64,000 nucleotides of DNA. Origin: Branchiostoma floridae. Its lineage: Eukaryota > Chordata > Leptocardii > Amphioxiformes > Branchiostomatidae. Position numbers and translations under genes: made by a program. Positions 1-64,000 of this stretch are shown here, piece by piece. Below the pieces are notes generated by a model, which searched no databases, was not told the DNA's origin, and saw nothing but the letters and a program-made list of their open reading frames with translations. Each line of letters opens with the position of its first letter. Position 1 is the stretch's first letter. Where the stretch lies: the NCBI RefSeq assembly GCF_000003815.2, contig NC_049981.1, positions 335,122 through 399,121 on the forward strand. The letters run 5' to 3'.

Positions 1-85
1 ATTCGAAGAAAGAAAATTAAGAATACAAAGATGTACATTTGACCAGAAGTTTAATCAGAATTCTTCTTAATTTCGTCACGTAGTG
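1..85. repeat. left fragment of a ~185-bp tandem array interrupted by a transposon
   Basis: Bases 30-85 (ending tttcgtcacgtagtg) match the units of the array at 2348-3010, which contain cttcgtcacgtagcgtac. This looks like the left half of an array unit displaced by the element at 86-2347. No coding signal is seen. Confidence 0.5.
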
Positions 86-1166
86 TAGCCTGGTATCCAG
101 CTATATTATAGCTCCCGATCGCGAGTCTCTTCTGTCCTCTTCGCAAATGTCTCGTTCTCATTTAAATGTAAAAATGCTGTCGCCTGCTTTTGCGACTTGA
201 TTTGCAGCAAATTTTAGACAAAATCACAGGTTCCTTCATTTTTCCACAATCCCTGGAATGTTTTCCAAAAGATTCATTTTGGTTGATGGCTTGGAAGATT
301 ATCTTAGCCACGGGTGGAATTTCACCCCCGTAAAAACTGGTTGTCGCCTGATAACAAACGAAAAATTCAAATAGTAGCCAAACAAGTGCTTTTAAAAAAA
401 GCTGGCGTTTCGTCTACGTTTATGAGTGTGAACTGTCTTTTTCTTGAAGTAAAATCTGTTAGAAAAAGTCACTCAAGGACTGTTGCGTCTATAAGAAAAA
501 ATGTTATTTTGGAAAGGAGTACTGTTTAATAGCTGGTCTTGGCTTACAACTTTATTTTAAATGTACAATAAGTTCATTATAAAATCTATCAATATACTCA
601 GGTACTTATGTACACTTGAAAAAGCACCATCAGCACTGTGACAAGATTCTATCTAAATTGACTACCAAATGTAAAACAAATATCCAAACCAATTAACAGC
701 TACCTCATCTCTATTATACTGGTTTCCGCATTTACAACATTTCTTCCTTGTTTTCCTGGATAATTTTGCTAATATTCATGAAAATTTCCATACTTTTGTG
801 TCGAGTGGTGTGACTTTCCACATCCGTGTTGTCTGAAAACTTCTGAATGAAGTCGATACTGAACAATGGAGCATTTGCTACTTTAAGAAATGATCGCTGT
901 TTTTGATGGAATAGTAGTTTAGTGGCGAGTGTTTTGCGAGAATCATCTTACCGCGCATAGGAGCCGCTGCACGGTATTTTCCATTACCATGAACAGAAAA
1001 ATTCGAATGCCGGGTTTGGAATCATGAAGTCCTGTTCATAAGACAAAGGCCTTGCATACATGAAATGAATACTACAATAATAAAAAAATGATATATAAAA
1101 ATATAATATCAATAAATAAATAGAATATTTATATATTATCTTCAATATTTAAAAAGAAAAAAAATT

Positions 1167-1238
1167 CACGCACGGTTTCGAACCAGGGACTTTCAGATCC
1201 AAAGGCGTATGATTTAACCGATTGAGCTAAGTTGTCAC
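1167..1238 (-). other. tRNA-like (pol III A/B box) segment, copy 1
   Basis: The minus strand carries an A-box-like TTAGCTCAATCGGTTAA and a B box GGTTCGAAACC at tRNA-like spacing. The 3' half of the D stem is degenerate and no CCA-proximal acceptor pairing is convincing. I read it as a tRNA-derived SINE head or tRNA relic rather than a working tRNA. No anticodon is assigned. Confidence 0.5.
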
Positions 1239-1427
1239 GTGTATTGACGTCGAGTGTACATTATGCTTTAATCTCACTACATAGTATTATTTATGTCGAT
1301 TTTCGGTCGCCTTGCATACATGAAATGAATACTAAAATTTAAAAAAAAAATGATATATAAAAATATAATATCAATAAATAAATAGAATATTTATATATTA
1401 TCTTCAATATTTAAAAAGAAAAAAATC

Positions 1428-1500
1428 CACTCACGGTTTCGAACCAGGGACTTTTGGATCCAAAGGCGTCTGACTTTACCGATTGAGCTAAGTTGTCACG
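1428..1500 (-). other. tRNA-like (pol III A/B box) segment, copy 2
   Basis: Second copy of the tRNA-like core, with the same B box GGTTCGAAACC and A-box-like TAGCTCAATCGGTAAAG. The central palindrome CTTTTGGATCC-AAAAG gives a slightly better anticodon-stem-like hairpin than copy 1. Acceptor pairing is still poor. Confidence 0.5.
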
Positions 1501-1780
1501 TGTATTGGAGTCGAGTGTACATTATGCTTTAATCTCACTACATAGTATTATTTATGTCGATTTTCGGTCGCTTTCTTGATAAAATCATTTTTTTCTTGTG
1601 CAATCTTGTGGCATAGATGTTATATGGCCATTTTCCAGGATATTGAAGTCCGAAACCACAATGCAATGGTATTTCCGAACAGTTGTAGCACTTGCATGCG
1701 GTCGTGTTGAACCAAGTACCATCCATCGAAGCATCATTGAAGGAAGGAAATTCAAGGACTGAAGGTAAAACCGAATACAT

Positions 1781-1814
1781 TGCGTTTCGTCGCCGCAGGG
1801 CGACGAAACGCAAA
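1781..1814. repeat. perfect 15-bp hairpin
   Basis: The arm at 1781-1795 (TTGCGTTTCGTCGCC) is exactly complementary to 1800-1814, with a four-base loop. It lies inside the TIR element and is far more GC-rich than its surroundings. Confidence 0.85.
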
Positions 1815-2347
1815 AATGTAACAATTCAGTTCCCAGAATGATTGTTCGGTAGATGAAACCAGCTGAGCAGGCCCTTTGCCCGATAACGCCAGATCGGTAC
1901 TGTCACTGATCTTGGAGGCTGTGTGAGGTGGGTTATTCCTGTTGCCAAATTCGGTAACAAACGTTACCACCACCAGTTTGATGGTTGCCAGTTGCCACTG
2001 TTATATTATCCACGTATAAGACAAGAAATGACTGTTTTTGTGACGCTGCACAGTTTTTCTGGCTTTCTAAAGAAACAAGGAAGGGTTGTTGACTGCCATT
2101 TGTATCCAATGTTGTACAGAAATGACTGTAACGAACGTTAGCATTGTTCGAAGCTTTCTAAGCTTTCTATTTGACCTGGTGTAAAAAAGCTGCCCACTTT
2201 TTAAGTGTCCCTAGGGACATCCTCTTATACCTAGATGATGTAGTCAATAAGGCCATTATTTACAATTCAATGAGAACGAGTGAAATATGTATCTGCGAAG
2301 AGGACAAAAGAGACTCGGGAACTATAATACGGCTGGATACCAGGGTA

Positions 2348-3010
2348 CACGTAGCGTACTTTGAAAATTCACAATTTTCGTCCAATGAAAAAAGTGGTCT
2401 ACTTTCAAGGACAACCGCGTGACTTTACTTCATGATCTAATTTTCTACAAGTATTCATTTGACAGGCAATACATAGATTTATAGTATACCTTTGGCAGGA
2501 AGTTGAATCAGAACTTTATTTTGCTTCGCAATCTAGCGTACGTTGAACATGGCTAAAGGTTACAATTTTTGTCAAATGCAAAAAAATGGCCTACTTTCAG
2601 GGACAACCACGTGACTTTACGTTATGATCCGAAACTCTACAAGCATTTATTTGATAGACAATACATAGATGTACATTTGATCAGAATTGAATAAGAATCC
2701 TTGTTTACTTCGTCACGTAGCGTGCGTTGAACATGGCTAAAATTCACAATTTTCGTCAAATGCAAAAAAATGGCCTACTTTGAGGGACAACCACGTGACT
2801 GAACGTCATAACCCGAAACTCTACAAGCATTTATTTGATAGGCAATACATAGATCCACATTTGATAAGAAGTTGATTCAGAAATATATTCTACTTCTTCA
2901 CGTAGCGTACTTCAAACATGGCTAAAGTTCACAATTTTCGCCAAACACAAAAAGTGGCCTACTTTAGGGGACAGTCACGTGACAACCAAACAAGACTCCA
3001 AACTTTGCAA
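2348..3010. repeat. diverged ~185-bp tandem repeat array
   Basis: At least four units share the phrases acgtagcgtacgttgaacat, ggctaaa..cacaattttcg, caaatgcaaaaaaatggcc, tactttcagggacaaccacg and caatacatagat. Spacing is about 185 bases. Units differ by substitutions and small indels, so the array is old. No coding frame is conserved across units. Confidence 0.75.
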
Positions 3011-4486
3011 CAATGCCTTTAATAGATATTCTAAGGATCTATATATGGTACAAATTTCAAGCCAAAAAAAATTACCAGCTTGGCACTTATAGCGTTACAA
3101 AGTTGGGCCAAAAATCAAATTTTTTTGAAGCTTGAAACATTGCACTGTTTTCAGGCTGCCCAAGAACGAAAATGTACGACTTTGGAAATTTCACAACAAT
3201 TTTTAAAAAGCCAAAATGTTGGTCTATTCAGATCTTGTTTTGTTTTGATGATAGGTTTAAAGGTGTTGCCGAGACAGTGCCGTAAAATATGCTGATTTCT
3301 GTGTTTTTGAGATGCGAAAATTGGGAAAAATGGCCAGAAAACTTTGTTTGCCCGTTACCATGGCAACAAGGAGTTTTGATCTAAAAGAAAGCTATTTTGA
3401 GGGGTTGTGGACCAAGTACTATCACTGTGCAAAATATGAGCCAAATCTATTTTTTTACCTTTGCCACCATTGTTTGATCCTTACAGACATTTGCTCTTAA
3501 GTAATCGCTTGAGTGACTTGACTTTATGTGCTCTTTTTTCCGCTACTGTTATGGATAGCAAAGGTCTAAAAAGCACGCAATAAATTTGGCTGAGATCATA
3601 AATAATCAGACCTCCCCTGCTACTGACAGTCGTGGTGTTCACATCGGTTGAGGTCTGGCTAATTAAGACAGTTTACCAACTATGTGAAGTTACTAGCACC
3701 CTTCAAGACACCTTTAAGACGGAACTAAAACAAACAAGTTTCCCATGAACGTAACTACAACGGCCAAGAATATAAAGTAACGGTAACACTGGCCCGCCTT
3801 TCCTGCCTGGTAGTGTAGGACAATAGCTGACAGTTACATGTACAGTTCTACAGAGCCCCAGTCTATATTGTTTGTCAGACCACTAACCACTAGACACCTC
3901 AATTACAAGATACCACCTAGGCCTGTTATATTACTATTGCAGGGATGGGAACTATGTTTTGGATTCCATAATGACAGCAGAAGAATTAGACAGAGATATC
4001 CCTGCATATCAGGCTGGTTTCGGAAATTACTTGAGAACAACCGATAGTTTTCATTGAAGTTGGTAGAAATCATAATAGTACAAGGCTAAACTTTCTAGCA
4101 ACACAAAAGTAACGTTATACACGGATCAAATTTCCAACGACCATTGTCGCCTTCTTCGGGATAAATACTGATGACCAAACCGATAGTTTATTTGATTTGA
4201 ATACTATAATCAGAAACAATGATCTTAAAAGTAATTTCTTCTCAACTATCATTTATTTTGGTTGACACCCAGCTATATGTTTGCTATGTGAGTGACACAT
4301 TGAAGGCTATTCAACTGAATATTCTATATCCTATATCTGATATGATCACCTCATATATCAAAAAGGTCATATGCGTCCTGTGTTGTGATAGCTATATCCA
4401 CAGAATTTCACAATCGCCAGAGTAACTGAACTTCATCTGAATCTGTTACACTCTTTTAACGCATACCAGTCTTCAACATGTGTATG
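3011..4486. other. intergenic, no supported feature
   Basis: AT-rich sequence with only short open frames that lack recognisable domains or a consistent exon structure. No repeats beyond simple A/T runs were noticed. Confidence 0.5.
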
Positions 4487-4620
4487 CATTCATAGTGCGC
4501 TAGCAATGCGAAGCTGACAAAAACTTTGCACATGGCTGTACGAGCAACCTCCACGGAGGTTGTGCTTTTCAAGCAGAGCTTCTCCGGCTAGCTTTTTTAA
4601 AAACTTTTTTAGGCGTTTTC

Positions 4621-4695
4621 GTCGGGCTTTTTATTTTGTTCCGTTTGCGTGATATATGGCTGGCAGACATAAAAAGACAAAATAGGAAGCCCGAC
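4621..4695. repeat. 20-bp-arm inverted repeat (copy A)
   Basis: The arms gtcgggctttttattttgtt (4621-4640) and gacaaaataggaagcccgac (4676-4695) are complementary with three mismatches. The corresponding arms in copy B are at 6895-6914 and 6953-6972, with two mismatches. This looks like the core of an old palindromic MITE within the duplicated block. Confidence 0.6.
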
Positions 4696-5528
4696 AAAAT
4701 AAGGCTAAAAACACCTCAAAAACCAACCGGCGCCGAACCTTTGCTTGGAGTGTTTGCACGTACAGCTTCTATTAAGCATGGGGCGAAGTTGTACCATCCA
4801 AGCAGAGGAAAATCTTGACATTTTCTTTTAAGCCATTTCCCTACCAACCTCTGCTAGGAGAGTGGCGAAGTTAGGCACTGTGCTTAATCCATTGGCCATT
4901 AAGATAACCCGAACACAAGGATTACTTTCAAAGTCTGTCAATCATCAAATAGAGTACACTACAAGGTAAGCATAGCCGGTCAAGGAAGAGTCGGCATGGT
5001 TGACACACGACCTACACGCTCGAATAACGGGTTATCCTTCCACATGACTAACTCGATCTCAGCCTGAAGTCAAACAATATTAATCTGCTCTAATATCTCC
5101 CCTGAGACCACTGACGTCGACATCCATATGGAATGAATTCGAATGAAAGACCTTTGTTGTACATTCATGCCTCGACGGGCTAGGTACAGCTCACTGATAA
5201 CAGACATAAAATGGCATATATGCAGAAACAACAGGATGCAATTAAACCATTTGAAGGTGCTAAGCTAACAGGATGGTCAACATTTTCTCGCTTCTTTGTA
5301 CAAGTGTATCTATAGGAACAGATAATGTTTGATGTACCTGGTTTATCTAGGTGCATCAAAAATAGAAATTTATCCGTAGCATCAAGGTGTTCAAAGTACG
5401 GAAACTCTTTTATGATATACATGTAGTTATAAAGCACAATTCTTCCTTATGGTACAATTTACAGTGCAATATCAAGTGTTGCTCATCTTCTTCCTGTCGT
5501 ATCGCAGAATTGACAGACTCTATGCTGC

Positions 5529-5530
<2 letters not shown>

Positions 5531-5585
<55 letters not shown>
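5531..5585. repeat. (TA)n microsatellite, copy A only
   Basis: An uninterrupted AT dinucleotide run of about 54 bases. The homologous position in copy B (about 7797-7811) has only a short run broken by a G. Confidence 0.95.
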
Positions 5586-5586
<1 letters not shown>

Positions 5587-6761
5587 CTAACCTGGTATCC
5601 AGTCTACCGTGGATTTGCCGGACTCTCTACCGTGGATTTGTCCTCTATGGGGAAGATGAAGCTCTCTACCGTCGGGGTAATCTTTCGAACCCTGTAAGAC
5701 ATTTGCGCGGTAGGAGTTTGATTAGCCCGTATGTAGAAAGCTTCATATGCACCGACAGCCTAAAAAAATCCTCATTCTTTAGACTAGAAACCATGTTAGC
5801 TATATACATGTAGGATAGAATGTCCAAAACCATCCTACCACGTAGGGCAATGACCCTAATTGACGCCTGCGCAGAAGGTCCCCGGTGAGTCCTGACTGCA
5901 TTGGAAGTAACAGAAGATGTGTTTTTCTTTGGAATTGTTGGCATTTTGAAGTCTACAGGTAAGTGTTGTAGGTTTTTTATTATGTTGAAAAACCCGACTT
6001 TTAAGACCGTTTTGGTGCCTGGAACACAAGAAAGAAGATTGTTTTGGAGCTATCATTCTAATGCCAGATGGGGTCAAAGGTCTTCGGGGTGCGTTTGGCT
6101 GCAAATTACGTGGGTTCCAGCGGTCAGAATGTTTCCAAAAGTTGAAAATTGACAATGTAGAGGCCGGACTACCCTGTCAATGTTAGTTTTTTAAGGACGA
6201 AACTTCAGGTAGGTGACTTTTGACAGCTTCTTTTTGCCATTATTTACATGTATAAGGATAGGGAAGACTGATTGCTGTACACTGGCCTGTAGAATGCATT
6301 TGTTGAACATGAAACTCGTTTACAAGCAGATGTAGGATCAAGCTCATCAGTCTCAGTGTTTTCGTGTGTTTTTCAAAACACACATTTTGCACACGGCACA
6401 AGTTGCAGTTCGACAGGTCCACAACGCGACGATCTCATCTTTGGCAAACAGTCAAATTATGTTCAGATCCACTCTTGCATGAAAAGGTTAACAAGCCTGT
6501 CGACTACTGTTTTCACAGTATGTTCAACCACCTGGAAACTTGCTGCTTCACACACAAATGTGTTGGCAAATGTTAAAATGGCAGATTTCATACATAGAAA
6601 TGAAAATTTTCGATGGAAATTTGATCGCTCGTTCAAGTACGTGTGACGAGATAGTAGTAGTTTGCAAATGGTTAGCCTTTGAACAAGACCCGTTAAATCA
6701 ACTGTTGATTAGCCTTTTAACCAGATCAGTTAATGTTGCTTATCCTTTAACATCACAAAAA

Positions 6762-9001
6762 CATTCATAGTGTGCTAGCAATGCTAAGCTGACAAAAACT
6801 TGGCACATTGCTGTACGAGCAACCTCCATTGAGATTGTGCTTTTCAAGCAGAGCTTCTCCGGCTATTTTTTTTTTTACTTTTTTAGGCGCTTTCGTCGGG
6901 CTTTCTATTTTGTTCCGTTTTCTCCATTACTATTGACTGGCGGGCATAAAGAGACAAAATAGAGAGCCCGACAAAAAAGGATTAAAAGCACCTCAAAAAC
7001 CAACCGGCGCCGAACCTTTGCTTGGAGGGGTTGCAAGTACAGCCCCTATTTGGCATGAGGCGAAGTTGTATTCTCCAAGCAGAGGTTGGTGAGGAAAATC
7101 TTGACCTTTTCCTTTAAGCCATTTCCCCACCAACCTGTGCTAGGAGAGTGGCGAAGTTAGGCATTGTGCTTAATCCAGTGGCCATTAAGATAACCCGAAC
7201 ACAAGGATTACTTTCAAAGCCTGTCAATCATCAAATAGAGTACACTACAAGGTAAGCATAGCCGGTCAAGGAAGAGTCGGCATGGTTGACACACGACCTA
7301 CACGCTCGAATAACGGGTTATCCTTCCACAACAGTAACTCTAGATCTCAGCCTGAAGACAAACAATATCAATCTGCTCTATTATCAACTCCCTTGAGACC
7401 ACTGACGTCGACATCCATATAGAATGAATGAAAGACCTTTGTTGTACATTCATGCCTCGACGGGCTAGGTACAACTCACTGATAACAGACATAAAAGGGC
7501 ATATGCAGAAACAACAGGATGCAATTAAACCATTTGAAGGTGCTAAGCTAACAGGATGGTCAACATCTTCTCGCTTCTTTGTACAAGTGTATCTATAGGA
7601 ACAGATAATGTTTGATGTACCTGGTTTATCTAGGCGCATCAAAAATAGAAATTTATCCGTAGCATCAAGGTGTTCAAAGTACGGAAACTCTTTTATGATA
7701 TACATGTAGTTATCAAGTACAATTTACAGTGCAATATAAAGTGTTGTTCATCTTCTTCCTGCTGTAGATCACAGAATTGACAGACTCTATGCTGCAGATA
7801 TATATGTATAGCTAACCTGGTATCCAGTCTACCGTGGATTTGCCGGGCTCTCTACCGTGGATTTGTCCTCTATGGGGCAGATGAAGATCTCTACCGCCGG
7901 GGCAATCTTTCGAACCCTGTAAGACATTTGCGTGGTAGGAGTTTAATTAGCCCGTATGTAGAAAGCTCCATATGCACTGACAGCCTGAACAAATCCTCAT
8001 TCTTTAGACTAGAAACCATGTTAGCTATATACATGTAGGATAGAATGTCCAAAACCATCCTACCATGTAGGGCAATGACCCTAATTGACGCCTGCGCAGA
8101 AGGTCCCCAGTGAGTCCTGAGCATTGGAAGTAACAGAAGATGTGTTTTTCTTTGGAATTGTTGGCATTTTGAAGTCTACAGGTAAGTGTTGTATGTTTTT
8201 ATCATGTTGAAAAATTCGACTTTTAAGACCGTTTTGGGTACCTGGAATACAGGAAAGAAGTTTGTTTTGGAGCTATCATTCAAATGCCAGATGGGGTCAA
8301 AGGTCTTCGGGGTGCGTTAACGTTTGGCTGCAAATCACGTGTGTTCCAGCGGTCAAAATGTTTCCAAAAGTTGAAAATGGACAATTTAGAGGCCGGACTA
8401 CCATGTCAATGTTAGTTTTTCAAGGACGAAACTTCAGGTAGGTGACTTTTGACAGCTTCTTTTTACCATTATTTACATCTATAAGAATAGGGAATACTGA
8501 TTGCTGTACACTGGCCTGTAGAGTGCATTTGTAGAACATGAAACTCCTTTACAAGCAGATGTAGGATCAAGCTCATCAGTCTCAGTGTTTTCGTGTGTTT
8601 TTCAAAACACACATTTTGCACACGGCACAAGTTGCAGTTCGACAGGTCCACAACGCGACGATCTCATCTTTGGCAAACAGTCAAATTCTGTTCCGATCCA
8701 CTCTTGCATGAAAAGGTTAACAAGCCTGTCGACTACTGTTTTCACAGTATGTTCAACCACCTGGAAACTTGCTGCTTCACACACAAATGTGTTGGCAAAG
8801 CGGCCGAATGTTAAAATGGCACATTTCATACATAGAAATTAAAATTTTCGATGGAAATTTGATCGCTCGTTCAAGTACGTGTGACGAGATAGTAGTAGTT
8901 TGTAAATGGTTAGCCTTTGAACAAGACCCGTTAAATCAACTGTTGATTAGCTTTTTAACCAGATCTGTTGATGTTGCTTATCCTTTAACATCACAAAAAC
9001 A
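6762..9001. repeat. tandem segmental duplication, copy B (~2.2 kb)
   Basis: Second copy of 4487-6761, immediately adjacent in the same orientation. Copy-specific indels are a short insertion near 8800 (agcggccg) and the contracted TA run. No intact gene is evident. Confidence 0.85.
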
Positions 9002-10385
9002 TGGCAAACAGAGACCATATTTAAGTTAAATAAGAACATTGTCGATTTGAAAAAAAAAATAAAGGAAAAAAAAAAAAAACGCGCCCCGAATACGAACAAG
9101 CCGCCCACACACATTCTGTCCAAGTGACGCATTCCAAAATGGCCGTCTGTAGCAATAGACCAGCCTCTCCGGCCAGGTAGGAACTGTAAAATGTGCCATG
9201 CATAGGTATGACGTAAGGTGTCCCGTTCAGAAACAGCTACTGTAACAATATGTCATCCCCTGTTGACTTGACTGTTTTAGTCAACCACAGATAACCTTTG
9301 TGACAAAAGTTCAAACTTTAAACGGCAGTAATATGCAGGCATATGTTGAAGTCAATCCCTGTTTGAATTTCCAACACATACATTATTTTATAGAATGTAT
9401 TCTATAGTGTTATAGAAGTATCAAACTCACCATCGTTCTCGGTTCTCTTGAGGCAAGGAGCGTTGTTTAAGTCTTCAGGCGTAAAGGAAAGGTTGTCCAT
9501 ATTTCACCCATAATCCATAGATAGATTGTCGCACAGAATACATGTACATTGTAAATCTCTTATGGTCGAAAGGGATAAGCTATCCATAGTACACACTACA
9601 CAGGATGGCGAAAACATGGCGACAAACGGCCTTGAGCAAAATCTTGCGAAACAGGTTTGACACCAGGTACAGAAAACATATACTACTACACATTAGTGAC
9701 ATCTAGCGGTCCTTTCTGTTATAGCCCATATGATCTCAATACATGTCGCCGAGAACTTGCAGAAAACCAGTACACATGTGTCGAGTTCTTGTACAAAGGT
9801 CTCTCGTCGCCATGTTCACTCGAGGTCAGTACGGAATACCTCTTTCGTACTTATATCACGAGTAGCGTTTATCCTGGACAGCTTATCTGATCTAAGAATA
9901 GACACAGCTTAATGGATTGATCAGAATTAAATTGTCCACAATGGTCTTTGTGTCTGTCTGTGCGTATGTATCTGTGACTTTCTGTCTGTGTCTGTTGCGA
10001 TACATCCTCAGTGATGATATGTTATGTTCATGGGTCGTATTGAATGGAAGGGTCCCAAAGCGTTAAGCAGCTTGTTGTAAACTAACAACTCTCCTTATAA
10101 CCTCATTATAAGCAATATATTATCAAAATGCCACTAAAAGATAATCGCTATATTAGTACATTAAGTAAGAATAATACACCAGAAACTTACATCTATAATC
10201 TTATGTCATAACAGTATGCCTCTAATTTTAGTCAGAAGATGACAATGTTAATGTCAATATGTTACTATATAGACTTGCTGTCAACCTGCATACTTAATAA
10301 ACCATTATTCCACAATGTCTTGCAACCATTCTCATTGCCATTTGGCCATTTCCAATCTGATCTCCTTCATTGCCCCTGAATCTGA
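9002..10385. other. intergenic, A-rich tract then AT-rich sequence
   Basis: Begins with an A-rich low-complexity tract (about 9048-9080). A 77-codon frame at 9657-9890 contains several cysteines but has no clear splice context or known domain. The rest is ordinary AT-rich DNA. Confidence 0.4.
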
Positions 10386-10389
10386 CGGT

Positions 10390-10975
10390 TGTGGACACTT
10401 TTTAATGGGGGACGTTTCTGCATGAGGGAACACCTTTTCATAGGGGCACTTTTTCAAAAGGGGAAAAGTTCTGCCTGGGGACACCATTTAATGCCATGAT
10501 GGTGAGACACTTTATCGTGGGGGACACTTCTGTACGGGGGAACGACTTTTATTGAGGGGTTACTTTTCCATGGGGGTATTGCTGCATGGGGGAACGACAT
10601 TTATTGGGGGGTCCCTTTTCCATGGGGGGGGGGGGGCATTTCTGCATGGGGGGACAATCTTTTATGGCCATAAACCTTTTCTATGGGAGACCCTTTTTTC
10701 ATGGCGGACATAAGAGACACTTTTTCTCGGTAAACATTTCTGCAAGGAGGACACTTTTTCATGGGGACAATTTTTCAAGGGAGAATTTCTGAATGGGGGG
10801 AGGGATTTTATGTGGGAAACCATTTTCGCTGGGGAACATTTCTGCATTGGGCAATTTTATTTGGGGGAGGGGATTCTTTGCTGCATTGCTGCATTGGGGA
10901 GAAAATTTTTCATGAGGGACATTGGGCATTTTTTCCATGTTGGCCACGGGGGACACTTGTTCAAGGTTGACATTT
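10390..10975. repeat. degenerate G-rich minisatellite
   Basis: About 15-20 imperfect copies of a motif near 30-35 bases alternating between a ggggacactttttcatgggg type and a ggggacatttctgcatgggg type. Runs of 4-10 G occur throughout on the plus strand. All open frames across it are low-complexity products of the repeat. Confidence 0.8.
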
Positions 10976-11041
10976 CTTTTCCCAGGCCCAATACATCAAC
11001 ATATTATGCATATGGCTGAATGGTATCATTTCCCCCGATGT

Positions 11042-12489
11042 CTAGTCATAAGCTAATGTTGTCGTTGCGTATGGTGCGAGCTTTCCATTTTCCCATTTAC
11101 ATGACACATCCACGTAGCTCACTGCATATGGCTGAATGGTATACTTGTCCCTGAATGACTGATCGTGAGCTAAGGTTGTCGTTGCATATGGTGGAAACCT
11201 GCCATTTTCCCCTTTGCATGACACATCCATGTAGCTCACTGCATATGGCTGAATGGTGTCATCGTCCTTGGATGCCTGGTCATCATGAGCTAAGGTTGTC
11301 GTTGCATATGGTGGAAGCCTGCCATTTTCCCCTTTGCATGACACATCCATGTAGGACACTGCATATGGCTGAATGATATCATTGTTTTCTGATATCTGGT
11401 CAGGAGCTATGGTTGTCGTTGCATATGGTGGAAGCCTGCCATTTTCCCTTTTGCATGACACATCCATGTAGCTCACTGCATATGGCTGAATGGTGTCATC
11501 GTCCCCCGATGCCTGGTCAGTTAGTTGTTGCCCTGAATGTTTGCCTGCCCTTTCCTTCTTCCCAGCCACATCAGCGTATGCCACTGCGTATGGCTGAATG
11601 GTATGTTCGTCCCCTGATGATGCCTTGTCAGGAAGCCGGTGCCTTGAGTGGGTGGTTGCCCTCTCCCCCTTCTCAGGCACATCAGCGTATGCCACTGCGT
11701 ATGGCTGAATGGTACCATCATGGGTAGAGTTGGGTTGCCCATTTACAGCTGAGTTTGCGGTAGACACGTCTACTTCAAATGAGTCACCCTGGTCTTCTCC
11801 ACTAGGTGTATTTTGACAGGGACAAGTTGCTCCACCATAAAAGCGTTTGATAGTAATACAGATAACAGTTAAAGCAGACACAATGAAGATCGGCACAACG
11901 GCAGCAGCGATCATGGCAAACAGATAACGCTTACCATCTTTGCTGATGATTGCGTCCTCTTCAAGAATGTGAATGACAGACATATATCTGTTGGTGGTTT
12001 TGGTAACCGCAGTAACGTTACCTATGCCAGCAGTAGATGTTAATGTGGGGGATGTATTCTTGGTGTCACATTTCCCAGTCTCGATGAAGTCCTTTCTAAG
12101 GGCGACAAGGAGAGTTCCACGAAGTTCAGAGGGTGATGAACACATCAGGTCACAGAGAGTAACATGGTCCGGTAGGTTACAAACTAACCGTGTTTGGTTA
12201 TTGTCACAGTTCAGCCTGTTGCCTTCCATCGTTAGATGTATGTGTTGGTTTTGCTTCAATAGCCTTGCGATATCAATAGTGGTGATGTAGTTGGTGTTAA
12301 GATTTGCCACCGTCAGTGCATGAGGTTGTAGAAGGACATCAACAGGCACAGACTGGAGACGGTTTTGGGCCAATGACAGGAAGGCAAGGAGAGGAAGGCC
12401 CCGAAATGCATACTTGGATATGGATGATATTTCGTTTTTGTTGATGTACAGGTCTTTAAGACTGTTGAGCCCAAGGAATGTGGCAGGCT
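11042..12489 (-). CDS. LRR transmembrane receptor, exon 2 (LRRs, LRRCT, TM, ITIM-like tail)
   Basis: The exon opens at a cttttttcag acceptor in phase 1 and runs to a stop at 11042. It continues the LRR set (x-L-x-x-L-x-L-x-x-N-x pattern), then a C-terminal LRR cap with the N-R-L-N-C start and four further cysteines. After a Ser/Thr-rich stalk comes a hydrophobic span (about residues 350-375 of the joined protein), then a basic stop-transfer segment and a ~268-residue cytoplasmic tail. The last 223 residues are six tandem repeats of 32-40 residues. Each has the core IQPYAV(A/S)Y(A/M/V)DV, giving a V-x-Y-x-x-V ITIM-like motif. Joined to exon 1 the protein is 643 residues. The known role of such motifs is binding SH2 phosphatases; signalling here is inferred. 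The extracellular ligand is unknown. Confidence 0.85.
11045..11713 (-). repeat. six in-frame ~117-bp coding repeats (ITIM-like)
   Basis: In protein order the repeats are 37, 36, 39, 40, 39 and 32 residues long. Repeats 1-2 use VAYADV and have basic linkers. Repeats 3-6 use VSYMDV or VSYVDV followed by SCK-x-ENG and a second tyrosine in PPYATTT. The third to sixth units are the most alike, which indicates recent unequal crossing-over at the 3' end of the gene. Confidence 0.9.
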
Positions 12490-13454
12490 CTGAAAAAAGA
12501 AACATTTAAGATCAAAAAAGAAACTGGTTCTATCATCTTTATTTAGTATGGGCATTACCAGAAATTCATGGTTATGACTGAGAGTTGCACAACATGGACC
12601 ACAGAAAACGATAATCCACATAATTTCCAAGACTTATTTGTAATACACAAGCCTAATCTGCTTATATGTTAAAGACTGAAATATGTATGTAACACGTTTT
12701 CTATTATCCTCCAAACTGACTGAAAAATGTATATACTGAAATGTGTATTGTTTTATCGACTGAAACATGTATGTACTCATTGTAAATTGAAGCTGGAAAT
12801 AAAGATGTTATTAAAGAAAAAATATACACAATATACCACATCGTCTAAAAGCAGCCATAGATCTAGCTATGTTCGCACAATTTTATGTACTCCTTGACAA
12901 GATTGATGTGCATATTTGATCCTGATTCCATGCCATTACACTCTTTTAGGTACACACTACATTGTAACATACATATGAACCAAAAACAATGTTCGGATAT
13001 GATCAGTGAACATCTATTAGTTATTTGGTCTCTTAATTTTTTCGGGGATTGACACTATACTAACAATGGGAAATTGTAATCCAAGTGGGGTCGATTCAGA
13101 CCTCTGCAAAATGTGCTGTTTTTGAAATATGAATTATTCGGTTGTCATCAATTTTGCATTCTTGGTAACATAGTTACTTCAATATCATATCATTTTGTGG
13201 AAAAGTGGGGGGAAAGCAAAATTGCTGTTAGTGCAACTGATGATCCTTATGACATTTTTCATAAATTATGATAATGAATACTATACCTGAGAGTTTACGT
13301 AGGAAATTCTTTAGAGAGATCTCTAATTATTAAGGCTACCATATATCGGCAGTTGATATCCACGAGTGATTGATTTATTAATCGATCGATGGTGAACACA
13401 AAAATCAATAATAAATATCACAAATACACTGCCAGGCTTTTAAATTTCACACAC
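12490..13454 (-). other. phase-1 intron of the LRR receptor
   Basis: Donor TCTAG|gtgtgt at 13455/13454 and acceptor tttttcag|AGCC at 12490/12489. Joining gives the uninterrupted LRR sequence ..NRISSLEPATFLGL... A retroelement-like 3' end on the plus strand (an aataaagatgttattaaag phrase near 12800) lies within it. Confidence 0.8.
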
Positions 13455-13938
13455 CTAGACTTGAGATGCGGTTGTCATAAAGATGGAGGCTCTTCACCAA
13501 TGGCAGACCCTGAAACGCCCCCGGTTGTATTGAGGAGACATTTGACGCTGTGATGTGAAGAACCGGCAATTCTGAAATATTGGGGAAAGACCGCTTCATG
13601 ATGATTGGTGAACGGAGATGCTTGATGAAGATCGATGAAGTTGCTTTGTGGAAGTCGGTCGGGATGGTGTCAAGGCAGACAGGAAAGCTGTACGTTCCCT
13701 CATGCCCGATCCAGCTGCAATGTGACTTCTTTCCATTTTCATCCGGGCAATAGCAGACAAGGTATAAACGCTCCAGTCCCCAGCCTAGTGCCTGAAGAAC
13801 CCGCAGGTTGGACTGGGTACGACAGGTGCCGGGACAACTCGGAACGTCCGCAAGAACAGAAAGAAAATGACTGGAAAGCAGAAGTACGCCTAACCCTACG
13901 AGTGCCATGCCTTTCTCCATCTTGACTACTGCTTTCAT
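13455..13938 (-). CDS. LRR transmembrane receptor, exon 1 (signal peptide, LRRNT, first LRRs)
   Basis: Starts at M1 (13938); a second Met at codon 7 is an alternative. A hydrophobic core (about residues 11-31) ending in L-A-D is a typical signal peptide. It is followed by an N-terminal cap with cysteines (PSCPGTCRT...) and LRR sequence (LHITASNVSSIQPGAF, then LHLYDNRISSL). The exon ends in phase 1 and joins exon 2 in frame with no lost LRR residues. It lies head-on to nothing else; the next genes on this strand are the peptide precursors upstream. Confidence 0.85.
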
Positions 13939-14700
13939 TTTGACGTTTTTTTTTCGACAAGATTCGGCTGCCTTTTTGTTTTATCCCCAGAATTTGAAGG
14001 CCAAAAATTTCAAAACCACGAGAGGGATGAGATTGTTCCCTCAAAACTGAAAGTTAAATTTAACTGGATCGGTAAATCGGTAACATGCGAACGAATGCGG
14101 GTGATTCCTAAAAAAGTAAAATTTTGTTGAGTGGTACTACCAACCGTAGACTCGTGAGACGATTGACCTCTTCATGCGTCACAGTTGGATAACACAATGG
14201 TTCCGAAGATGAGTCTACGTGCCTAAATACATGTTGTATGCATGTAATTTTCCAGACACAGGTGATGTGCTAATCATTTCTTATAATTTCCGTTTGTTAT
14301 TTTTGTCTGGTAATGTGTCTACACTGCCAAAAATGATTTTTTTTTCTTATTTTGCTTACCCCATGGACAATTCTTGTATGAGGAAAAATATTCTTGCAGA
14401 AAGAAAATAGAAAATAAAATTCAATCAAAACGAGAAACTACAATTTTTTTAGAGATTTAAGCAAATCTTTTTCTTTTTTCTTGTTATGCAAGAAAAAAAT
14501 TAGAAATTCTTGTTTTTTTCTAACCAAAATCAACCCTTAAGAAATATAAGATTTTTTTTTTTCTTCCCGGAAGATAAATTTTCTGTGAGTAATAAACAAG
14601 AAAAAGCTTTTTTTTGGAAAAAAAGCAAGAAAACAAATCTCAAATTGTCTCAAAAACTTAACAAGCATAAATTTGCTTGCTCCATGGACAGCTAAGGATC
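13939..14700. other. 5' flank of the LRR receptor; A/T-rich low-complexity DNA
   Basis: 13939-14050 would hold the receptor's 5' UTR or promoter; no clear TATA box was found. 14270-14700 consists of many T and A runs, probably slippage-prone low-complexity sequence. No coding feature is supported. Confidence 0.4.
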
Positions 14701-14898
14701 AACACAGCACATAGTGGCTCACTCACACAACGTATGTCCTAAGGTAATTGAGATCAACAAACACAAAGCAAAATGACAGCTGTGAATTTTGTATGGAGTT
14801 TATTTTGCTCAGATTGAAGTGGATTGAATAACCCCACGACGTACCAAGCGCTGGGTACGAGGATGATACCTCACATCCTCATCAAACGCCTTTTCGGC

Positions 14899-16917
14899 TC
14901 ACTCCCTCTCTAGCTCCGAGATGTCGTTGAGGGCCGAATCGACCTCGTCGTTTGTGATAGCCGAATTGTAAGCCAAGACTGCGTCGGAGTTTGGCCCCTT
15001 GATCTGCTCGTTGTCGACAGGATTCAGGAACGTCGACCTCTTGAATTGGCCGTTTCTAATAAGACTGAGTAGCGGCCACCTCTTGAACTGACCGTTCAGG
15101 GGGTCTCGTTGGGATGACCGTTTCCCGGGAAAGCCGTCGCCTGATGTATCGCAATTAGGCTCACCAGTACTGCAGCCGTACTGCCTCCTTCGCCCCAGTC
15201 CTGTTAAGTGCAGCCGGTTGCCTTGCCCGTTGGCGACGGGGCTCAGTATTCCAGGAGAAACCTGAAAAAGAAAGTCCGCAACACCGTTCACATTATTATT
15301 CCGCTACCATTGAATGAAAGCTTAGAGTCTACTGATTATTCTAATGTACGTTGTTATATAGTCCAGGTGGGGGATATCGCCGTTCTATGGCTCTTTATAC
15401 AAATTAATGGAAATTAGACGATTACACCCCAGTTTAAAATCAAAGCACCATATGTAGAGTAATGCTTGTCGACATAACATCAAACTTAGTGAAAGTCTCA
15501 AGCCGCAATTTGCAGAAACCCATTGCGTCATAGATACATGCATCATGAAGGAAATTGAATCAAATTAAATTTTAGAAATCTGTGAAAAATCGTGATGTAG
15601 CGTACTCTATATATTCTTCATACACTACCATAGAATTGAAGTTTGAAGTCACACAAACATTTTGAAATATATTTTTGTATATTTACGTTTAAGGTGGGAT
15701 ATTGTCGTGATATAACTCTTAATGCAAATTAATGCAAATTCTGCTACCATGTCCCAGATTAAAATCAAAGCAATATTATTTGAGTAATAATCGCCCAAAT
15801 AACATCAAACTTGTTCAAAGTTAAGTTTTCATTTTCTGACACTTTAAACTGCCAAGCTTGTTTTCAAAGCAACCGTTGTCGTGGGAAAGAACTGCTTCAT
15901 GAATTAAACTTATTAATAATCCGATAATTTGGCTCCAAAATGAATAAAAACATTTGATCTATGTAAAGCTATGGCAAGAGAAGGCATGGTGTATATTTCC
16001 CTTCATACTGTTTTGTAGGGTGAAATATAATCATGACAATAGTAAACTACATGGATAGTCAAAGTGGCGAACCTCGTCATTCTTGGCCTCACTGCTGACA
16101 CCACGATCAACTGCCATGTCGATCTGTATCATGTCAGCCTCCTGATTGTACGTCTTTACCGCTGAAAAAAATCAGTATAGATCAATTAGGTATTCAGCTT
16201 TTGTCATTAATGTTACAATAAAGAACCAACTTCAGTACAATGTCGTAATCTCACGTATATCGAGACAAAAACGTTTGATAGCCATTGTGGAGGTAACAGC
16301 CTACGGCTTCGATCGCCCGACGACCGAAAGGTCTGGGACCGACGGTCATGCGGAATATACCATGTTTTTTGTGTCAAACAACCCAAGAAAAGCAACTTTC
16401 AATGCGAAATGCGCCAGTAATTGGCAAATTGTAACGTTCTAAGTTCTAATGCGGAATCCTGTCCTCGTACGTATTATCGACAACGACACACTCGGCGCAT
16501 TCGAAATGAGTTCCAATGATGTGAGCCCATGTAATAGTAGACCCCCATACGCTTGTGATAATCCAAGTTCGGAACCCCATTGAACGTTATCGCGGCCGAG
16601 CGTACAAATTATTAGAGTACTTTGTATATGCATATGAGACTGACTGTGTTTACTAAAACACTAGAACAAAAAAAGTGTCTACTCTAGTCATTACTGACTA
16701 GATATTAGTAAGCAACAATTACGTATAGACGAAGTGGTTAGGTGGGAAAAGGACAGTACAAACTTTTGGAGGTGGCTTCATGTTCAGTGTAAAGCAATCA
16801 CCGAGAAAACCAAAAAGCCACCGTTAACACGTCTGCATTTACAGTATATCAATACTCACGAAGTCCGGCGGCCTGCATACTACACAGACACAGGACAAAT
16901 GCCACTGCGAACAACAT
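14899..16917 (-). CDS. P1: precursor of a cyclic amidated peptide (3 exons)
   Basis: Exons on the minus strand are 16860-16917 (signal peptide), 16073-16161 (spacer) and 14899-15261 (peptides). Splice sites are GT/AG and phases agree (1, then 0), giving 169 residues. The signal begins MLFAVAFVLCLCSMQAAG. Exon 3 holds RRR followed by QYGCSTGEPNCDTSGDGFP and then G-K-R, a predicted 19-residue peptide. Its N-terminal Gln can form pyroglutamate, two Cys six apart can form a disulphide, and Gly-Lys-Arg is an amidation and cleavage signal. Two further KR-bounded segments end in NGQF, followed by an acidic C-terminal spacer. Unlike P2, P4 and P5 it has a single cyclic peptide. The family is not one I recognise; hormone or neuropeptide function is inferred from precursor architecture. 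Confidence 0.75.
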
Positions 16918-17060
16918 CTTTGCCAGCGCTTTGACAATGTCTCCAATATTTTCTTCTGATGAATCTACCGCTGTCAAATATGCCTCATCATTTATACATT
17001 TTATCTCAAGGCCTTTTCCTGCCAGATGGAAAAGTTCCACGACCTAAGGTTATTGTTGCT

Positions 17061-17068
17061 ACGTCATA
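17061..17068 (-). promoter_or_regulatory. possible CRE/AP-1-like site upstream of P1
   Basis: The minus strand reads TATGACGT(AG) about 145 bases before the P1 start. Similar TGACGCA sequences occur at the same place upstream of P2, P3 and P5, and the site is lost in P4. The flanks are also conserved by duplication, so function is only a possibility. Confidence 0.2.
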
Positions 17069-17287
17069 GACGTGTTTGTTTAACTTTGTGAGCTATTTTA
17101 GTTTCCTTGTCCGGTAGTATTGTTGTCTTATCTTGGATTTGGTGTTATGATTGGTGGTGTGAATCTAGTGGTACAGGTGAACGCCCTTACTGACATGTGA
17201 CAGGTCATTTCTTCAGACCAAGGTAAATTATTATGTTCCAACGTACATCTGACCCTAGTAAAATATGCGAAAACCCAAACGCTCTCG

Positions 17288-17291
17288 CACG

Positions 17292-17328
<37 letters not shown>

Positions 17329-17397
17329 GCACACACAAACAAACAAACACAGACAGGCAGACAGGCAGAGACACAGACAGACATACAGACACATACT
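17288..17397. repeat. (CA)n / (CAGA)n compound microsatellite
   Basis: An uninterrupted CA run grades into AAAC and CAGA motifs. Homologous microsatellites with different lengths lie upstream of P2, P3, P4 and P5. Confidence 0.9.
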
Positions 17398-17739
17398 GAG
17401 AGAACAAACTGTCATGGACAAACAAGAAAGTTTGACCAAAAAAACGCCTATGACGACAGAGCTGCAATAACCTTTGGGCGTGGAATTTGGCCATCTGGCA
17501 AGAAAAGACTTGTCAAAACACGAGTATTGATTTCTGATATTTGTGGTCGTGCCCTATCGACTACTTGACATGACTCCAATGTCGTTTCAGGGACACTGAA
17601 GTCGTCATTAGTTTACATTACGTGTTGCATGGCAGGTAAAGTAACGATTGCAATTGATCTATTCTTCTCCCCAATGGGGTTAGCATGCACTGCGACTTCC
17701 CAAATTAGCGAAGTTCGACATACTAGTATCCCAATAGTT

Positions 17740-18040
17740 TTTAAGCCTTATAGAAACGTTACTAAGTGACTTTGAGCAGCAAAATGGCTTGCTACTTTTC
17801 GTCGACGGCTTCTTCGATAATATTCAAGTAATAAAAGTAACGCACACTTTGTAACATAGTGAGCATTCCGAGTACCCGACTTTCGACTCACATAATTTTC
17901 AAGCCTTATAGAAACGTAACTAACTAATTTTTGGCCCTCAAATGTCTGTCGACGGTTTTTACTATGGCATCTATACACGCATACTTTGTAATTTTGACGC
18001 CATATCGATTGAAATTTAAGAATATACATTGCCAATTATG
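17740..18040. repeat. two units of an aagcc-ttatagaaacgtaac repeat
   Basis: Two tandem units share aagccttatagaaacgt, aagtaataaaagtaacgcac and cgacttt phrases. They are related to the longer 212-bp array at 29640-30670. The same pair occurs at 21990-22290, 56830-57060 and 61070-61350. Confidence 0.65.
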
Positions 18041-18343
18041 TAAATACATCATCATGCACCGTGAGGACACCATCTGTTTGTCCATAGGGCTGGGATCTAC
18101 AATTTAGGACATTTCAAAAAAGGCAGGGCATGGGACACTGCGTTCTATGAAGTTTTAAATATGTGCCATATTTGGAAATCACGGAAATTCAATACATGCA
18201 GCATTTGAAACTTAATAAAAAGTCGATATATTTAACATAAAGCGCACCATTTAAGGCCTCATTTAAACAGCTGATTGGAAAATATAAGAGTAAACTTTTT
18301 CTGAAGGAAAAAAAAAATCTGTTCTTTAATTAACAAAGTTAAG

Positions 18344-18407
18344 TCGTCGGTACATGATTCAGGATCGCACACGGGTGGGTTTGATCCGCCCCTGTGCATA
18401 TTCAAAC
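18344..18407 (-). pseudogene. truncated terminal exon of the EGF-domain gene (relic between P1 and P2)
   Basis: It starts after a tatacag acceptor and reads LNMHRGGSNPPVCDPESCTDD before homology stops at the duplication junction (18344). Intact relatives at 52768-52883 and 62118-62233 continue to GYACL(P/S)NQ and stop. The last cysteines and the stop are therefore missing. Confidence 0.55.
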
Positions 18408-18536
18408 CTGTATATGGAGTGAGACATAGTTCTATGTTAGTTTTGACGTTAAACAGATCGTACGCTCCATGCTGACACACGCTGCAATCCTACAAAATTG
18501 CTACATTACATCAAAGGCTATCTGCTAAAAAAACCA

Positions 18537-18730
18537 CTATGCCATGTTCAGGACATAAGATATAAAACCGGACGTCATCTGCAGTACCAAGGTCACACAG
18601 CAGGGGGCCCAAACTGATCTTGACTTTCTTCTTCCAATCATCATTCATCAAATTTTTTTCTGAGGTTCCCAAGTTATTCTGGTCACAAATATCCGTCTGT
18701 ACAGTCTGTAAGTCAAACACACACACACAC
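18537..18730 (-). other. conserved open block, possible exon of an EGF-associated gene
   Basis: The minus frame reads ..TDICDQNNLGTS.., DWKKKV, LGPLLCDLG and DVRFYILCPE. A diverged copy at 23396-23595 keeps the same frame over about 65 codons despite many substitutions. A nearly identical copy is at 57590-57775. A fourth copy near 28000-28170 has stops. No known domain is recognised and splice sites are not convincing. Confidence 0.3.
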
Positions 18731-19223
18731 GCCTGAAAAATACCGATATTTTTTAAGGTAATATTAATCACAGTTAAATTAGAAATTTGTCTATGAAGGT
18801 AATAAGATAGAATTAATTTACATAAAAGTCACATCATTTCCTTGAAAAAATTAAACAGTTCACGACCTTGCGCGTGCAACGGGAAATGTAGGTTATGCCT
18901 ACAGGACATTCAGTGTCTGTAAATATATTTGGGTTATAGGCAGAATGATCACCTGAATAACAAAGATATCTGGTGTAACGCAAACGTAGACAGCACAGAA
19001 ACTATGAGTACGTCAGCTATGAACAGATCAACACAACACACAGTGGTGCGCTCACACAACTTATGATCTAAGGTAATTGAGACCAACACAAAGCAAAATG
19101 ACAACTGTGAATTCTGTATGGAGTTTATTTTGCTCAGCTTGAAGTGAATTAAATAACCCCAGGAAGTACCAAGCGTAGGGTACGAGGATGATAGCTCACA
19201 TCCTCATCAAACGCCTTTTCGGC

Positions 19224-21172
19224 TCACTCCCCCTCTAGCTCCAAGATGTCGCTGAGGGCCGAATCGACCTCGTCGTTTGTGATAGCCGAATTGTAAGCCA
19301 AGACTGCGTCGGAGTTTGGCCCCTTGATCTGCTCGTTGTCGACAGGATTCAGAAACGTCGACCTCTTGAATTGGCCGTTTCTAATAAGACTGAGTAGCGG
19401 CAACCTCTTGAACTGACCGTTCAGGGGGTCTCGTTGGGATGACCGTTTCCCGGGAAAGCCATTGCCTGCAGCATCGCAATTAGGGTTATTAAAGCTGCAG
19501 TCGGCTTGCCTCCTTCGCTCCAGTCCCAGCCGGCTGTTCAGGGGGGCTCGCGATCGTTGGGATGACCGTTTCCCGGGAAAGCCATCGCCTATAACATCGC
19601 AATTAACGTCATTTGGGCCGCAGTCGTACTGCCTCCTACGCTCCAATCCCGTTAAGTACAGCCGATTGCCTTGCCCGTTGGCGATGGGGCTCAGTAGTCG
19701 TGGAGAAACCTGAAAAAAGGTCCACCATTCACATAGTCAGTCCGCTACCATGGAATGAAAGCTTGGGGTCTACTGATTATCCTAATGTACGTTTTATATA
19801 GTCCAGGTGGAATATCGTCGATCTATGGCTCTTTATACAAATTAATGCAAATTAGGTGATTATATCCCAGATTAAAATCAAAGCAACGTAACTTGAGTAA
19901 GACTTGTCTAAATAACTTCAAACTTGTGGTGGATAGATACACTGTTATATGGAGTGAAAAATATAACAGTATATTTTCCTCCGACTCCGTACTGTGCTAT
20001 ATTGAGTGAAATATAATTATACCAATAGAAAGCTAAATGGCCGCAAAGTTTTCAAAATGCCGAACCTTGTCATCCTCGGCCTCACTGATGCTGACACCAC
20101 GATCAACTGTCATGTCCATCTGTATCATGTCAGCCTCCTGATGGTACGTCTTCACCGCTGAAAAACAACCACCAGACGTCTTCAGCCATAAATGAGTACA
20201 AATCAATGAGGTATTCAGCTATTGTCATTATTTTATAATGGAGGATTACAATTCAGTACAATTGTGGAGGTAACAGCCTCACCACGGTTTGGATCGCCCG
20301 ACGACCAACTGTTGGAGACCCGACGGCGATGAGGAATACACCGTGTTGTATTTTGTAATGTCATCCCACCCGAGAAAAATGTGTCAAACGTTGAGACAAC
20401 TTGGTGTTTTTTAACAATTTGCAGCAGCAATTCTAACGTCTGAATCCGATATTCGTATTATAGGCAACGCCGATATTGGAAGTTGCTGCACTTGTGTCAA
20501 GCTAGCTTGCGGTTCGAAAGATACTCAACGAATTTCAGAGACAAAGAACGAATTTTCTTTCTTTTTGTGTATTTGTCGTCATCTAAGTCATACTTTTACG
20601 CATTACACAATATCTAAATTATAAAAAAAATCGGAGAAAATGACAAAACAGTGACGCAGTGAACGAACCCCGCAGTGACGCAAGTGTGGTAGGAGCGCAC
20701 CTTTAGTTCGAATTATGCTATGTAAGCCCATGTGATAACAGTTGAACGTCATTCGCTTGTGAGAACCCAATTAATCGCCTGGTTCGGAACACCCGTATTG
20801 AACATTGTCGCGACCAGCGAGTATACTGTATATACAGCGAGTATATTTCAATGAGTATCACTTCTTGATAAAAATGTGATTTGATGTTAAGATGTATCCG
20901 ATCTTCAATTTGTGCACTTTCATCGTAACAGGCCTACTACATATAATATTGCACAATGTATAGTACGTACATGTAACGCATAGACGAAGGGGTTAGGTGG
21001 GAAAAAGACAGAACAAACAATTGGCGGTGGCTTCGTGTTCAGTGTAAAGCAATCACCCAGAAAACCATAAAGCCACCGTTAACACGTCTGCATTTACAGT
21101 ATATCAATACTCACGAAGTCCGGCGGCCTGCATACTACACAGACACAGGACCAATGCCACTGCGAATAACAT
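19224..21172 (-). CDS. P2: precursor with two cyclic amidated peptides (3 exons)
   Basis: Exons are 21115-21172 (signal, MLFAVALVLCLCSMQAAG), 20066-20157 (30-codon acidic spacer ending EAEDDK) and 19224-19709 (peptides and C-terminal spacer). Phases agree throughout, giving 211 residues. Exon 3 has two tandem cassettes, each preceded by ERRR. The predicted peptides are QYDCGPNDVNCDVIGDGFP and QADCSFNNPNCDAAGNGFP, both followed by G-K-R. A linker (SSQRSRAPLNSR) separates the cassettes. A second-position Ala instead of aromatic in the second peptide is unusual. NGQF-KR segments follow, as in P1. Confidence 0.75.
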
Positions 21173-21544
21173 CTTTGCCAGCGCTTTGACAATGTCTCCA
21201 ATATCTTCTTCTGATGAATCTACCTCTATCATGTATTCACCATCATTTATACTTTTTATCTCAAGGCATTTTCCTGCCAGATGGTCAAGTTCCAGGACCT
21301 AAGGTTATTGTTGCTGCGTCATAGACGTGTTTGTTTAACTTTGTGAGCTATTTTAGTTTCCTTGCCCGGTAGTATTGTTGTCTTATCTTGGATTTGGTGT
21401 TATATGATTGGTGGTGCGAATCTAGTGGTACAGGTGAACGCCCTTACTGACACGTGACAGGTCATTTCTTCAGACCAAGGTAAATTATTATGTTCCAACG
21501 TACATCTGACCCTAGTAAAATATGCGAAAACTCAAACGCTCTCG

Positions 21545-21645
21545 CACGCGCGCACACACACACACACACAAACACACACAAACAAACAAACAAACAAACA
21601 CAGACATACAGGCAGAGACACAGACAGACATACAGACACAAACTG
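21545..21645. repeat. CA / AAAC compound microsatellite upstream of P2
   Basis: Short CA run, then (AAAC)n, then CAGA repeats. Homologous to 17288-17397. Confidence 0.9.
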
Positions 21646-21989
21646 AGAGAACAAACTGTCATGGACATACAAGAAAGTTTGACCAAAAAAAACGCATATG
21701 ACGACATAGGTACACTAACCTTTGGGCGTGAAATTTGGCCATCTGGCAGGAAAAGACTTGTCAAAACACGAGTATTGATTTCTGACATTTGGACTCTTGT
21801 CCTATCGACTACTTGACATGACCTCAATGTCGTTTCAGGGACACTGAAGTCGTCATTAGTTTACATTGCGTGTTGCATGGCAGGTAAAGTAACGATTGCA
21901 ATTGGTCTATTCTTCTCCCCAATGGGGTTAGCATGCACTACGACTTCCCAAAATAGGGAATGCCCAGATACGCGAAGTTCGACATACTA

Positions 21990-22300
21990 GTATCCCAATA
22001 GTTTTTAAGCCTTATAGTAACGTAACTAAGTAATTTTTAGCAGCCAAATGGCTTGCTACTTTTTTGTCGACGGCTTCTTCGATAATATTCAAGTAATAAA
22101 AGTAACGCACACTTTGTAATATAGTGAGCATTCCGAGTACCCGACTTTCGACTCACATAATTTTCAAGCCTTATAGAAACGTAACGAACTAATTTTTGGC
22201 CCTCAAATGTCTGTCGACGATTTTTACTATGGCATCTATACACGCATACTTTGTAATTTTGACGCCATATCGATTGAAATTTAAGAATATACATTGTCAA
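21990..22300. repeat. two units of the aagcc-ttatag repeat upstream of P2
   Basis: Same two-unit arrangement as 17740-18040, with scattered substitutions. It is part of the block duplicated with P5. Confidence 0.65.
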
Positions 22301-22615
22301 TTATGTAAATACATCATCATGCACCGTGAGGACACCATCTGTTTGTCCATAGGGCTGGGATCTACAATTTAGGACATTTAAAAAAAGGCGGGGCATGGGA
22401 CACTGCGTTCTATGAAGTTTTAAATATGTGCCATATTTGGGAATCACGGAAATTCAATACATGCAGCATTTGAAACTTAATTAAAAGTCGATATATTTAA
22501 CATAAAGCGCACCATTTAAGGCCTCATTTAAATAGCTGATTGGAAAATATAAGAGTAAACTTTTCCTGAAGGAAAAAAAAAACTTCTATTCTTTAATTAA
22601 CAAAGTTAAGTTAAA

Positions 22616-23170
22616 TAGAAAACGTTATCAATTGATGTAATATGCAAATGAGGTAGCATATGAAAATGCTCTCAATAGCGCAATCAAGAGAAAGCACTGT
22701 GACACGTCATTGCCATTTGGCGAAGGTTTGGGATATATAAAATCTAGTTTATAACTCATTCTATGAATATGTATTTTGAATGTTCACAACATTGCCCGCT
22801 AATACCATCTATATAATCAAATCAACCTGGCTAAATGCACGGATGGCCATATTAAAATTTTTCTGGATTCTTCTTTGGTTGCAAATTACTGTCAAAATAC
22901 AGATATCACTTTTGATTGGTACAGATACAGCAAACGTCATTTTCCTCTACTCCGCTACCTTCAAAGAATAAATAAAGAACAGTAATTTTTGTACGCACCA
23001 TTCAGTAAAAAAACCAGTAAACCACACTCGGTGAATTCAATGAAGCATGCTTAGCATGTCTGATTTCATTTTCAGACTTTTATTTCATTCGTTTCCATCT
23101 TTCACCTGAACGACTTGACCAATCACAGATGTTGTTTCTGTGACTTTGGTCAGAAGACTTGGGCCAACCA
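22616..23170. other. unique segment between P2 and the E3 relic
   Basis: At 22616 homology to the other peptide-gene flanks ends: aaagttaag is followed by new AT-rich sequence rather than the EGF relic. No coding region or repeat is recognised. Confidence 0.5.
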
Positions 23171-23179
23171 CAGTGATTG

Positions 23180-23280
23180 TTATTGGTTCGGCAGGCAGGT
23201 GTAGCCTCGCTCCCAGCCGTCGGCACATGATTCAGGATTGCACACGGGTGGGTTAGATCCGCACCTGCGCATATTTAAAC
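23180..23280 (-). pseudogene. E3: EGF-gene terminal exon with a 15-bp deletion
   Basis: Reads [21 protein letters not shown], then WERGYTCLPNQ and a stop. Compared with the copies at 52768 and 62118 it lacks TCEAR, which removes one cysteine. The stop and acceptor positions are conserved. No cbEGF exon was found upstream before P3, so this is likely a decayed copy. Confidence 0.5.
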
Positions 23281-23395
23281 CTGTATTTGGAGTGAGACAT
23301 ACTTCTATGTTAGTTTTGACGTTAAAAAGATCGCACGCCCCGTCCTAGTACAAGCTGCAATCCTACAACACTGCTACATTACATCAAAGGCTATC

Positions 23396-23595
23396 TGCTA
23401 AAAAACACTATAATGACATATTCAGGACATAGGATATAAAACCGGACGTCTTCTGCATTACCAAGGTCACACAGCAGAGGGCCCAAAATGACCTCAACTT
23501 TCTTCTTCCAATCAACATTCATCAAAAATAATCCTGAGGTTCCCAAGTTATTCTGGTCACAAATATCCGTCTGTACAGTCAGTTAGACACAGACA
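23396..23595 (-). other. diverged copy of the conserved open block
   Basis: Reads TDICDQNNLGTSGLFLMN, DWKKKV, LGPLLCDLG and DVRFYILCPE in one frame, parallel to 18537-18730. It is followed on the plus strand by an AC microsatellite (about 23592-23625). Confidence 0.3.
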
Positions 23596-24199
23596 CACAC
23601 ACACACACACACACACACACGCGCGCCTGAAAAATACCTACTTTTTTATGAAGGTAATAGTAATCACAGTCAAATTAGAAATTCGTCTATGAAGGTAATA
23701 AAGATGTTTGGTGTAACGCAAACGTAGACAGTACAGAAACTATGAGTACGTCAACTATGAACAGATCAACACAGCACATAGTGGGGCGCTCACACAACAT
23801 TTTATCCAAGGTACTTGAGACCAACACAAAGCAAAATGACAGCTGTGAATTTTGTATGGAGTTTATTTTGCTGAGCTTGAAGTTAATTGAATAACCCGAC
23901 GACGTACCAAGCTGTGGGTACGAGGATGATACCTCACATCCTCATCAAACGCCTTTTCGGCTCACTCCCCCTCTAGCTCCAAGATGGCGTTGAGGGCCGA
24001 ATCGACCTCGTCGTTTGTGATAGCCGAATTGTAAGCCAAGACTGCGTGGGAGTTTGGCCTCTTGATCTGCTCGTTGTCGACAGGATTCAGGAACGTCGAC
24101 CTCTTGAATTGGCCGTTTCTAATAAGACTGAGTAGCGGCCACCTCTTGAACTGACCGTTCATAGGGTCTCGTTGGGATGACCGTTTCCCGGTGTGACAG

Positions 24200-24290
24200 C
24201 GATCTCGCCCCCCCTGCGATCTCGCCCCCCCGGGGGGCGAGATCACTAGCGTTTTCGCCCCCCTTTAGCGTTTTCGCCCCCCCCCCCAGA
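24200..24290. repeat. left subterminal C-rich motif array
   Basis: Several copies of gcgatctcgccccccc and tagcgttttcgcccccc, with one in opposite orientation. Likely a transposase-binding or structure-forming region of the element. Confidence 0.7.
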
Positions 24291-24751
24291 ACATTACTAG
24301 TATTCCTCGGAGGGGTCTTAAGAGCAACTGGTTACTACATATTAGGTGCGCTACCTGGTACTATACTGCACCTGGGAGTAACATAGTTGGTGTGTTACCT
24401 GGTACCTATATGGCACCTTGTTACCGTAAGATGTCATACCTTGTTCGGTGCAAACACTACATTGAAAGGACATTTTTTTTGCAGCTGACATGGCACAGGT
24501 GGCATAGAAAACAATGCTATTGTGAACGTATAAATCAACACCGTCTATGGTACAGAATACGTCAGCTATATGTTTTCAATTTGTCACAGTATTTTCTTTC
24601 TTGTGTAGAAAACATTTCCAAAGCACTAAGAAAAACACAATTGAATAATAGTTTCTCATTATAAACACTATCTACGCACAAGTTCATATACCTGTTGCTA
24701 AATGCTACAAAAAACTGGTAAAGTACCAGTCTTAAGAAACACGGGTAAAAC

Positions 24752-24893
24752 ACCAGTTCCTAAATACTAGAAAAACAGTCATATTGGAGGTGAAGATATC
24801 AATAGGGTAGGTGCATATAACGTACCAGTTTCTAAATACTAGAAAAACAGTCATATTGAAGGTGAAGATACCCCTTGGCCAGGTGCATACACC
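24752..24893. repeat. two tandem 71-bp repeats inside the P3 element
   Basis: Units at 24752-24822 and 24823-24893 share accagttyctaaatactag, aaaaacagtcatattg and aggtgaagata. Confidence 0.85.
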
Positions 24894-25214
24894 AAAATGT
24901 GCATTATTCTAATGAATACCTTATTTGCATAATCAATAAAGACATGACATAGTTCTTTTGTGGTCAATTCATAATAGAGACTTCAATACAATGAAATATA
25001 TCTCATGTCGAGACTCAGGTACATGCAATAAAGGGAATACAAGGGACCCAACCCTCCTTGTCTGAAACAAGTTCAACTATCTTGTTGCCATGTACTTACG
25101 TTAATATTGATACTATGGATGGAGTTATGTATCAAACTCGTGTACTTATATCATTCTGAAACTGCATTGTGTGATTTATACCAATCAACTTCTAAAATAT
25201 CATGTAAACCCGTT

Positions 25215-25370
25215 TTTTTTGGGGGGGGGCGAAATCGCTAAAGGGGGGCGAGGTAGGGGGGCGAGATCACTAACCGGGGAGGGCGAGATCGCTAGTGATT
25301 TCGCCCCGGGGGGGCGAGATCGCTAGTGATTTCGCCCCCGGGGGGGCGAGATCACGGGGGGGCGAGAACG
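25215..25370. repeat. right subterminal G-rich motif array
   Basis: About six copies of ggggggcgagatcgctag-type motifs, the inverse of the left array. Runs of 5-9 G at short spacing could form G-quadruplexes. Confidence 0.75.
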
Positions 25371-27659
25371 CTGTCACACCGGGAAAGCCACTGCCTGGTG
25401 GATCGCAAATTGGGTCATTTGCGCTGCAGCCGAACTGCCTCCTGCGCCCCAGTCCCGTTAAGTACAGCCGACTGTTCAGCGGGGCTCGCGATCGTTGGGA
25501 TGACCGTTTAGACAGAGGACACATGGGAAAGGCAGTACATACTGAATCGCAACTAACGTCGTTTCCGGTGCAGTTGGGAAACTGCCTCCTGCGCCTAAGT
25601 CCTGTTAAGTGCAGCCGATTGCCCTGCCCGTTGGCGATGGGGCTCCGTATTTCTGGAGAAACCTGTAAGAAGTCCACAACAACCTTCAATTACTCCGCTA
25701 CCATGGAATGAAAGCTTGGGGTCTACTGATTATTTTTATGTACGTTGTTATATAGTCTAGGTGGGATATCGTCGTTCTATGGCTCTTTAAATTAATGCAA
25801 ATTAGACGATTACACCCCAGCTTAAAATCAAAGCACCATATGTAGAGTAATGCTTGTCGACATAACATCGAACTTAGTGAAAGTCTTAAGCATCAATTTA
25901 CAGTAACCCATTGCATCATAAATATGGCACATATATCATGAAGGAAATTGAATCAAATTAAATTTTAGAAATCTGTGAAAAATCGTGATGTAGCGCACTC
26001 TATATATTCTTCATACACTAACATTGGAGTCTCCCAAACAGTTTGAAATATATTTTTGTACGTTTTAGGTGGGATATTGTCGTGATATAACTCTTAATGC
26101 AAATTAATGTAAATTCTGCTACCATGTCCCAGATTAAAATCAAAGCAACATAATTTTAGTAATAATTGCCCAAATAACATCAAACTTGTTCAAAGTCAAG
26201 TTTTCATTTTCTGAAACTTTAAACTGCCAAGCTTGTTTTCAAGTTTTCAAAGCAACCGTTGCCGAGGGAAAGAACTGCTTCATGAATTAAACTTATTAAT
26301 AATCCGATGATTTAGCTCCAAAATAAAAAAAAAAAATTAATCTATGTAAAGCTATGGCAAGAGAAGGCATGGTGCATATTACCCTCCATACTGTTTTGTG
26401 GGGTGAAATATAATCATGACAATAGTAAACTACATGGATGGTCAAAGTGCCGAACCTTGTCATCCTCGGCCTCACTGCTGACACCACGATCAACTGTCAT
26501 GTCGATCTGTATCATGTCATCCCCCCGATGGTACGTCTTTACCGCTGAAAAAATACAACATCAGATGTCTTCCGTCATAAATCAGTATAGATCAATTAGG
26601 TATTCAGCTTTCAGTCATTAATGTTACAATAAAGAACCAACTTCAATACAATGTCGTAATCTCACGCATATCGAGACAAAAACGTTTGATAGCCATTGTG
26701 GAGGTAACAGCCTACGGCTTCGATCGCCCGACGACCAAAAGGTCTGGGACCGACGGTCATTCGGAATATACCGTGTTTTTTTGTGTCAAACAACCCAAGA
26801 AAAACAACTTTCAATGCGAAATGCGCCAGTAATTGGCAAATTGTAACGTTCTAAGTTCTAATGCGGAATCCTGTCCTCGTACGTATTATCGACAACGACA
26901 CACTCGGCGCATTCGAAATGAGTTCCAATGATGCTATGTGAGCCCATGTAATAGTAGACCCCCATACGCTTGTGATAATCCAAGTTCGGAACCCCATTGA
27001 ACGTTATCGCGGCCGAGCGTACAAATTATTAGAGTACTTTGTATATGCATATGAGACTGACTGTGTTTACTAAAACACTAGAACAAAAAAAGTGTCTACT
27101 CTAGTCATTACTGACTAGATATTAGTAAGCAACAATTACGTATAGACAAAGGGATTAGGTGGGAAAAAGACAGTACAAACTTTTTGGAGGTGGCTTCATG
27201 TTCAGGGTAAAGCAATCACCGAGAAAACCAAAAAGCCACCGTTAACACGTCTGCATTTACAGTATATCAATACTCACGAAGTCCGGCGGCCTGCATACTG
27301 CACAGACACAGGACCAATGTTACTGGAAACAACATCTTTGTCATCGCTTTGACAATGTCTCCAATATCTTCTTCTGATGAATCTACCTCTATCATGTATT
27401 CACCATCATTTATACTTTTTTCTCAAGGCCTTTTCCTGCCAGATGGTCCATTTCCACGACCTAAGGTTATTGTCGCTGCGTCACAGACGTATTTGTTTAA
27501 CTTTGTCAGCTATTTTAGTTTCCTTGTCCGGTAGTATTGTTGTCTTATCTTAGATTTGATGTTATTATTGGTGGTGTGAATCTAGTGGTACAGGTGAACA
27601 CCCTTGCTGACATGTGACAGGTCACTTCTTCAGGCCCAGGTAAATTATTATGTTCCGAC

Positions 27660-28170
27660 AGACCCTAGTAAATAAAACCTGCCAAACCCTGGCCTCATTT
27701 GGGGGTCGACCAGTAGCAAGGAAAAATATTCATCCAACATCTGAATGATTCAAAACATTAAAAACATAAGTATATTGCAAATTTCCTAATAGATATCATG
27801 TATATCACTATCTGTTAAGGATTTTTCTGTAAGTGTAAAAGTGTAGTATAAACATTGTACTTCTTTGTTCAGTTTATAGATACGCTGATGCTTGTGCAAT
27901 GTACAGCAGTGAACCATTGAAATATGATGTAAGGATTATCCTGATGTGTTCCAGTTTTACATTGTTAGAGTAAGCTGCTACGGCCAAACTCTGTTCCACT
28001 TCTTTTATACACCAAAAGCTATCTGCCACGAAAAAAGGACAACCATAGCATGTCAAGGACCAAACGATATGAAAAAAAATTCTACTGCAGCGCCAAGCTC
28101 ACAGAATGCCCATATTCAACCTTAATGACAAATATCATAAAATGCATCCAGCAGACCTAAAAAGCTGTTA
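27660..28170. other. flank of P3 with a decayed copy of the conserved block
   Basis: 28000-28170 resembles 18537-18730 on the minus strand (ending CPFFVADS against VVFLADSL) but contains stops. The rest is AT-rich with no supported gene. Confidence 0.35.
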
Positions 28171-28209
28171 TATTCTGACCACAAATATGCGAAAACCCAA
28201 ACGCTCTCT

Positions 28210-28219
28210 CACGCACACA

Positions 28220-28261
<42 letters not shown>

Positions 28262-28325
28262 CAGACAGGCAGAGACACAGGCAGACAGGTAGAGACACAG
28301 ACAGACACAGACAGACAGACACATA
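28210..28325. repeat. (CA)n / (CAGA)n microsatellite
   Basis: A CA run of about 40 bases followed by imperfect GGCAGACA units. Open frames through it are artefacts. Confidence 0.9.
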
Positions 28326-28948
28326 CTGATCGAACAAACAGACATGCATTCACACAAGGAAGTTTGATCCCCAAACCACCTATGACGACATAGCTGCAAT
28401 AACCTTTGGGCGTGGAACTTGGCCATCTGGCAGGAAAAGAATTGTCAAAGCACGAGTATTGATTTCTGACATTTGGGGTCTTGTCCTATCGACTACTTGA
28501 CGTGACCTCAATGTCGTTTCAAGTCGTCATTAGTTTACATTGCGTGTTGCATGGCTTGTAAAGTAACGATTGGTCTACTCTTCTCCCCAGAGAGTTAGAA
28601 GGTCATGAATGGCTGACGTCAGAAATGCGTTGCGCGGTAGAGTGCACAAAATAGGAATATCTAAGTGCCACTTAACATCCTTAAAAATGCTTATTTTACT
28701 TGAAAACGTTGGCCCAATATGGGGACTTTTTTAGGGACAGGTAGGGTCAAACCTTTCCTGTTTTGGTCAAAATCTGTTCAGTTTTAGCAGTTTCGTCGAA
28801 TTAAGGACAGATTTGTGTCGTTTGGCATTTGGGTTTGGCATGTGTTTGCCGATTCAAACGAAACGATTGGCCAATTACAGGTGTTGCTTATGAGACTTGG
28901 CCAACGGCTGTGTTGTGGTCAACCGAAGAGGTTGTTACGGATTACTGT

Positions 28949-29060
28949 TTATATCATTAGGCAGTCGTAGCCTCGCTCCCTGCCCTCACAGGTCCTACCG
29001 TCTGCGCATGTTTGTACAGCGGATAGATCTGCCATTCGGGCCCCACCCACTGACAAACCC
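28949..29060 (-). pseudogene. E4: diverged EGF-gene terminal exon
   Basis: Reads TCADGRTCEGRERGYDCL, then M-I and a stop. This parallels [18 protein letters not shown] in the better copies. The upstream part has lost its cysteine and the acceptor is unclear. Confidence 0.4.
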
Positions 29061-29639
29061 GATCCTCAAGTTCAAGTGTCGGTTCATGATAAAACAATGT
29101 CTAAGCCATGTATATACATTATCGGGTGTTTCGTATTGAGCTATTAGTACAAAAAAGTCTATTTTTTATCTAGAGTAAATTTCAGAGACGCAAACTCCTG
29201 GATGCAGGCCAATCTTCATGAGGAGACCTTAACAAGTATCAAGTAAATAATTTTCCTTAGGGTAACTTTGCGCACATTTTTATTGATCACTGACAACTTC
29301 TTGTTTTATCCCATTGAGAACACTGCTAACATACAATGGAACGGCGCCATACACAAAATATACACTCTTTGTCAGACGTAATTAAAACAGTTTCTCTAAT
29401 AAAAAAATCTTCTGGTGCTTGATAAAATATAGCTAGACCATTTATACAATGAGAAAAAATACACATCGTGCAGAAATAGACCACGCCATTTTGTCATGTG
29501 ATTGAGGCGCAATCATCAACTGAATATTTCTTCTTTTGTGAAACAAAAATTGTAATGAAACTCATGTAAAGGGTATCGTGAATATAAACCGAAGACTAGG
29601 GTTATAAATGCAATATTTAGGTTATAAGCCTTGTAATTT

Positions 29640-30670
29640 TCATCAATCAAATTTCTTCTTCTTAGGTAACGTCAAAAATTAAGACAAAGGAGCTTTCCGG
29701 GTCCCAAACTTTTCGGTGTTACTAACGTAATTTTTAAGTCTTGTAGATAATTAACGAAGGAATTGTAAGCAATCAAATTTATTTTTACCCTCTGTTGATG
29801 GATTATTCTATAAAATTCAAGTCACAAAAGTAACGCACACTTTGTGATATTGACGCTATGACAGTTGGAAGTTTTGAATATAAGGTTTAAAATCAAGATA
29901 AGGACCTTTCCGGGACCTCGACTTTTCGGTGTTGCTAACATAGTTTACAAGCCTTGTAGATCATTAACGAAGTAATTTTTAGCAATCAAATTTCTTTTTA
30001 CTCTCATTTGATGGCGTCTCCTACATAATTCAAGTGACAAAAGCAACGCACACTTTGTGATATTGATGCTCTGACAGTTGAGGTTTTTGAGTATAACGTC
30101 TAAAATCAAGATAAGGACTTTTCCGGGACCTAGACTTTTCGGTGTTACTAACATAATTTTCAAGCCTTGTAGATAATTACAGAAGTAATTTTTAGCAATC
30201 AATTTTCTATTTACTCTCTCTTGACAGTTTCTTTTATAAGATTCAAGTGACAAACGAAACGCACACATTGTGATTTTTGACGCTATGACAGTTGAAAGTT
30301 TTGAGTATAACGTTTAAAATTAAGATAAGGACCTTTCCGGGACCCCGACTTTTCGGTGTTACTAACATAGTTTTCAAGCCTTAGATCATTACAGAGGTAA
30401 CTTTTAGATATCAAATTTCTTTTTACTCTCTCTTGATGGTGTCTTGTACATAATTCAAGTGACAAAACTAACGCACACCTTGTGATATTGACGCTATGAC
30501 AGATGAAAGTTTTGAATATAACGTCTAAAATCAAGATAAGGACCTTTCGGGACCCCGACTTTTCGGTGTTACTAACATAGTTTTCAAGCCTTGTAGATCA
30601 TTACAGAGGTAACTTTTAGCAATCAAATTTATTTTTACTCTCTCATGACGTCTTGTAGCAAGGTAATGAA
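29640..30670. repeat. 212-bp tandem repeat, five copies
   Basis: The marker ggaccttt.ccgggacc..gacttttcggtgtt recurs at about 29689, 29904, 30115, 30329 and 30540 (spacing 211-215). Other shared phrases are caagccttgtagatcattac and aagtgacaaaa.taacgcac. Minus-strand frames of 83-107 codons across it are not conserved between units. Confidence 0.9.
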
Positions 30671-31927
30671 ATCATTTTTGTTGAAATCTAAACGACTTTA
30701 AACCATCACTAAATCACTTATCAAATCAGATTCAAGCATTGATTTTACCGCACATTGCGTTATCGTGACGTTAACCGCGCACTTCCGGCCAATTACAGCA
30801 CCCTTCCGCCAAGTCAGATTTGAACTCCGACCCGGAACCTTCCGTTTGTTATGACGGATACAGTGAATTGTGCCGAAACACAAATGTCACATCACGATCA
30901 GTAATCCGTTTTGGTTATTATGGGGGAGAGGGGCAGCTCGCCCTTTACATATAAAGCGGTATCAACCGTTTTGATTCCATGGGATTCGCAGCCGGAGCAC
31001 TCAAACGTAACGTAGAGCGCCATATGAAAGCTCAACATTGCCGTTATTATGGTCTTCGATTAGAATGACCAAGCGATCAAACCCATAGTAATTTTCACCT
31101 GGACAAGATTCAACGCAAAGGTCCGCGGTTCGACAGGTGCACAAAGTTTTACTGCACCTCTAAGTAGTCCTATAACGTTACAAGATCTGAAAAGAACATT
31201 GGATCTATTGAGTTGCGAAAAATTGAAAGCACTATCATAACGCAAGATAGGATTGAAATGTTGAAGTAGTGGCCCTTGAAAGTGACAATATACTGGAAAA
31301 CATTCCAGCACTAATCTAATTGTTAAATGCAATGGAAACATGTCACTTTTTACTTTGCATTTGAAATGTCTTATAGTTTTACCATTCTTCAGTTTGAATG
31401 GTCGCATTTTTCCGGTGGACTAAGACGTCACTAACTGCTGCGTGTCACGTGACCATCAAAGTTGGTGTTTAGATGACATCATCGCCCAGCCCATCGAGAC
31501 TTATGTTTGTCACAAAACTGGTTGGGTTAGTCCCAGCGGTAATGCTAATAGAAGAGAGAATCTTGAATACATAATATACACACGAACAAGAATAGGTTTG
31601 ACAAGAAGGCCGGTCTATCTGTCTAACGCCCCCTTCAACACATACATTCATCATATAGTCCCTAAGACAAATTTACTGTTGGAACAAAATTTGTTTTAAA
31701 AAGTTTTCATCACGAGAATTTGCTTGTTGACCAAAGTGAAGATGATTATACCACTATCATGGTAGGAAGTACATTGCATATCGTTCAAAAGGGATCATAC
31801 TATTATTATTGATAAATATTTCAATCGCACAACCTTGAATGTACAATGGTATATTTGAAGATGAGCTGACCATTCTACAATGCCAAGAAATGTTAGATCA
31901 GCACCGTTTTAAGACAGTCACTTTTAG
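30671..31927. other. intergenic, no supported feature
   Basis: Several open frames of 60-115 codons lack domains, codon conservation or splice structure. Nothing else is recognised. Confidence 0.45.
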
Positions 31928-32129
31928 CACCCCCTTCTTTATCATTGAATGTTCCGTCTTTTATCATTGCGCAATGAACTGTGTAACTTCACGCTGCACG
32001 GTTTTCGTGCTACACAAGGAAGGGACCTACTTGAATGTGTACTTTTGTTCTCATTGGCCAAGTAACTCTTGGGCCCAGACTGAGGGGGATCTCGGTCATA
32101 TTTTGAACCTTGTCGTCTCAGGAGTTCCG
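31928..32129 (+). CDS. possible orphan exon, PAN/apple-like cysteine pattern
   Basis: Begins after cttttag and ends at TTCCG|gtaagt. The frame reads IIECSVFYHCAMNCVTSRC and then T-V-F-V-L-H..YFC. The C-A-x-x-C-x(3)-x-C-x-x-F spacing resembles PAN/apple domains of secreted metazoan proteins. No neighbouring exons were identified, so it may be a relic or a wrong call. Confidence 0.25.
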
Positions 32130-33570
32130 GTAAGTCACAGACCTGCCTTAAAGATTTACATTTAGACGAGGGTCTGCTTGCTCTTTTCCTTAAGGCGTAG
32201 GCAGGACTTTTTAATTTCCTGTAATCCATTGGGAAGCTAGTTTATTTTACCTAATTCGTAGTGAGGATGGAAAAATATTTACCGTAAGACATACTAGTAA
32301 CCAGTAAATTTTACGTAAAACGTATTAAGGAGCCTTGAAATTTCACGTAAAGCGTAACCGAGCCTTAAAAAATACCTGTAAATCGTAATCTGACCTCCCA
32401 ATTCTCGTAATTCTCAGCGTAGTCTACCAGCAAATTTTGCACCTTAAAATATAGCAATTGTCGTTTCAGCGGGTCAAGATTTCAAAATTTCGCCTGATCT
32501 AGATTGCGACAACTTTTACCTTCCGCCATCGACGTGGTGAAAAACGTAGATGTATGGGGGCGTTGCCCTCAGAAACCTTTTTGCTAATAGTAATATCATA
32601 GAACTTATCTTAGTCTACCAGAAAAATCTGCCTATCAAAATGAAAAAAAATACTTGTAGTGTTTTAGAAAGTTTTCAAAATGTTCATTGACCTCTTTACG
32701 GCGCCCTCATTTTACGCTCATAGGAATTTCATTGAACTTAGCTAGCGTAAATCGTTGCCGGCTTTTCTGAATCTATTGCAAAGCGTTGCCGGTCTTAGTG
32801 AGTTTAGCGTAATGCGCTGTCGACCATCCTGAATTTAGCATAAAGCTTTGTCAGGACCACCCAGGCAGACCCTTTTAGACTGTTTGGGACGTTTGTAGTT
32901 TGCAGTTGTCAAAACACAAAGTCCGACGCTCCGATGGTCTTTTACGTTCAGCTCTTGCAAGAAAGTAGCGTGATAAATAAAGTATGACCAATCATGATAG
33001 AATAATGTGCGGCTGTTTAATGTTAACACTGTTGTTTTACTACGTGGAACGTACGTAATTTTATACTTAACTCAAGAGAGGGCAAAATATCTTTTCATAT
33101 GTTAGTAACCGTCTCATAGGTGTCATAGGTTTCTGTCACGGTGTTTGCAATCAGGGCTGTGGTTAACAGTGAGGTGGAGGAGGAAGTGAAGCGAAACTTG
33201 CAATCAATCCATGATGACAAGGAAGTAGGATGAGAAAAGGATGAGCCAGACTTTTCCGTTTAAAGGAGGAACTGATTATAAAATCGCTTTGAAAAAGAAA
33301 AAAAACGAGACAAAGAGAAAGTATAATCTCACAGCGAAAAGAAAGCAACTCTCGTCTATGCTAAGTTGGTCAGATCCCTGTAATAATGTATGTCAGTGCT
33401 GACGAGGCTTTGGCACGTCACGGGAAAACAAGCAACATTTCCGATATAACTGATAGACATCTGAAGCAGAGATCCCTCAACTCCTTAACGCATGGCCAAA
33501 AAAGGTATGGGAAGAGGAAGTGAAGAGGAAGCAAGTGAAAAAGAAAATAAAGTGTAATTTCTTTTTCAGC
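32130..33570. other. intergenic with short degenerate tandem motifs
   Basis: 32290-32430 contains about four ~32-bp units (..tttcacgtaaagcgtaa..gagcc). 32720-32860 contains about four ~34-bp units with cgtaaatcgttgccgg-type cores. No gene is supported. Confidence 0.5.
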
Positions 33571-33576
33571 AGCTTT

Positions 33577-33610
33577 TATTACTTCCATGAAGTATATCAT
33601 GGAAGTAATA
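33577..33610. repeat. 14-bp perfect hairpin
   Basis: Arms tattacttccatga (33577-33590) and tcatggaagtaata (33597-33610) with a six-base loop. A direct repeat ttttcagcag flanks it on both sides. Confidence 0.8.
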
Positions 33611-33649
33611 TTTTCAGCAGCGCTTGTCAGCAAGTTATGCATTTAAGTT

Positions 33650-33841
33650 CGCGGGTATTCAATTTCGCGGTAGTTGGAAAAAGGACTTTTCGCGGTGGTT
33701 TTAAGTTCGCGGTAACACCATAAACTGCAGTCTAATACCATAATAGAAAAACGTTCGCGGTGGTTTTAAGTTCGCGGTGAAGTGGTCACCGCGAAAACCG
33801 CGAACATTAATCCACCGCGAACATTTCTGCATTTACAGTAA
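33650..33841. mobile_element. palindromic MITE-like element with ttcgcggt motifs
   Basis: Many copies of ttcgcggtggttttaagttc and its complement are arranged as an imperfect palindrome, ending in aaatttctgcatttacagta-like sequence. I recall this motif style as widespread in invertebrate genomes. Exact left end is uncertain. Confidence 0.6.
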
Positions 33842-34590
33842 CTCAAGAGCAGCTGCATGGTGTTACGCGCGGAAATGATGCATTTGAATGGTACGAGGAT
33901 ATAAGACGTCATAGTTTAGTCAGTATACGTCAGATCAAGCCGTAAAATGTGTCCCCGTAAAGCCGACACGTTCGGGCACAGCCTGGGATTCACGAGACGA
34001 CTTTGACCCCAATTAGATTCAAGGTCCACAACGTCAAATTTGACTCTGCCAGGATTCCGCCATGATTTTTGGCCGAAATTCGCACCGCATGGGGGTTTGG
34101 CGGCGACCGGGTTAGAGAGCAAGGCTCGTCTGTTTCAGGTTCACACGTGCACATGTGTATACAGAGTATATTTGGCGAATAGTCATGAAAATAGCCAAGG
34201 ACGGACTAACGAATTCTTCCTTCAAGTCAACCTGGGGAGGATCTTGAAAGTCACCTACACGACCATATTAGTCTGGTCAGATAACGTTAGGCCATACTGA
34301 TCAGATGTTACGCGCGCCATCCTCTGCGCACTGAACTGAAGTGAAGTAAGTAGTGCACGAAGAAGTTACACAAAAATGCATTCAGCATGAGAACTGGCCA
34401 GAAAGACTGAATTAACACTGACAACATCCAAACAATAACTACTGCGCTTTTGTTCTTCACATGTGTTTCTTTCACTGTGTCTCTTTTTCCGATTCATTTT
34501 TGAAATGTGCGGAATGTTTGTGCGTGTTTTGTACACCTTGTACAATTCACAGTGTGTTTATTACTTTATTTTGCTTTGCAAACGAACCAG

Positions 34591-34721
34591 AAAAGGAAGC
34601 GCGACTGATGTCATTCAGCATACACAAAGACATAAGTGAGGCCTTACAAACTTTTAAAAGGTGCAAGGAAACTAGTATGCTTTTGATAACAGCACCAAAG
34701 GTCAGTAGCTACTATCATCAG
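34591..34721 (+). other. possible 5' untranslated exon of the mosaic receptor
   Basis: A segment bounded by aaacgaaccag and catcag|gtacgt lies just upstream of the coding start, separated by 69 bases ending in gttgttgttgttcag. It is out of frame with the receptor's ATG. A 69-base intron is short but possible. Confidence 0.2.
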
Positions 34722-34798
34722 GTACGTACTTAGCTTGTCGTCCATGTCAAAGATTAGATTTTGCTTCGCTTGATTGTTGTTGTTGTTCAGCGTCTCAG

Positions 34799-34895
34799 AT
34801 GGAACGAGGCCAGCGACGGGTGAAAATCAGGACGATGTTTTACTTTGTACTGTTCGCCTTGCTGTTTCAACCCACGATATGCCAGGCCGGTACCG
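34799..34895 (+). CDS. mosaic receptor exon 1: signal peptide
   Basis: First coding exon of a gene whose eleven exons sum to 2919 nt (972 residues plus stop) if the LINE is excluded. Full order: signal, discoidin-like, four LDLa, two kringles, somatomedin B, Cys-rich region, one TM, short tail. The protein starts MERGQRRVKIRTMF, followed by a hydrophobic core and ICQAG. It ends in phase 1 at ACCG|gtgagt. An ATG at codon 13 is an alternative start. The predicted product is a type I cell-surface protein of unknown ligand. No family with exactly this module order is known to me. Confidence 0.75.
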
Positions 34896-35478
34896 GTGAG
34901 TTTAAGTATCATTTACGCAATTCTAGTTATCAAATCAAATCATGGCAACCATTTGCATTTATCTATATGGACTGATCGTACTCAACCGTCAAGTTCAGAG
35001 ACCGGAACCTCAGTTTAAACTCTATAGACCCCGGACGCCCCTGGCATGGACGGTGCGTTTTAGTTCCTTTTCTTTAGTTTATGTATAATACAACTACAGC
35101 GCCCCCTCCCCCGTTACCGTTACCCGGAGCGGCCATCTTCCACCGACCGGTGAGACCGTTACCCTTTGTTTATTGCCTTATATCATGAATTCCATATTCA
35201 TCACGGTTGTTTGTGGATGTGAAGAGGTGTCGGTAGAGTGAGAAAAAAATAAAACGAATATAAATAATCGGAGCTCTGAAAATGGCCGCTCGTCCACCCG
35301 GGATGACCTCTGACCTGACCACATACCATATAATGCAGCATGTGACATTTTTCATTCACACTGCCTTAAAGAAATAGTCTCTCGGAATAGTCTCTCGAGA
35401 TCAGGAGACTGGACCCGAGACTTGGGTTGATCTATTAAACCATTGCAATTATTTACAAATAAACATGTTTCCCGGCAG

Positions 35479-35913
35479 GTGGCTGGGTGGAGACCGACCC
35501 GACATGGGTGACACCGGACGAATGGCTGGACGATGACGGCGTCCGACGGCTCTCCGGCTACGTCTTGGATAACAACTTCAAGACGACTTGGAGACGCGGA
35601 GATGATGAGGCCATCTGGCAGCTGACGTTTGATCTGCAGGAGTCTATGACACTCTCCAGGATCCGTATTTGGTTTGAGAGGGAAGTCTATTCTGAGACTG
35701 GAAATATTATTAAACGTCCAGAAGTCACAGTCTTACGTTTAACTGGACGCCGTTGGACCGTTGTGTCACACTTTCGAGGTGAACTTAAAGAGGATGCCCT
35801 AACGAATCGGGTAGAATTTGACCTGACTGGACTTCTCGCTGCAGGACATTGGTGGCGTCTCCAGTTCCCTCGCGAAAATCGACGCGCAATTATCGAGGTC
35901 AGGTTTTTTCAAG
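35479..35913 (+). CDS. mosaic receptor exon 2: discoidin/galactose-binding-like domain
   Basis: A 145-codon exon in phase 1-1. Features are WVETDPTWVTPDEWLDDDG, then NNFKTTWR, IWQLTFDL and LSRIRIWFE, ending HWWRLQFP. This pattern (N-x-x-x-T-x-W, W-x-x-D-L, I-x-x-I) resembles F5/8 type C or related jelly-roll carbohydrate-binding domains, but the usual terminal cysteines are absent. The donor is CAAG|gcaagt, a GC-AG intron. The in-frame continuation would stop after six residues. Confidence 0.75.
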
Positions 35914-36091
35914 GCAAGTGCTCACTGCTACTTGTTTAGCGATAGAAAATAATCCAACTTTACTGTCACTTTAGCAAGGCAATCTACAAACATTTGGTAA
36001 AGCATGCTGCAATTTGACTGCACTTCTTGTCTGCAACAACAATGGTGGTTTCAAATTATACCAGACCCTCTTTCTTACATATCACTTCCAG

Positions 36092-36202
36092 CTTGCTCCA
36101 AAGTTGAGAAGACGGTCTGCACAGACGGCGACTGTGACGTACATGAGGTGATCTGTGACGGGATAGTGGACTGTGATGATGGGAGCGATGAAAATAACTG
36201 TG
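36092..36202 (+). CDS. mosaic receptor exon 3: LDLa domain 1
   Basis: Acceptor acttccag, donor TGTG|gtaagg, phase 1-1. Reads C..VCTDGDCDVHEVICDGIVDCDDGSDENNC (described by its cysteines). The acidic calcium-binding motif DCDDGSDENNC is canonical LDL-receptor class A. Confidence 0.9.
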
Positions 36203-37118
36203 GTAAGGCACAAATTCGAAGCGGAAGGGGAAGGTGGTAGTAAAATTTGTTATAAACATACTAGTAACCATCTTCTCGGTGGTTCGTCTTGTAATCACTA
36301 TGCATATTATGTTTCAATAACCTATGAGGAATGTTTGAAATTTTAGTGTCAATCCTTGATGTCCATTTTCATAATTCATGCAACTTTAGCATTAACATGT
36401 ATTTTTATAAAGAAAGAAAAAATGTCGAATGTATATAAAAATAATTATTTTATAAGCGTTGATAATGCGTCAGTGATAGTCTGTCAGCCAGAAACACACA
36501 TATAATTGACCCCTTGTCAAATTTCCTTTCAATTGGTTTCTATTAGATCGTTTTGTGATTGCTGTCCATAAAATGTACTTTGACAAAAAATTAAACAACA
36601 TACACACAACAAAACTTCAATTAGCTTGGGGAAGCTTTCGAGACGAACTCTGTCTCTTTGTAAACCCGGAGATCTCATCTTGGAGTTTCTCTGTCACATG
36701 ACGGTTAATGGACATTGTCACGTGACAAGACACAGTCATACACAGGTCTCAGATAGTGGCGCCCCCTGTCCCTGTTCAAAGTGCTCTTCTGCCGACGGAT
36801 CTGGATGGCCGCCAACGTATGGTGGTTAGGGCCAGAGAGAAGATAATGAAGATTACATCCAGTTTTAATAAATCTATCAACATATAAAGATACATATGCA
36901 TGGCACAAACATAATCAGCCGAGCGAACGCTCAGGGTCCATAATCCATGTCCGTTCATTTGGTCGATTGTTCGATCTTCTGAACGTCTCTCGTTTCTAAA
37001 GGCTTTGGAACGACAAGCTGACTGCTTGTGTCTTTTTCTGGTTGTCCATGTATTCTGGTTGTATTCAATACACATATATTGAAACCCCTCAGACTTTCTT
37101 ATGCTGTTTTGAATCCAG

Positions 37119-37214
37119 ATGAAAAGACTTGTCCAAACGGAGCCGCCATCAACGAAACACAAGTGTGTGATGGGACAGACGACTGCGGAGATGGTACAGA
37201 CGAACGGAACTGCT
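37119..37214 (+). CDS. mosaic receptor exon 4: LDLa domain 2
   Basis: Phase 1-1, acceptor gaatccag and donor CT|gtgagt. Contains [20 protein letters not shown] and GDGTDERNC. The N-terminal half is short, so the domain has five clear cysteines plus one from the next exon junction. Confidence 0.85.
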
Positions 37215-37756
37215 GTGAGTATGGGCTCAGATGACAGATATGTGTTTCCTAACTGTTTGGTCATTTCTTCTCCTCCTTTTTTTATTTCCTTTCAGTTCTA
37301 CTTAATTGCTTTATACGAGAATTCTTCTATTTTTTCACTTCAATAGGAAACTCTTCTTATTCTAAATGTATTCAGTCATTTTCAAATCGTCTTTCACAAT
37401 TGCCATGTTAATTTTTTTATGACAATGCGTTACACCAACACTGTATAACTGCTTATTTTGGTAACATTCGCTAATATGTTATAAAGCTAATGCCGCAAAA
37501 AGGATAATGGCCTAATATGCAGTTGTATCCATTGTTTAGAAACAGCAAAAACAAGTGACCGTAGGTAACAAACTCTGTGACGTAATAATGGTTTGTTAAT
37601 GATGAGGATAAGCAGGTAAATGCTTCTGTATTTGTTTGTATGGTTGGTTTACAGACATAACAATCTGTGTGTATGGTTCAAATATAATCACCGTTCATAA
37701 CAGTCCCTTTCTGTTCCTGATCATAACGCCTTTCTTTCGGTGAGCCGGAACGAAAC

Positions 37757-37896
37757 ATGTCGTATACAACGCACACGCTCCTCCAAGTCCTACAAATATA
37801 AGGTACACAAATAATTCCTAAAACCTATGTCGTATACAACGCACACGCTCCTCCATGTCCTACAAATATAAGGTACACAAATAATTTCCTAAAGTT
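37757..37896. repeat. 70-bp tandem duplication in intron 4
   Basis: 37757-37826 and 37827-37896 share atgtcgtatacaacgcacac, gctcctccawgtcctacaaa and tataaggtacacaaataat, differing at few positions. Confidence 0.9.
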
Positions 37897-38371
37897 TGAG
37901 TTCCCACCGACAATTCTGTGTATATGCGAAATATATAATTTCCATTCATGAAAACTACCCTTCAATCCCTGGTGTAAAATATAATTTCCCTCCAAGATCA
38001 TACCCCTTCTGTCCCTGCTATTTCCCTCTACTTTCGGTGTTCCGGTCACAAAGACACGTTCCTACCCGACAGATTAAGAGCATGGCCACCCCACCTAGCT
38101 ATATAGTAGTGAATCGCATACAAGACACATCACATCAGCTAATACAAAAAGCCTACTTAAAAGCTACGATACCTATCACTGCCAAATTTAAAACACAGCT
38201 AAGTCAGCGTCTCAATCGAACGACACAAATGAAACAACAACAGCGCTCCTCACAATGGATACTTGAGACGTACACCACGTTAAAAAGTAGGTCAACCACA
38301 GCTGTGGAAATAACCCCATATCTGCTTCGAGATAAGTAATTGCCAGACCCCAGCGTCTATAAGCAAGCTGG

Positions 38372-38879
38372 TCTACAATACCAGGGAAATAGGGGTGACA
38401 TCTCAAATTATTACATCGATAATGAAAATAGCTACCGCGAAAAAAAGGCTCCCAAAGATCAAACACATTTTAACCATAACATGCATATGACTATCAACCG
38501 CGCAAAATGTTAACAGTATGCTATGTCAAACCAACCTCAATATTGGAAACGCAAAGCCCGAACGAGATAGCATATTCCGACGAGGCCAACATCTGCTTGA
38601 CGGTATCAAATAACTACAACGCTTAAGGCACGATCATAAGGAAGACCTGAACCACTATACCGGACGGCGTAGGGGTGAAAACTGAAATTATTACATCCAT
38701 AATAAAAACAGCTACGGCGAAAAAAAAAACGTGCATCATTTCCTAACCGAGTACAGACGACATGCCAATCTACATGCGATTGCGGTATACGGAACATAGA
38801 GATATAGGTGCGAACAGCCAACGCACAAAGTGATTACAATACTCTGTTACTGGAGGTTACCCTCCAGTGTCACAGAGTA
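38372..38879. repeat. direct repeats and a hairpin in intron 4
   Basis: 38372-38450 and 38650-38735 share aggggtga..aaattattacat and aatagctaccgcgaaaaaaa. 38840-38879 is an imperfect hairpin (tactctgtt-actggagg against cctccagtgtcacagagta). These are probably old MITE remnants. Confidence 0.55.
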
Positions 38880-39008
38880 ATTATGTGTCGTAGAATACGA
38901 AACTATATATCCCTGTACCTAAAAAAACTGTTTTCGAAACGGAATAAAAGTTTTCGCTTTAGTATGTACGGCGATGTAGCTAAAAATTGTTTGATGTCTT
39001 AAATGCAG

Positions 39009-39161
39009 GCGAGTGGCAGGGCAAGCTGTCATGTAGCAATGGTACATGCGTACATTGGAAAAAGACTTGTCGTTTTGGCCACATTCCATGTGTTGAGGAT
39101 GAGCAATACTCGAGATGTGACGATAGAGAAGATTGCAACGATGGCAGTGACGAATCCTGTG
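39009..39161 (+). CDS. mosaic receptor exon 5: LDLa domain 3 (extended)
   Basis: Phase 1-1, acceptor aaatgcag and donor TGTG|gttagt. Reads CEWQGKLSCSNGTCVHWKKT, then CRFGHIPCVEDEQYSRCDDR and EDCNDGSDESC. Ten cysteine-region residues more than the other LDLa copies, with an insert before the acidic motif. Confidence 0.85.
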
Positions 39162-39573
39162 GTTAGTACACTTCTACATCTTTTTTGTGCGTTTTACAAA
39201 ACTTGTAAACCACACATTTTGTCATTCATTAACTAACCCAATTTTGCTCTAAAAGAAAACGAAGCCAAAAGTAAACGGCTGCATATACCTGAGTTTTTCT
39301 AGCATTGTAAACTTTCACTTAACCTAGACCTAAAAGTTAATACATATGCATGTGATGTTTTGCAGCCTCACACTAGGGCGGACGATCATAGACCTGCATT
39401 TGAATTTACATCTTGATTTATATCTTTTGTTAAGTAAATACCTGCTTGTTCAGTATAGTTGTTTACTCACTAACCAAAGTTAGTTAGACGGTTCCAGATA
39501 GCACATACAGGCACGGTTTGGTTGGAGGGGAAACTTTTCTGTTTGGCCTAACGACTCCCCTTCTATTCTTCAG

Positions 39574-39669
39574 CCGCATCTGCCTGTGACAACGGAGCCC
39601 TGTTCCACCCGGCCGCCCGATGTGACGGTAGAGACGACTGTGGGGACAACAGTGATGAGAAGAACTGTG
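39574..39669 (+). CDS. mosaic receptor exon 6: LDLa domain 4
   Basis: Phase 1-1, acceptor attcttcag and donor TGTG|gtgagc. Contains ACDNGALFHPAARCDGRDDC and GDNSDEKNC, with the standard calcium ligands. Confidence 0.9.
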
Positions 39670-39773
39670 GTGAGCTCTCCACACTTAAAAATATGGTTAG
39701 AATTTCACAAGAATCTCCAAAACGATTGCTTCGTGCGCAGTATTTACGATATATCGTAACAATATGTCCACAG

Positions 39774-39996
39774 TATGTTACTATCTACGGGACAGAGGAA
39801 CAAGCTACAGGGGCCTTGCAAACCGGAACAACTCCTGTCAGTTCTGGACATCTCAGTACCCCCACCCCCATAACCACACTCCCCAGGCCTACCCATCGGC
39901 AGGGCTGGAGCGAAACTACTGCCGGAACCCGGACGGGAAGGACAGGCCGTGGTGCTACACAAACAACCCGCTCATCAGGTGGATGTACTGCGAATG
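39774..39996 (+). CDS. mosaic receptor exon 7: kringle 1, interrupted by a LINE
   Basis: Kringle landmarks are all present: CYYLRDRGTSYRG, SCQFW, GLERNYCRNPDG, PWCYTNNP and RWMYC. Directly after RWMYC the LINE's 3' repeat begins and gives E-stop (TGA at about 39994-39996). The target duplication ctgcga (39988-39993 and 46413-46418) implies that the uninterrupted exon ended ..TAC TGC GAC G|gtaact at 46420. That is 222 nt, phase 1-1, matching both neighbours. The sixth kringle cysteine is not encoded in this exon. The mutant allele would make a secreted truncated protein, or skip the exon in frame. Confidence 0.8.
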
Positions 39997-40131
39997 AATG
40001 AATGAATTTATTGCTCAACAATCGCACAGGGTACAATGTATGGCAATTAATAACAACTAATAACTATACAGACAGTAGTACTAAGAGGCTACATACAAAA
40101 CAACAACAAAACATTATCGATAATAGTACAG

Positions 40132-43100
40132 TTATGTATGATTAATCTGATCTCGCATTTGGAATACATTATAAAGAAACTGGCCTACGTAAACGGATAT
40201 ATGAGTTGAACATGAGAGCAATACATGGAAAATATCGCTTTCTGCACCTGCGAGAGAGATGTGTGTTTTGGTTCTAATATTCTTAAACAATGTTTCTCTC
40301 TCTTTACTGTAGGTGGGACATTTCATAACAAAGTGGAATTCATCTTCTATATTTTCATGACATGTAGGACACAGTCTCTGAGTGGCTGGTGTGTTACGGT
40401 GACGACCTTTTTCAATTTCTAAGCAATGTGCACTTATTCTCAGTTTTGTAATGTTGTATCTAAATGATCTATTATGAATTGATTTGAGATATTCTTCCAT
40501 ACCAAAGTGTTTTTTGATTTTCGAATATGTTTTAAGTTTGTTGGTGCTTTTGAGCTGTTCCCTCCAGCCAGAAAGAAACGTGTCTTTTAGACGCTCTTTG
40601 AATATGTTCCCAAAATGTTTGGCATTAACAGCGGGGTTAAGCCAAACATTTTGGAACCCATGTCGGCATAAAATGTCCTGAACGTGAGTAGCCCAGTCAT
40701 GTCCTTCTTCGACTGAAGTGTCGTAAGCCTTTTTAACAATCCTATCATTTGGTAGAGTATGCAATCTTAGCCAATATTTAATCAGATGTGTTTGACTGTC
40801 AACGAATAGAGGGAATACTCCTAATTCCCCTCTTACGGCGGCATTGACAGAGCTTTTCGGTACATGAAGTAAAATTTTGCAGAAATTTAAGAGTACGTAT
40901 TCTAAGTCAGGTATTTCATATGAGATTTTTGGTTGTTCTATTCTTATATGCTGGTTCCTAAACAAAGTGTCTGACTGGTATATCACGTTCAGTTTGTCAC
41001 TGTATTTCTTGAATCGAACAAGAATGGGACGAGTATAAATAGTCGAGGCTTCTGATATATTTCCCAGACGAGAGACTCTAAGTATGTCAACTTCTGATCC
41101 CAATATCGGGCTGAGGACTCTGGCTATAGATGTTCTGGTCGTTTCATTTTGACATTCCGGAATCCCCTTGAATATTAGATCTCTGCATTGTGCATTTATT
41201 CCTGTGAGCTCACTACAATAAAGTAGGATAGGTTTAACCAGGCTGTTAAACAGATCAATAGCTAGGGAAATCGAGGGGTTGGAATTAGATGATAAGAATG
41301 ATTTCAATTTGAACGAGGCCCGTAGTGCTTTCAATCTTAACTGTTTTATGGCTCGACTAAAAGATCCTGAAGGTGTTATGTCCACTCCTAGGTAGGTATA
41401 AAAGTTGGTTATCTCTATAGTTTGACCCTGAGATGTGAAAGGTGACTGTTTGTTATTGACTGTCCGCCCATTTTTGGAGAAGATCATTACTTTTGTTTTG
41501 TTCTTATTGATTGATAATTTCCAAAGAGAGCAAAATTGGTCCAGTGCCCTCAAACATTCTTTGAGGCCTGATTCTGATTTCGATACAAGTACAAGGTCAT
41601 CAGCCCAAAATATGCTGTTTACAGGAGTATCTTTTAAGAATAGGGAGTCACAAGATATTGGATTTAATAGGGCCGGGAAATCGTTAATATAAAGGTTAAA
41701 AAGGAGGGGACTTATGTTACAACCTTGTCTCACCCCGCAGAATGACTGGAAGTATGGTGACATGCCGTGTGGGGTTTTAACGCAATATTCTATGTTGTGA
41801 TACATTGATTTTATTAGTCTAAAGAAGTTACCTCCTATCCCTAACGATAAAAGTTTATAGAATAGTCCGTTTCGCCATACCGAATCAAAGGCTTTTCGGA
41901 AATCCACGAAACAAGCATATAGCTTACCCCCAGGTTTGGATGTCTGTTGGTCGATTAACGTTTTGAGGACAAAGACGTTATCGCTTGTTCTAAAATCTTT
42001 TCTAAAACCGGATTGAAAAGGTGATAGTAAATTTGAGCTTTCAAGGAAATGTTGTAAACGTTTGTTCAAGATAAAAGTAAACAATTTGCCGACACAGCTA
42101 GAAATAGCTATTCCTCTGTAGTTGCTAGGATTTGATGCTTCTCCACTTTTAAAGATTGGAACTAGAGTGCTTTGGCTCCACTGTTGGGGAAAATGTCCGG
42201 ACTGTAAAAATATGTTGAACATTTTTTTGAAGGGCTGTATCAGTTGAGGTGCGCCATATTTCAGCATTTCATTAATTATTGAATCTGTTCCGCTAGACTT
42301 GTTGCTTTTTAAACTAGACAGAGCGTTTTGGATTTCTTCTTCAGTAATCTCGAAGTCTAGCGGGTTATCCGTTTCATGTTCAAGAGAGTTGATTATTTTA
42401 TCGGCGTGTTCTTTATCTTTTGTATCTACTGTGATGTTTGCGTTAATTGTTTTAAAATGATTAAGCCATTCACTAATTGAAATTTCGTCCCCTGTCTCAA
42501 CCTTGGACCCATTTTCTAAGTTTCGAAGATTATTGATTTCTTTCCAGAATGATTTAGGTTCCTTCTTAGCTAGTTTAGATAAGAACGTCATTTTCTCTTC
42601 ATTATGTTGTTTTTTTCTCTTTTTTATCAGTTTCTTATACTCCTTGACTTTGTATACATAATTTTGTCTTTTGTCTTGTCGCCATGGAAATTTCCTAATT
42701 TCCGCGGCAAGAACTCGCATTCTTGATTTTAAATCCCGACACTGTTGGTCGTACCACGGTTTATTTAAAGGTTTCTTTTTTCGCTTGGAAACTCGAATAG
42801 ATTTTAGTGACAAGTCAGCTGTTATTTTGATGATGTTATTAAAGTCTTCAACAACATGTTTTGTTTGGCTGGCAGAGTAAGGTTTTGATATAAACTGTTG
42901 TATTGCGTTTTTTGTTTGTGAGGAACGAAGGGCCTCCTGGAATTTTTCACATGACGTTTCTTCCCAGATATATCTTTTAGGGAATGAATTAGTTTTTTCA
43001 TATGTTTTGTGTCTAAAATTTGAATGATTCGTTTTAAGGGAGACTGAAATTTGACAATGATCGGACATCCAGGTTGGGTCGTGGACTTTGAAATACTGTA

Positions 43101-43872
43101 CAGATGTGAAGAAATGTAGACTAGTAATACAGTAGTCTACCGTACTTGTGCCATTATATTTGATACATGTGTTTTTTCCTGGAAGATCCCCAATAGTCCT
43201 TCCATTCACAAGAATCATATTAGCAGCAGAGCATAAATCAATGAGTTCTCTGCCGTATCTGTTATTTACAGTGTCGGTATTAAATCTTGGTTTTAGTTGA
43301 ATTTCACAGGCATTTTCATCAAGACCATCAAACAGTTTTTCTTGTACATTAGATGTTCTAGAATTCAAATCACCCAGAAGTAGAATATGTCCCCCGCTGT
43401 TGAATTTGGCTATGTCAGCAGTTAGGTCTTCAAATAGTGTATTCTTTTTAGTAGCAAATATTGGAGAATTTTCAGGAGGTAGATAAAGGCAACCTAAAAT
43501 TACATCCCTGTCAAAGCCAAAGAAATTCTTATCTAATTTGCACCAGATAATGTCAGAATTGTTACTATGTAATTTCGAGATTCCTTTCGCAAGATTTCGT
43601 TTAAAGAGAAGAACTACCCCGCCTGAATTTCTACGGGATTGCTTTCTAAGTTTTCTGTCGCTCCGGAAATAGTGGTAACCGTCTATATGAAAGTTGTCTT
43701 CAGGTTTCAGCCACGTTTCTTGGATACAGACTACATCATATTTACAAATACTATCTAAAAAATCTACTTCTACACACTTTTTACTAAGACTACCTTGAAT
43801 GTTCCAGCTAGTTAGGCGTAAGGCCACATCATGTGCCATAAGAAATGATAGAAAAGTCAGAAAGTAAACCAA
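40132..43872 (-). CDS. LINE ORF2: endonuclease-reverse transcriptase (1246 aa)
   Basis: N-terminal apurinic-type endonuclease (about residues 15-290) with SWNIQG, QETWL, GDLNSR and SDHCQISV. The reverse transcriptase (about 520-830) has NYRGIAISS, VDFRKAFDSVW, GVRQGCNISPLLFNLYIND and the catalytic box WADDLVL, where F/Y-A-D-D is usual. A C-terminal zinc-knuckle-like segment CPTCHENIEDEFHFVMKCP follows. Length and completeness match an active element. The first Met at 43872 is followed by another at codon 12, which may be the true start. Confidence 0.9.
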   Translation of the reverse strand: MVYFLTFLSFLMAHDVALRLTSWNIQGSLSKKCVEVDFLDSICKYDVVCIQETWLKPEDNFHIDGYHYFRSDRKLRKQSRRNSGGVVLLFKRNLAKGISKLHSNNSDIIWCKLDKNFFGFDRDVILGCLYLPPENSPIFATKKNTLFEDLTADIAKFNSGGHILLLGDLNSRTSNVQEKLFDGLDENACEIQLKPRFNTDTVNNRYGRELIDLCSAANMILVNGRTIGDLPGKNTCIKYNGTSTVDYCITSLHFFTSVQYFKVHDPTWMSDHCQISVSLKTNHSNFRHKTYEKTNSFPKRYIWEETSCEKFQEALRSSQTKNAIQQFISKPYSASQTKHVVEDFNNIIKITADLSLKSIRVSKRKKKPLNKPWYDQQCRDLKSRMRVLAAEIRKFPWRQDKRQNYVYKVKEYKKLIKKRKKQHNEEKMTFLSKLAKKEPKSFWKEINNLRNLENGSKVETGDEISISEWLNHFKTINANITVDTKDKEHADKIINSLEHETDNPLDFEITEEEIQNALSSLKSNKSSGTDSIINEMLKYGAPQLIQPFKKMFNIFLQSGHFPQQWSQSTLVPIFKSGEASNPSNYRGIAISSCVGKLFTFILNKRLQHFLESSNLLSPFQSGFRKDFRTSDNVFVLKTLIDQQTSKPGGKLYACFVDFRKAFDSVWRNGLFYKLLSLGIGGNFFRLIKSMYHNIEYCVKTPHGMSPYFQSFCGVRQGCNISPLLFNLYINDFPALLNPISCDSLFLKDTPVNSIFWADDLVLVSKSESGLKECLRALDQFCSLWKLSINKNKTKVMIFSKNGRTVNNKQSPFTSQGQTIEITNFYTYLGVDITPSGSFSRAIKQLRLKALRASFKLKSFLSSNSNPSISLAIDLFNSLVKPILLYCSELTGINAQCRDLIFKGIPECQNETTRTSIARVLSPILGSEVDILRVSRLGNISEASTIYTRPILVRFKKYSDKLNVIYQSDTLFRNQHIRIEQPKISYEIPDLEYVLLNFCKILLHVPKSSVNAAVRGELGVFPLFVDSQTHLIKYWLRLHTLPNDRIVKKAYDTSVEEGHDWATHVQDILCRHGFQNVWLNPAVNAKHFGNIFKERLKDTFLSGWREQLKSTNKLKTYSKIKKHFGMEEYLKSIHNRSFRYNITKLRISAHCLEIEKGRHRNTPATQRLCPTCHENIEDEFHFVMKCPTYSKERETLFKNIRTKTHISLAGAESDIFHVLLSCSTHISVYVGQFLYNVFQMRDQINHT

Positions 43873-44053
43873 GAAAAAATGTTAAGAGCAATAATTACGT
43901 ATGTTGTTTATCATATGTATTAAGGTTTACGTATGAATGAGTACCATATATGTCTATATTTTGGTGGTTATATGAAATAATCAAATGTTCTATGTAAAGT
44001 AGAGTAATAGAAGGGTTCACTTTCCTTTTGGTCAGCGCTGGTACACTGAGTAT

Positions 44054-46246
44054 CTAAAAGTTGTTGAGCAGTTCTTTCAACTTGTAGGCCAGGTTTATAA
44101 TGTCCTCGTGTGGTGTGTTGACCTGGGACCGGTACCTGTTGGGACGGCTCCGCTCTCCCGATGTACAGTTCACGTCGGCAGGCCAGGAACCGTCTCGGCC
44201 GCGGTTCTGCTGCGGTCTGTCCTGTCCGCGGTTCTGCTGTGCTCTATCCTGTCCGCGGTTCTCTTGTGCTCTGTCCTGTCCGCGGTTCCGATGTGTTCTG
44301 TCCTGTCCTGAATGTGGGGGTTGTCTCCAGTTTTCTCGACTGTAGCCGGGATCGTATTTGTTCTCCACAGAGCGGATGGTCCTCTTTACATCTGCCACTA
44401 GAAGACTCGTCCCTGTGACTTCATCCAAGTGGATACCATCGCGTCTGTAGAGATGTCTAGATGTTGACAGTTTCTTGTGACGTACGTACAGCAGCTTCTC
44501 TTCATCCTTGTATCTTTGTAGTACAGATTGGTTATAGTCCTTGATGTTCTTGTTCAGGTCAGATTGCAGGTCATTGCCTCTCGGGAGAACCTGAGACAAG
44601 ACAATGGTGGCGTTTGGAAATGACGCTTTGGCAATACTGACGAGTTCTTCCGTTTTCTGCAGACAGTCTTGTACAGAAGAGTCGTTGTGTTTGGAGTTGT
44701 CTAAGTCGTTAGATCCTATGTGAAGAATCGCATAGGATGTTCCTGGGTCGTGGATGGTTTCTAGCTTCTTTGTGGCATCGGATATTGTAGATGTCTTGTC
44801 TTTGTGTGTCGAAAGATTGGGAAACATTCTGGAGACATTGACGGCTTTCCATATGGAGTCCGTGTACACCCTGACTTGTTTCGACTCCACTGTCGGGACT
44901 TGTGTTCCTTCCTGTGACGGAACCTGTTGGGTCAGTTCAACGTCTGAGTCGGCTTCTTCAGTACTTGGCTGTGTTGTTGTATGATTTGCATGAGCTGTAC
45001 CCGGATCCATTGTTTTGTCATCAGTGGCGTTATTAGTGCCATTGTCCTTGGAGATGCAGTTTTTAGCACTAACCTGATGAGCACCTGGGTTCAAAGCCAC
45101 AGTCTGTGCATACGTTCTCATCTTTGAAATGGATTGGGAGAGTTGAATGGAATCCGTCACCTCCTGCAGTTTAGCAATCTGTTCTTGCTGTTTTTCAACA
45201 AGGGACTGGAGAGATTCACACTTCGCCGTGAGGGTGGCCATTTCTTCATTGTGGCGGCTGTTCACACTCTTCCTTTCATTTGCATGCCTTTTCTGTTCAT
45301 CTTCCAGCTGTTTTTTCAACTCACCGGAGACAGCTTTCAGTTTCTTTTCAAATTCATTCTTTTGTGTACCCTGTTCATCTTTTAACGCCTTGACTTCTAC
45401 TTGTAGAGTATTAACAAGGTCAACAAGATCCGCGTAGTGTTTCTGGATATCTCTTGTGATGAGGTCGTGTGAAGTTGACTTTTCCACAGTGTCCGATGGA
45501 GTCGGGGTGTTCTCAAAGTCCAACACGTTTTTGCTAGAGTTCAGTGGAGATTCAGTAGAAGTTGGGGTCCTGAAGGGGCTGATAAAGTTTTCGACAGCTT
45601 TTCTAAATCTGTTTGTCTTTCTAGGTGTGCCAACAGGGACCTTGACAGGGGTTTCATCTGAGTGATCAATGGTTTCGGATGATGTATCCACAGTTTCAGA
45701 AGATAGAAACGTCTTACCTTTCGGAGTGGTGAAGGTGTTACTTCCGGTATCGTGGTCTTTGTTTCCGTCGGCGTCGCTTTGGCTTGGGCCGCCATTTTGA
45801 CAGTTGCCATTCGATGTTTCTTCAACTTTTTTCTTCAGACTCGGAAAGATTTTGTCAGTCCATTCCAGGAATGCTGATCCTTGGATGCAGATGGTACCGT
45901 TTCTCCAGAAGTGGATTGACAGCACGCACGATTCTTGAACTTTTCCGTCTTTCTGTTCTGTCTCTGTGACGATCAAGACGTCCGCTTGGTCTCCGTCTCT
46001 CCATTCTACCTTCTGTCCGCTCTGCTTTCCGTACTCTTCGTTGTAGCGCAACTTACACACCTTCACCCACACAGGAACTCTGTCGGTAGTTGTCACAAAC
46101 TTTGTATTGCAGGGGCTGGTTTTGGCCTCGTCATTGTAGTCGGTGTGTATGGTCTCGTCCGCTGGAATCTTCGACGCTGAGACATTCCACCATTTCGTCG
46201 AACTTTTTGCCCGAGTTGACGCCCTGGTGCTTCTGATTCCAGCCAT
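44054..46246 (-). CDS. LINE ORF1: coiled coil and SGNH-esterase protein (730 aa)
   Basis: An N-terminal region (about residues 1-145) of unknown fold is followed by a Ser/Thr-rich stretch and a charged coiled coil (about 275-375). Then comes an SGNH-hydrolase-like domain: TDSIWKAV (block I-like), HIGSNDLDN (block III) and DGIHLDE (block V). Esterase domains are known in ORF1 of CR1-type LINEs. The C-terminus has five tandem RGQDRAQQN-like octads, likely an RNA-binding basic region. Confidence 0.85.
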   Translation of the reverse strand: MAGIRSTRASTRAKSSTKWWNVSASKIPADETIHTDYNDEAKTSPCNTKFVTTTDRVPVWVKVCKLRYNEEYGKQSGQKVEWRDGDQADVLIVTETEQKDGKVQESCVLSIHFWRNGTICIQGSAFLEWTDKIFPSLKKKVEETSNGNCQNGGPSQSDADGNKDHDTGSNTFTTPKGKTFLSSETVDTSSETIDHSDETPVKVPVGTPRKTNRFRKAVENFISPFRTPTSTESPLNSSKNVLDFENTPTPSDTVEKSTSHDLITRDIQKHYADLVDLVNTLQVEVKALKDEQGTQKNEFEKKLKAVSGELKKQLEDEQKRHANERKSVNSRHNEEMATLTAKCESLQSLVEKQQEQIAKLQEVTDSIQLSQSISKMRTYAQTVALNPGAHQVSAKNCISKDNGTNNATDDKTMDPGTAHANHTTTQPSTEEADSDVELTQQVPSQEGTQVPTVESKQVRVYTDSIWKAVNVSRMFPNLSTHKDKTSTISDATKKLETIHDPGTSYAILHIGSNDLDNSKHNDSSVQDCLQKTEELVSIAKASFPNATIVLSQVLPRGNDLQSDLNKNIKDYNQSVLQRYKDEEKLLYVRHKKLSTSRHLYRRDGIHLDEVTGTSLLVADVKRTIRSVENKYDPGYSRENWRQPPHSGQDRTHRNRGQDRAQENRGQDRAQQNRGQDRPQQNRGRDGSWPADVNCTSGERSRPNRYRSQVNTPHEDIINLAYKLKELLNNF

Positions 46247-46374
46247 CCTTACTATGTGGTTACTAAACTGTATATCCGGTACTCAAAAAACTCAAAATCT
46301 ATGATAAAAACAATCGTAATCCGCTCTAAAACATCTTCACTTACGGAGCCCTGGTGATAGTGCACCCGTACCGT

Positions 46375-46386
46375 CCGCCATCTTGG
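46375..46386 (-). promoter_or_regulatory. YY1-like site in the LINE 5' UTR
   Basis: The plus strand reads CCGCCATCTTGG, i.e. CCAAGATGGCGG on the LINE strand, about 27 bases from its 5' end. This matches the YY1 consensus core (AAGATGGCGGC) seen near the start of some LINEs. Confidence 0.5.
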
Positions 46387-46418
46387 AAACGCCTTCGCGA
46401 TGATGTGTTCGCCTGCGA

Positions 46419-46420
46419 CG
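46419..46420 (+). other. displaced last two bases of mosaic receptor exon 7
   Basis: After the right-hand target duplication the host resumes as CG|gtaact, a usable donor. Counting these two bases gives exon 7 its phase-1 end. Confidence 0.5.
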
Positions 46421-46816
46421 GTAACTTAAACGTTTGTGCTCTTTAACGAAAAAAAATCTTATAACACACAAAAACGTATATTACCGATCCTGTCAGTTAT
46501 GCTTCATACTTACATTGACTAACATCACATATGATACTTTTTTCAACTTGACGTGACTCCGCCAAGCTACATGTTTGTATGTAGGTAAACTACACTTATG
46601 TAATGTTTACGTTTGTTTCCGCTCTTCCAATTTGATAAAAAAACTAGAAGACCGATAGACACAAATATGCATTGAATAACATAAACATTTAAAAACTACT
46701 ACACCTTTCTAACTCTGCATATAGGTGAGATTAGTATGATTATAGCACGTGCAGATTAGTCGAAAGGGTAAGTTTTATGTTGCCCTCCTCCCAGCCCAAA
46801 TGTTTTCTATTTTCAG

Positions 46817-46880
46817 CCCTACCGACACGTTGCTTCTACTCTATCGACAATGAAAGAAGCTACGCAGGGCGGATTAACAG
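46817..46880 (+). CDS. mosaic receptor exon 8: kringle 2, N-terminal part
   Basis: Acceptor ttttcag, donor AACAG|gtacaa, phase 1-2. Reads LPTRCFYSIDNERSYAGRIN, the C-x8-S-Y-x-G start of a kringle, like kringle 1. Confidence 0.8.
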
Positions 46881-47004
46881 GTACAATTTCTAGAACAATT
46901 TAGGGGCTACAAAATATCAACACCAGAGCATTTTACATCAAAAGTGCTACATTGGCTAAACCAAAACGCTCACAGATGGACGAAAGAACCTCCGAAACGG
47001 AGAA

Positions 47005-47104
47005 NNNNNNNNNNNNNNNNNNNNNNNNNNNNNNNNNNNNNNNNNNNNNNNNNNNNNNNNNNNNNNNNNNNNNNNNNNNNNNNNNNNNNNNNNNNNNNNN
47101 NNNN
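47005..47104. other. assembly gap, 100 N
   Basis: A run of exactly 100 N, conventionally a gap of unknown length. It abuts a tandem repeat, which probably caused the break. Confidence 0.98.
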
Positions 47105-47611
47105 AGGAGACCGGGTGTGTCAGAGATGGGACTCCAGTCCACAGTCATCCCCACACACCACAGGCTCTTTACACGTTTATATACCGTATATCTGTACAGG
47201 GCAGGGGACCGGGTGTGTCAGAGAAGGCACTCATAGTCCCCCCACAGTCATCCCCACACACCACTGGCTCTTTACACGTTTATATACCGTATGTCTGTAC
47301 AGGGCAGGAAACCGGGTGTGTCAGAGATGGGACTCCCAGTCCCCCCACAGTCATCCCCACACACCACAGGCTCTTTACACGTTTATATACCGTATATCTG
47401 TACAGGGCAGGGGACCGGGTGTGTCAGAGAAGGCACTCATAGTCCCCCCACAGTCATCCCCACACACCACTGGCTCTTTACACGTTTATATACCGTATAT
47501 CTGTACAGGGCAGGATACCGGGTGTGTCAGAGATGGGACTCCCAGTCCCCCCACAGCCATCCCCACACACCACAGACTCTTTACACGTTTATATACCGTA
47601 TATCTGTACAG
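47105..47611. repeat. tandem ~105-bp duplications of a kringle half-exon and its acceptor
   Basis: Five units precede the real exon 9. Each contains cgtttataccgta, tatctgtacagggcagg and accgggtgtgtcagaga. Two versions alternate: one keeps the coding phrase cagagatgggactcccagtc, the other reads cagagaaggcactcatagtc and has lost CQRWDS. The order is A, B, A, B, A, then exon 9, suggesting a ~210-bp higher-order unit. Each unit retains a potential splice acceptor. Confidence 0.85.
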
Positions 47612-47802
47612 GGCAGGATACCGGGTGTGTCAGAGATGGGACTCCCAGTCCCCACACAGCCATCCCCACACACCACAGGCTCATCCTGATGCAGGCCTGG
47701 AGGAGAACTTCTGTCGTAACCCTGACAACAAGGAGCGGCCCTGGTGCTACACAACGGATGAGTCGCGGAGGTGGGACTACTGCGACGTGATGGAGTGTGC
47801 TG
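47612..47802 (+). CDS. mosaic receptor exon 9: kringle 2, C-terminal part
   Basis: Acceptor atctgtacag, donor GCTG|gtaaga, phase 2-1. Contains [36 protein letters not shown] and DVMEC, so kringle 2 has all six cysteines. It is the last of the tandem units and the only one continuing into the kringle C-terminus. Confidence 0.85.
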
Positions 47803-48475
47803 GTAAGAGGACTTGAGCAAATGTAGCGCATAGGACAGTTGGAAAGATCACAAGAGTTACCAAGGCCGAGGAACGATGTTTAATCTATACTGCCACATCC
47901 TCGCCAGTCTGTCCCGGCCCTTCATTCTATCTGATCTGCTAATCTTATAGTGTTTCTTCCTTTTATCGCTGAGCTTGGTGCCGACATGATCAAAACAGAT
48001 TCTCACCAGATGTGTTTGACATTCACTCACTCGTTCAGTCACTCGCTAATGATGGACTCTCACGATTACTTACTCAATTATCATTTGACAGGTCACTGAT
48101 TATGTTATGAGTAGAACCAGCCAACTCCCCTTGTCTCTACCGTCATGAATATTTGGTCAGATGTTTCTTATTTTCGGTCCATTTCTTACAAACCTAGCCG
48201 GGTGTATTAGTTCACATGTGGAGATATACATGTGCTCAATTGTACGATTATAAAGCATCATTTAAAGAATCGTCATCATCACCCGTCAACTAAAGATGGG
48301 TAAAGTGTATCGTGAATGCTCAAACTGGTAAAGTGTATCGTGAATGCTCAAACTTTACGATACTAAGGAAAATACATTCTCTCATTGGTGCACAACAAAG
48401 ACGAAAGTTTGGGACGTTTTGTCTTACCGGTAATCTTCAATTCGTCTTAATTATCTTTCTCATATCCTTTCTTAG
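47803..48475 (+). other. intron 9 of the mosaic receptor
   Basis: No additional exon seen. A short direct repeat (taaagtgtatcgtgaatgct twice, about 48300-48355) is present. Confidence 0.6.
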
Positions 48476-48590
48476 ATCCTTTCTTACTGCGCTGCAATGA
48501 AGAGTACACCTGTTTCGAGCAACAACAGCATAGACTCTGTTATTGTGACAACGACTGCACCTTTTTCGGCGACTGCTGCGAGGACTTCAT
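48476..48590 (+). CDS. mosaic receptor exon 10: somatomedin B domain
   Basis: Acceptor ttcttag, donor TTCAT|gtaagt, phase 1-2. Reads RCNEEYTCFEQQQHRLCYCD followed by NDCTFFGDCCEDF. The C-x-C-D-x-x-C-x5-D-C-C-x-D-F pattern is diagnostic of somatomedin B. Confidence 0.9.
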
Positions 48591-48644
48591 GTAAGTAGAT
48601 CTGTACTAGCCTGACTAAACCGTGCTTCCAGTAGCCCTCATAGG

Positions 48645-48694
48645 TGTGTGTGTGCGTGGGGGGGGGGGGTGAATTTGTGTGAGTGTATAATGTT

Positions 48695-48744
<50 letters not shown>

Positions 48745-48869
48745 CGTGTTAACGTATGTGTGTGTGTGTGTGTATGTATGTGTATATGCGTGTGTTTGAT
48801 TATACATGTATGTGTGTAAGTGTGTGTTTGTGTGTATGTGTGTGTGTGTGTATACGTGTGTGTGTATAT

Positions 48870-48906
<37 letters not shown>
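48645..48906. repeat. long (TG)n microsatellite in intron 10
   Basis: About 260 bases of TG repeats with TA and CG interruptions, preceded by a G run. Confidence 0.95.
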
Positions 48907-48907
<1 letters not shown>

Positions 48908-49241
48908 CGGGGGTGGCGCATTGACTACTACAAAATGTTAATCTCATTATTATATGAATAATTGCATGAACTCACTATTTACGATGGAAATACACGATAA
49001 CATCATTGCTCACTATGGTGACAGAGAATCCTCACCTCTTATTGGACTAAAGTTATAAGGTGTATAAGTTTTGGAGATAACCAGTAATTTTGATAGTCAT
49101 AGCATAAGCTGTTACGAGGACATATTACTACGTAGAAGTTGGGATGGAGACCCGAACGACCCTCACCCACCCATCAAGATTGGGTTACTGTAATCATTGT
49201 AGATCACTACTTAGTATACGCCTTTTCATCACCCGCCTCAG

Positions 49242-50580
49242 TGAAAGCAGCTCAGCTCAAACACCATCTGATCATCATCGTCTCAAATGGAAGTGCGTGC
49301 CAGGCTTTTCTAAGGGAGGTGATAGTAACCCTGCAGAGAAAGAGTCCTATTGGATGGTTGCTGACTGCCCTGGCGAGTGGACAGATGACGTCACAAGAGA
49401 TCAGTGTTTAAAACAAGCGGACCCCTTCAACCCGAGTGACCTGGTCTACCGGATGCCCGTGGAAGATAATTCGGGACGTGTTCAAGCTGGATCAACTGCA
49501 GTCCCCTATAGAAACATATTCTGTGCAATTTGTAACAATGTCTCTCTGGCACATGTGTCTGTTTGGGAGTCCCAAGTTGAGTGTTCTGGACTACTTAACT
49601 TGTCTTCACATGCTCATAAAGATTCACAAGTGTACAACAGAATCATTGACAGTGGCAAAGATTGCTTCGGAACGAACAGGCTTGTATTTATACCATCAGA
49701 CACGTCGCATGTGAGGCGATGTCTCTGGATCCCGACCGAGGTTTCCAATGAGAATTGTGACTTCGCTGCCTGTAGGTCCTATAGTTTTCCGGTAGACAGC
49801 GGATATAAGACTTACAAAAATGTACACTGTGCTCTTTGTGAACGACTTTCAATGGCGGCAACCACAAATCTATTCTGTAAATATACTTTTGTCATATCAC
49901 GCCTTTACTGCCTCTCGAACTGTCCCTTAACACTTTCACTATCTAATCTGTTCAACTTTAATGCCTATGGGGGTGATGAAAACAGTCCCAATCAGTGTCC
50001 CTCTGGCACTTTATACGACCCGTTTGCAGACACATGTAGGATCTCTTCGTCCGCCCACAGAAGCGGTGGCTCATCAAACATGACTAGCCCCTTACAAAAC
50101 TGTAGCGAACTCGCTTTGACGTTCACGGCTGAAGAGTTCCGTGTCCTTCCCAATGGTAGTGTCCACTTGTTGAGTTCTAACGTGTCCTGCCCAGCAGAGC
50201 AGGTGGCCATACTGAACGCAACAGCATCCATCTGTGGGGAGTGCATACTGCAGTACTTCACAAACTACACGAAAGAAGCCGACAGTTGGGGAGCTGGCCA
50301 GGTCTGGCTAACCGTTGGTCTCGTGATAGCGTCTGCCGTAGTCGTGTTTGCTTTTGTGGTTTATATTGTCAGGTCTGGTGGACTGTCTGCGATCAAGGCA
50401 CGCTTGGGCTTGGGTGGACCTGAGCAGAACAATGGAGCAACCACTTCTGCCAGCCATTTGCCGACCGCCGCAGGGGGAACAGATGCGACGGTAGGTGGAA
50501 CCGGCTCTGCTAAAGAAATACGCATGGCAACATTGGACGCTGTGGACGTAGAGGGGAACATCGGAGCATCAGGACAGTGA
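49242..50580 (+). CDS. mosaic receptor exon 11: Cys-rich ectodomain, TM, tail
   Basis: The acceptor cgcctcag at 49241 supplies the one base that completes the codon split by exon 10, giving ..DFIESSS. The ectodomain has paired-cysteine motifs (YRNIFCAICNNV, YKNVHCALCERL), a WMVADCP segment and about a dozen N-glycosylation sequons. This arrangement often follows somatomedin B domains in cephalochordate surface proteins, as far as I recall. A single span (VWLTVGLVIASAVVVFAFVV, about residues 883-905) is followed by a ~65-residue Gly/Ala-rich tail without an obvious signalling motif. It is therefore not a seven-pass receptor. Stop at 50580. Confidence 0.85.
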
Positions 50581-51320
50581 ACAAATCGCCCTTACCCGTA
50601 GGCTGTTGACGACCGCATGTGATACGGAGGTAGCGGCGGGTGCAACCGGCTCTGCTACAAAACTACCCAAGATTTTTATATGCTGATGAGAATAGGTCTC
50701 AAGACAGGTTTTGATCTTCGGCGACAACAGAAACATTTACTTTCAGCTTACAGGGCCAGTACGCATACCTATTACGCTGGAATTAATCACTCGTGACGTG
50801 CTCAACAAAAACCAAACATTGCAATCAGTCAAAGCTTCTTAGTCCACTTATCCACAGTGCCTTTGTACACTTCCAACTCCGAAGACAAAAGTACAATAAG
50901 GCTGTACTGTGCTTGAAGAAGTCGCTAAACCACACACTAACAGACTCAGGTACAGACAAACACACACACATGTGCTCTGCGCATGGTCAGGAGGACAGAC
51001 ACACACAAACTCGCACACACAATACTCAACTCACTTTTGCCTACGCTTGTTGTTTGCGTTCTATGATAAAAGTCTGACGGAGGGATATAATCGCACATTT
51101 GACATCGGCAATGATACGTTGTGCTTTTATCACCCTTAACATGTACACTTCCCTCATCTATATAATATATAGATAGGCATCATGTGTTTCATCTAGTACT
51201 TTCAGTCTCCTTCAGGGGAAATCGGACCTTCTCATGCCTTCAAGAGTCCCGTGTTAGGTGTAATTCTTTCTATGTTATCTTCTTTGATCGGACTGGAAAA
51301 TAAAGCTACGACATATTTAG
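50581..51320 (+). other. 3' UTR of the mosaic receptor with poly(A) signal
   Basis: An AATAAA hexamer at 51299-51304 is the first good candidate after the stop. CA-rich and AT-rich stretches precede it. The 3' limit is a guess. Confidence 0.45.
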
Positions 51321-52767
51321 CTTTGCCCTATTTTGTCTCAACTTTACCTTATCCCTCATCTTATGGATAACAATGCAAAGGTTCAAACGAACATGAAACA
51401 AATTTCATCCAGCCATTTCGCTCCTATTCCTGGGCTGGCCGGGCAATCTCAAGGTCGATTAACCCCATAGACTTCACTTTTGACTCCATCGGCATTCACC
51501 ATGTCCCTAAGAACTGGTAAGAGGATATCTATACCTGTCAAGTGGTAAGTGATCCCGCCAATGGACTAAGACTTTGTGAGTTCGCGATCGATCCCCAGCT
51601 CTTGTCGCTCACCCGACGTACTGGAAAGCGACTGGAAAGCGACTTAGTACTCGGGACAGGACTTGAAGCCGTGGCCCACTGTTCATAATGTTGAAAAGAG
51701 CGAGGAGAATTTACTCGGTACAAGGAACATGTATACATTGTACAAGACGTATGTCTTTTCTGTCACAACCGGTGTTAAAATAGCTCTTCAGTAAGCTAAG
51801 CTGGTTCAAGATCTTTTTCGCTCTATCCTTTCTTACGTTCGATTCCTTTGGGTACATTTGAGGGCGACATGTGACAGTCTGGTCTTCAATATGTTCTTTT
51901 TTTTCTTCTCTTGTTTCATGTTATCGTGGTTGTCGTTCTCTAGGTAGGCGTAAGATGTTTCCTGCTACCATATTTCTTGCCTGTGTTTGTAACTTATATT
52001 AATGTAGAACCTACAGCAGGTATGTACAAACCTCAAGCTCTGAACACTACATACAGAATGTGAAGCAACCCAGTAAGATCCACCCCTTGACTCTCTACAT
52101 GGACTCTTGCAAAAATACCACTAATCATTAACAGCAACGATAAGACATAAAACATTAATGAGTTTACACATTGATGTAAACAATATCCTATACATTCAAC
52201 TAAACATAATATAAATTTGCATGCATATAATTATCATGTGTTCTTTTTAACCCTGGAAGATTAGCCCAGTTGGGGCAAAGGGTACTTCTGTAAACCAGAA
52301 CTATTAATGCAAATGATCTACTTATGATTCAAAATTAATAAGCATTGTAAGATAATTCGGAAAGCAACCTTTTTTTGCAATGTCTTATTTTTTTTTACTG
52401 TGCAATTAAAATGTTTTTGTATACTCAACTTTTTGTATGGTAAACCAAGTAGGGATCAGATTTGATCAATGTGATCATGATGAACTGCGAAAAAATTTCT
52501 TCTGGAAGAATAAACGGGTGTTAAATGATGACGCAATATTGGTTTAACGTTGTTTTGTTTCTTGTGTACTAAATAGGAAAAAGTAGTTGTCGGATGGCCT
52601 AACATCTTCAATGTAACATCTGAGCTGAGTGAAATGAATTAAGCATGCTCAGCATGTTTGATTTCAAAACTTTCATGTGTTTGCATCTTCCACCTGAGCG
52701 ACTTTACCAATCACAGATGTTGTTTCTGTGACGTTGGTCAGAAGGATTTGGCCAACCAGAGCCATTG
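51321..52767. other. intergenic between convergent genes
   Basis: Separates the plus-strand receptor from the minus-strand EGF gene E2. AT-rich, no supported feature. Confidence 0.5.
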
Positions 52768-53465
52768 TTATTGGTTGGGCAGGCAGGCATAGCCTCGCTC
52801 CCGGGCTTCACAAGTCCAGCCGTCGGCACAGGATCTAGGACTGCAGGCGGGCAGGTTAGATCCGCCCCTGCCCAGATTCAAGCCTGTATATGGATTGAGA
52901 CATACTTCTATGTTAGTTGCAACGCTAAACAGATTTTAAAAACGCACCTCCCGTTACGACACAAGCTGTAAACACTGTTACATTACATCAAAGGCTATCT
53001 TCTAAAAAAAAAAAAAAAACAGTATAGCGTGTTCAGGACATATGAAATAAAACCGAAGTTCAACGCTCTTATGCAGTACCAAGGTCACACCAAAATCGCA
53101 CCAATCATTATATATCAACACAAATGTCCGTAAACATATCTAGTCTGTCAGTCACACACAAAGCAAAAAATACCTACATTATGTTCATAAATTTAATAAA
53201 TAGAAAGGAATACAATTTGATAATACTTCCAAACCAGTAGTTGACATATCACATTTATCATCACCAAAGAAAAAAATGCTAAAACAGTGCACGGGGCATC
53301 GTTGGTCAGCCTTAAACAGAACATTCGTATTATGCATATTGGGTTTATTGACAGAATAAAGAAACCTCAATAAAAAGATACCTCGTGGAACGCAAACGTA
53401 ATGACCGGGATGATTGACGCAGACGTAACCGACGTTACAGGTGACTGTGGCACACTCGTTCTTGT
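52768..53465 (-). CDS. E2: last two exons of a small EGF-domain gene
   Basis: Exon 53382-53465 (phase 1-1) reads DKNECATVTCNVGYVCVNHP and then GHYVCVPRG, an EGF-like module with a calcium-binding-type start. Exon 52768-52883 reads ..[21 protein letters not shown] and a stop, a partial EGF. Splice sites are TTAG|ACAAG, CGAG|gtatct and tatacag|GCTTG. No upstream exons or signal peptide were found before P4, so the gene may be 5'-truncated. Nearest full relative is E1. Confidence 0.55.
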
Positions 53466-53880
53466 CTAAGTAAGAAATAACAAAATATCACTTCAGTAAC
53501 CGTTCATTTCATTTTACTAAAAAAAAGAGCGTCGACTAGTAATCCATGGTGGTACTGCAGCCTTAACACCCGAAACAAGATGGCAACCCGAAACAAGATG
53601 GCGGCATAAAGTGCCTTTTTCAGACCGTACAAATTTATGTTTTAGGTCAGCAGGTGCTATTTTACATTTTTCATACGAACATTATCTGCTGCTAAATGTC
53701 TTATACATGAGCTGATATATTGTTTTAGAATTAGTGTAAGAACAAGACGTCCTGGAAGTGACTGTAGACAGGTAATTCTGTGAGGTTAGCCGAAATTTGG
53801 TACGTCCCAAATATTACTAAGTGTATGTCTTCTTTCATGATCAGATCCATGCTACTTTGTATTTGAAGGAATGGTAAATC
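53466..53880. other. spacer between E2 and P4
   Basis: Contains a short direct repeat acccgaaacaagatgg (about 53565-53600). No gene is supported. Confidence 0.5.
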
Positions 53881-54076
53881 AGTGACTCATAGTGGCTCAC
53901 TCACACAACTTATGTTCTAAGGTAATTGAGATCAACAAACACAAAGCAAAATGACAGCTGTGAATTTTGTATGGAGTTTATTTTGCTCAGATTGAAGTGG
54001 ATTGAATAACCCCACGACGTACCAAGCGCTGGATACGAGGATGATACCTCACATCCTCATCAAACGCCTTTTCGGC

Positions 54077-56023
54077 TCACTCCCCCTCTAGCTCCAAGAT
54101 GTCGTTGAGGGCCGAATCGACCTCGTCGTTTGTGAGAGCCGAATTGTAAGCCAAGACTGCGTCGGACTTTGGCCCCTTGATCTGCTCGTTGTCGACAGGG
54201 TTTGGGAACGTCGACCTCTTGAATTGGCCGTTTCTAATAAGACTGAGTAGCGGCCACCTATTGAACTGACCGTTCAGGGGGTCTAGTTGGGATGAACGTT
54301 TCCCGGGAAAGCTATTGCCACCAGCATCGCAATTAACGTCACTTGGGCTGCAGCCGTACTGCCTCCTTCGCTCCAGTCCCAGCCGGCTGTTCAGGGGGGC
54401 TCGCGATCGTTGGGATGACCGTTTTCCGGGAAAGCCACCGCCTTGTACATCGCAATCAGCATCATTAGCGCTGCAGCCGTACTGCCTCCTACGCTCCAAT
54501 CCCGTTAAGTAAAGCCGATTGCCTTCCTCGTTGGCGATGGGGCTCAGTAGTCGTGGAGAAACCTGAAAAAAGGTCCACCATTCACATAGTCACTCCGCTA
54601 CCATGGAATGAAAGCTTGGGGTCTACTGATTATTATAATGTACGTTTTATATAGTCTAGGTGGAATATCGTCGATCTATGGCTCTTTATACAAATTTAAT
54701 GCAAATTAGGCGATTATATCCCAGATTAAAATCAAAGCAACATAACTTGAGTAAGACTTGTCTAAATAACTTCAAACTTGTGGTGGATAGATACACTGTT
54801 GTATGGAGTGAAAAATATAACAGTATATTTTCCTCCGACTCCGTACTGTGCTATATTGAGTGAAATATAATTATAAAAGCTAAATTGCTTTTCAAAATGC
54901 CGAACCTTGTCATCCTCGGCCTCACTGATGCTGACACCACGATCAACTGTCATGTCGACCTGTATCATGTCAGCCTCCTGAAGGTGCGTCTTTACCGCTG
55001 TACAAAAGAAAACATCAGATATCTTCAGTGATAAATTAGTACAAATCAATGAGGTATTCAGCTATTGTCATTCTTTTATAATGGAGGATTACAATTCAGT
55101 ACAATTGTGGAGGTAACAGCCTCACCACGGTTTGGATCGCCCGACGACCAACTGTTGGAGACCCAACGGTGATGAGGAATACACCGTGTTGTATTTTGTA
55201 ATGTCATCCCACCCGAGAAAAATGTGTCAAACGTTGAGACAACTTGGTGTTTTTTAACAATTTGCAACAGCAATTCTAACGTCTGAATCCGATATTCGTA
55301 TTATAGGCAACGCCGATATTGGAAGTTGTTGCACTTGTGTCAAGCTAGCTTGCGGTTCGAAAGATACTCAACGAATTTCAGAGACAAAGAACGAATTTTC
55401 TTTCTTTTTGTGTATTTGTCGTCATCTAAGTCATACTTTTACGTATTACACAATATCTAAATTATAAAAAAAATCGGAGAAAATGACAAAACAGTGACGC
55501 AGTGAACGAACCCCGCAGTGACGCAAGTGTGGTAGGAGCGCACCTTTAGTTCGAATTATGCTATGTAAGCCCATGTGATAACAGTTGAACGTCATTCGCT
55601 TGTGAGAACCCAATTAATCGCCTGGTTCGGAACACCCGTATTGAACATTGTCGCGGCCAGCGAGTATAATGTATATACAGCGAGTATATTTCAATGAGTA
55701 TCACTTCTTGATAAAAATGTGATTTAATGTTAAGATGTATCCGATCTTCAATTTGTGCACTTTCATCGTAACAGGCCTCCTACATATAATACCGCACAAT
55801 TTATAGTACGTACACGTAACGTACAGACGATGGGTTAGGTAGGAAAAAGACAGAACAAACAATTGGCGGTAGCTACATGTTCATGGTAAAGCAATCACCG
55901 AGAAAACCATGAAGCCATCGAAAACACGTCTGCATTTACAGTATATCAATACTCACGAAGTCCGGCGGCCTGCATACTACACAGACACAGGACTAATGCC
56001 ACTGGAAACAACATCTTTGCCAT
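54077..56023 (-). CDS. P4: precursor with two cyclic amidated peptides (3 exons)
   Basis: Exons are 55957-56023 (signal; MAKMLFPVALVLCLCSMQ, alternative Met at 56014), 54906-54997 and 54077-54562. Phases agree. Predicted peptides are QYGCSANDADCDVQGGGFP and QYGCSPSDVNCDAGGNSFP, each preceded by ERRR and followed by G-K-R. One downstream cleavage site has decayed: QFNR replaces QFKR before WPLLSL. The LVNGQ region upstream reads NEEGNR instead of NGQGNR. Introns resemble those of P2 and P5, not of P1, although P1 occupies the equivalent position in the left cluster. Confidence 0.75.
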
Positions 56024-56384
56024 CGCTTTGACAATGTCTCCAATATCTTCTTCTGATGAATCTACCTCTATCATGTATTCACCATCATTTATACTTTTTT
56101 CTCAAGGCCTTTTCCTGCCAGATGGTCAATTTCCACGACCTAAGGTTATTGTCGCTGGGTAATAGACGTGTTTGTTTAACTTTGGTAGCTATTTTAGTTT
56201 CCTTGTCCGGTAGTATTGTTGTCTTATCTTGGATTTGCTGATATGATTGGTGGTGCCAATCTAGTGGTACAGGTGAACGCCCTTACTGACGTGTGACAGG
56301 TCATTTCTTCAGACCAAGGTAAATTATTATGTTCCAACGTACATCTGACCCTAGTAAAATATGCGAAAACTCAAACGCTCTCGA

Positions 56385-56480
56385 ACGCGCACACACACAC
56401 ACACACACAAGCACACACAAACAAACAAACACACACAGGCAGACAGGCAGAGACACAGACAGACATACAAACACATACTG
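56385..56480. repeat. CA / AAAC / CAGA microsatellite upstream of P4
   Basis: Homologous to 17288-17397, with its own repeat counts. Confidence 0.9.
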
Positions 56481-57389
56481 AGAGAACAAGCTGTCATGGA
56501 CAAACAAGAAAGTTTGACCAAAAAAACGCCTATGACGACATAGATACAATAATCTTTGGGCGTGGAATTTGACCATCTGGCAGGAAAAGACTTGTCAAAA
56601 CACGAGTATTGATTTCTGATATTTGTGGTCGTGCCCTATCCACTACTTGACATGACCTCAATGTCGTTTCAGGGACACTAAAGTCGTCATTAGTTTACAT
56701 TATGTTGCATGGCAGGTAAAGTAACGATTGCAATTGGTCTATTCTTCTCCCCAGTGAGGTTAGCATGAACTACGACTTCCCAAATCAGGGAATGCCCAGA
56801 TACGCGAAGTTCGACATACTAGTATCCCAATAGTTTTTAAGCCTTATAGTAACGTAACTAAGTGATTTTTAGCAGCCAAATGGCTTGCTACTTTTCGTCG
56901 ACGGCTTCTTCGATAATATTCAAGTAATAAAAGTAACGCAGACTTTGTAATATAGTGAGCATTCCAAGTAACCCGACTTTCGAGTCACATAATTTTGGCA
57001 CTGAAATGTCTGTCGACGATTTTTACTATGGCATCTATACACGCATACTTTGTATCGACTGAAATTTAAGAATACATTGTCAATTATGTAAATACATCAT
57101 CATGCACCGTGAGGACACCATCTGTTTGTCCATAGGGCTGGGATCTACAATTTAGGACATTTCAAAAAAGGCAGGGCATGGGACACTGCGTTCTATGAAG
57201 TTTTAAATATGTGCCATATTTGGAAATCACGGAAATTCAATACATGCAGCATTTGAAACTTAATAAAAAGTCGATATATTTAACATAAAGCGCACCATTT
57301 AAGGCCTCATTTAAATAGCTGATTGGAAAATATAGGAGTAAACTTTTTCTGAAGGAAAAAAAATCTATTCTTTAATTAACAAAGTTAAG

Positions 57390-57453
57390 TCGTCGGTACA
57401 TGATTCAGGATCGCACACGGGTGGGTTTGATCCGCCCCTGTGCATATTCAAAC
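57390..57453 (-). pseudogene. truncated EGF-gene terminal exon (relic between P4 and P5)
   Basis: Almost identical to 18344-18407, with the same truncation point after aaagttaag. It shows that the relic was present before the P1-P2 / P4-P5 block duplicated. Confidence 0.55.
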
Positions 57454-57589
57454 CTGTATATGGAGTGAGACATAGTTCTATGTTAGTTTTGACGTTAAAC
57501 AGATCGTACGCTCCATGCTGACACACGCTGCAATCCTACAAAATTGCTACATTACATCAAAGGCTATCTGCTAGAAAACCACTATGCCA

Positions 57590-57775
57590 TGTTCAGGACA
57601 TAAGATATAAAACCGGACGTCATCTGCAGTACCAAGGTCACACAGCAGGGGGCCCAAACTGATCTTGACTTTCTTCTTCCAATCATCATTCATCAAATTT
57701 TTTTCTGAGGTTCCCAAGTTATTCTGGTCAAAAATATCCGTCTGTACAGTTTGTAAGTCAAACACACACACGCAC
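57590..57775 (-). other. conserved open block, copy in the right cluster
   Basis: Near-identical to 18537-18730 (TDIFDQNNLGTSEKNLMN against TDICDQNN..; one Cys to Phe change). Confidence 0.3.
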
Positions 57776-58268
57776 GCCTGAAAAATACCGATATTTTTTA
57801 AGGTATTAGTAATCACAGTTAAATTAGAAATTTGTCTATGAAGTTAATAAGATAGAATTAATTTACATAAAAGTCACATCATTTCCTTGAAAAAATTAAA
57901 CAGTTCACGACCTTGCGCGTGCAACGGGAAATGTAGGTTATGCCTACAGGACATTCAGTGTCTGAAAATATATTTGGGTTATAGGCAGAATGATCACATG
58001 AATAACAAAGATATCTGGTGTAACGCAAACGTAGACAGCACAGAAACTATGAGTACGTCAGCTATGAACAGATCAACACAACACACAGTGGTGCGCTCAC
58101 ACAACTTATGATCTAAGGTAATTCAGACCAACACAAAGCAAAATGACAACTGTGAATTCTGTATGGAGTTTATTTTGCTCAGCTTGAAGTGAATTAAATA
58201 ACCCCAGGAAGTACCAAGCGTAGAGTACGAGGATGATACCTCACATCCTCATCAAACGCCTTTTCGGC

Positions 58269-60218
58269 TCACTCCCCCTCTAGCTCCAAGATGTCACTGA
58301 GGGCCGAATCGACCTCGTCGTTTGTGATAGCGGAATTGTAAGCCAAGACTGCGTCGGAGTTTGGCCCCTTGATCTGCTTGTTGTCGACAGGATTCAGAAA
58401 CGTGGACCTCTTGAATTGGCCGTTTCTAATAAGACTGAGTAGCGGCCACCTCTTGAACTGACCGTTCAGGGGGTCTCGTTGGGATGACCGTTTCCCGGGA
58501 AAGCCATTGCCTCCAACATCGCAATTAACGTCATTTGGGCTGCAGTCGTACTGCCTCCTTCGCTCCAGTCCCAGCCGGCTGTTCAGGGGGGCTCGCGATC
58601 GTTGGGATGACCGTTTCCCGGGAAAGCTATTGGTTGTTACATCGCAATTAACGTCATTTACGCTGCAGCCGTACTGCCTCCTACGCTCCAATCCCGTTAA
58701 GTACAGCCGATTGCCTTGCCCGTTGGCGATGGGGCTCAGTAGTCGTGGAGAAACCTGAAAAAAGGTCCACCATTCACATAGTCAGTCCGCTACCATGGAA
58801 TGAAAGCTTGGGGTCTACTGATTATCCTAATGTACGTTTTATATAGTCCAGGTGGAATATCGTCGATCTATGGCTCTTTATACAAATTAATGCAAATTAG
58901 GCGAATATATCCCAGAAGTTAAAATCAAAGCAACATAACTTGAGTAAGACTTGTCTAAATAACTTCAAACTTGTGGTGGATAGATACACTGTTATATGGA
59001 GTGAAAAATATAACAGTATATTTTCCTCCGACTCCGTACTGTGCTATATTGAGTGAAATATAATTATAACAATAGAAAGCTAAATGGCCGCAAAGTTTTC
59101 AAAATGCCAAACCTTGTCATCCTCGGCCTCACTGATGCTGACACCACGATCAACTGTCATGTCCATCTGTATCATGTCAGCCTCCTGATGGTACGTCTTT
59201 ACCGCTGAAAAACAACCACCAGACGTCTTCAGCCATAAATGAGTACAAATCAATGAGGTATTCAGCTATTGTCATTCTTTTATAATGGAGGATTACAATT
59301 CAGTACAATTGTGGAGGTAACAGCCTCACCACGGTTTGGATCGCCCGACGACCAACTGTTCGAGACCCGACGGTGATGAGGAATACACCGTGTTGTATTT
59401 TGTAATGTCATCCCACCCGAGAAAAATGTGTCAAACGTTGAGACAACTTGGTGTTTTTTAACAATTTGCAACAGCAATTCTAACGTCTGAATCCGATATT
59501 CGTATTATAGGCAACGCCGATATTGGAAGTTGTTGCACTTGTGTCAAGCTAGCTTGCGGTTCGAAAGATACTCAACGAATTTCAGAGACAAAGAACGAAT
59601 TTTCTTTCTTTTTGTGTATTTGTCGTCATCTAAGTCATACTTTTACGTATTACACAATATCTAAATTATAAAAAAAATCGGAGAAAATGACAAAACAGTG
59701 ACGCAGTGAACGAACCCCGCAGTGACGCAAGTGTGGTAGGAGCGCACCTTTAGTTCGAATTATGCTATGTAAGCCCATGTGATAACAGTTGAACGTCATT
59801 CGCTTGTGAGAACCCAATTAATCGCCTGGTTCGGAACACCCGTATTGAACATTGTCGCGGCCAGCGAGTATACTGTATATACAGCGAGTATATTTCAATA
59901 AGTATCACTTCTTGATAAAAATGTGATTTAATGTTAAGATGTATCCGATCTTCAATTTGTGCACTTTCATCGTAACAGGCCTCCTACATATAATACTGCA
60001 CAATTTATAGTACGTACACGTAACGTACAGACGATGGATTAGGTAGGAAAAAGACAGAACAAACAATTGGCGGTGGCTTCATGTTCATGGTAAAGCAGTC
60101 ACCGAGAAAACCTTAAAGCCACCGTCAACACGTCTGCATTTACAGTATATCAATACTCACGAAGTCCGGCGGCCTGCATACTACACAGACACAGGACCAA
60201 TGTTACTGGAAACAACAT
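58269..60218 (-). CDS. P5: precursor with two cyclic amidated peptides (3 exons)
   Basis: Exons are 60161-60218 (signal, MLFPVTLVLCLCSMQAAG), 59113-59204 and 58269-58754. Predicted peptides are QYGCSVNDVNCDVTTNSFP and QYDCSPNDVNCDVGGNGFP. The ERRR and G-K-R processing sites are intact. The first peptide loses the Gly-rich stretch (TTNSFP). The donor after exon 2 is AAG|gtttgg rather than gttcgg. This copy is nearly identical to P2 across exons and introns. Confidence 0.75.
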
Positions 60219-60589
60219 CTTTGCCAGCGCTTTGACAATGTCTCCAATATCTTCTTCTGATGAATCTACCTCTATCATGTATTCACCATCATTTATACTT
60301 TTTTTCAAGGCCTTTTCCTGCCAGATGGTCAGGTTCCACGACCTAAGGTTATTGTTGCTGCGTCATAGACGTGTTTGTTGAACTTTGTGAGCTATTTTAG
60401 TTTCCTTGTCCGGTAGTATTGTTGTCTTATCTTGGATTTGGTGCTACATGATTGGTGGTGCCAATCTAGTGGTACAGGTGAACGCCCTTACTGACATGTG
60501 ACAGGTCATTTCTTCAGACCAATGTAAATTATTATGTTCCAACGTACATCTGACCCTAGTAAAATATGCGAAAACCCGAACGCTCTCGC

Positions 60590-60690
60590 ACGCGCGCACA
60601 AACACAATCACAAACACAAACACAAACAAACAAACAAACGCACACAGACAGGCAGGCAGAGACATAGACAGACATACAGACAAAAACTGA
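60590..60690. repeat. degenerate CAAA/CAGA microsatellite upstream of P5
   Basis: Same position as the other family microsatellites, but the CA run is replaced by ACAAACACAA-type units. Confidence 0.8.
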
Positions 60691-61069
60691 GAGAACAAAC
60701 TGTCATGGACATACAAGAAAGTTTGACCAAAAAAACGCATATGACGACATAGGTACACTAACCTTTGTACGTGGAACTTGACCATCTGGCAGGAAAAAAC
60801 TTGTCAAAACACGAGTATTGATTTCTGACATTTGTGGTCGTGCCCTATCCACTACTTGACATGACCTCAATGTCGTTTCAGGGACACTGAAGTCGTCATT
60901 AGTTTACATTGCGTGTTGCATGGCAGGTAAAGTAACGATTCATTACAATTGGTCTTTTCTTCTCCCCACTGGGGTTAGCATGAACTACGACTTCCCAAAT
61001 TAGGGAATGCCCAAATACGCGACATACTAAAATACTAAAGTTCGACATACTAGTATCCCAATAGTCTTT

Positions 61070-61350
61070 AAGCCTTAACGTAACTAAGTGATTTTTAGCA
61101 GCCAAAGGGCTTGCTACTTTTCGTCGACGGCTTCTTCGATAATAAACAAGTAATAAAAGTACGCACACTTTGTAACATAGTGAGCATTCCGAGTCCCCGA
61201 CTTTTGAGTCAAATAATTTTCAAGCCTTATAGAAACGTAACTAATTAATTTTTGGCACTCAAATGTCAGTCGACGGTTTTTACTATGGCATCTATACACG
61301 CATACTTTGTACTTTTGACGCCATATCGTTTGAAATTTAAGAATATACAT
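61070..61350. repeat. two units of the aagcc-ttatag repeat upstream of P5
   Basis: Homologous to 17740-18040. Block homology with the left cluster ends at about 61380. Confidence 0.6.
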
Positions 61351-61380
61351 TGTCAATTATGTAAATACAACATCATGCAC

Positions 61381-62117
61381 CTCCAAAACACGTCTAACAT
61401 GAAAACAATGGTCATCTTCCAGATACATTGTTTTATTTATGTAATCTTCTACAAATGACATTATTATTACCTTCAGCAAGGAGGTTGTGTTTTTGGTTGT
61501 GCTTTGAAGGAGTGGCTGTGGACATAGTTGTGTATAATGTAAGAAGCTTTTGATGATATTTGTTAGGTGGGTAGTTTTTGAGTAGACAAAATACTAGTAA
61601 TGTGTAGTATACTACTGTAGTTTACTTGTTGTAAACAACAACTATAACGTTAGTAGACTACACTTCGAAGGCAACAGTATTCTACTAACCAAGGCCATAG
61701 ATTACTCAGGCTATCAAAGAGATTTTTTTAAGTACAAAACTATATTGTCATGGAATCATTATCCATACAGATAAATCCTGGGGGCATGCGTTCAGTTTGA
61801 ATTCCGTCATATCACTCATTGTTGTTAGCCGTTTTCATGTTTTGTCCGTTCGATCTCACTTTTGAATGGTTCAGATAAAGCAAGTCATTTCCTTCTATTC
61901 TTATGCCTAGTACTAAAAGAAACATCTGCATACAGCATTCGGTGGGAAAAACAACAGCACTAGTGAAATGATTGAAGCATAATCGGTATATCTGATTTCA
62001 AAACTTTTATTCATGCGGCATGACATGGCATGTCTTTGCACATTCCACCTAAACGATCTGACCTGTCACATGTGCTGTTTCTGTGACTTTGGTCAGAAGG
62101 CTTGGGCAGAGTGGTTG
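61381..62117. other. spacer between P5 and E1 with a short repeat fragment
   Basis: 61457-61510 (attattaccttcagcaaggaggttg..) resembles a dispersed repeat common in invertebrate genomes. Nothing else is recognised. Confidence 0.4.
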
Positions 62118-63764
62118 TTACTGGTTCGACAGGCAGGCATAGCCTCGCTCCCGGGCTTCACAAGTCCAGCCGTCGGCACAGGACTCAGGATTGCAGATGG
62201 ATCCGGCTGTCCAGTCCCTCAGCAGATGCAAACCTGAACATCGTAAGAAACATTACAATCATATTAGCTTCATATTTTTCATGACCAAATAATCATTAAA
62301 CATTGAAAATATGTGACCAGAGATTTGAAAATCCATAGGATTTTCCTAATGTCGCGATAAAAAAACTGTTACAACATTACATATGCATTAGACTCCTTCA
62401 TATTAATCGATGTACATCCGCTACTTCGTCTGCATGTAAAGTTACAGAAGTCCATGGCCTTACGAAAGTCGCTATACTTAAAAAGATGCATATGTCAATA
62501 ATGATTATTAGGAAGAAATAAAACTAAGTGATTAATCGATTATAATGAACAAATTAAACGATGTTATTTATCTATTATTACTATGAACAAATTGAAGTAG
62601 GCACTTTTTCGATTACTATAAACTAGGCGATTTTTCCACTTTTCGATCTACTGATAACCCGAAAGATACCTCTAGCAACGCAGACGTAATGACCGGGGTG
62701 ATTCTGGCAGGTGTAGCCGCTGTTACAGGGATATGTGAGGCACTCGTTTATGTCTAGATGAGACGAAAGGGAACAGAGCACAAAACATTTGTATCAAACC
62801 ATACGTTCCATGACCAAATGTGGATCCAGACGTGCGTATACATACAAGTCCGTATGAGGTCCGTATGGAAGTCTTAGTCTCTACCAGGCTCCACGGGGCG
62901 CTGGACAAATTATAAAAATTGGATAGATATAGCAGATAACATGACAAAGGAGTTAGCTAGGTCGCAAACCATACTCCTCGGCCAGCTAACTCCTCTGGCA
63001 TGATATAATGTAATAATTTCTGCTATATTTCCAGTGACCTAGTACCTGAGGCAAAGAATTCCATGCGGACTTCATACGGACTTGAATACATACCTGGCTT
63101 AGTGCAGTGCACTCGCGTGCACCACGCTCTGGACCTGCGTATATAGTAAATCATTTAGTAGGCCGGTAAGTGATTAGGTCATATGTTTGCTAATGGATTT
63201 AGATAGCGATAGCTCAACATACGAATTTCAACACTGATATTGAGTAAGAACATTTTGTATCATTTGCACTGTTAACTGATTCTCGTTAGCTTTTGTATGG
63301 TATAGACCAGAACTTTTGAAGAGCTTAGACTAAATTTTGATGGGAATTTTTGCGCATATGACAGTTACATCACTATAGATCTACTCATCGACGTCTTATT
63401 CACAATAATTTGTCATTACCTTTTCCCAAAGTCTTATTCCACTGAATATGCGTTCAAGATTCTTTTGTGCAACACGTTTTACGACAGCATGATGGCCAAC
63501 TGGCACCCGGTTTCTTCACACAGTTGGTGTTGGGAAGGAGAACGTATTTTCTGCGCAAAGCATGCAAACTTTCATGGGGACCAGTTAATTATTGGCTGGA
63601 AAATATAAATTTAGTTGTGTTAAAAAAGGAAAGTTTTGATAACCTCTTACCCTGTTCACAGTTGTCTCCCTGCCATCCAGACCGACAGGAACACGAGTAG
63701 GAGTTGTGCTGATCGGAACAATACCCGCCGTTTTCACAAGGAGAAGAGGCACAGTCATCGATAT
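62118..63764 (-). CDS. E1: EGF-domain gene, last three exons in the window
   Basis: Exons are 63651-63764 ([38 protein letters not shown]: a canonical calcium-binding EGF), 62670-62753 ([32 protein letters not shown]-like, lacking the last cysteine pair) and 62118-62233 (..[26 protein letters not shown], stop). All junctions are phase 1 with GT/AG. The 5' part, including any signal peptide, lies beyond 64000. Likely a secreted or matrix protein; function unknown. It is the best-preserved member of the EGF family whose fragments are scattered among the peptide genes. Confidence 0.75.
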
Positions 63765-64000
63765 CTGTATGCAATTGAAAATAAGAAACAATAACAATTT
63801 AGTCAATTTTTCCCTACAAGTTAAAAAGGCAATTCCCAACTATCAAAGTAGCTTCATATTCCTAGCTGATTGCTGTTGTATTGTTCTTTTCCCTGTTGCA
63901 ATTGTCGCTGAAGAAAGTGTTTTAAGGTCGATCTGTTTCTGTATGGACCAGTTACGTATATGGACCTTGAGTGTATCATGTACCAATGTATACGTCCTTA
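63765..64000 (-). other. intron or upstream part of E1
   Basis: No further exon is evident before the window ends. Confidence 0.4.

Follow-up and report, generated by a model that had tools for sequence, protein, structure and literature searches.

On the minus strand of the 64,000-nt Branchiostoma floridae stretch analysed here (the window), positions 14899-60218 hold five genes (P1-P5), each with three exons and a signal peptide, and what is new here is that the mature peptide is the fast-changing part of the precursor. The mature peptides diverge several-fold faster than the introns, whereas spacers and tail vary little, and this speaks against a neuropeptide of the conventional, conserved kind. 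We give an even chance to the explanation that the array arose by tandem duplication as a lineage-specific family of secreted peptides with a closed ring and an amidated end, diversified by selection for changing targets and not for service as one hormone.

Gene array and predicted peptides

The initial annotation had placed five three-exon genes in this interval, and the coordinates agree with it (Table 1). All five have the same parts, but P3 is broken, and therefore only four look intact. Spliced frames are open over 169 aa in P1 and 211 aa each in P2, P4 and P5; the introns of these four genes run GT...AG, the first in phase 1 and the second in phase 0, with a second donor (GAG or AAG followed by GTTCG or GTTTG) that matches the consensus weakly. 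A TATAAA starting 79 nt 5' of the ATG and an AATAAA 94 nt past the stop are common to all five genes, and residues 2-13 of the P1 signal peptide have a mean hydropathy of 2.77. A dead or unexpressed repeat array, to which the broken P3 would fit, is scarcely credible, as the reading frames of four of the five genes are uninterrupted and their signals intact, exon 2 lengths differ among genes by one in-frame codon, and exon 3 of P1 is shorter than that of P2, P4 and P5 by 123 bp, exactly one unit.

Table 1. Positions of gene parts, signals, predicted peptides and the P3 insert in the window
Feature	Positions	Strand
P1 exon 1, signal peptide MLFAVAFVLCLCSMQAAGL, donor C/GTGAGT (phase 1)	16860..16917	-
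P1 exon 2, pro-region	16073..16161	-
P1 exon 3: spacer, single peptide cassette, C-terminal tail, stop	14899..15261	-
P1 peptide QYGCSTGEPNCDTSGDGFP, then GKR	15127..15183	-
P2 exon 1, signal peptide	21115..21172	-
P2 exon 2, pro-region	20066..20157	-
P2 exon 3, two cassettes and tail	19224..19709	-
P2 peptide 1 QYDCGPNDVNCDVIGDGFP, then GKR	19575..19631	-
P2 peptide 2 QADCSFNNPNCDAAGNGFP, then GKR	19452..19508	-
P3 exon 1, signal peptide	27278..27335	-
P3 exon 2, pro-region	26456..26544	-
P3 exon 3, insert-interrupted; gene broken in this assembly	23962..25662	-
P3 first peptide region, atypical: four Cys, Gly absent before KR	25510..25584	-
P3 second peptide QFGCSANDPICDPPGSGFP, G-K-R split by insert	25381..25437	-
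Transposon-like insert in P3, 1187 bp	24192..25378	.
P4 exon 1, signal peptide	55957..56014	-
P4 exon 2, pro-region	54906..54997	-
P4 exon 3, two cassettes and tail	54077..54562	-
P4 peptide 1 QYGCSANDADCDVQGGGFP, then GKR	54428..54484	-
P4 peptide 2 QYGCSPSDVNCDAGGNSFP, then GKR	54305..54361	-
P5 exon 1, signal peptide	60161..60218	-
P5 exon 2, pro-region	59113..59204	-
P5 exon 3, two cassettes and tail	58269..58754	-
P5 peptide 1 QYGCSVNDVNCDVTTNSFP, then GKR	58620..58676	-
P5 peptide 2 QYDCSPNDVNCDVGGNGFP, then GKR	58497..58553	-
P5 TATAAA, 79 nt 5' of ATG	60292..60297	-
P5 AATAAA, 94 nt past stop	58169..58174	-

The precursors yield nine predicted peptides, one from P1 and two from each of the others, of which eight fit the 19-residue pattern Q-[YFA]-x-C-x6-C-D-x5-F-P and seven of these keep G-K-R intact, counts that bear out those first given. 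Q1, C4, C11, D12, F18 and P19 are invariant in all eight cassettes, eight residues follow the C-x6-C ring, the N-terminal Gln stands after tribasic sites, and the net charge of -2 to -4 makes the peptides acidic; in the four intact precursors every Cys past the signal peptide falls inside a cassette. Translated in six frames, the window contains seven occurrences of C-x6-C-x5..8-G-[KR]-[KR], whereas 40 mononucleotide shuffles of it average 0.225 and never exceed 2. The sequence supports the proposed tandem family of secreted precursors with a ring Cys pair, N-terminal Gln and amidation-type G-K-R. In P3 the first peptide, the only misfit among the nine, lacks the Gly before Lys-Arg, and the second has its G-K-R split by the insert. 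The insert in P3 ends in terminal inverted repeats of about 23 bp with one mismatch and has CCGG on either side. With P3 represented in the tblastn query by the portion ahead of its first stop, one match at 44117-44209 (E up to 1) was left uncounted, as it fell in repetitive sequence of the second LINE frame.

The anatomy is of neuropeptide type, with a signal peptide, copies between basic sites, an amidation Gly and no known globular domain; a structure model of exon 3 built from four sequences (mean pLDDT 39.8) is uninformative and does not contradict that absence.

The introns form two groups, P1 with P3 and P2 with P4 and P5, about 30% apart, yet the tails of three cross-group pairs differ at only 5, 8 and 11 of 219 bases and P3 exon 1 is 1/58 from P5 but 6/58 from P1, so that exons look exchanged or homogenised. 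The units of P2 and P5 are 95.6% identical along 4.4 kb and could conceivably be two haplotypes of one unit, an assembly artefact. That P4-P5 is the other haplotype of P1-P2 is unlikely: P4 and P1 introns are about 31% different, the stretch left of P4 has a single match of at least 300 bp to the first group (52671-53009 against 23083-23405, 79%), and kringle domains flank the N gap at 47005-47104 on both sides.

Divergence of peptides, introns, spacers and tail

Peptide and intron bases differ at 21/114 and 30/1312 positions in P2/P5, 25/114 and 45/1298 in P2/P4, 17/114 and 31/1298 in P4/P5, and 14/57 and 70/1478 in P1/P3. In these four gene pairs, three of which have genes in common, peptides thus change 5-8 fold faster than introns (Fisher p 1e-11 to 8e-7), which upholds the earlier remark that variation is concentrated in the ring and tail of the peptide. 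Under the most favourable pairing of cassettes the differences are 19 (P2/P5), 25 (P2/P4) and 17 (P4/P5) of 114 (p 1e-11 to 4e-8). Against fast divergence, the closest single cassettes lie much nearer to one another, P2.1/P5.2 at 3.1 times the introns (4/57, p 0.049) and P4.2/P5.2 at 3.7 times (5/57, p 0.015). Across exon 3 of P2, P4 and P5, 31/114 sites vary in cassettes and 19/372 outside them (p 6e-10). Pooled pN is 0.221 in cassettes, 0.091 in the spacer, 0.055 in exons 1 and 2 and 0.035 in the tail, the eight cassettes giving 28 pairs, within-gene pairs included, and the other regions of five genes giving 10. A further point against that reading is that exon 1, which encodes the signal peptide, is not slow, with 5, 4 and 3 differences per 58 bases in P2/P5, P2/P4 and P4/P5 (p 0.014, 0.15 and 0.17), or 2-4 times the introns.

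These rates bear directly on a conventional lineage-specific neuropeptide or hormone family, in which paralogous ligands would serve one or few G-protein-coupled receptors and binding would depend solely on a core of Cys, Asp and Phe-Pro-amide, leaving the ring residues free. The textbook precursor anatomy, with tandem copies, tribasic and dibasic sites and an amidation Gly, and a Q, C, C, D, F, P core fixed in 8/8 cassettes are what such a family would display. However, relaxed constraint should not top the neutral rate, and since the peptides outpace introns in all four pairs it is insufficient alone; moreover, a neuropeptide is expected to be more conserved than its spacers, whereas the P2/P5 spacers before peptide 1 and between the peptides are the more conserved part (0/144 against 21/114). 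We therefore regard such a hormone family as possible but doubtful.

Selection for differing peptides is in turn challenged by the synonymous changes. Pooled pS in cassettes, 0.218, is close to pN, which counts against selection and leaves room for hypermutation or old cassettes. In favour of selection, the 91.8 nonsynonymous sites of the P2/P5 cassettes carry about 18 changes where the intron rate predicts 2.1, but synonymous changes also exceed that rate (2.8 against 0.5 expected, P 0.01-0.09). The cassette could accordingly be a mutational or recombinational hot spot without selection for diversity, arising by error-prone copying or by gene conversion from unseen donor cassettes, or an old cassette in a homogenised backbone. 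Such an origin is compatible with the exchanged or homogenised look of exons across intron groups, with the A or T third base of codons 6, 9, 13 and 14 in 32/32 cases, and with conotoxins, in whose mature exon, according to excerpts of PMC3862624, Dn and Ds are both raised and error-prone polymerases have been suggested. It is nevertheless improbable, given that P2/P5 differences end at the peptide borders beside identical preceding and intervening spacer, that the six core residues are unchanged, and that codon positions 1 and 2 are in excess relative to the rest of exon 3 (variable positions 1+2 against 3 are 25:6 in cassettes and 8:11 outside, p 0.012, the 25:6 taken alone showing no difference from 2:1, p 0.13).

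Codon models favoured M2a over M1a by 2dlnL of 36.97 on a FastTree tree and 50.96 on a star tree, both trees picking out codons 6, 13 and 14, although an M2a omega near 45 from 19 codons lacks credibility as a value, the program being purpose-written and cassette exchange violating its assumptions. Under M0, omega is 1.62 and does not clearly exceed 1 (lnL -301.95 against -302.72).

Relatives and comparable systems

In line with the initial annotation, no match to a named family emerged from the libraries tried. Pfam (hmmscan, E up to 1) returned no family for P1, P2 or P5, and for P4 two models that are unrelated and fall short of the cut-off; NCBIfam, which covers bacteria and archaea, returned nothing for four exon 3 products, and PDB chance-level matches only (two at E 0.47 and 0.59, one at E 2.4, four at E 0.16 to 1.1). 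Viral contigs gave 13 pattern matches, none confirmed, and no Rfam model reached its gathering score over the window. Six peptide strings are absent from open-access papers, and the family is unnamed in the titles and abstract beginnings of open-access amphioxus peptide literature among the matches listed; an earlier catalogue may list it, one such being that of Mirabeau and Joly 2013, as cited in an excerpt of PMC5818035.

CCHamide and allatostatin-C have C-x6-C spacing, and these and elevenin-type peptides resemble the predicted products in having one disulphide ring, but they appear to have no non-Cys residues in common with them, as judged from unaligned sequences. Membership of the vasopressin/oxytocin family, a C-x4-C nonapeptide with neurophysin in the starfish case excerpted from PMC4772807, was rejected on the C-x6-C ring and on the confinement of Cys to cassettes. 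The nearest ring-peptide family is the calcitonin/CGRP type, of which B. floridae has three tandem genes with N-terminal Cys rings and terminal Pro-amide (PMC6283891, in part), the latter predicted here from Phe-Pro-Gly-Lys-Arg in seven of eight cassettes. A divergent member of that family is nonetheless very unlikely, since the amphioxus peptides of the same excerpt have 31-33 residues, a central helix and a different ring size, against 19 residues here with eight past the C-x6-C ring, and the Pfam searches recovered no such family.

The way of working is more like that of conotoxin precursors, an analogy that need not extend to shared membership. As excerpted from PMC3862624, most conotoxin superfamilies have three exons corresponding roughly to signal, pro-region and mature peptide with a phase 1 first intron, conserved signal and pro-regions beside a diverse mature peptide, and raised Dn and Ds of the mature exon in the five superfamilies tabulated with exon 3. 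A slower backbone, a fast mature peptide and fixed Cys are found here too, but exon 1 is not slower than introns. Unlike conotoxins, P1-P5 have a two-Cys ring, ends predicted to be of pyroglutamate type and Phe-Pro-amide, one or two copies of the peptide in each precursor, a long C-terminal tail and a phase 0 second intron. No sequence match to conotoxins emerged: Pfam listed no model of their superfamilies with E up to 1, and PDB gave no significant chain, although such searches serve short peptides poorly. The nlp-29 cluster of Caenorhabditis elegans, as excerpted from PMC2453101, is likewise a small cluster of secreted-peptide genes, six in number, candidate antimicrobials with a historical neuropeptide-like name, whose diversification after intragenomic duplication was driven by natural selection and which enhance pathogen resistance; its peptides are Gly- and Tyr-rich, whereas those of P1-P5 are acidic, predicted to be ring-closed and amidation-tagged.

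Proposed mechanism and implications

If the array is a selection-diversified family, the precursor would enter the secretory pathway via its signal peptide, as the sequence supports. Its motifs suggest that convertases would then cleave on the C-terminal side of Arg-Arg-Arg and at Lys-Arg, the freed N-terminal Gln would become pyroglutamate, the two Cys would join as a ring around six residues, and the Gly would be turned into an amide on Phe-Pro. Peptides so modified would have [M+H]+ values of 1914.691 (P1), 2007.785 and 1921.723 (P2), 1883.696 and 1897.712 (P4), and 2042.822 and 1980.749 (P5). The divergence seen in the DNA, fast in cassettes and slight in spacers and tail, would reflect peptides held different by selection, with some cassette exchange between copies. 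Selection for differing peptides would imply diverse, stable extracellular ligands directed at microbes, predators, parasites or mates, and an outward-facing role in defence, mucus or pheromone signalling is therefore more likely than one conserved hormone. The acidity of the predicted peptides, which typical antimicrobial peptides do not share, counts against this explanation. We also propose, tentatively, a conotoxin-like library in a chordate-type invertebrate, in which gene conversion would hold the backbones of neuropeptide-style precursors alike while the 57-bp cassettes diversify and move between copies, so that every genome would have a changing set of ligands for defence or recognition; we know of no venom organ in this animal.

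Precursor anatomy alone may pass fast-evolving effector peptides off as hormones. If the peptides are indeed produced, fast-diversifying secreted peptides with hormone-grade processing would exist in an animal that belongs to none of the known venomous groups, neuropeptide-type processing would be tied to a role in recognition or in an arms race, and the array would offer a compact system in which diversification is limited to cassettes between near-identical neighbours.

Gene array and predicted peptides

The five minus-strand genes P1-P5 form one family in two groups, P1, P2 and P3, then P4 and P5 about 27 kb further along. Each has a 58-nt exon 1 for the signal peptide and an exon 2 of 89 or 92 nt (a difference of one whole codon) for the pro-region, followed in the intact genes by an exon 3 of 363 or 486 nt; introns are GT-AG, the first in phase 1 and the second in phase 0. 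TATAAA lies 79 nt upstream of the ATG and AATAAA 94 nt downstream of the stop in every copy. Predicted precursors comprise 169 aa in P1 and 211 aa each in P2, P4 and P5, and exon 3 of P1 is 123 bp shorter, which is the spacing in the others between cassettes, the 57-bp segments that each code for one 19-residue predicted peptide. Within the window, tblastn with the family (P3 query up to its first stop) returned no further copy beyond one weak match inside a LINE frame.

As proposed in the initial annotation, eight of the nine predicted peptides follow Q-[YFA]-x-C-x6-C-D-x5-F-P. Q1, C4, C11, D12, F18 and P19 are invariant in these eight cassettes, Arg-Arg-Arg precedes each of them, and an intact Gly-Lys-Arg directly follows seven. 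Given the established enzymology of such sites, maturation to pyroglutamyl, ring-closed, Phe-Pro-amide peptides is predicted; the net side-chain charge of the predicted peptides is -2 to -4. The structure predicted for exon 3 has low confidence. The tail of exon 3, C-terminal to the cassettes (14899-15126 in P1, equivalents elsewhere), holds two short segments ending in Asn-Gly-Gln-Phe before Lys-Arg, e.g., WPLLSLIRNGQF, except that the first one in P4 precedes Asn-Arg; these segments are possible further, non-amidated companion peptides.

The array of five genes was upheld, but P3 is broken. A transposon-like insert, flanked by CCGG on either side, splits the second peptide's amidation/cleavage site in P3, with Gly on one side and Lys on the other, and the reading frame terminates within it. 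The first peptide region of P3 is atypical, with four Cys and without Gly before Lys-Arg. Only four of the five genes thus look functional.

Features located in the window
Feature	Coordinates	Strand	Details
Tandem duplication	4487-9002		~2.2 kb; pieces 90% and 95% identical
Leucine-rich-repeat frame	11042-12505	minus	repetitive tail of IQPYAVxYxDV motifs
Leucine-rich-repeat frame	13447-13980	minus	
P1-P5 array	14899-60218	minus	
Transposon-like insert, P3 exon 3	24192-25378		1187 bp; ~23-bp terminal inverted repeats, one mismatch
Tandem repeat array	29667-30649		period roughly 214 bp, ~86% identity
Frames, perhaps one modular gene	35463-50580	plus	two kringle domains; LDL-receptor class A matches, two above cut-off, one below; weak F5/8-type C match
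LINE, endonuclease + reverse transcriptase	40135-43881	minus	within 35463-50580
LINE, another long frame	44054-46282	minus	within 35463-50580
N gap	47005-47104		within 35463-50580

Divergence of peptides and backbone

In the usual neuropeptide precursor, the conserved part is the peptide. Here the pattern is inverted, and the peptide is not the conserved part. P2, P4 and P5, alignable end to end, provide three pairwise counts that are non-independent, having genes in common; P1/P3, from the other intron group, is a separate pair. Peptides exceed introns in all four (Fisher p = 1e-11 to 8e-7).

Pairwise differences per bases compared (spacers, exon 3 parts before or between cassettes)
Pair	Introns	Spacers	Tail	Peptides
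P2/P5	30/1312	0/144	5/228	21/114
P2/P4	45/1298	4/144	11/228	25/114
P4/P5	31/1298	4/144	14/228	17/114
P1/P3	70/1478			14/57 (comparable peptide)

Because cassettes may have moved, the most favourable pairing was also computed irrespective of position; it leaves 19, 25 and 17 differences of 114 (P2/P5, P2/P4, P4/P5), still 6-7 times the intron difference. When the P2 and P5 units are aligned in full (4370 columns), the peptides' 21/114 stands against 123/4256 for everything else, and the single other 57-column stretch as divergent, near 60600-60656 (10 differences), has translated frames resembling simple repeat. Exon 1 is also above the intron rate, by less than the peptides (5, 4 and 3 of 58 in the same pairs; p 0.014, 0.15 and 0.17), and not every part of the backbone is therefore slow.

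Exchange, selection and mutation

Cassettes have probably moved among copies: the second cassette of P5, P5.2, differs from P2.1 at 4 bases and from P4.2 at 5, but from the adjacent P5.1 at 9. The two nearest pairs diverge at only 3-4 times the intron rate. Tails differ by 5, 8 and 11 of 219 bases in the three cross-group pairs compared, despite ~30% intron divergence between {P1,P3} and {P2,P4,P5}, a value from poorly alignable sequence; exons thus appear homogenised across the two intron groups.

Selection is favoured by the ~18 nonsynonymous changes in 91.8 sites between P2 and P5, where the intron rate predicts 2.1, and by differences at codon positions 1+2 versus 3, which are 25:6 in cassettes and 8:11 elsewhere in exon 3 (Fisher p 0.012), although 25:6 taken alone is indistinguishable from 2:1 (p 0.13). 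Codon site model M2a is better than M1a (2dlnL 36.97 or 50.96 by tree) and selects codons 6, 13 and 14 with both trees, in a custom-written program applied to few codons (19), with a fitted omega of ~45 that is not believable as a value. Against selection, pooled cassette pN (0.221) equals pS (0.218), omega fitted as one value (1.62) does not clearly exceed 1, and synonymous changes are somewhat elevated too (2.8 versus 0.5 expected, P2/P5). Taken together, these observations are most simply explained by partial homogenisation of the backbone, with selection holding the peptides apart.

Codons 6, 9, 13 and 14 of the eight cassettes have A or T as third base in 32/32 cases, compared with ~37% over the whole P5 frame, and third-base differences among copies there are exclusively A-T.

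Comparison with known systems

The absence of a match to any named family was borne out in the libraries searched: Pfam gave nothing above cut-off for four precursors, NCBIfam, a prokaryote library, no match for four exon 3 products, and PDB only chance-level matches. No test run here supports membership in a named family. Calcitonin-type peptides share the ring and Pro-amide, but in amphioxus they have 31-33 residues and a helix (PMC6283891), unlike the P1-P5 peptides. In most conotoxin superfamilies, genes have three exons, a phase 1 first intron and a conserved signal with a fast mature part, features shared with P1-P5; Dn and Ds are both elevated in their last exon (PMC3862624). The C. elegans nlp-29 cluster offers a precedent for defence peptides that bear a historical neuropeptide-like name and were diversified by selection (PMC2453101). 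From this comparison of patterns, the P1-P5 family is likened to the latter two and, by pattern, may work as conotoxins and the nlp-29 cluster do.
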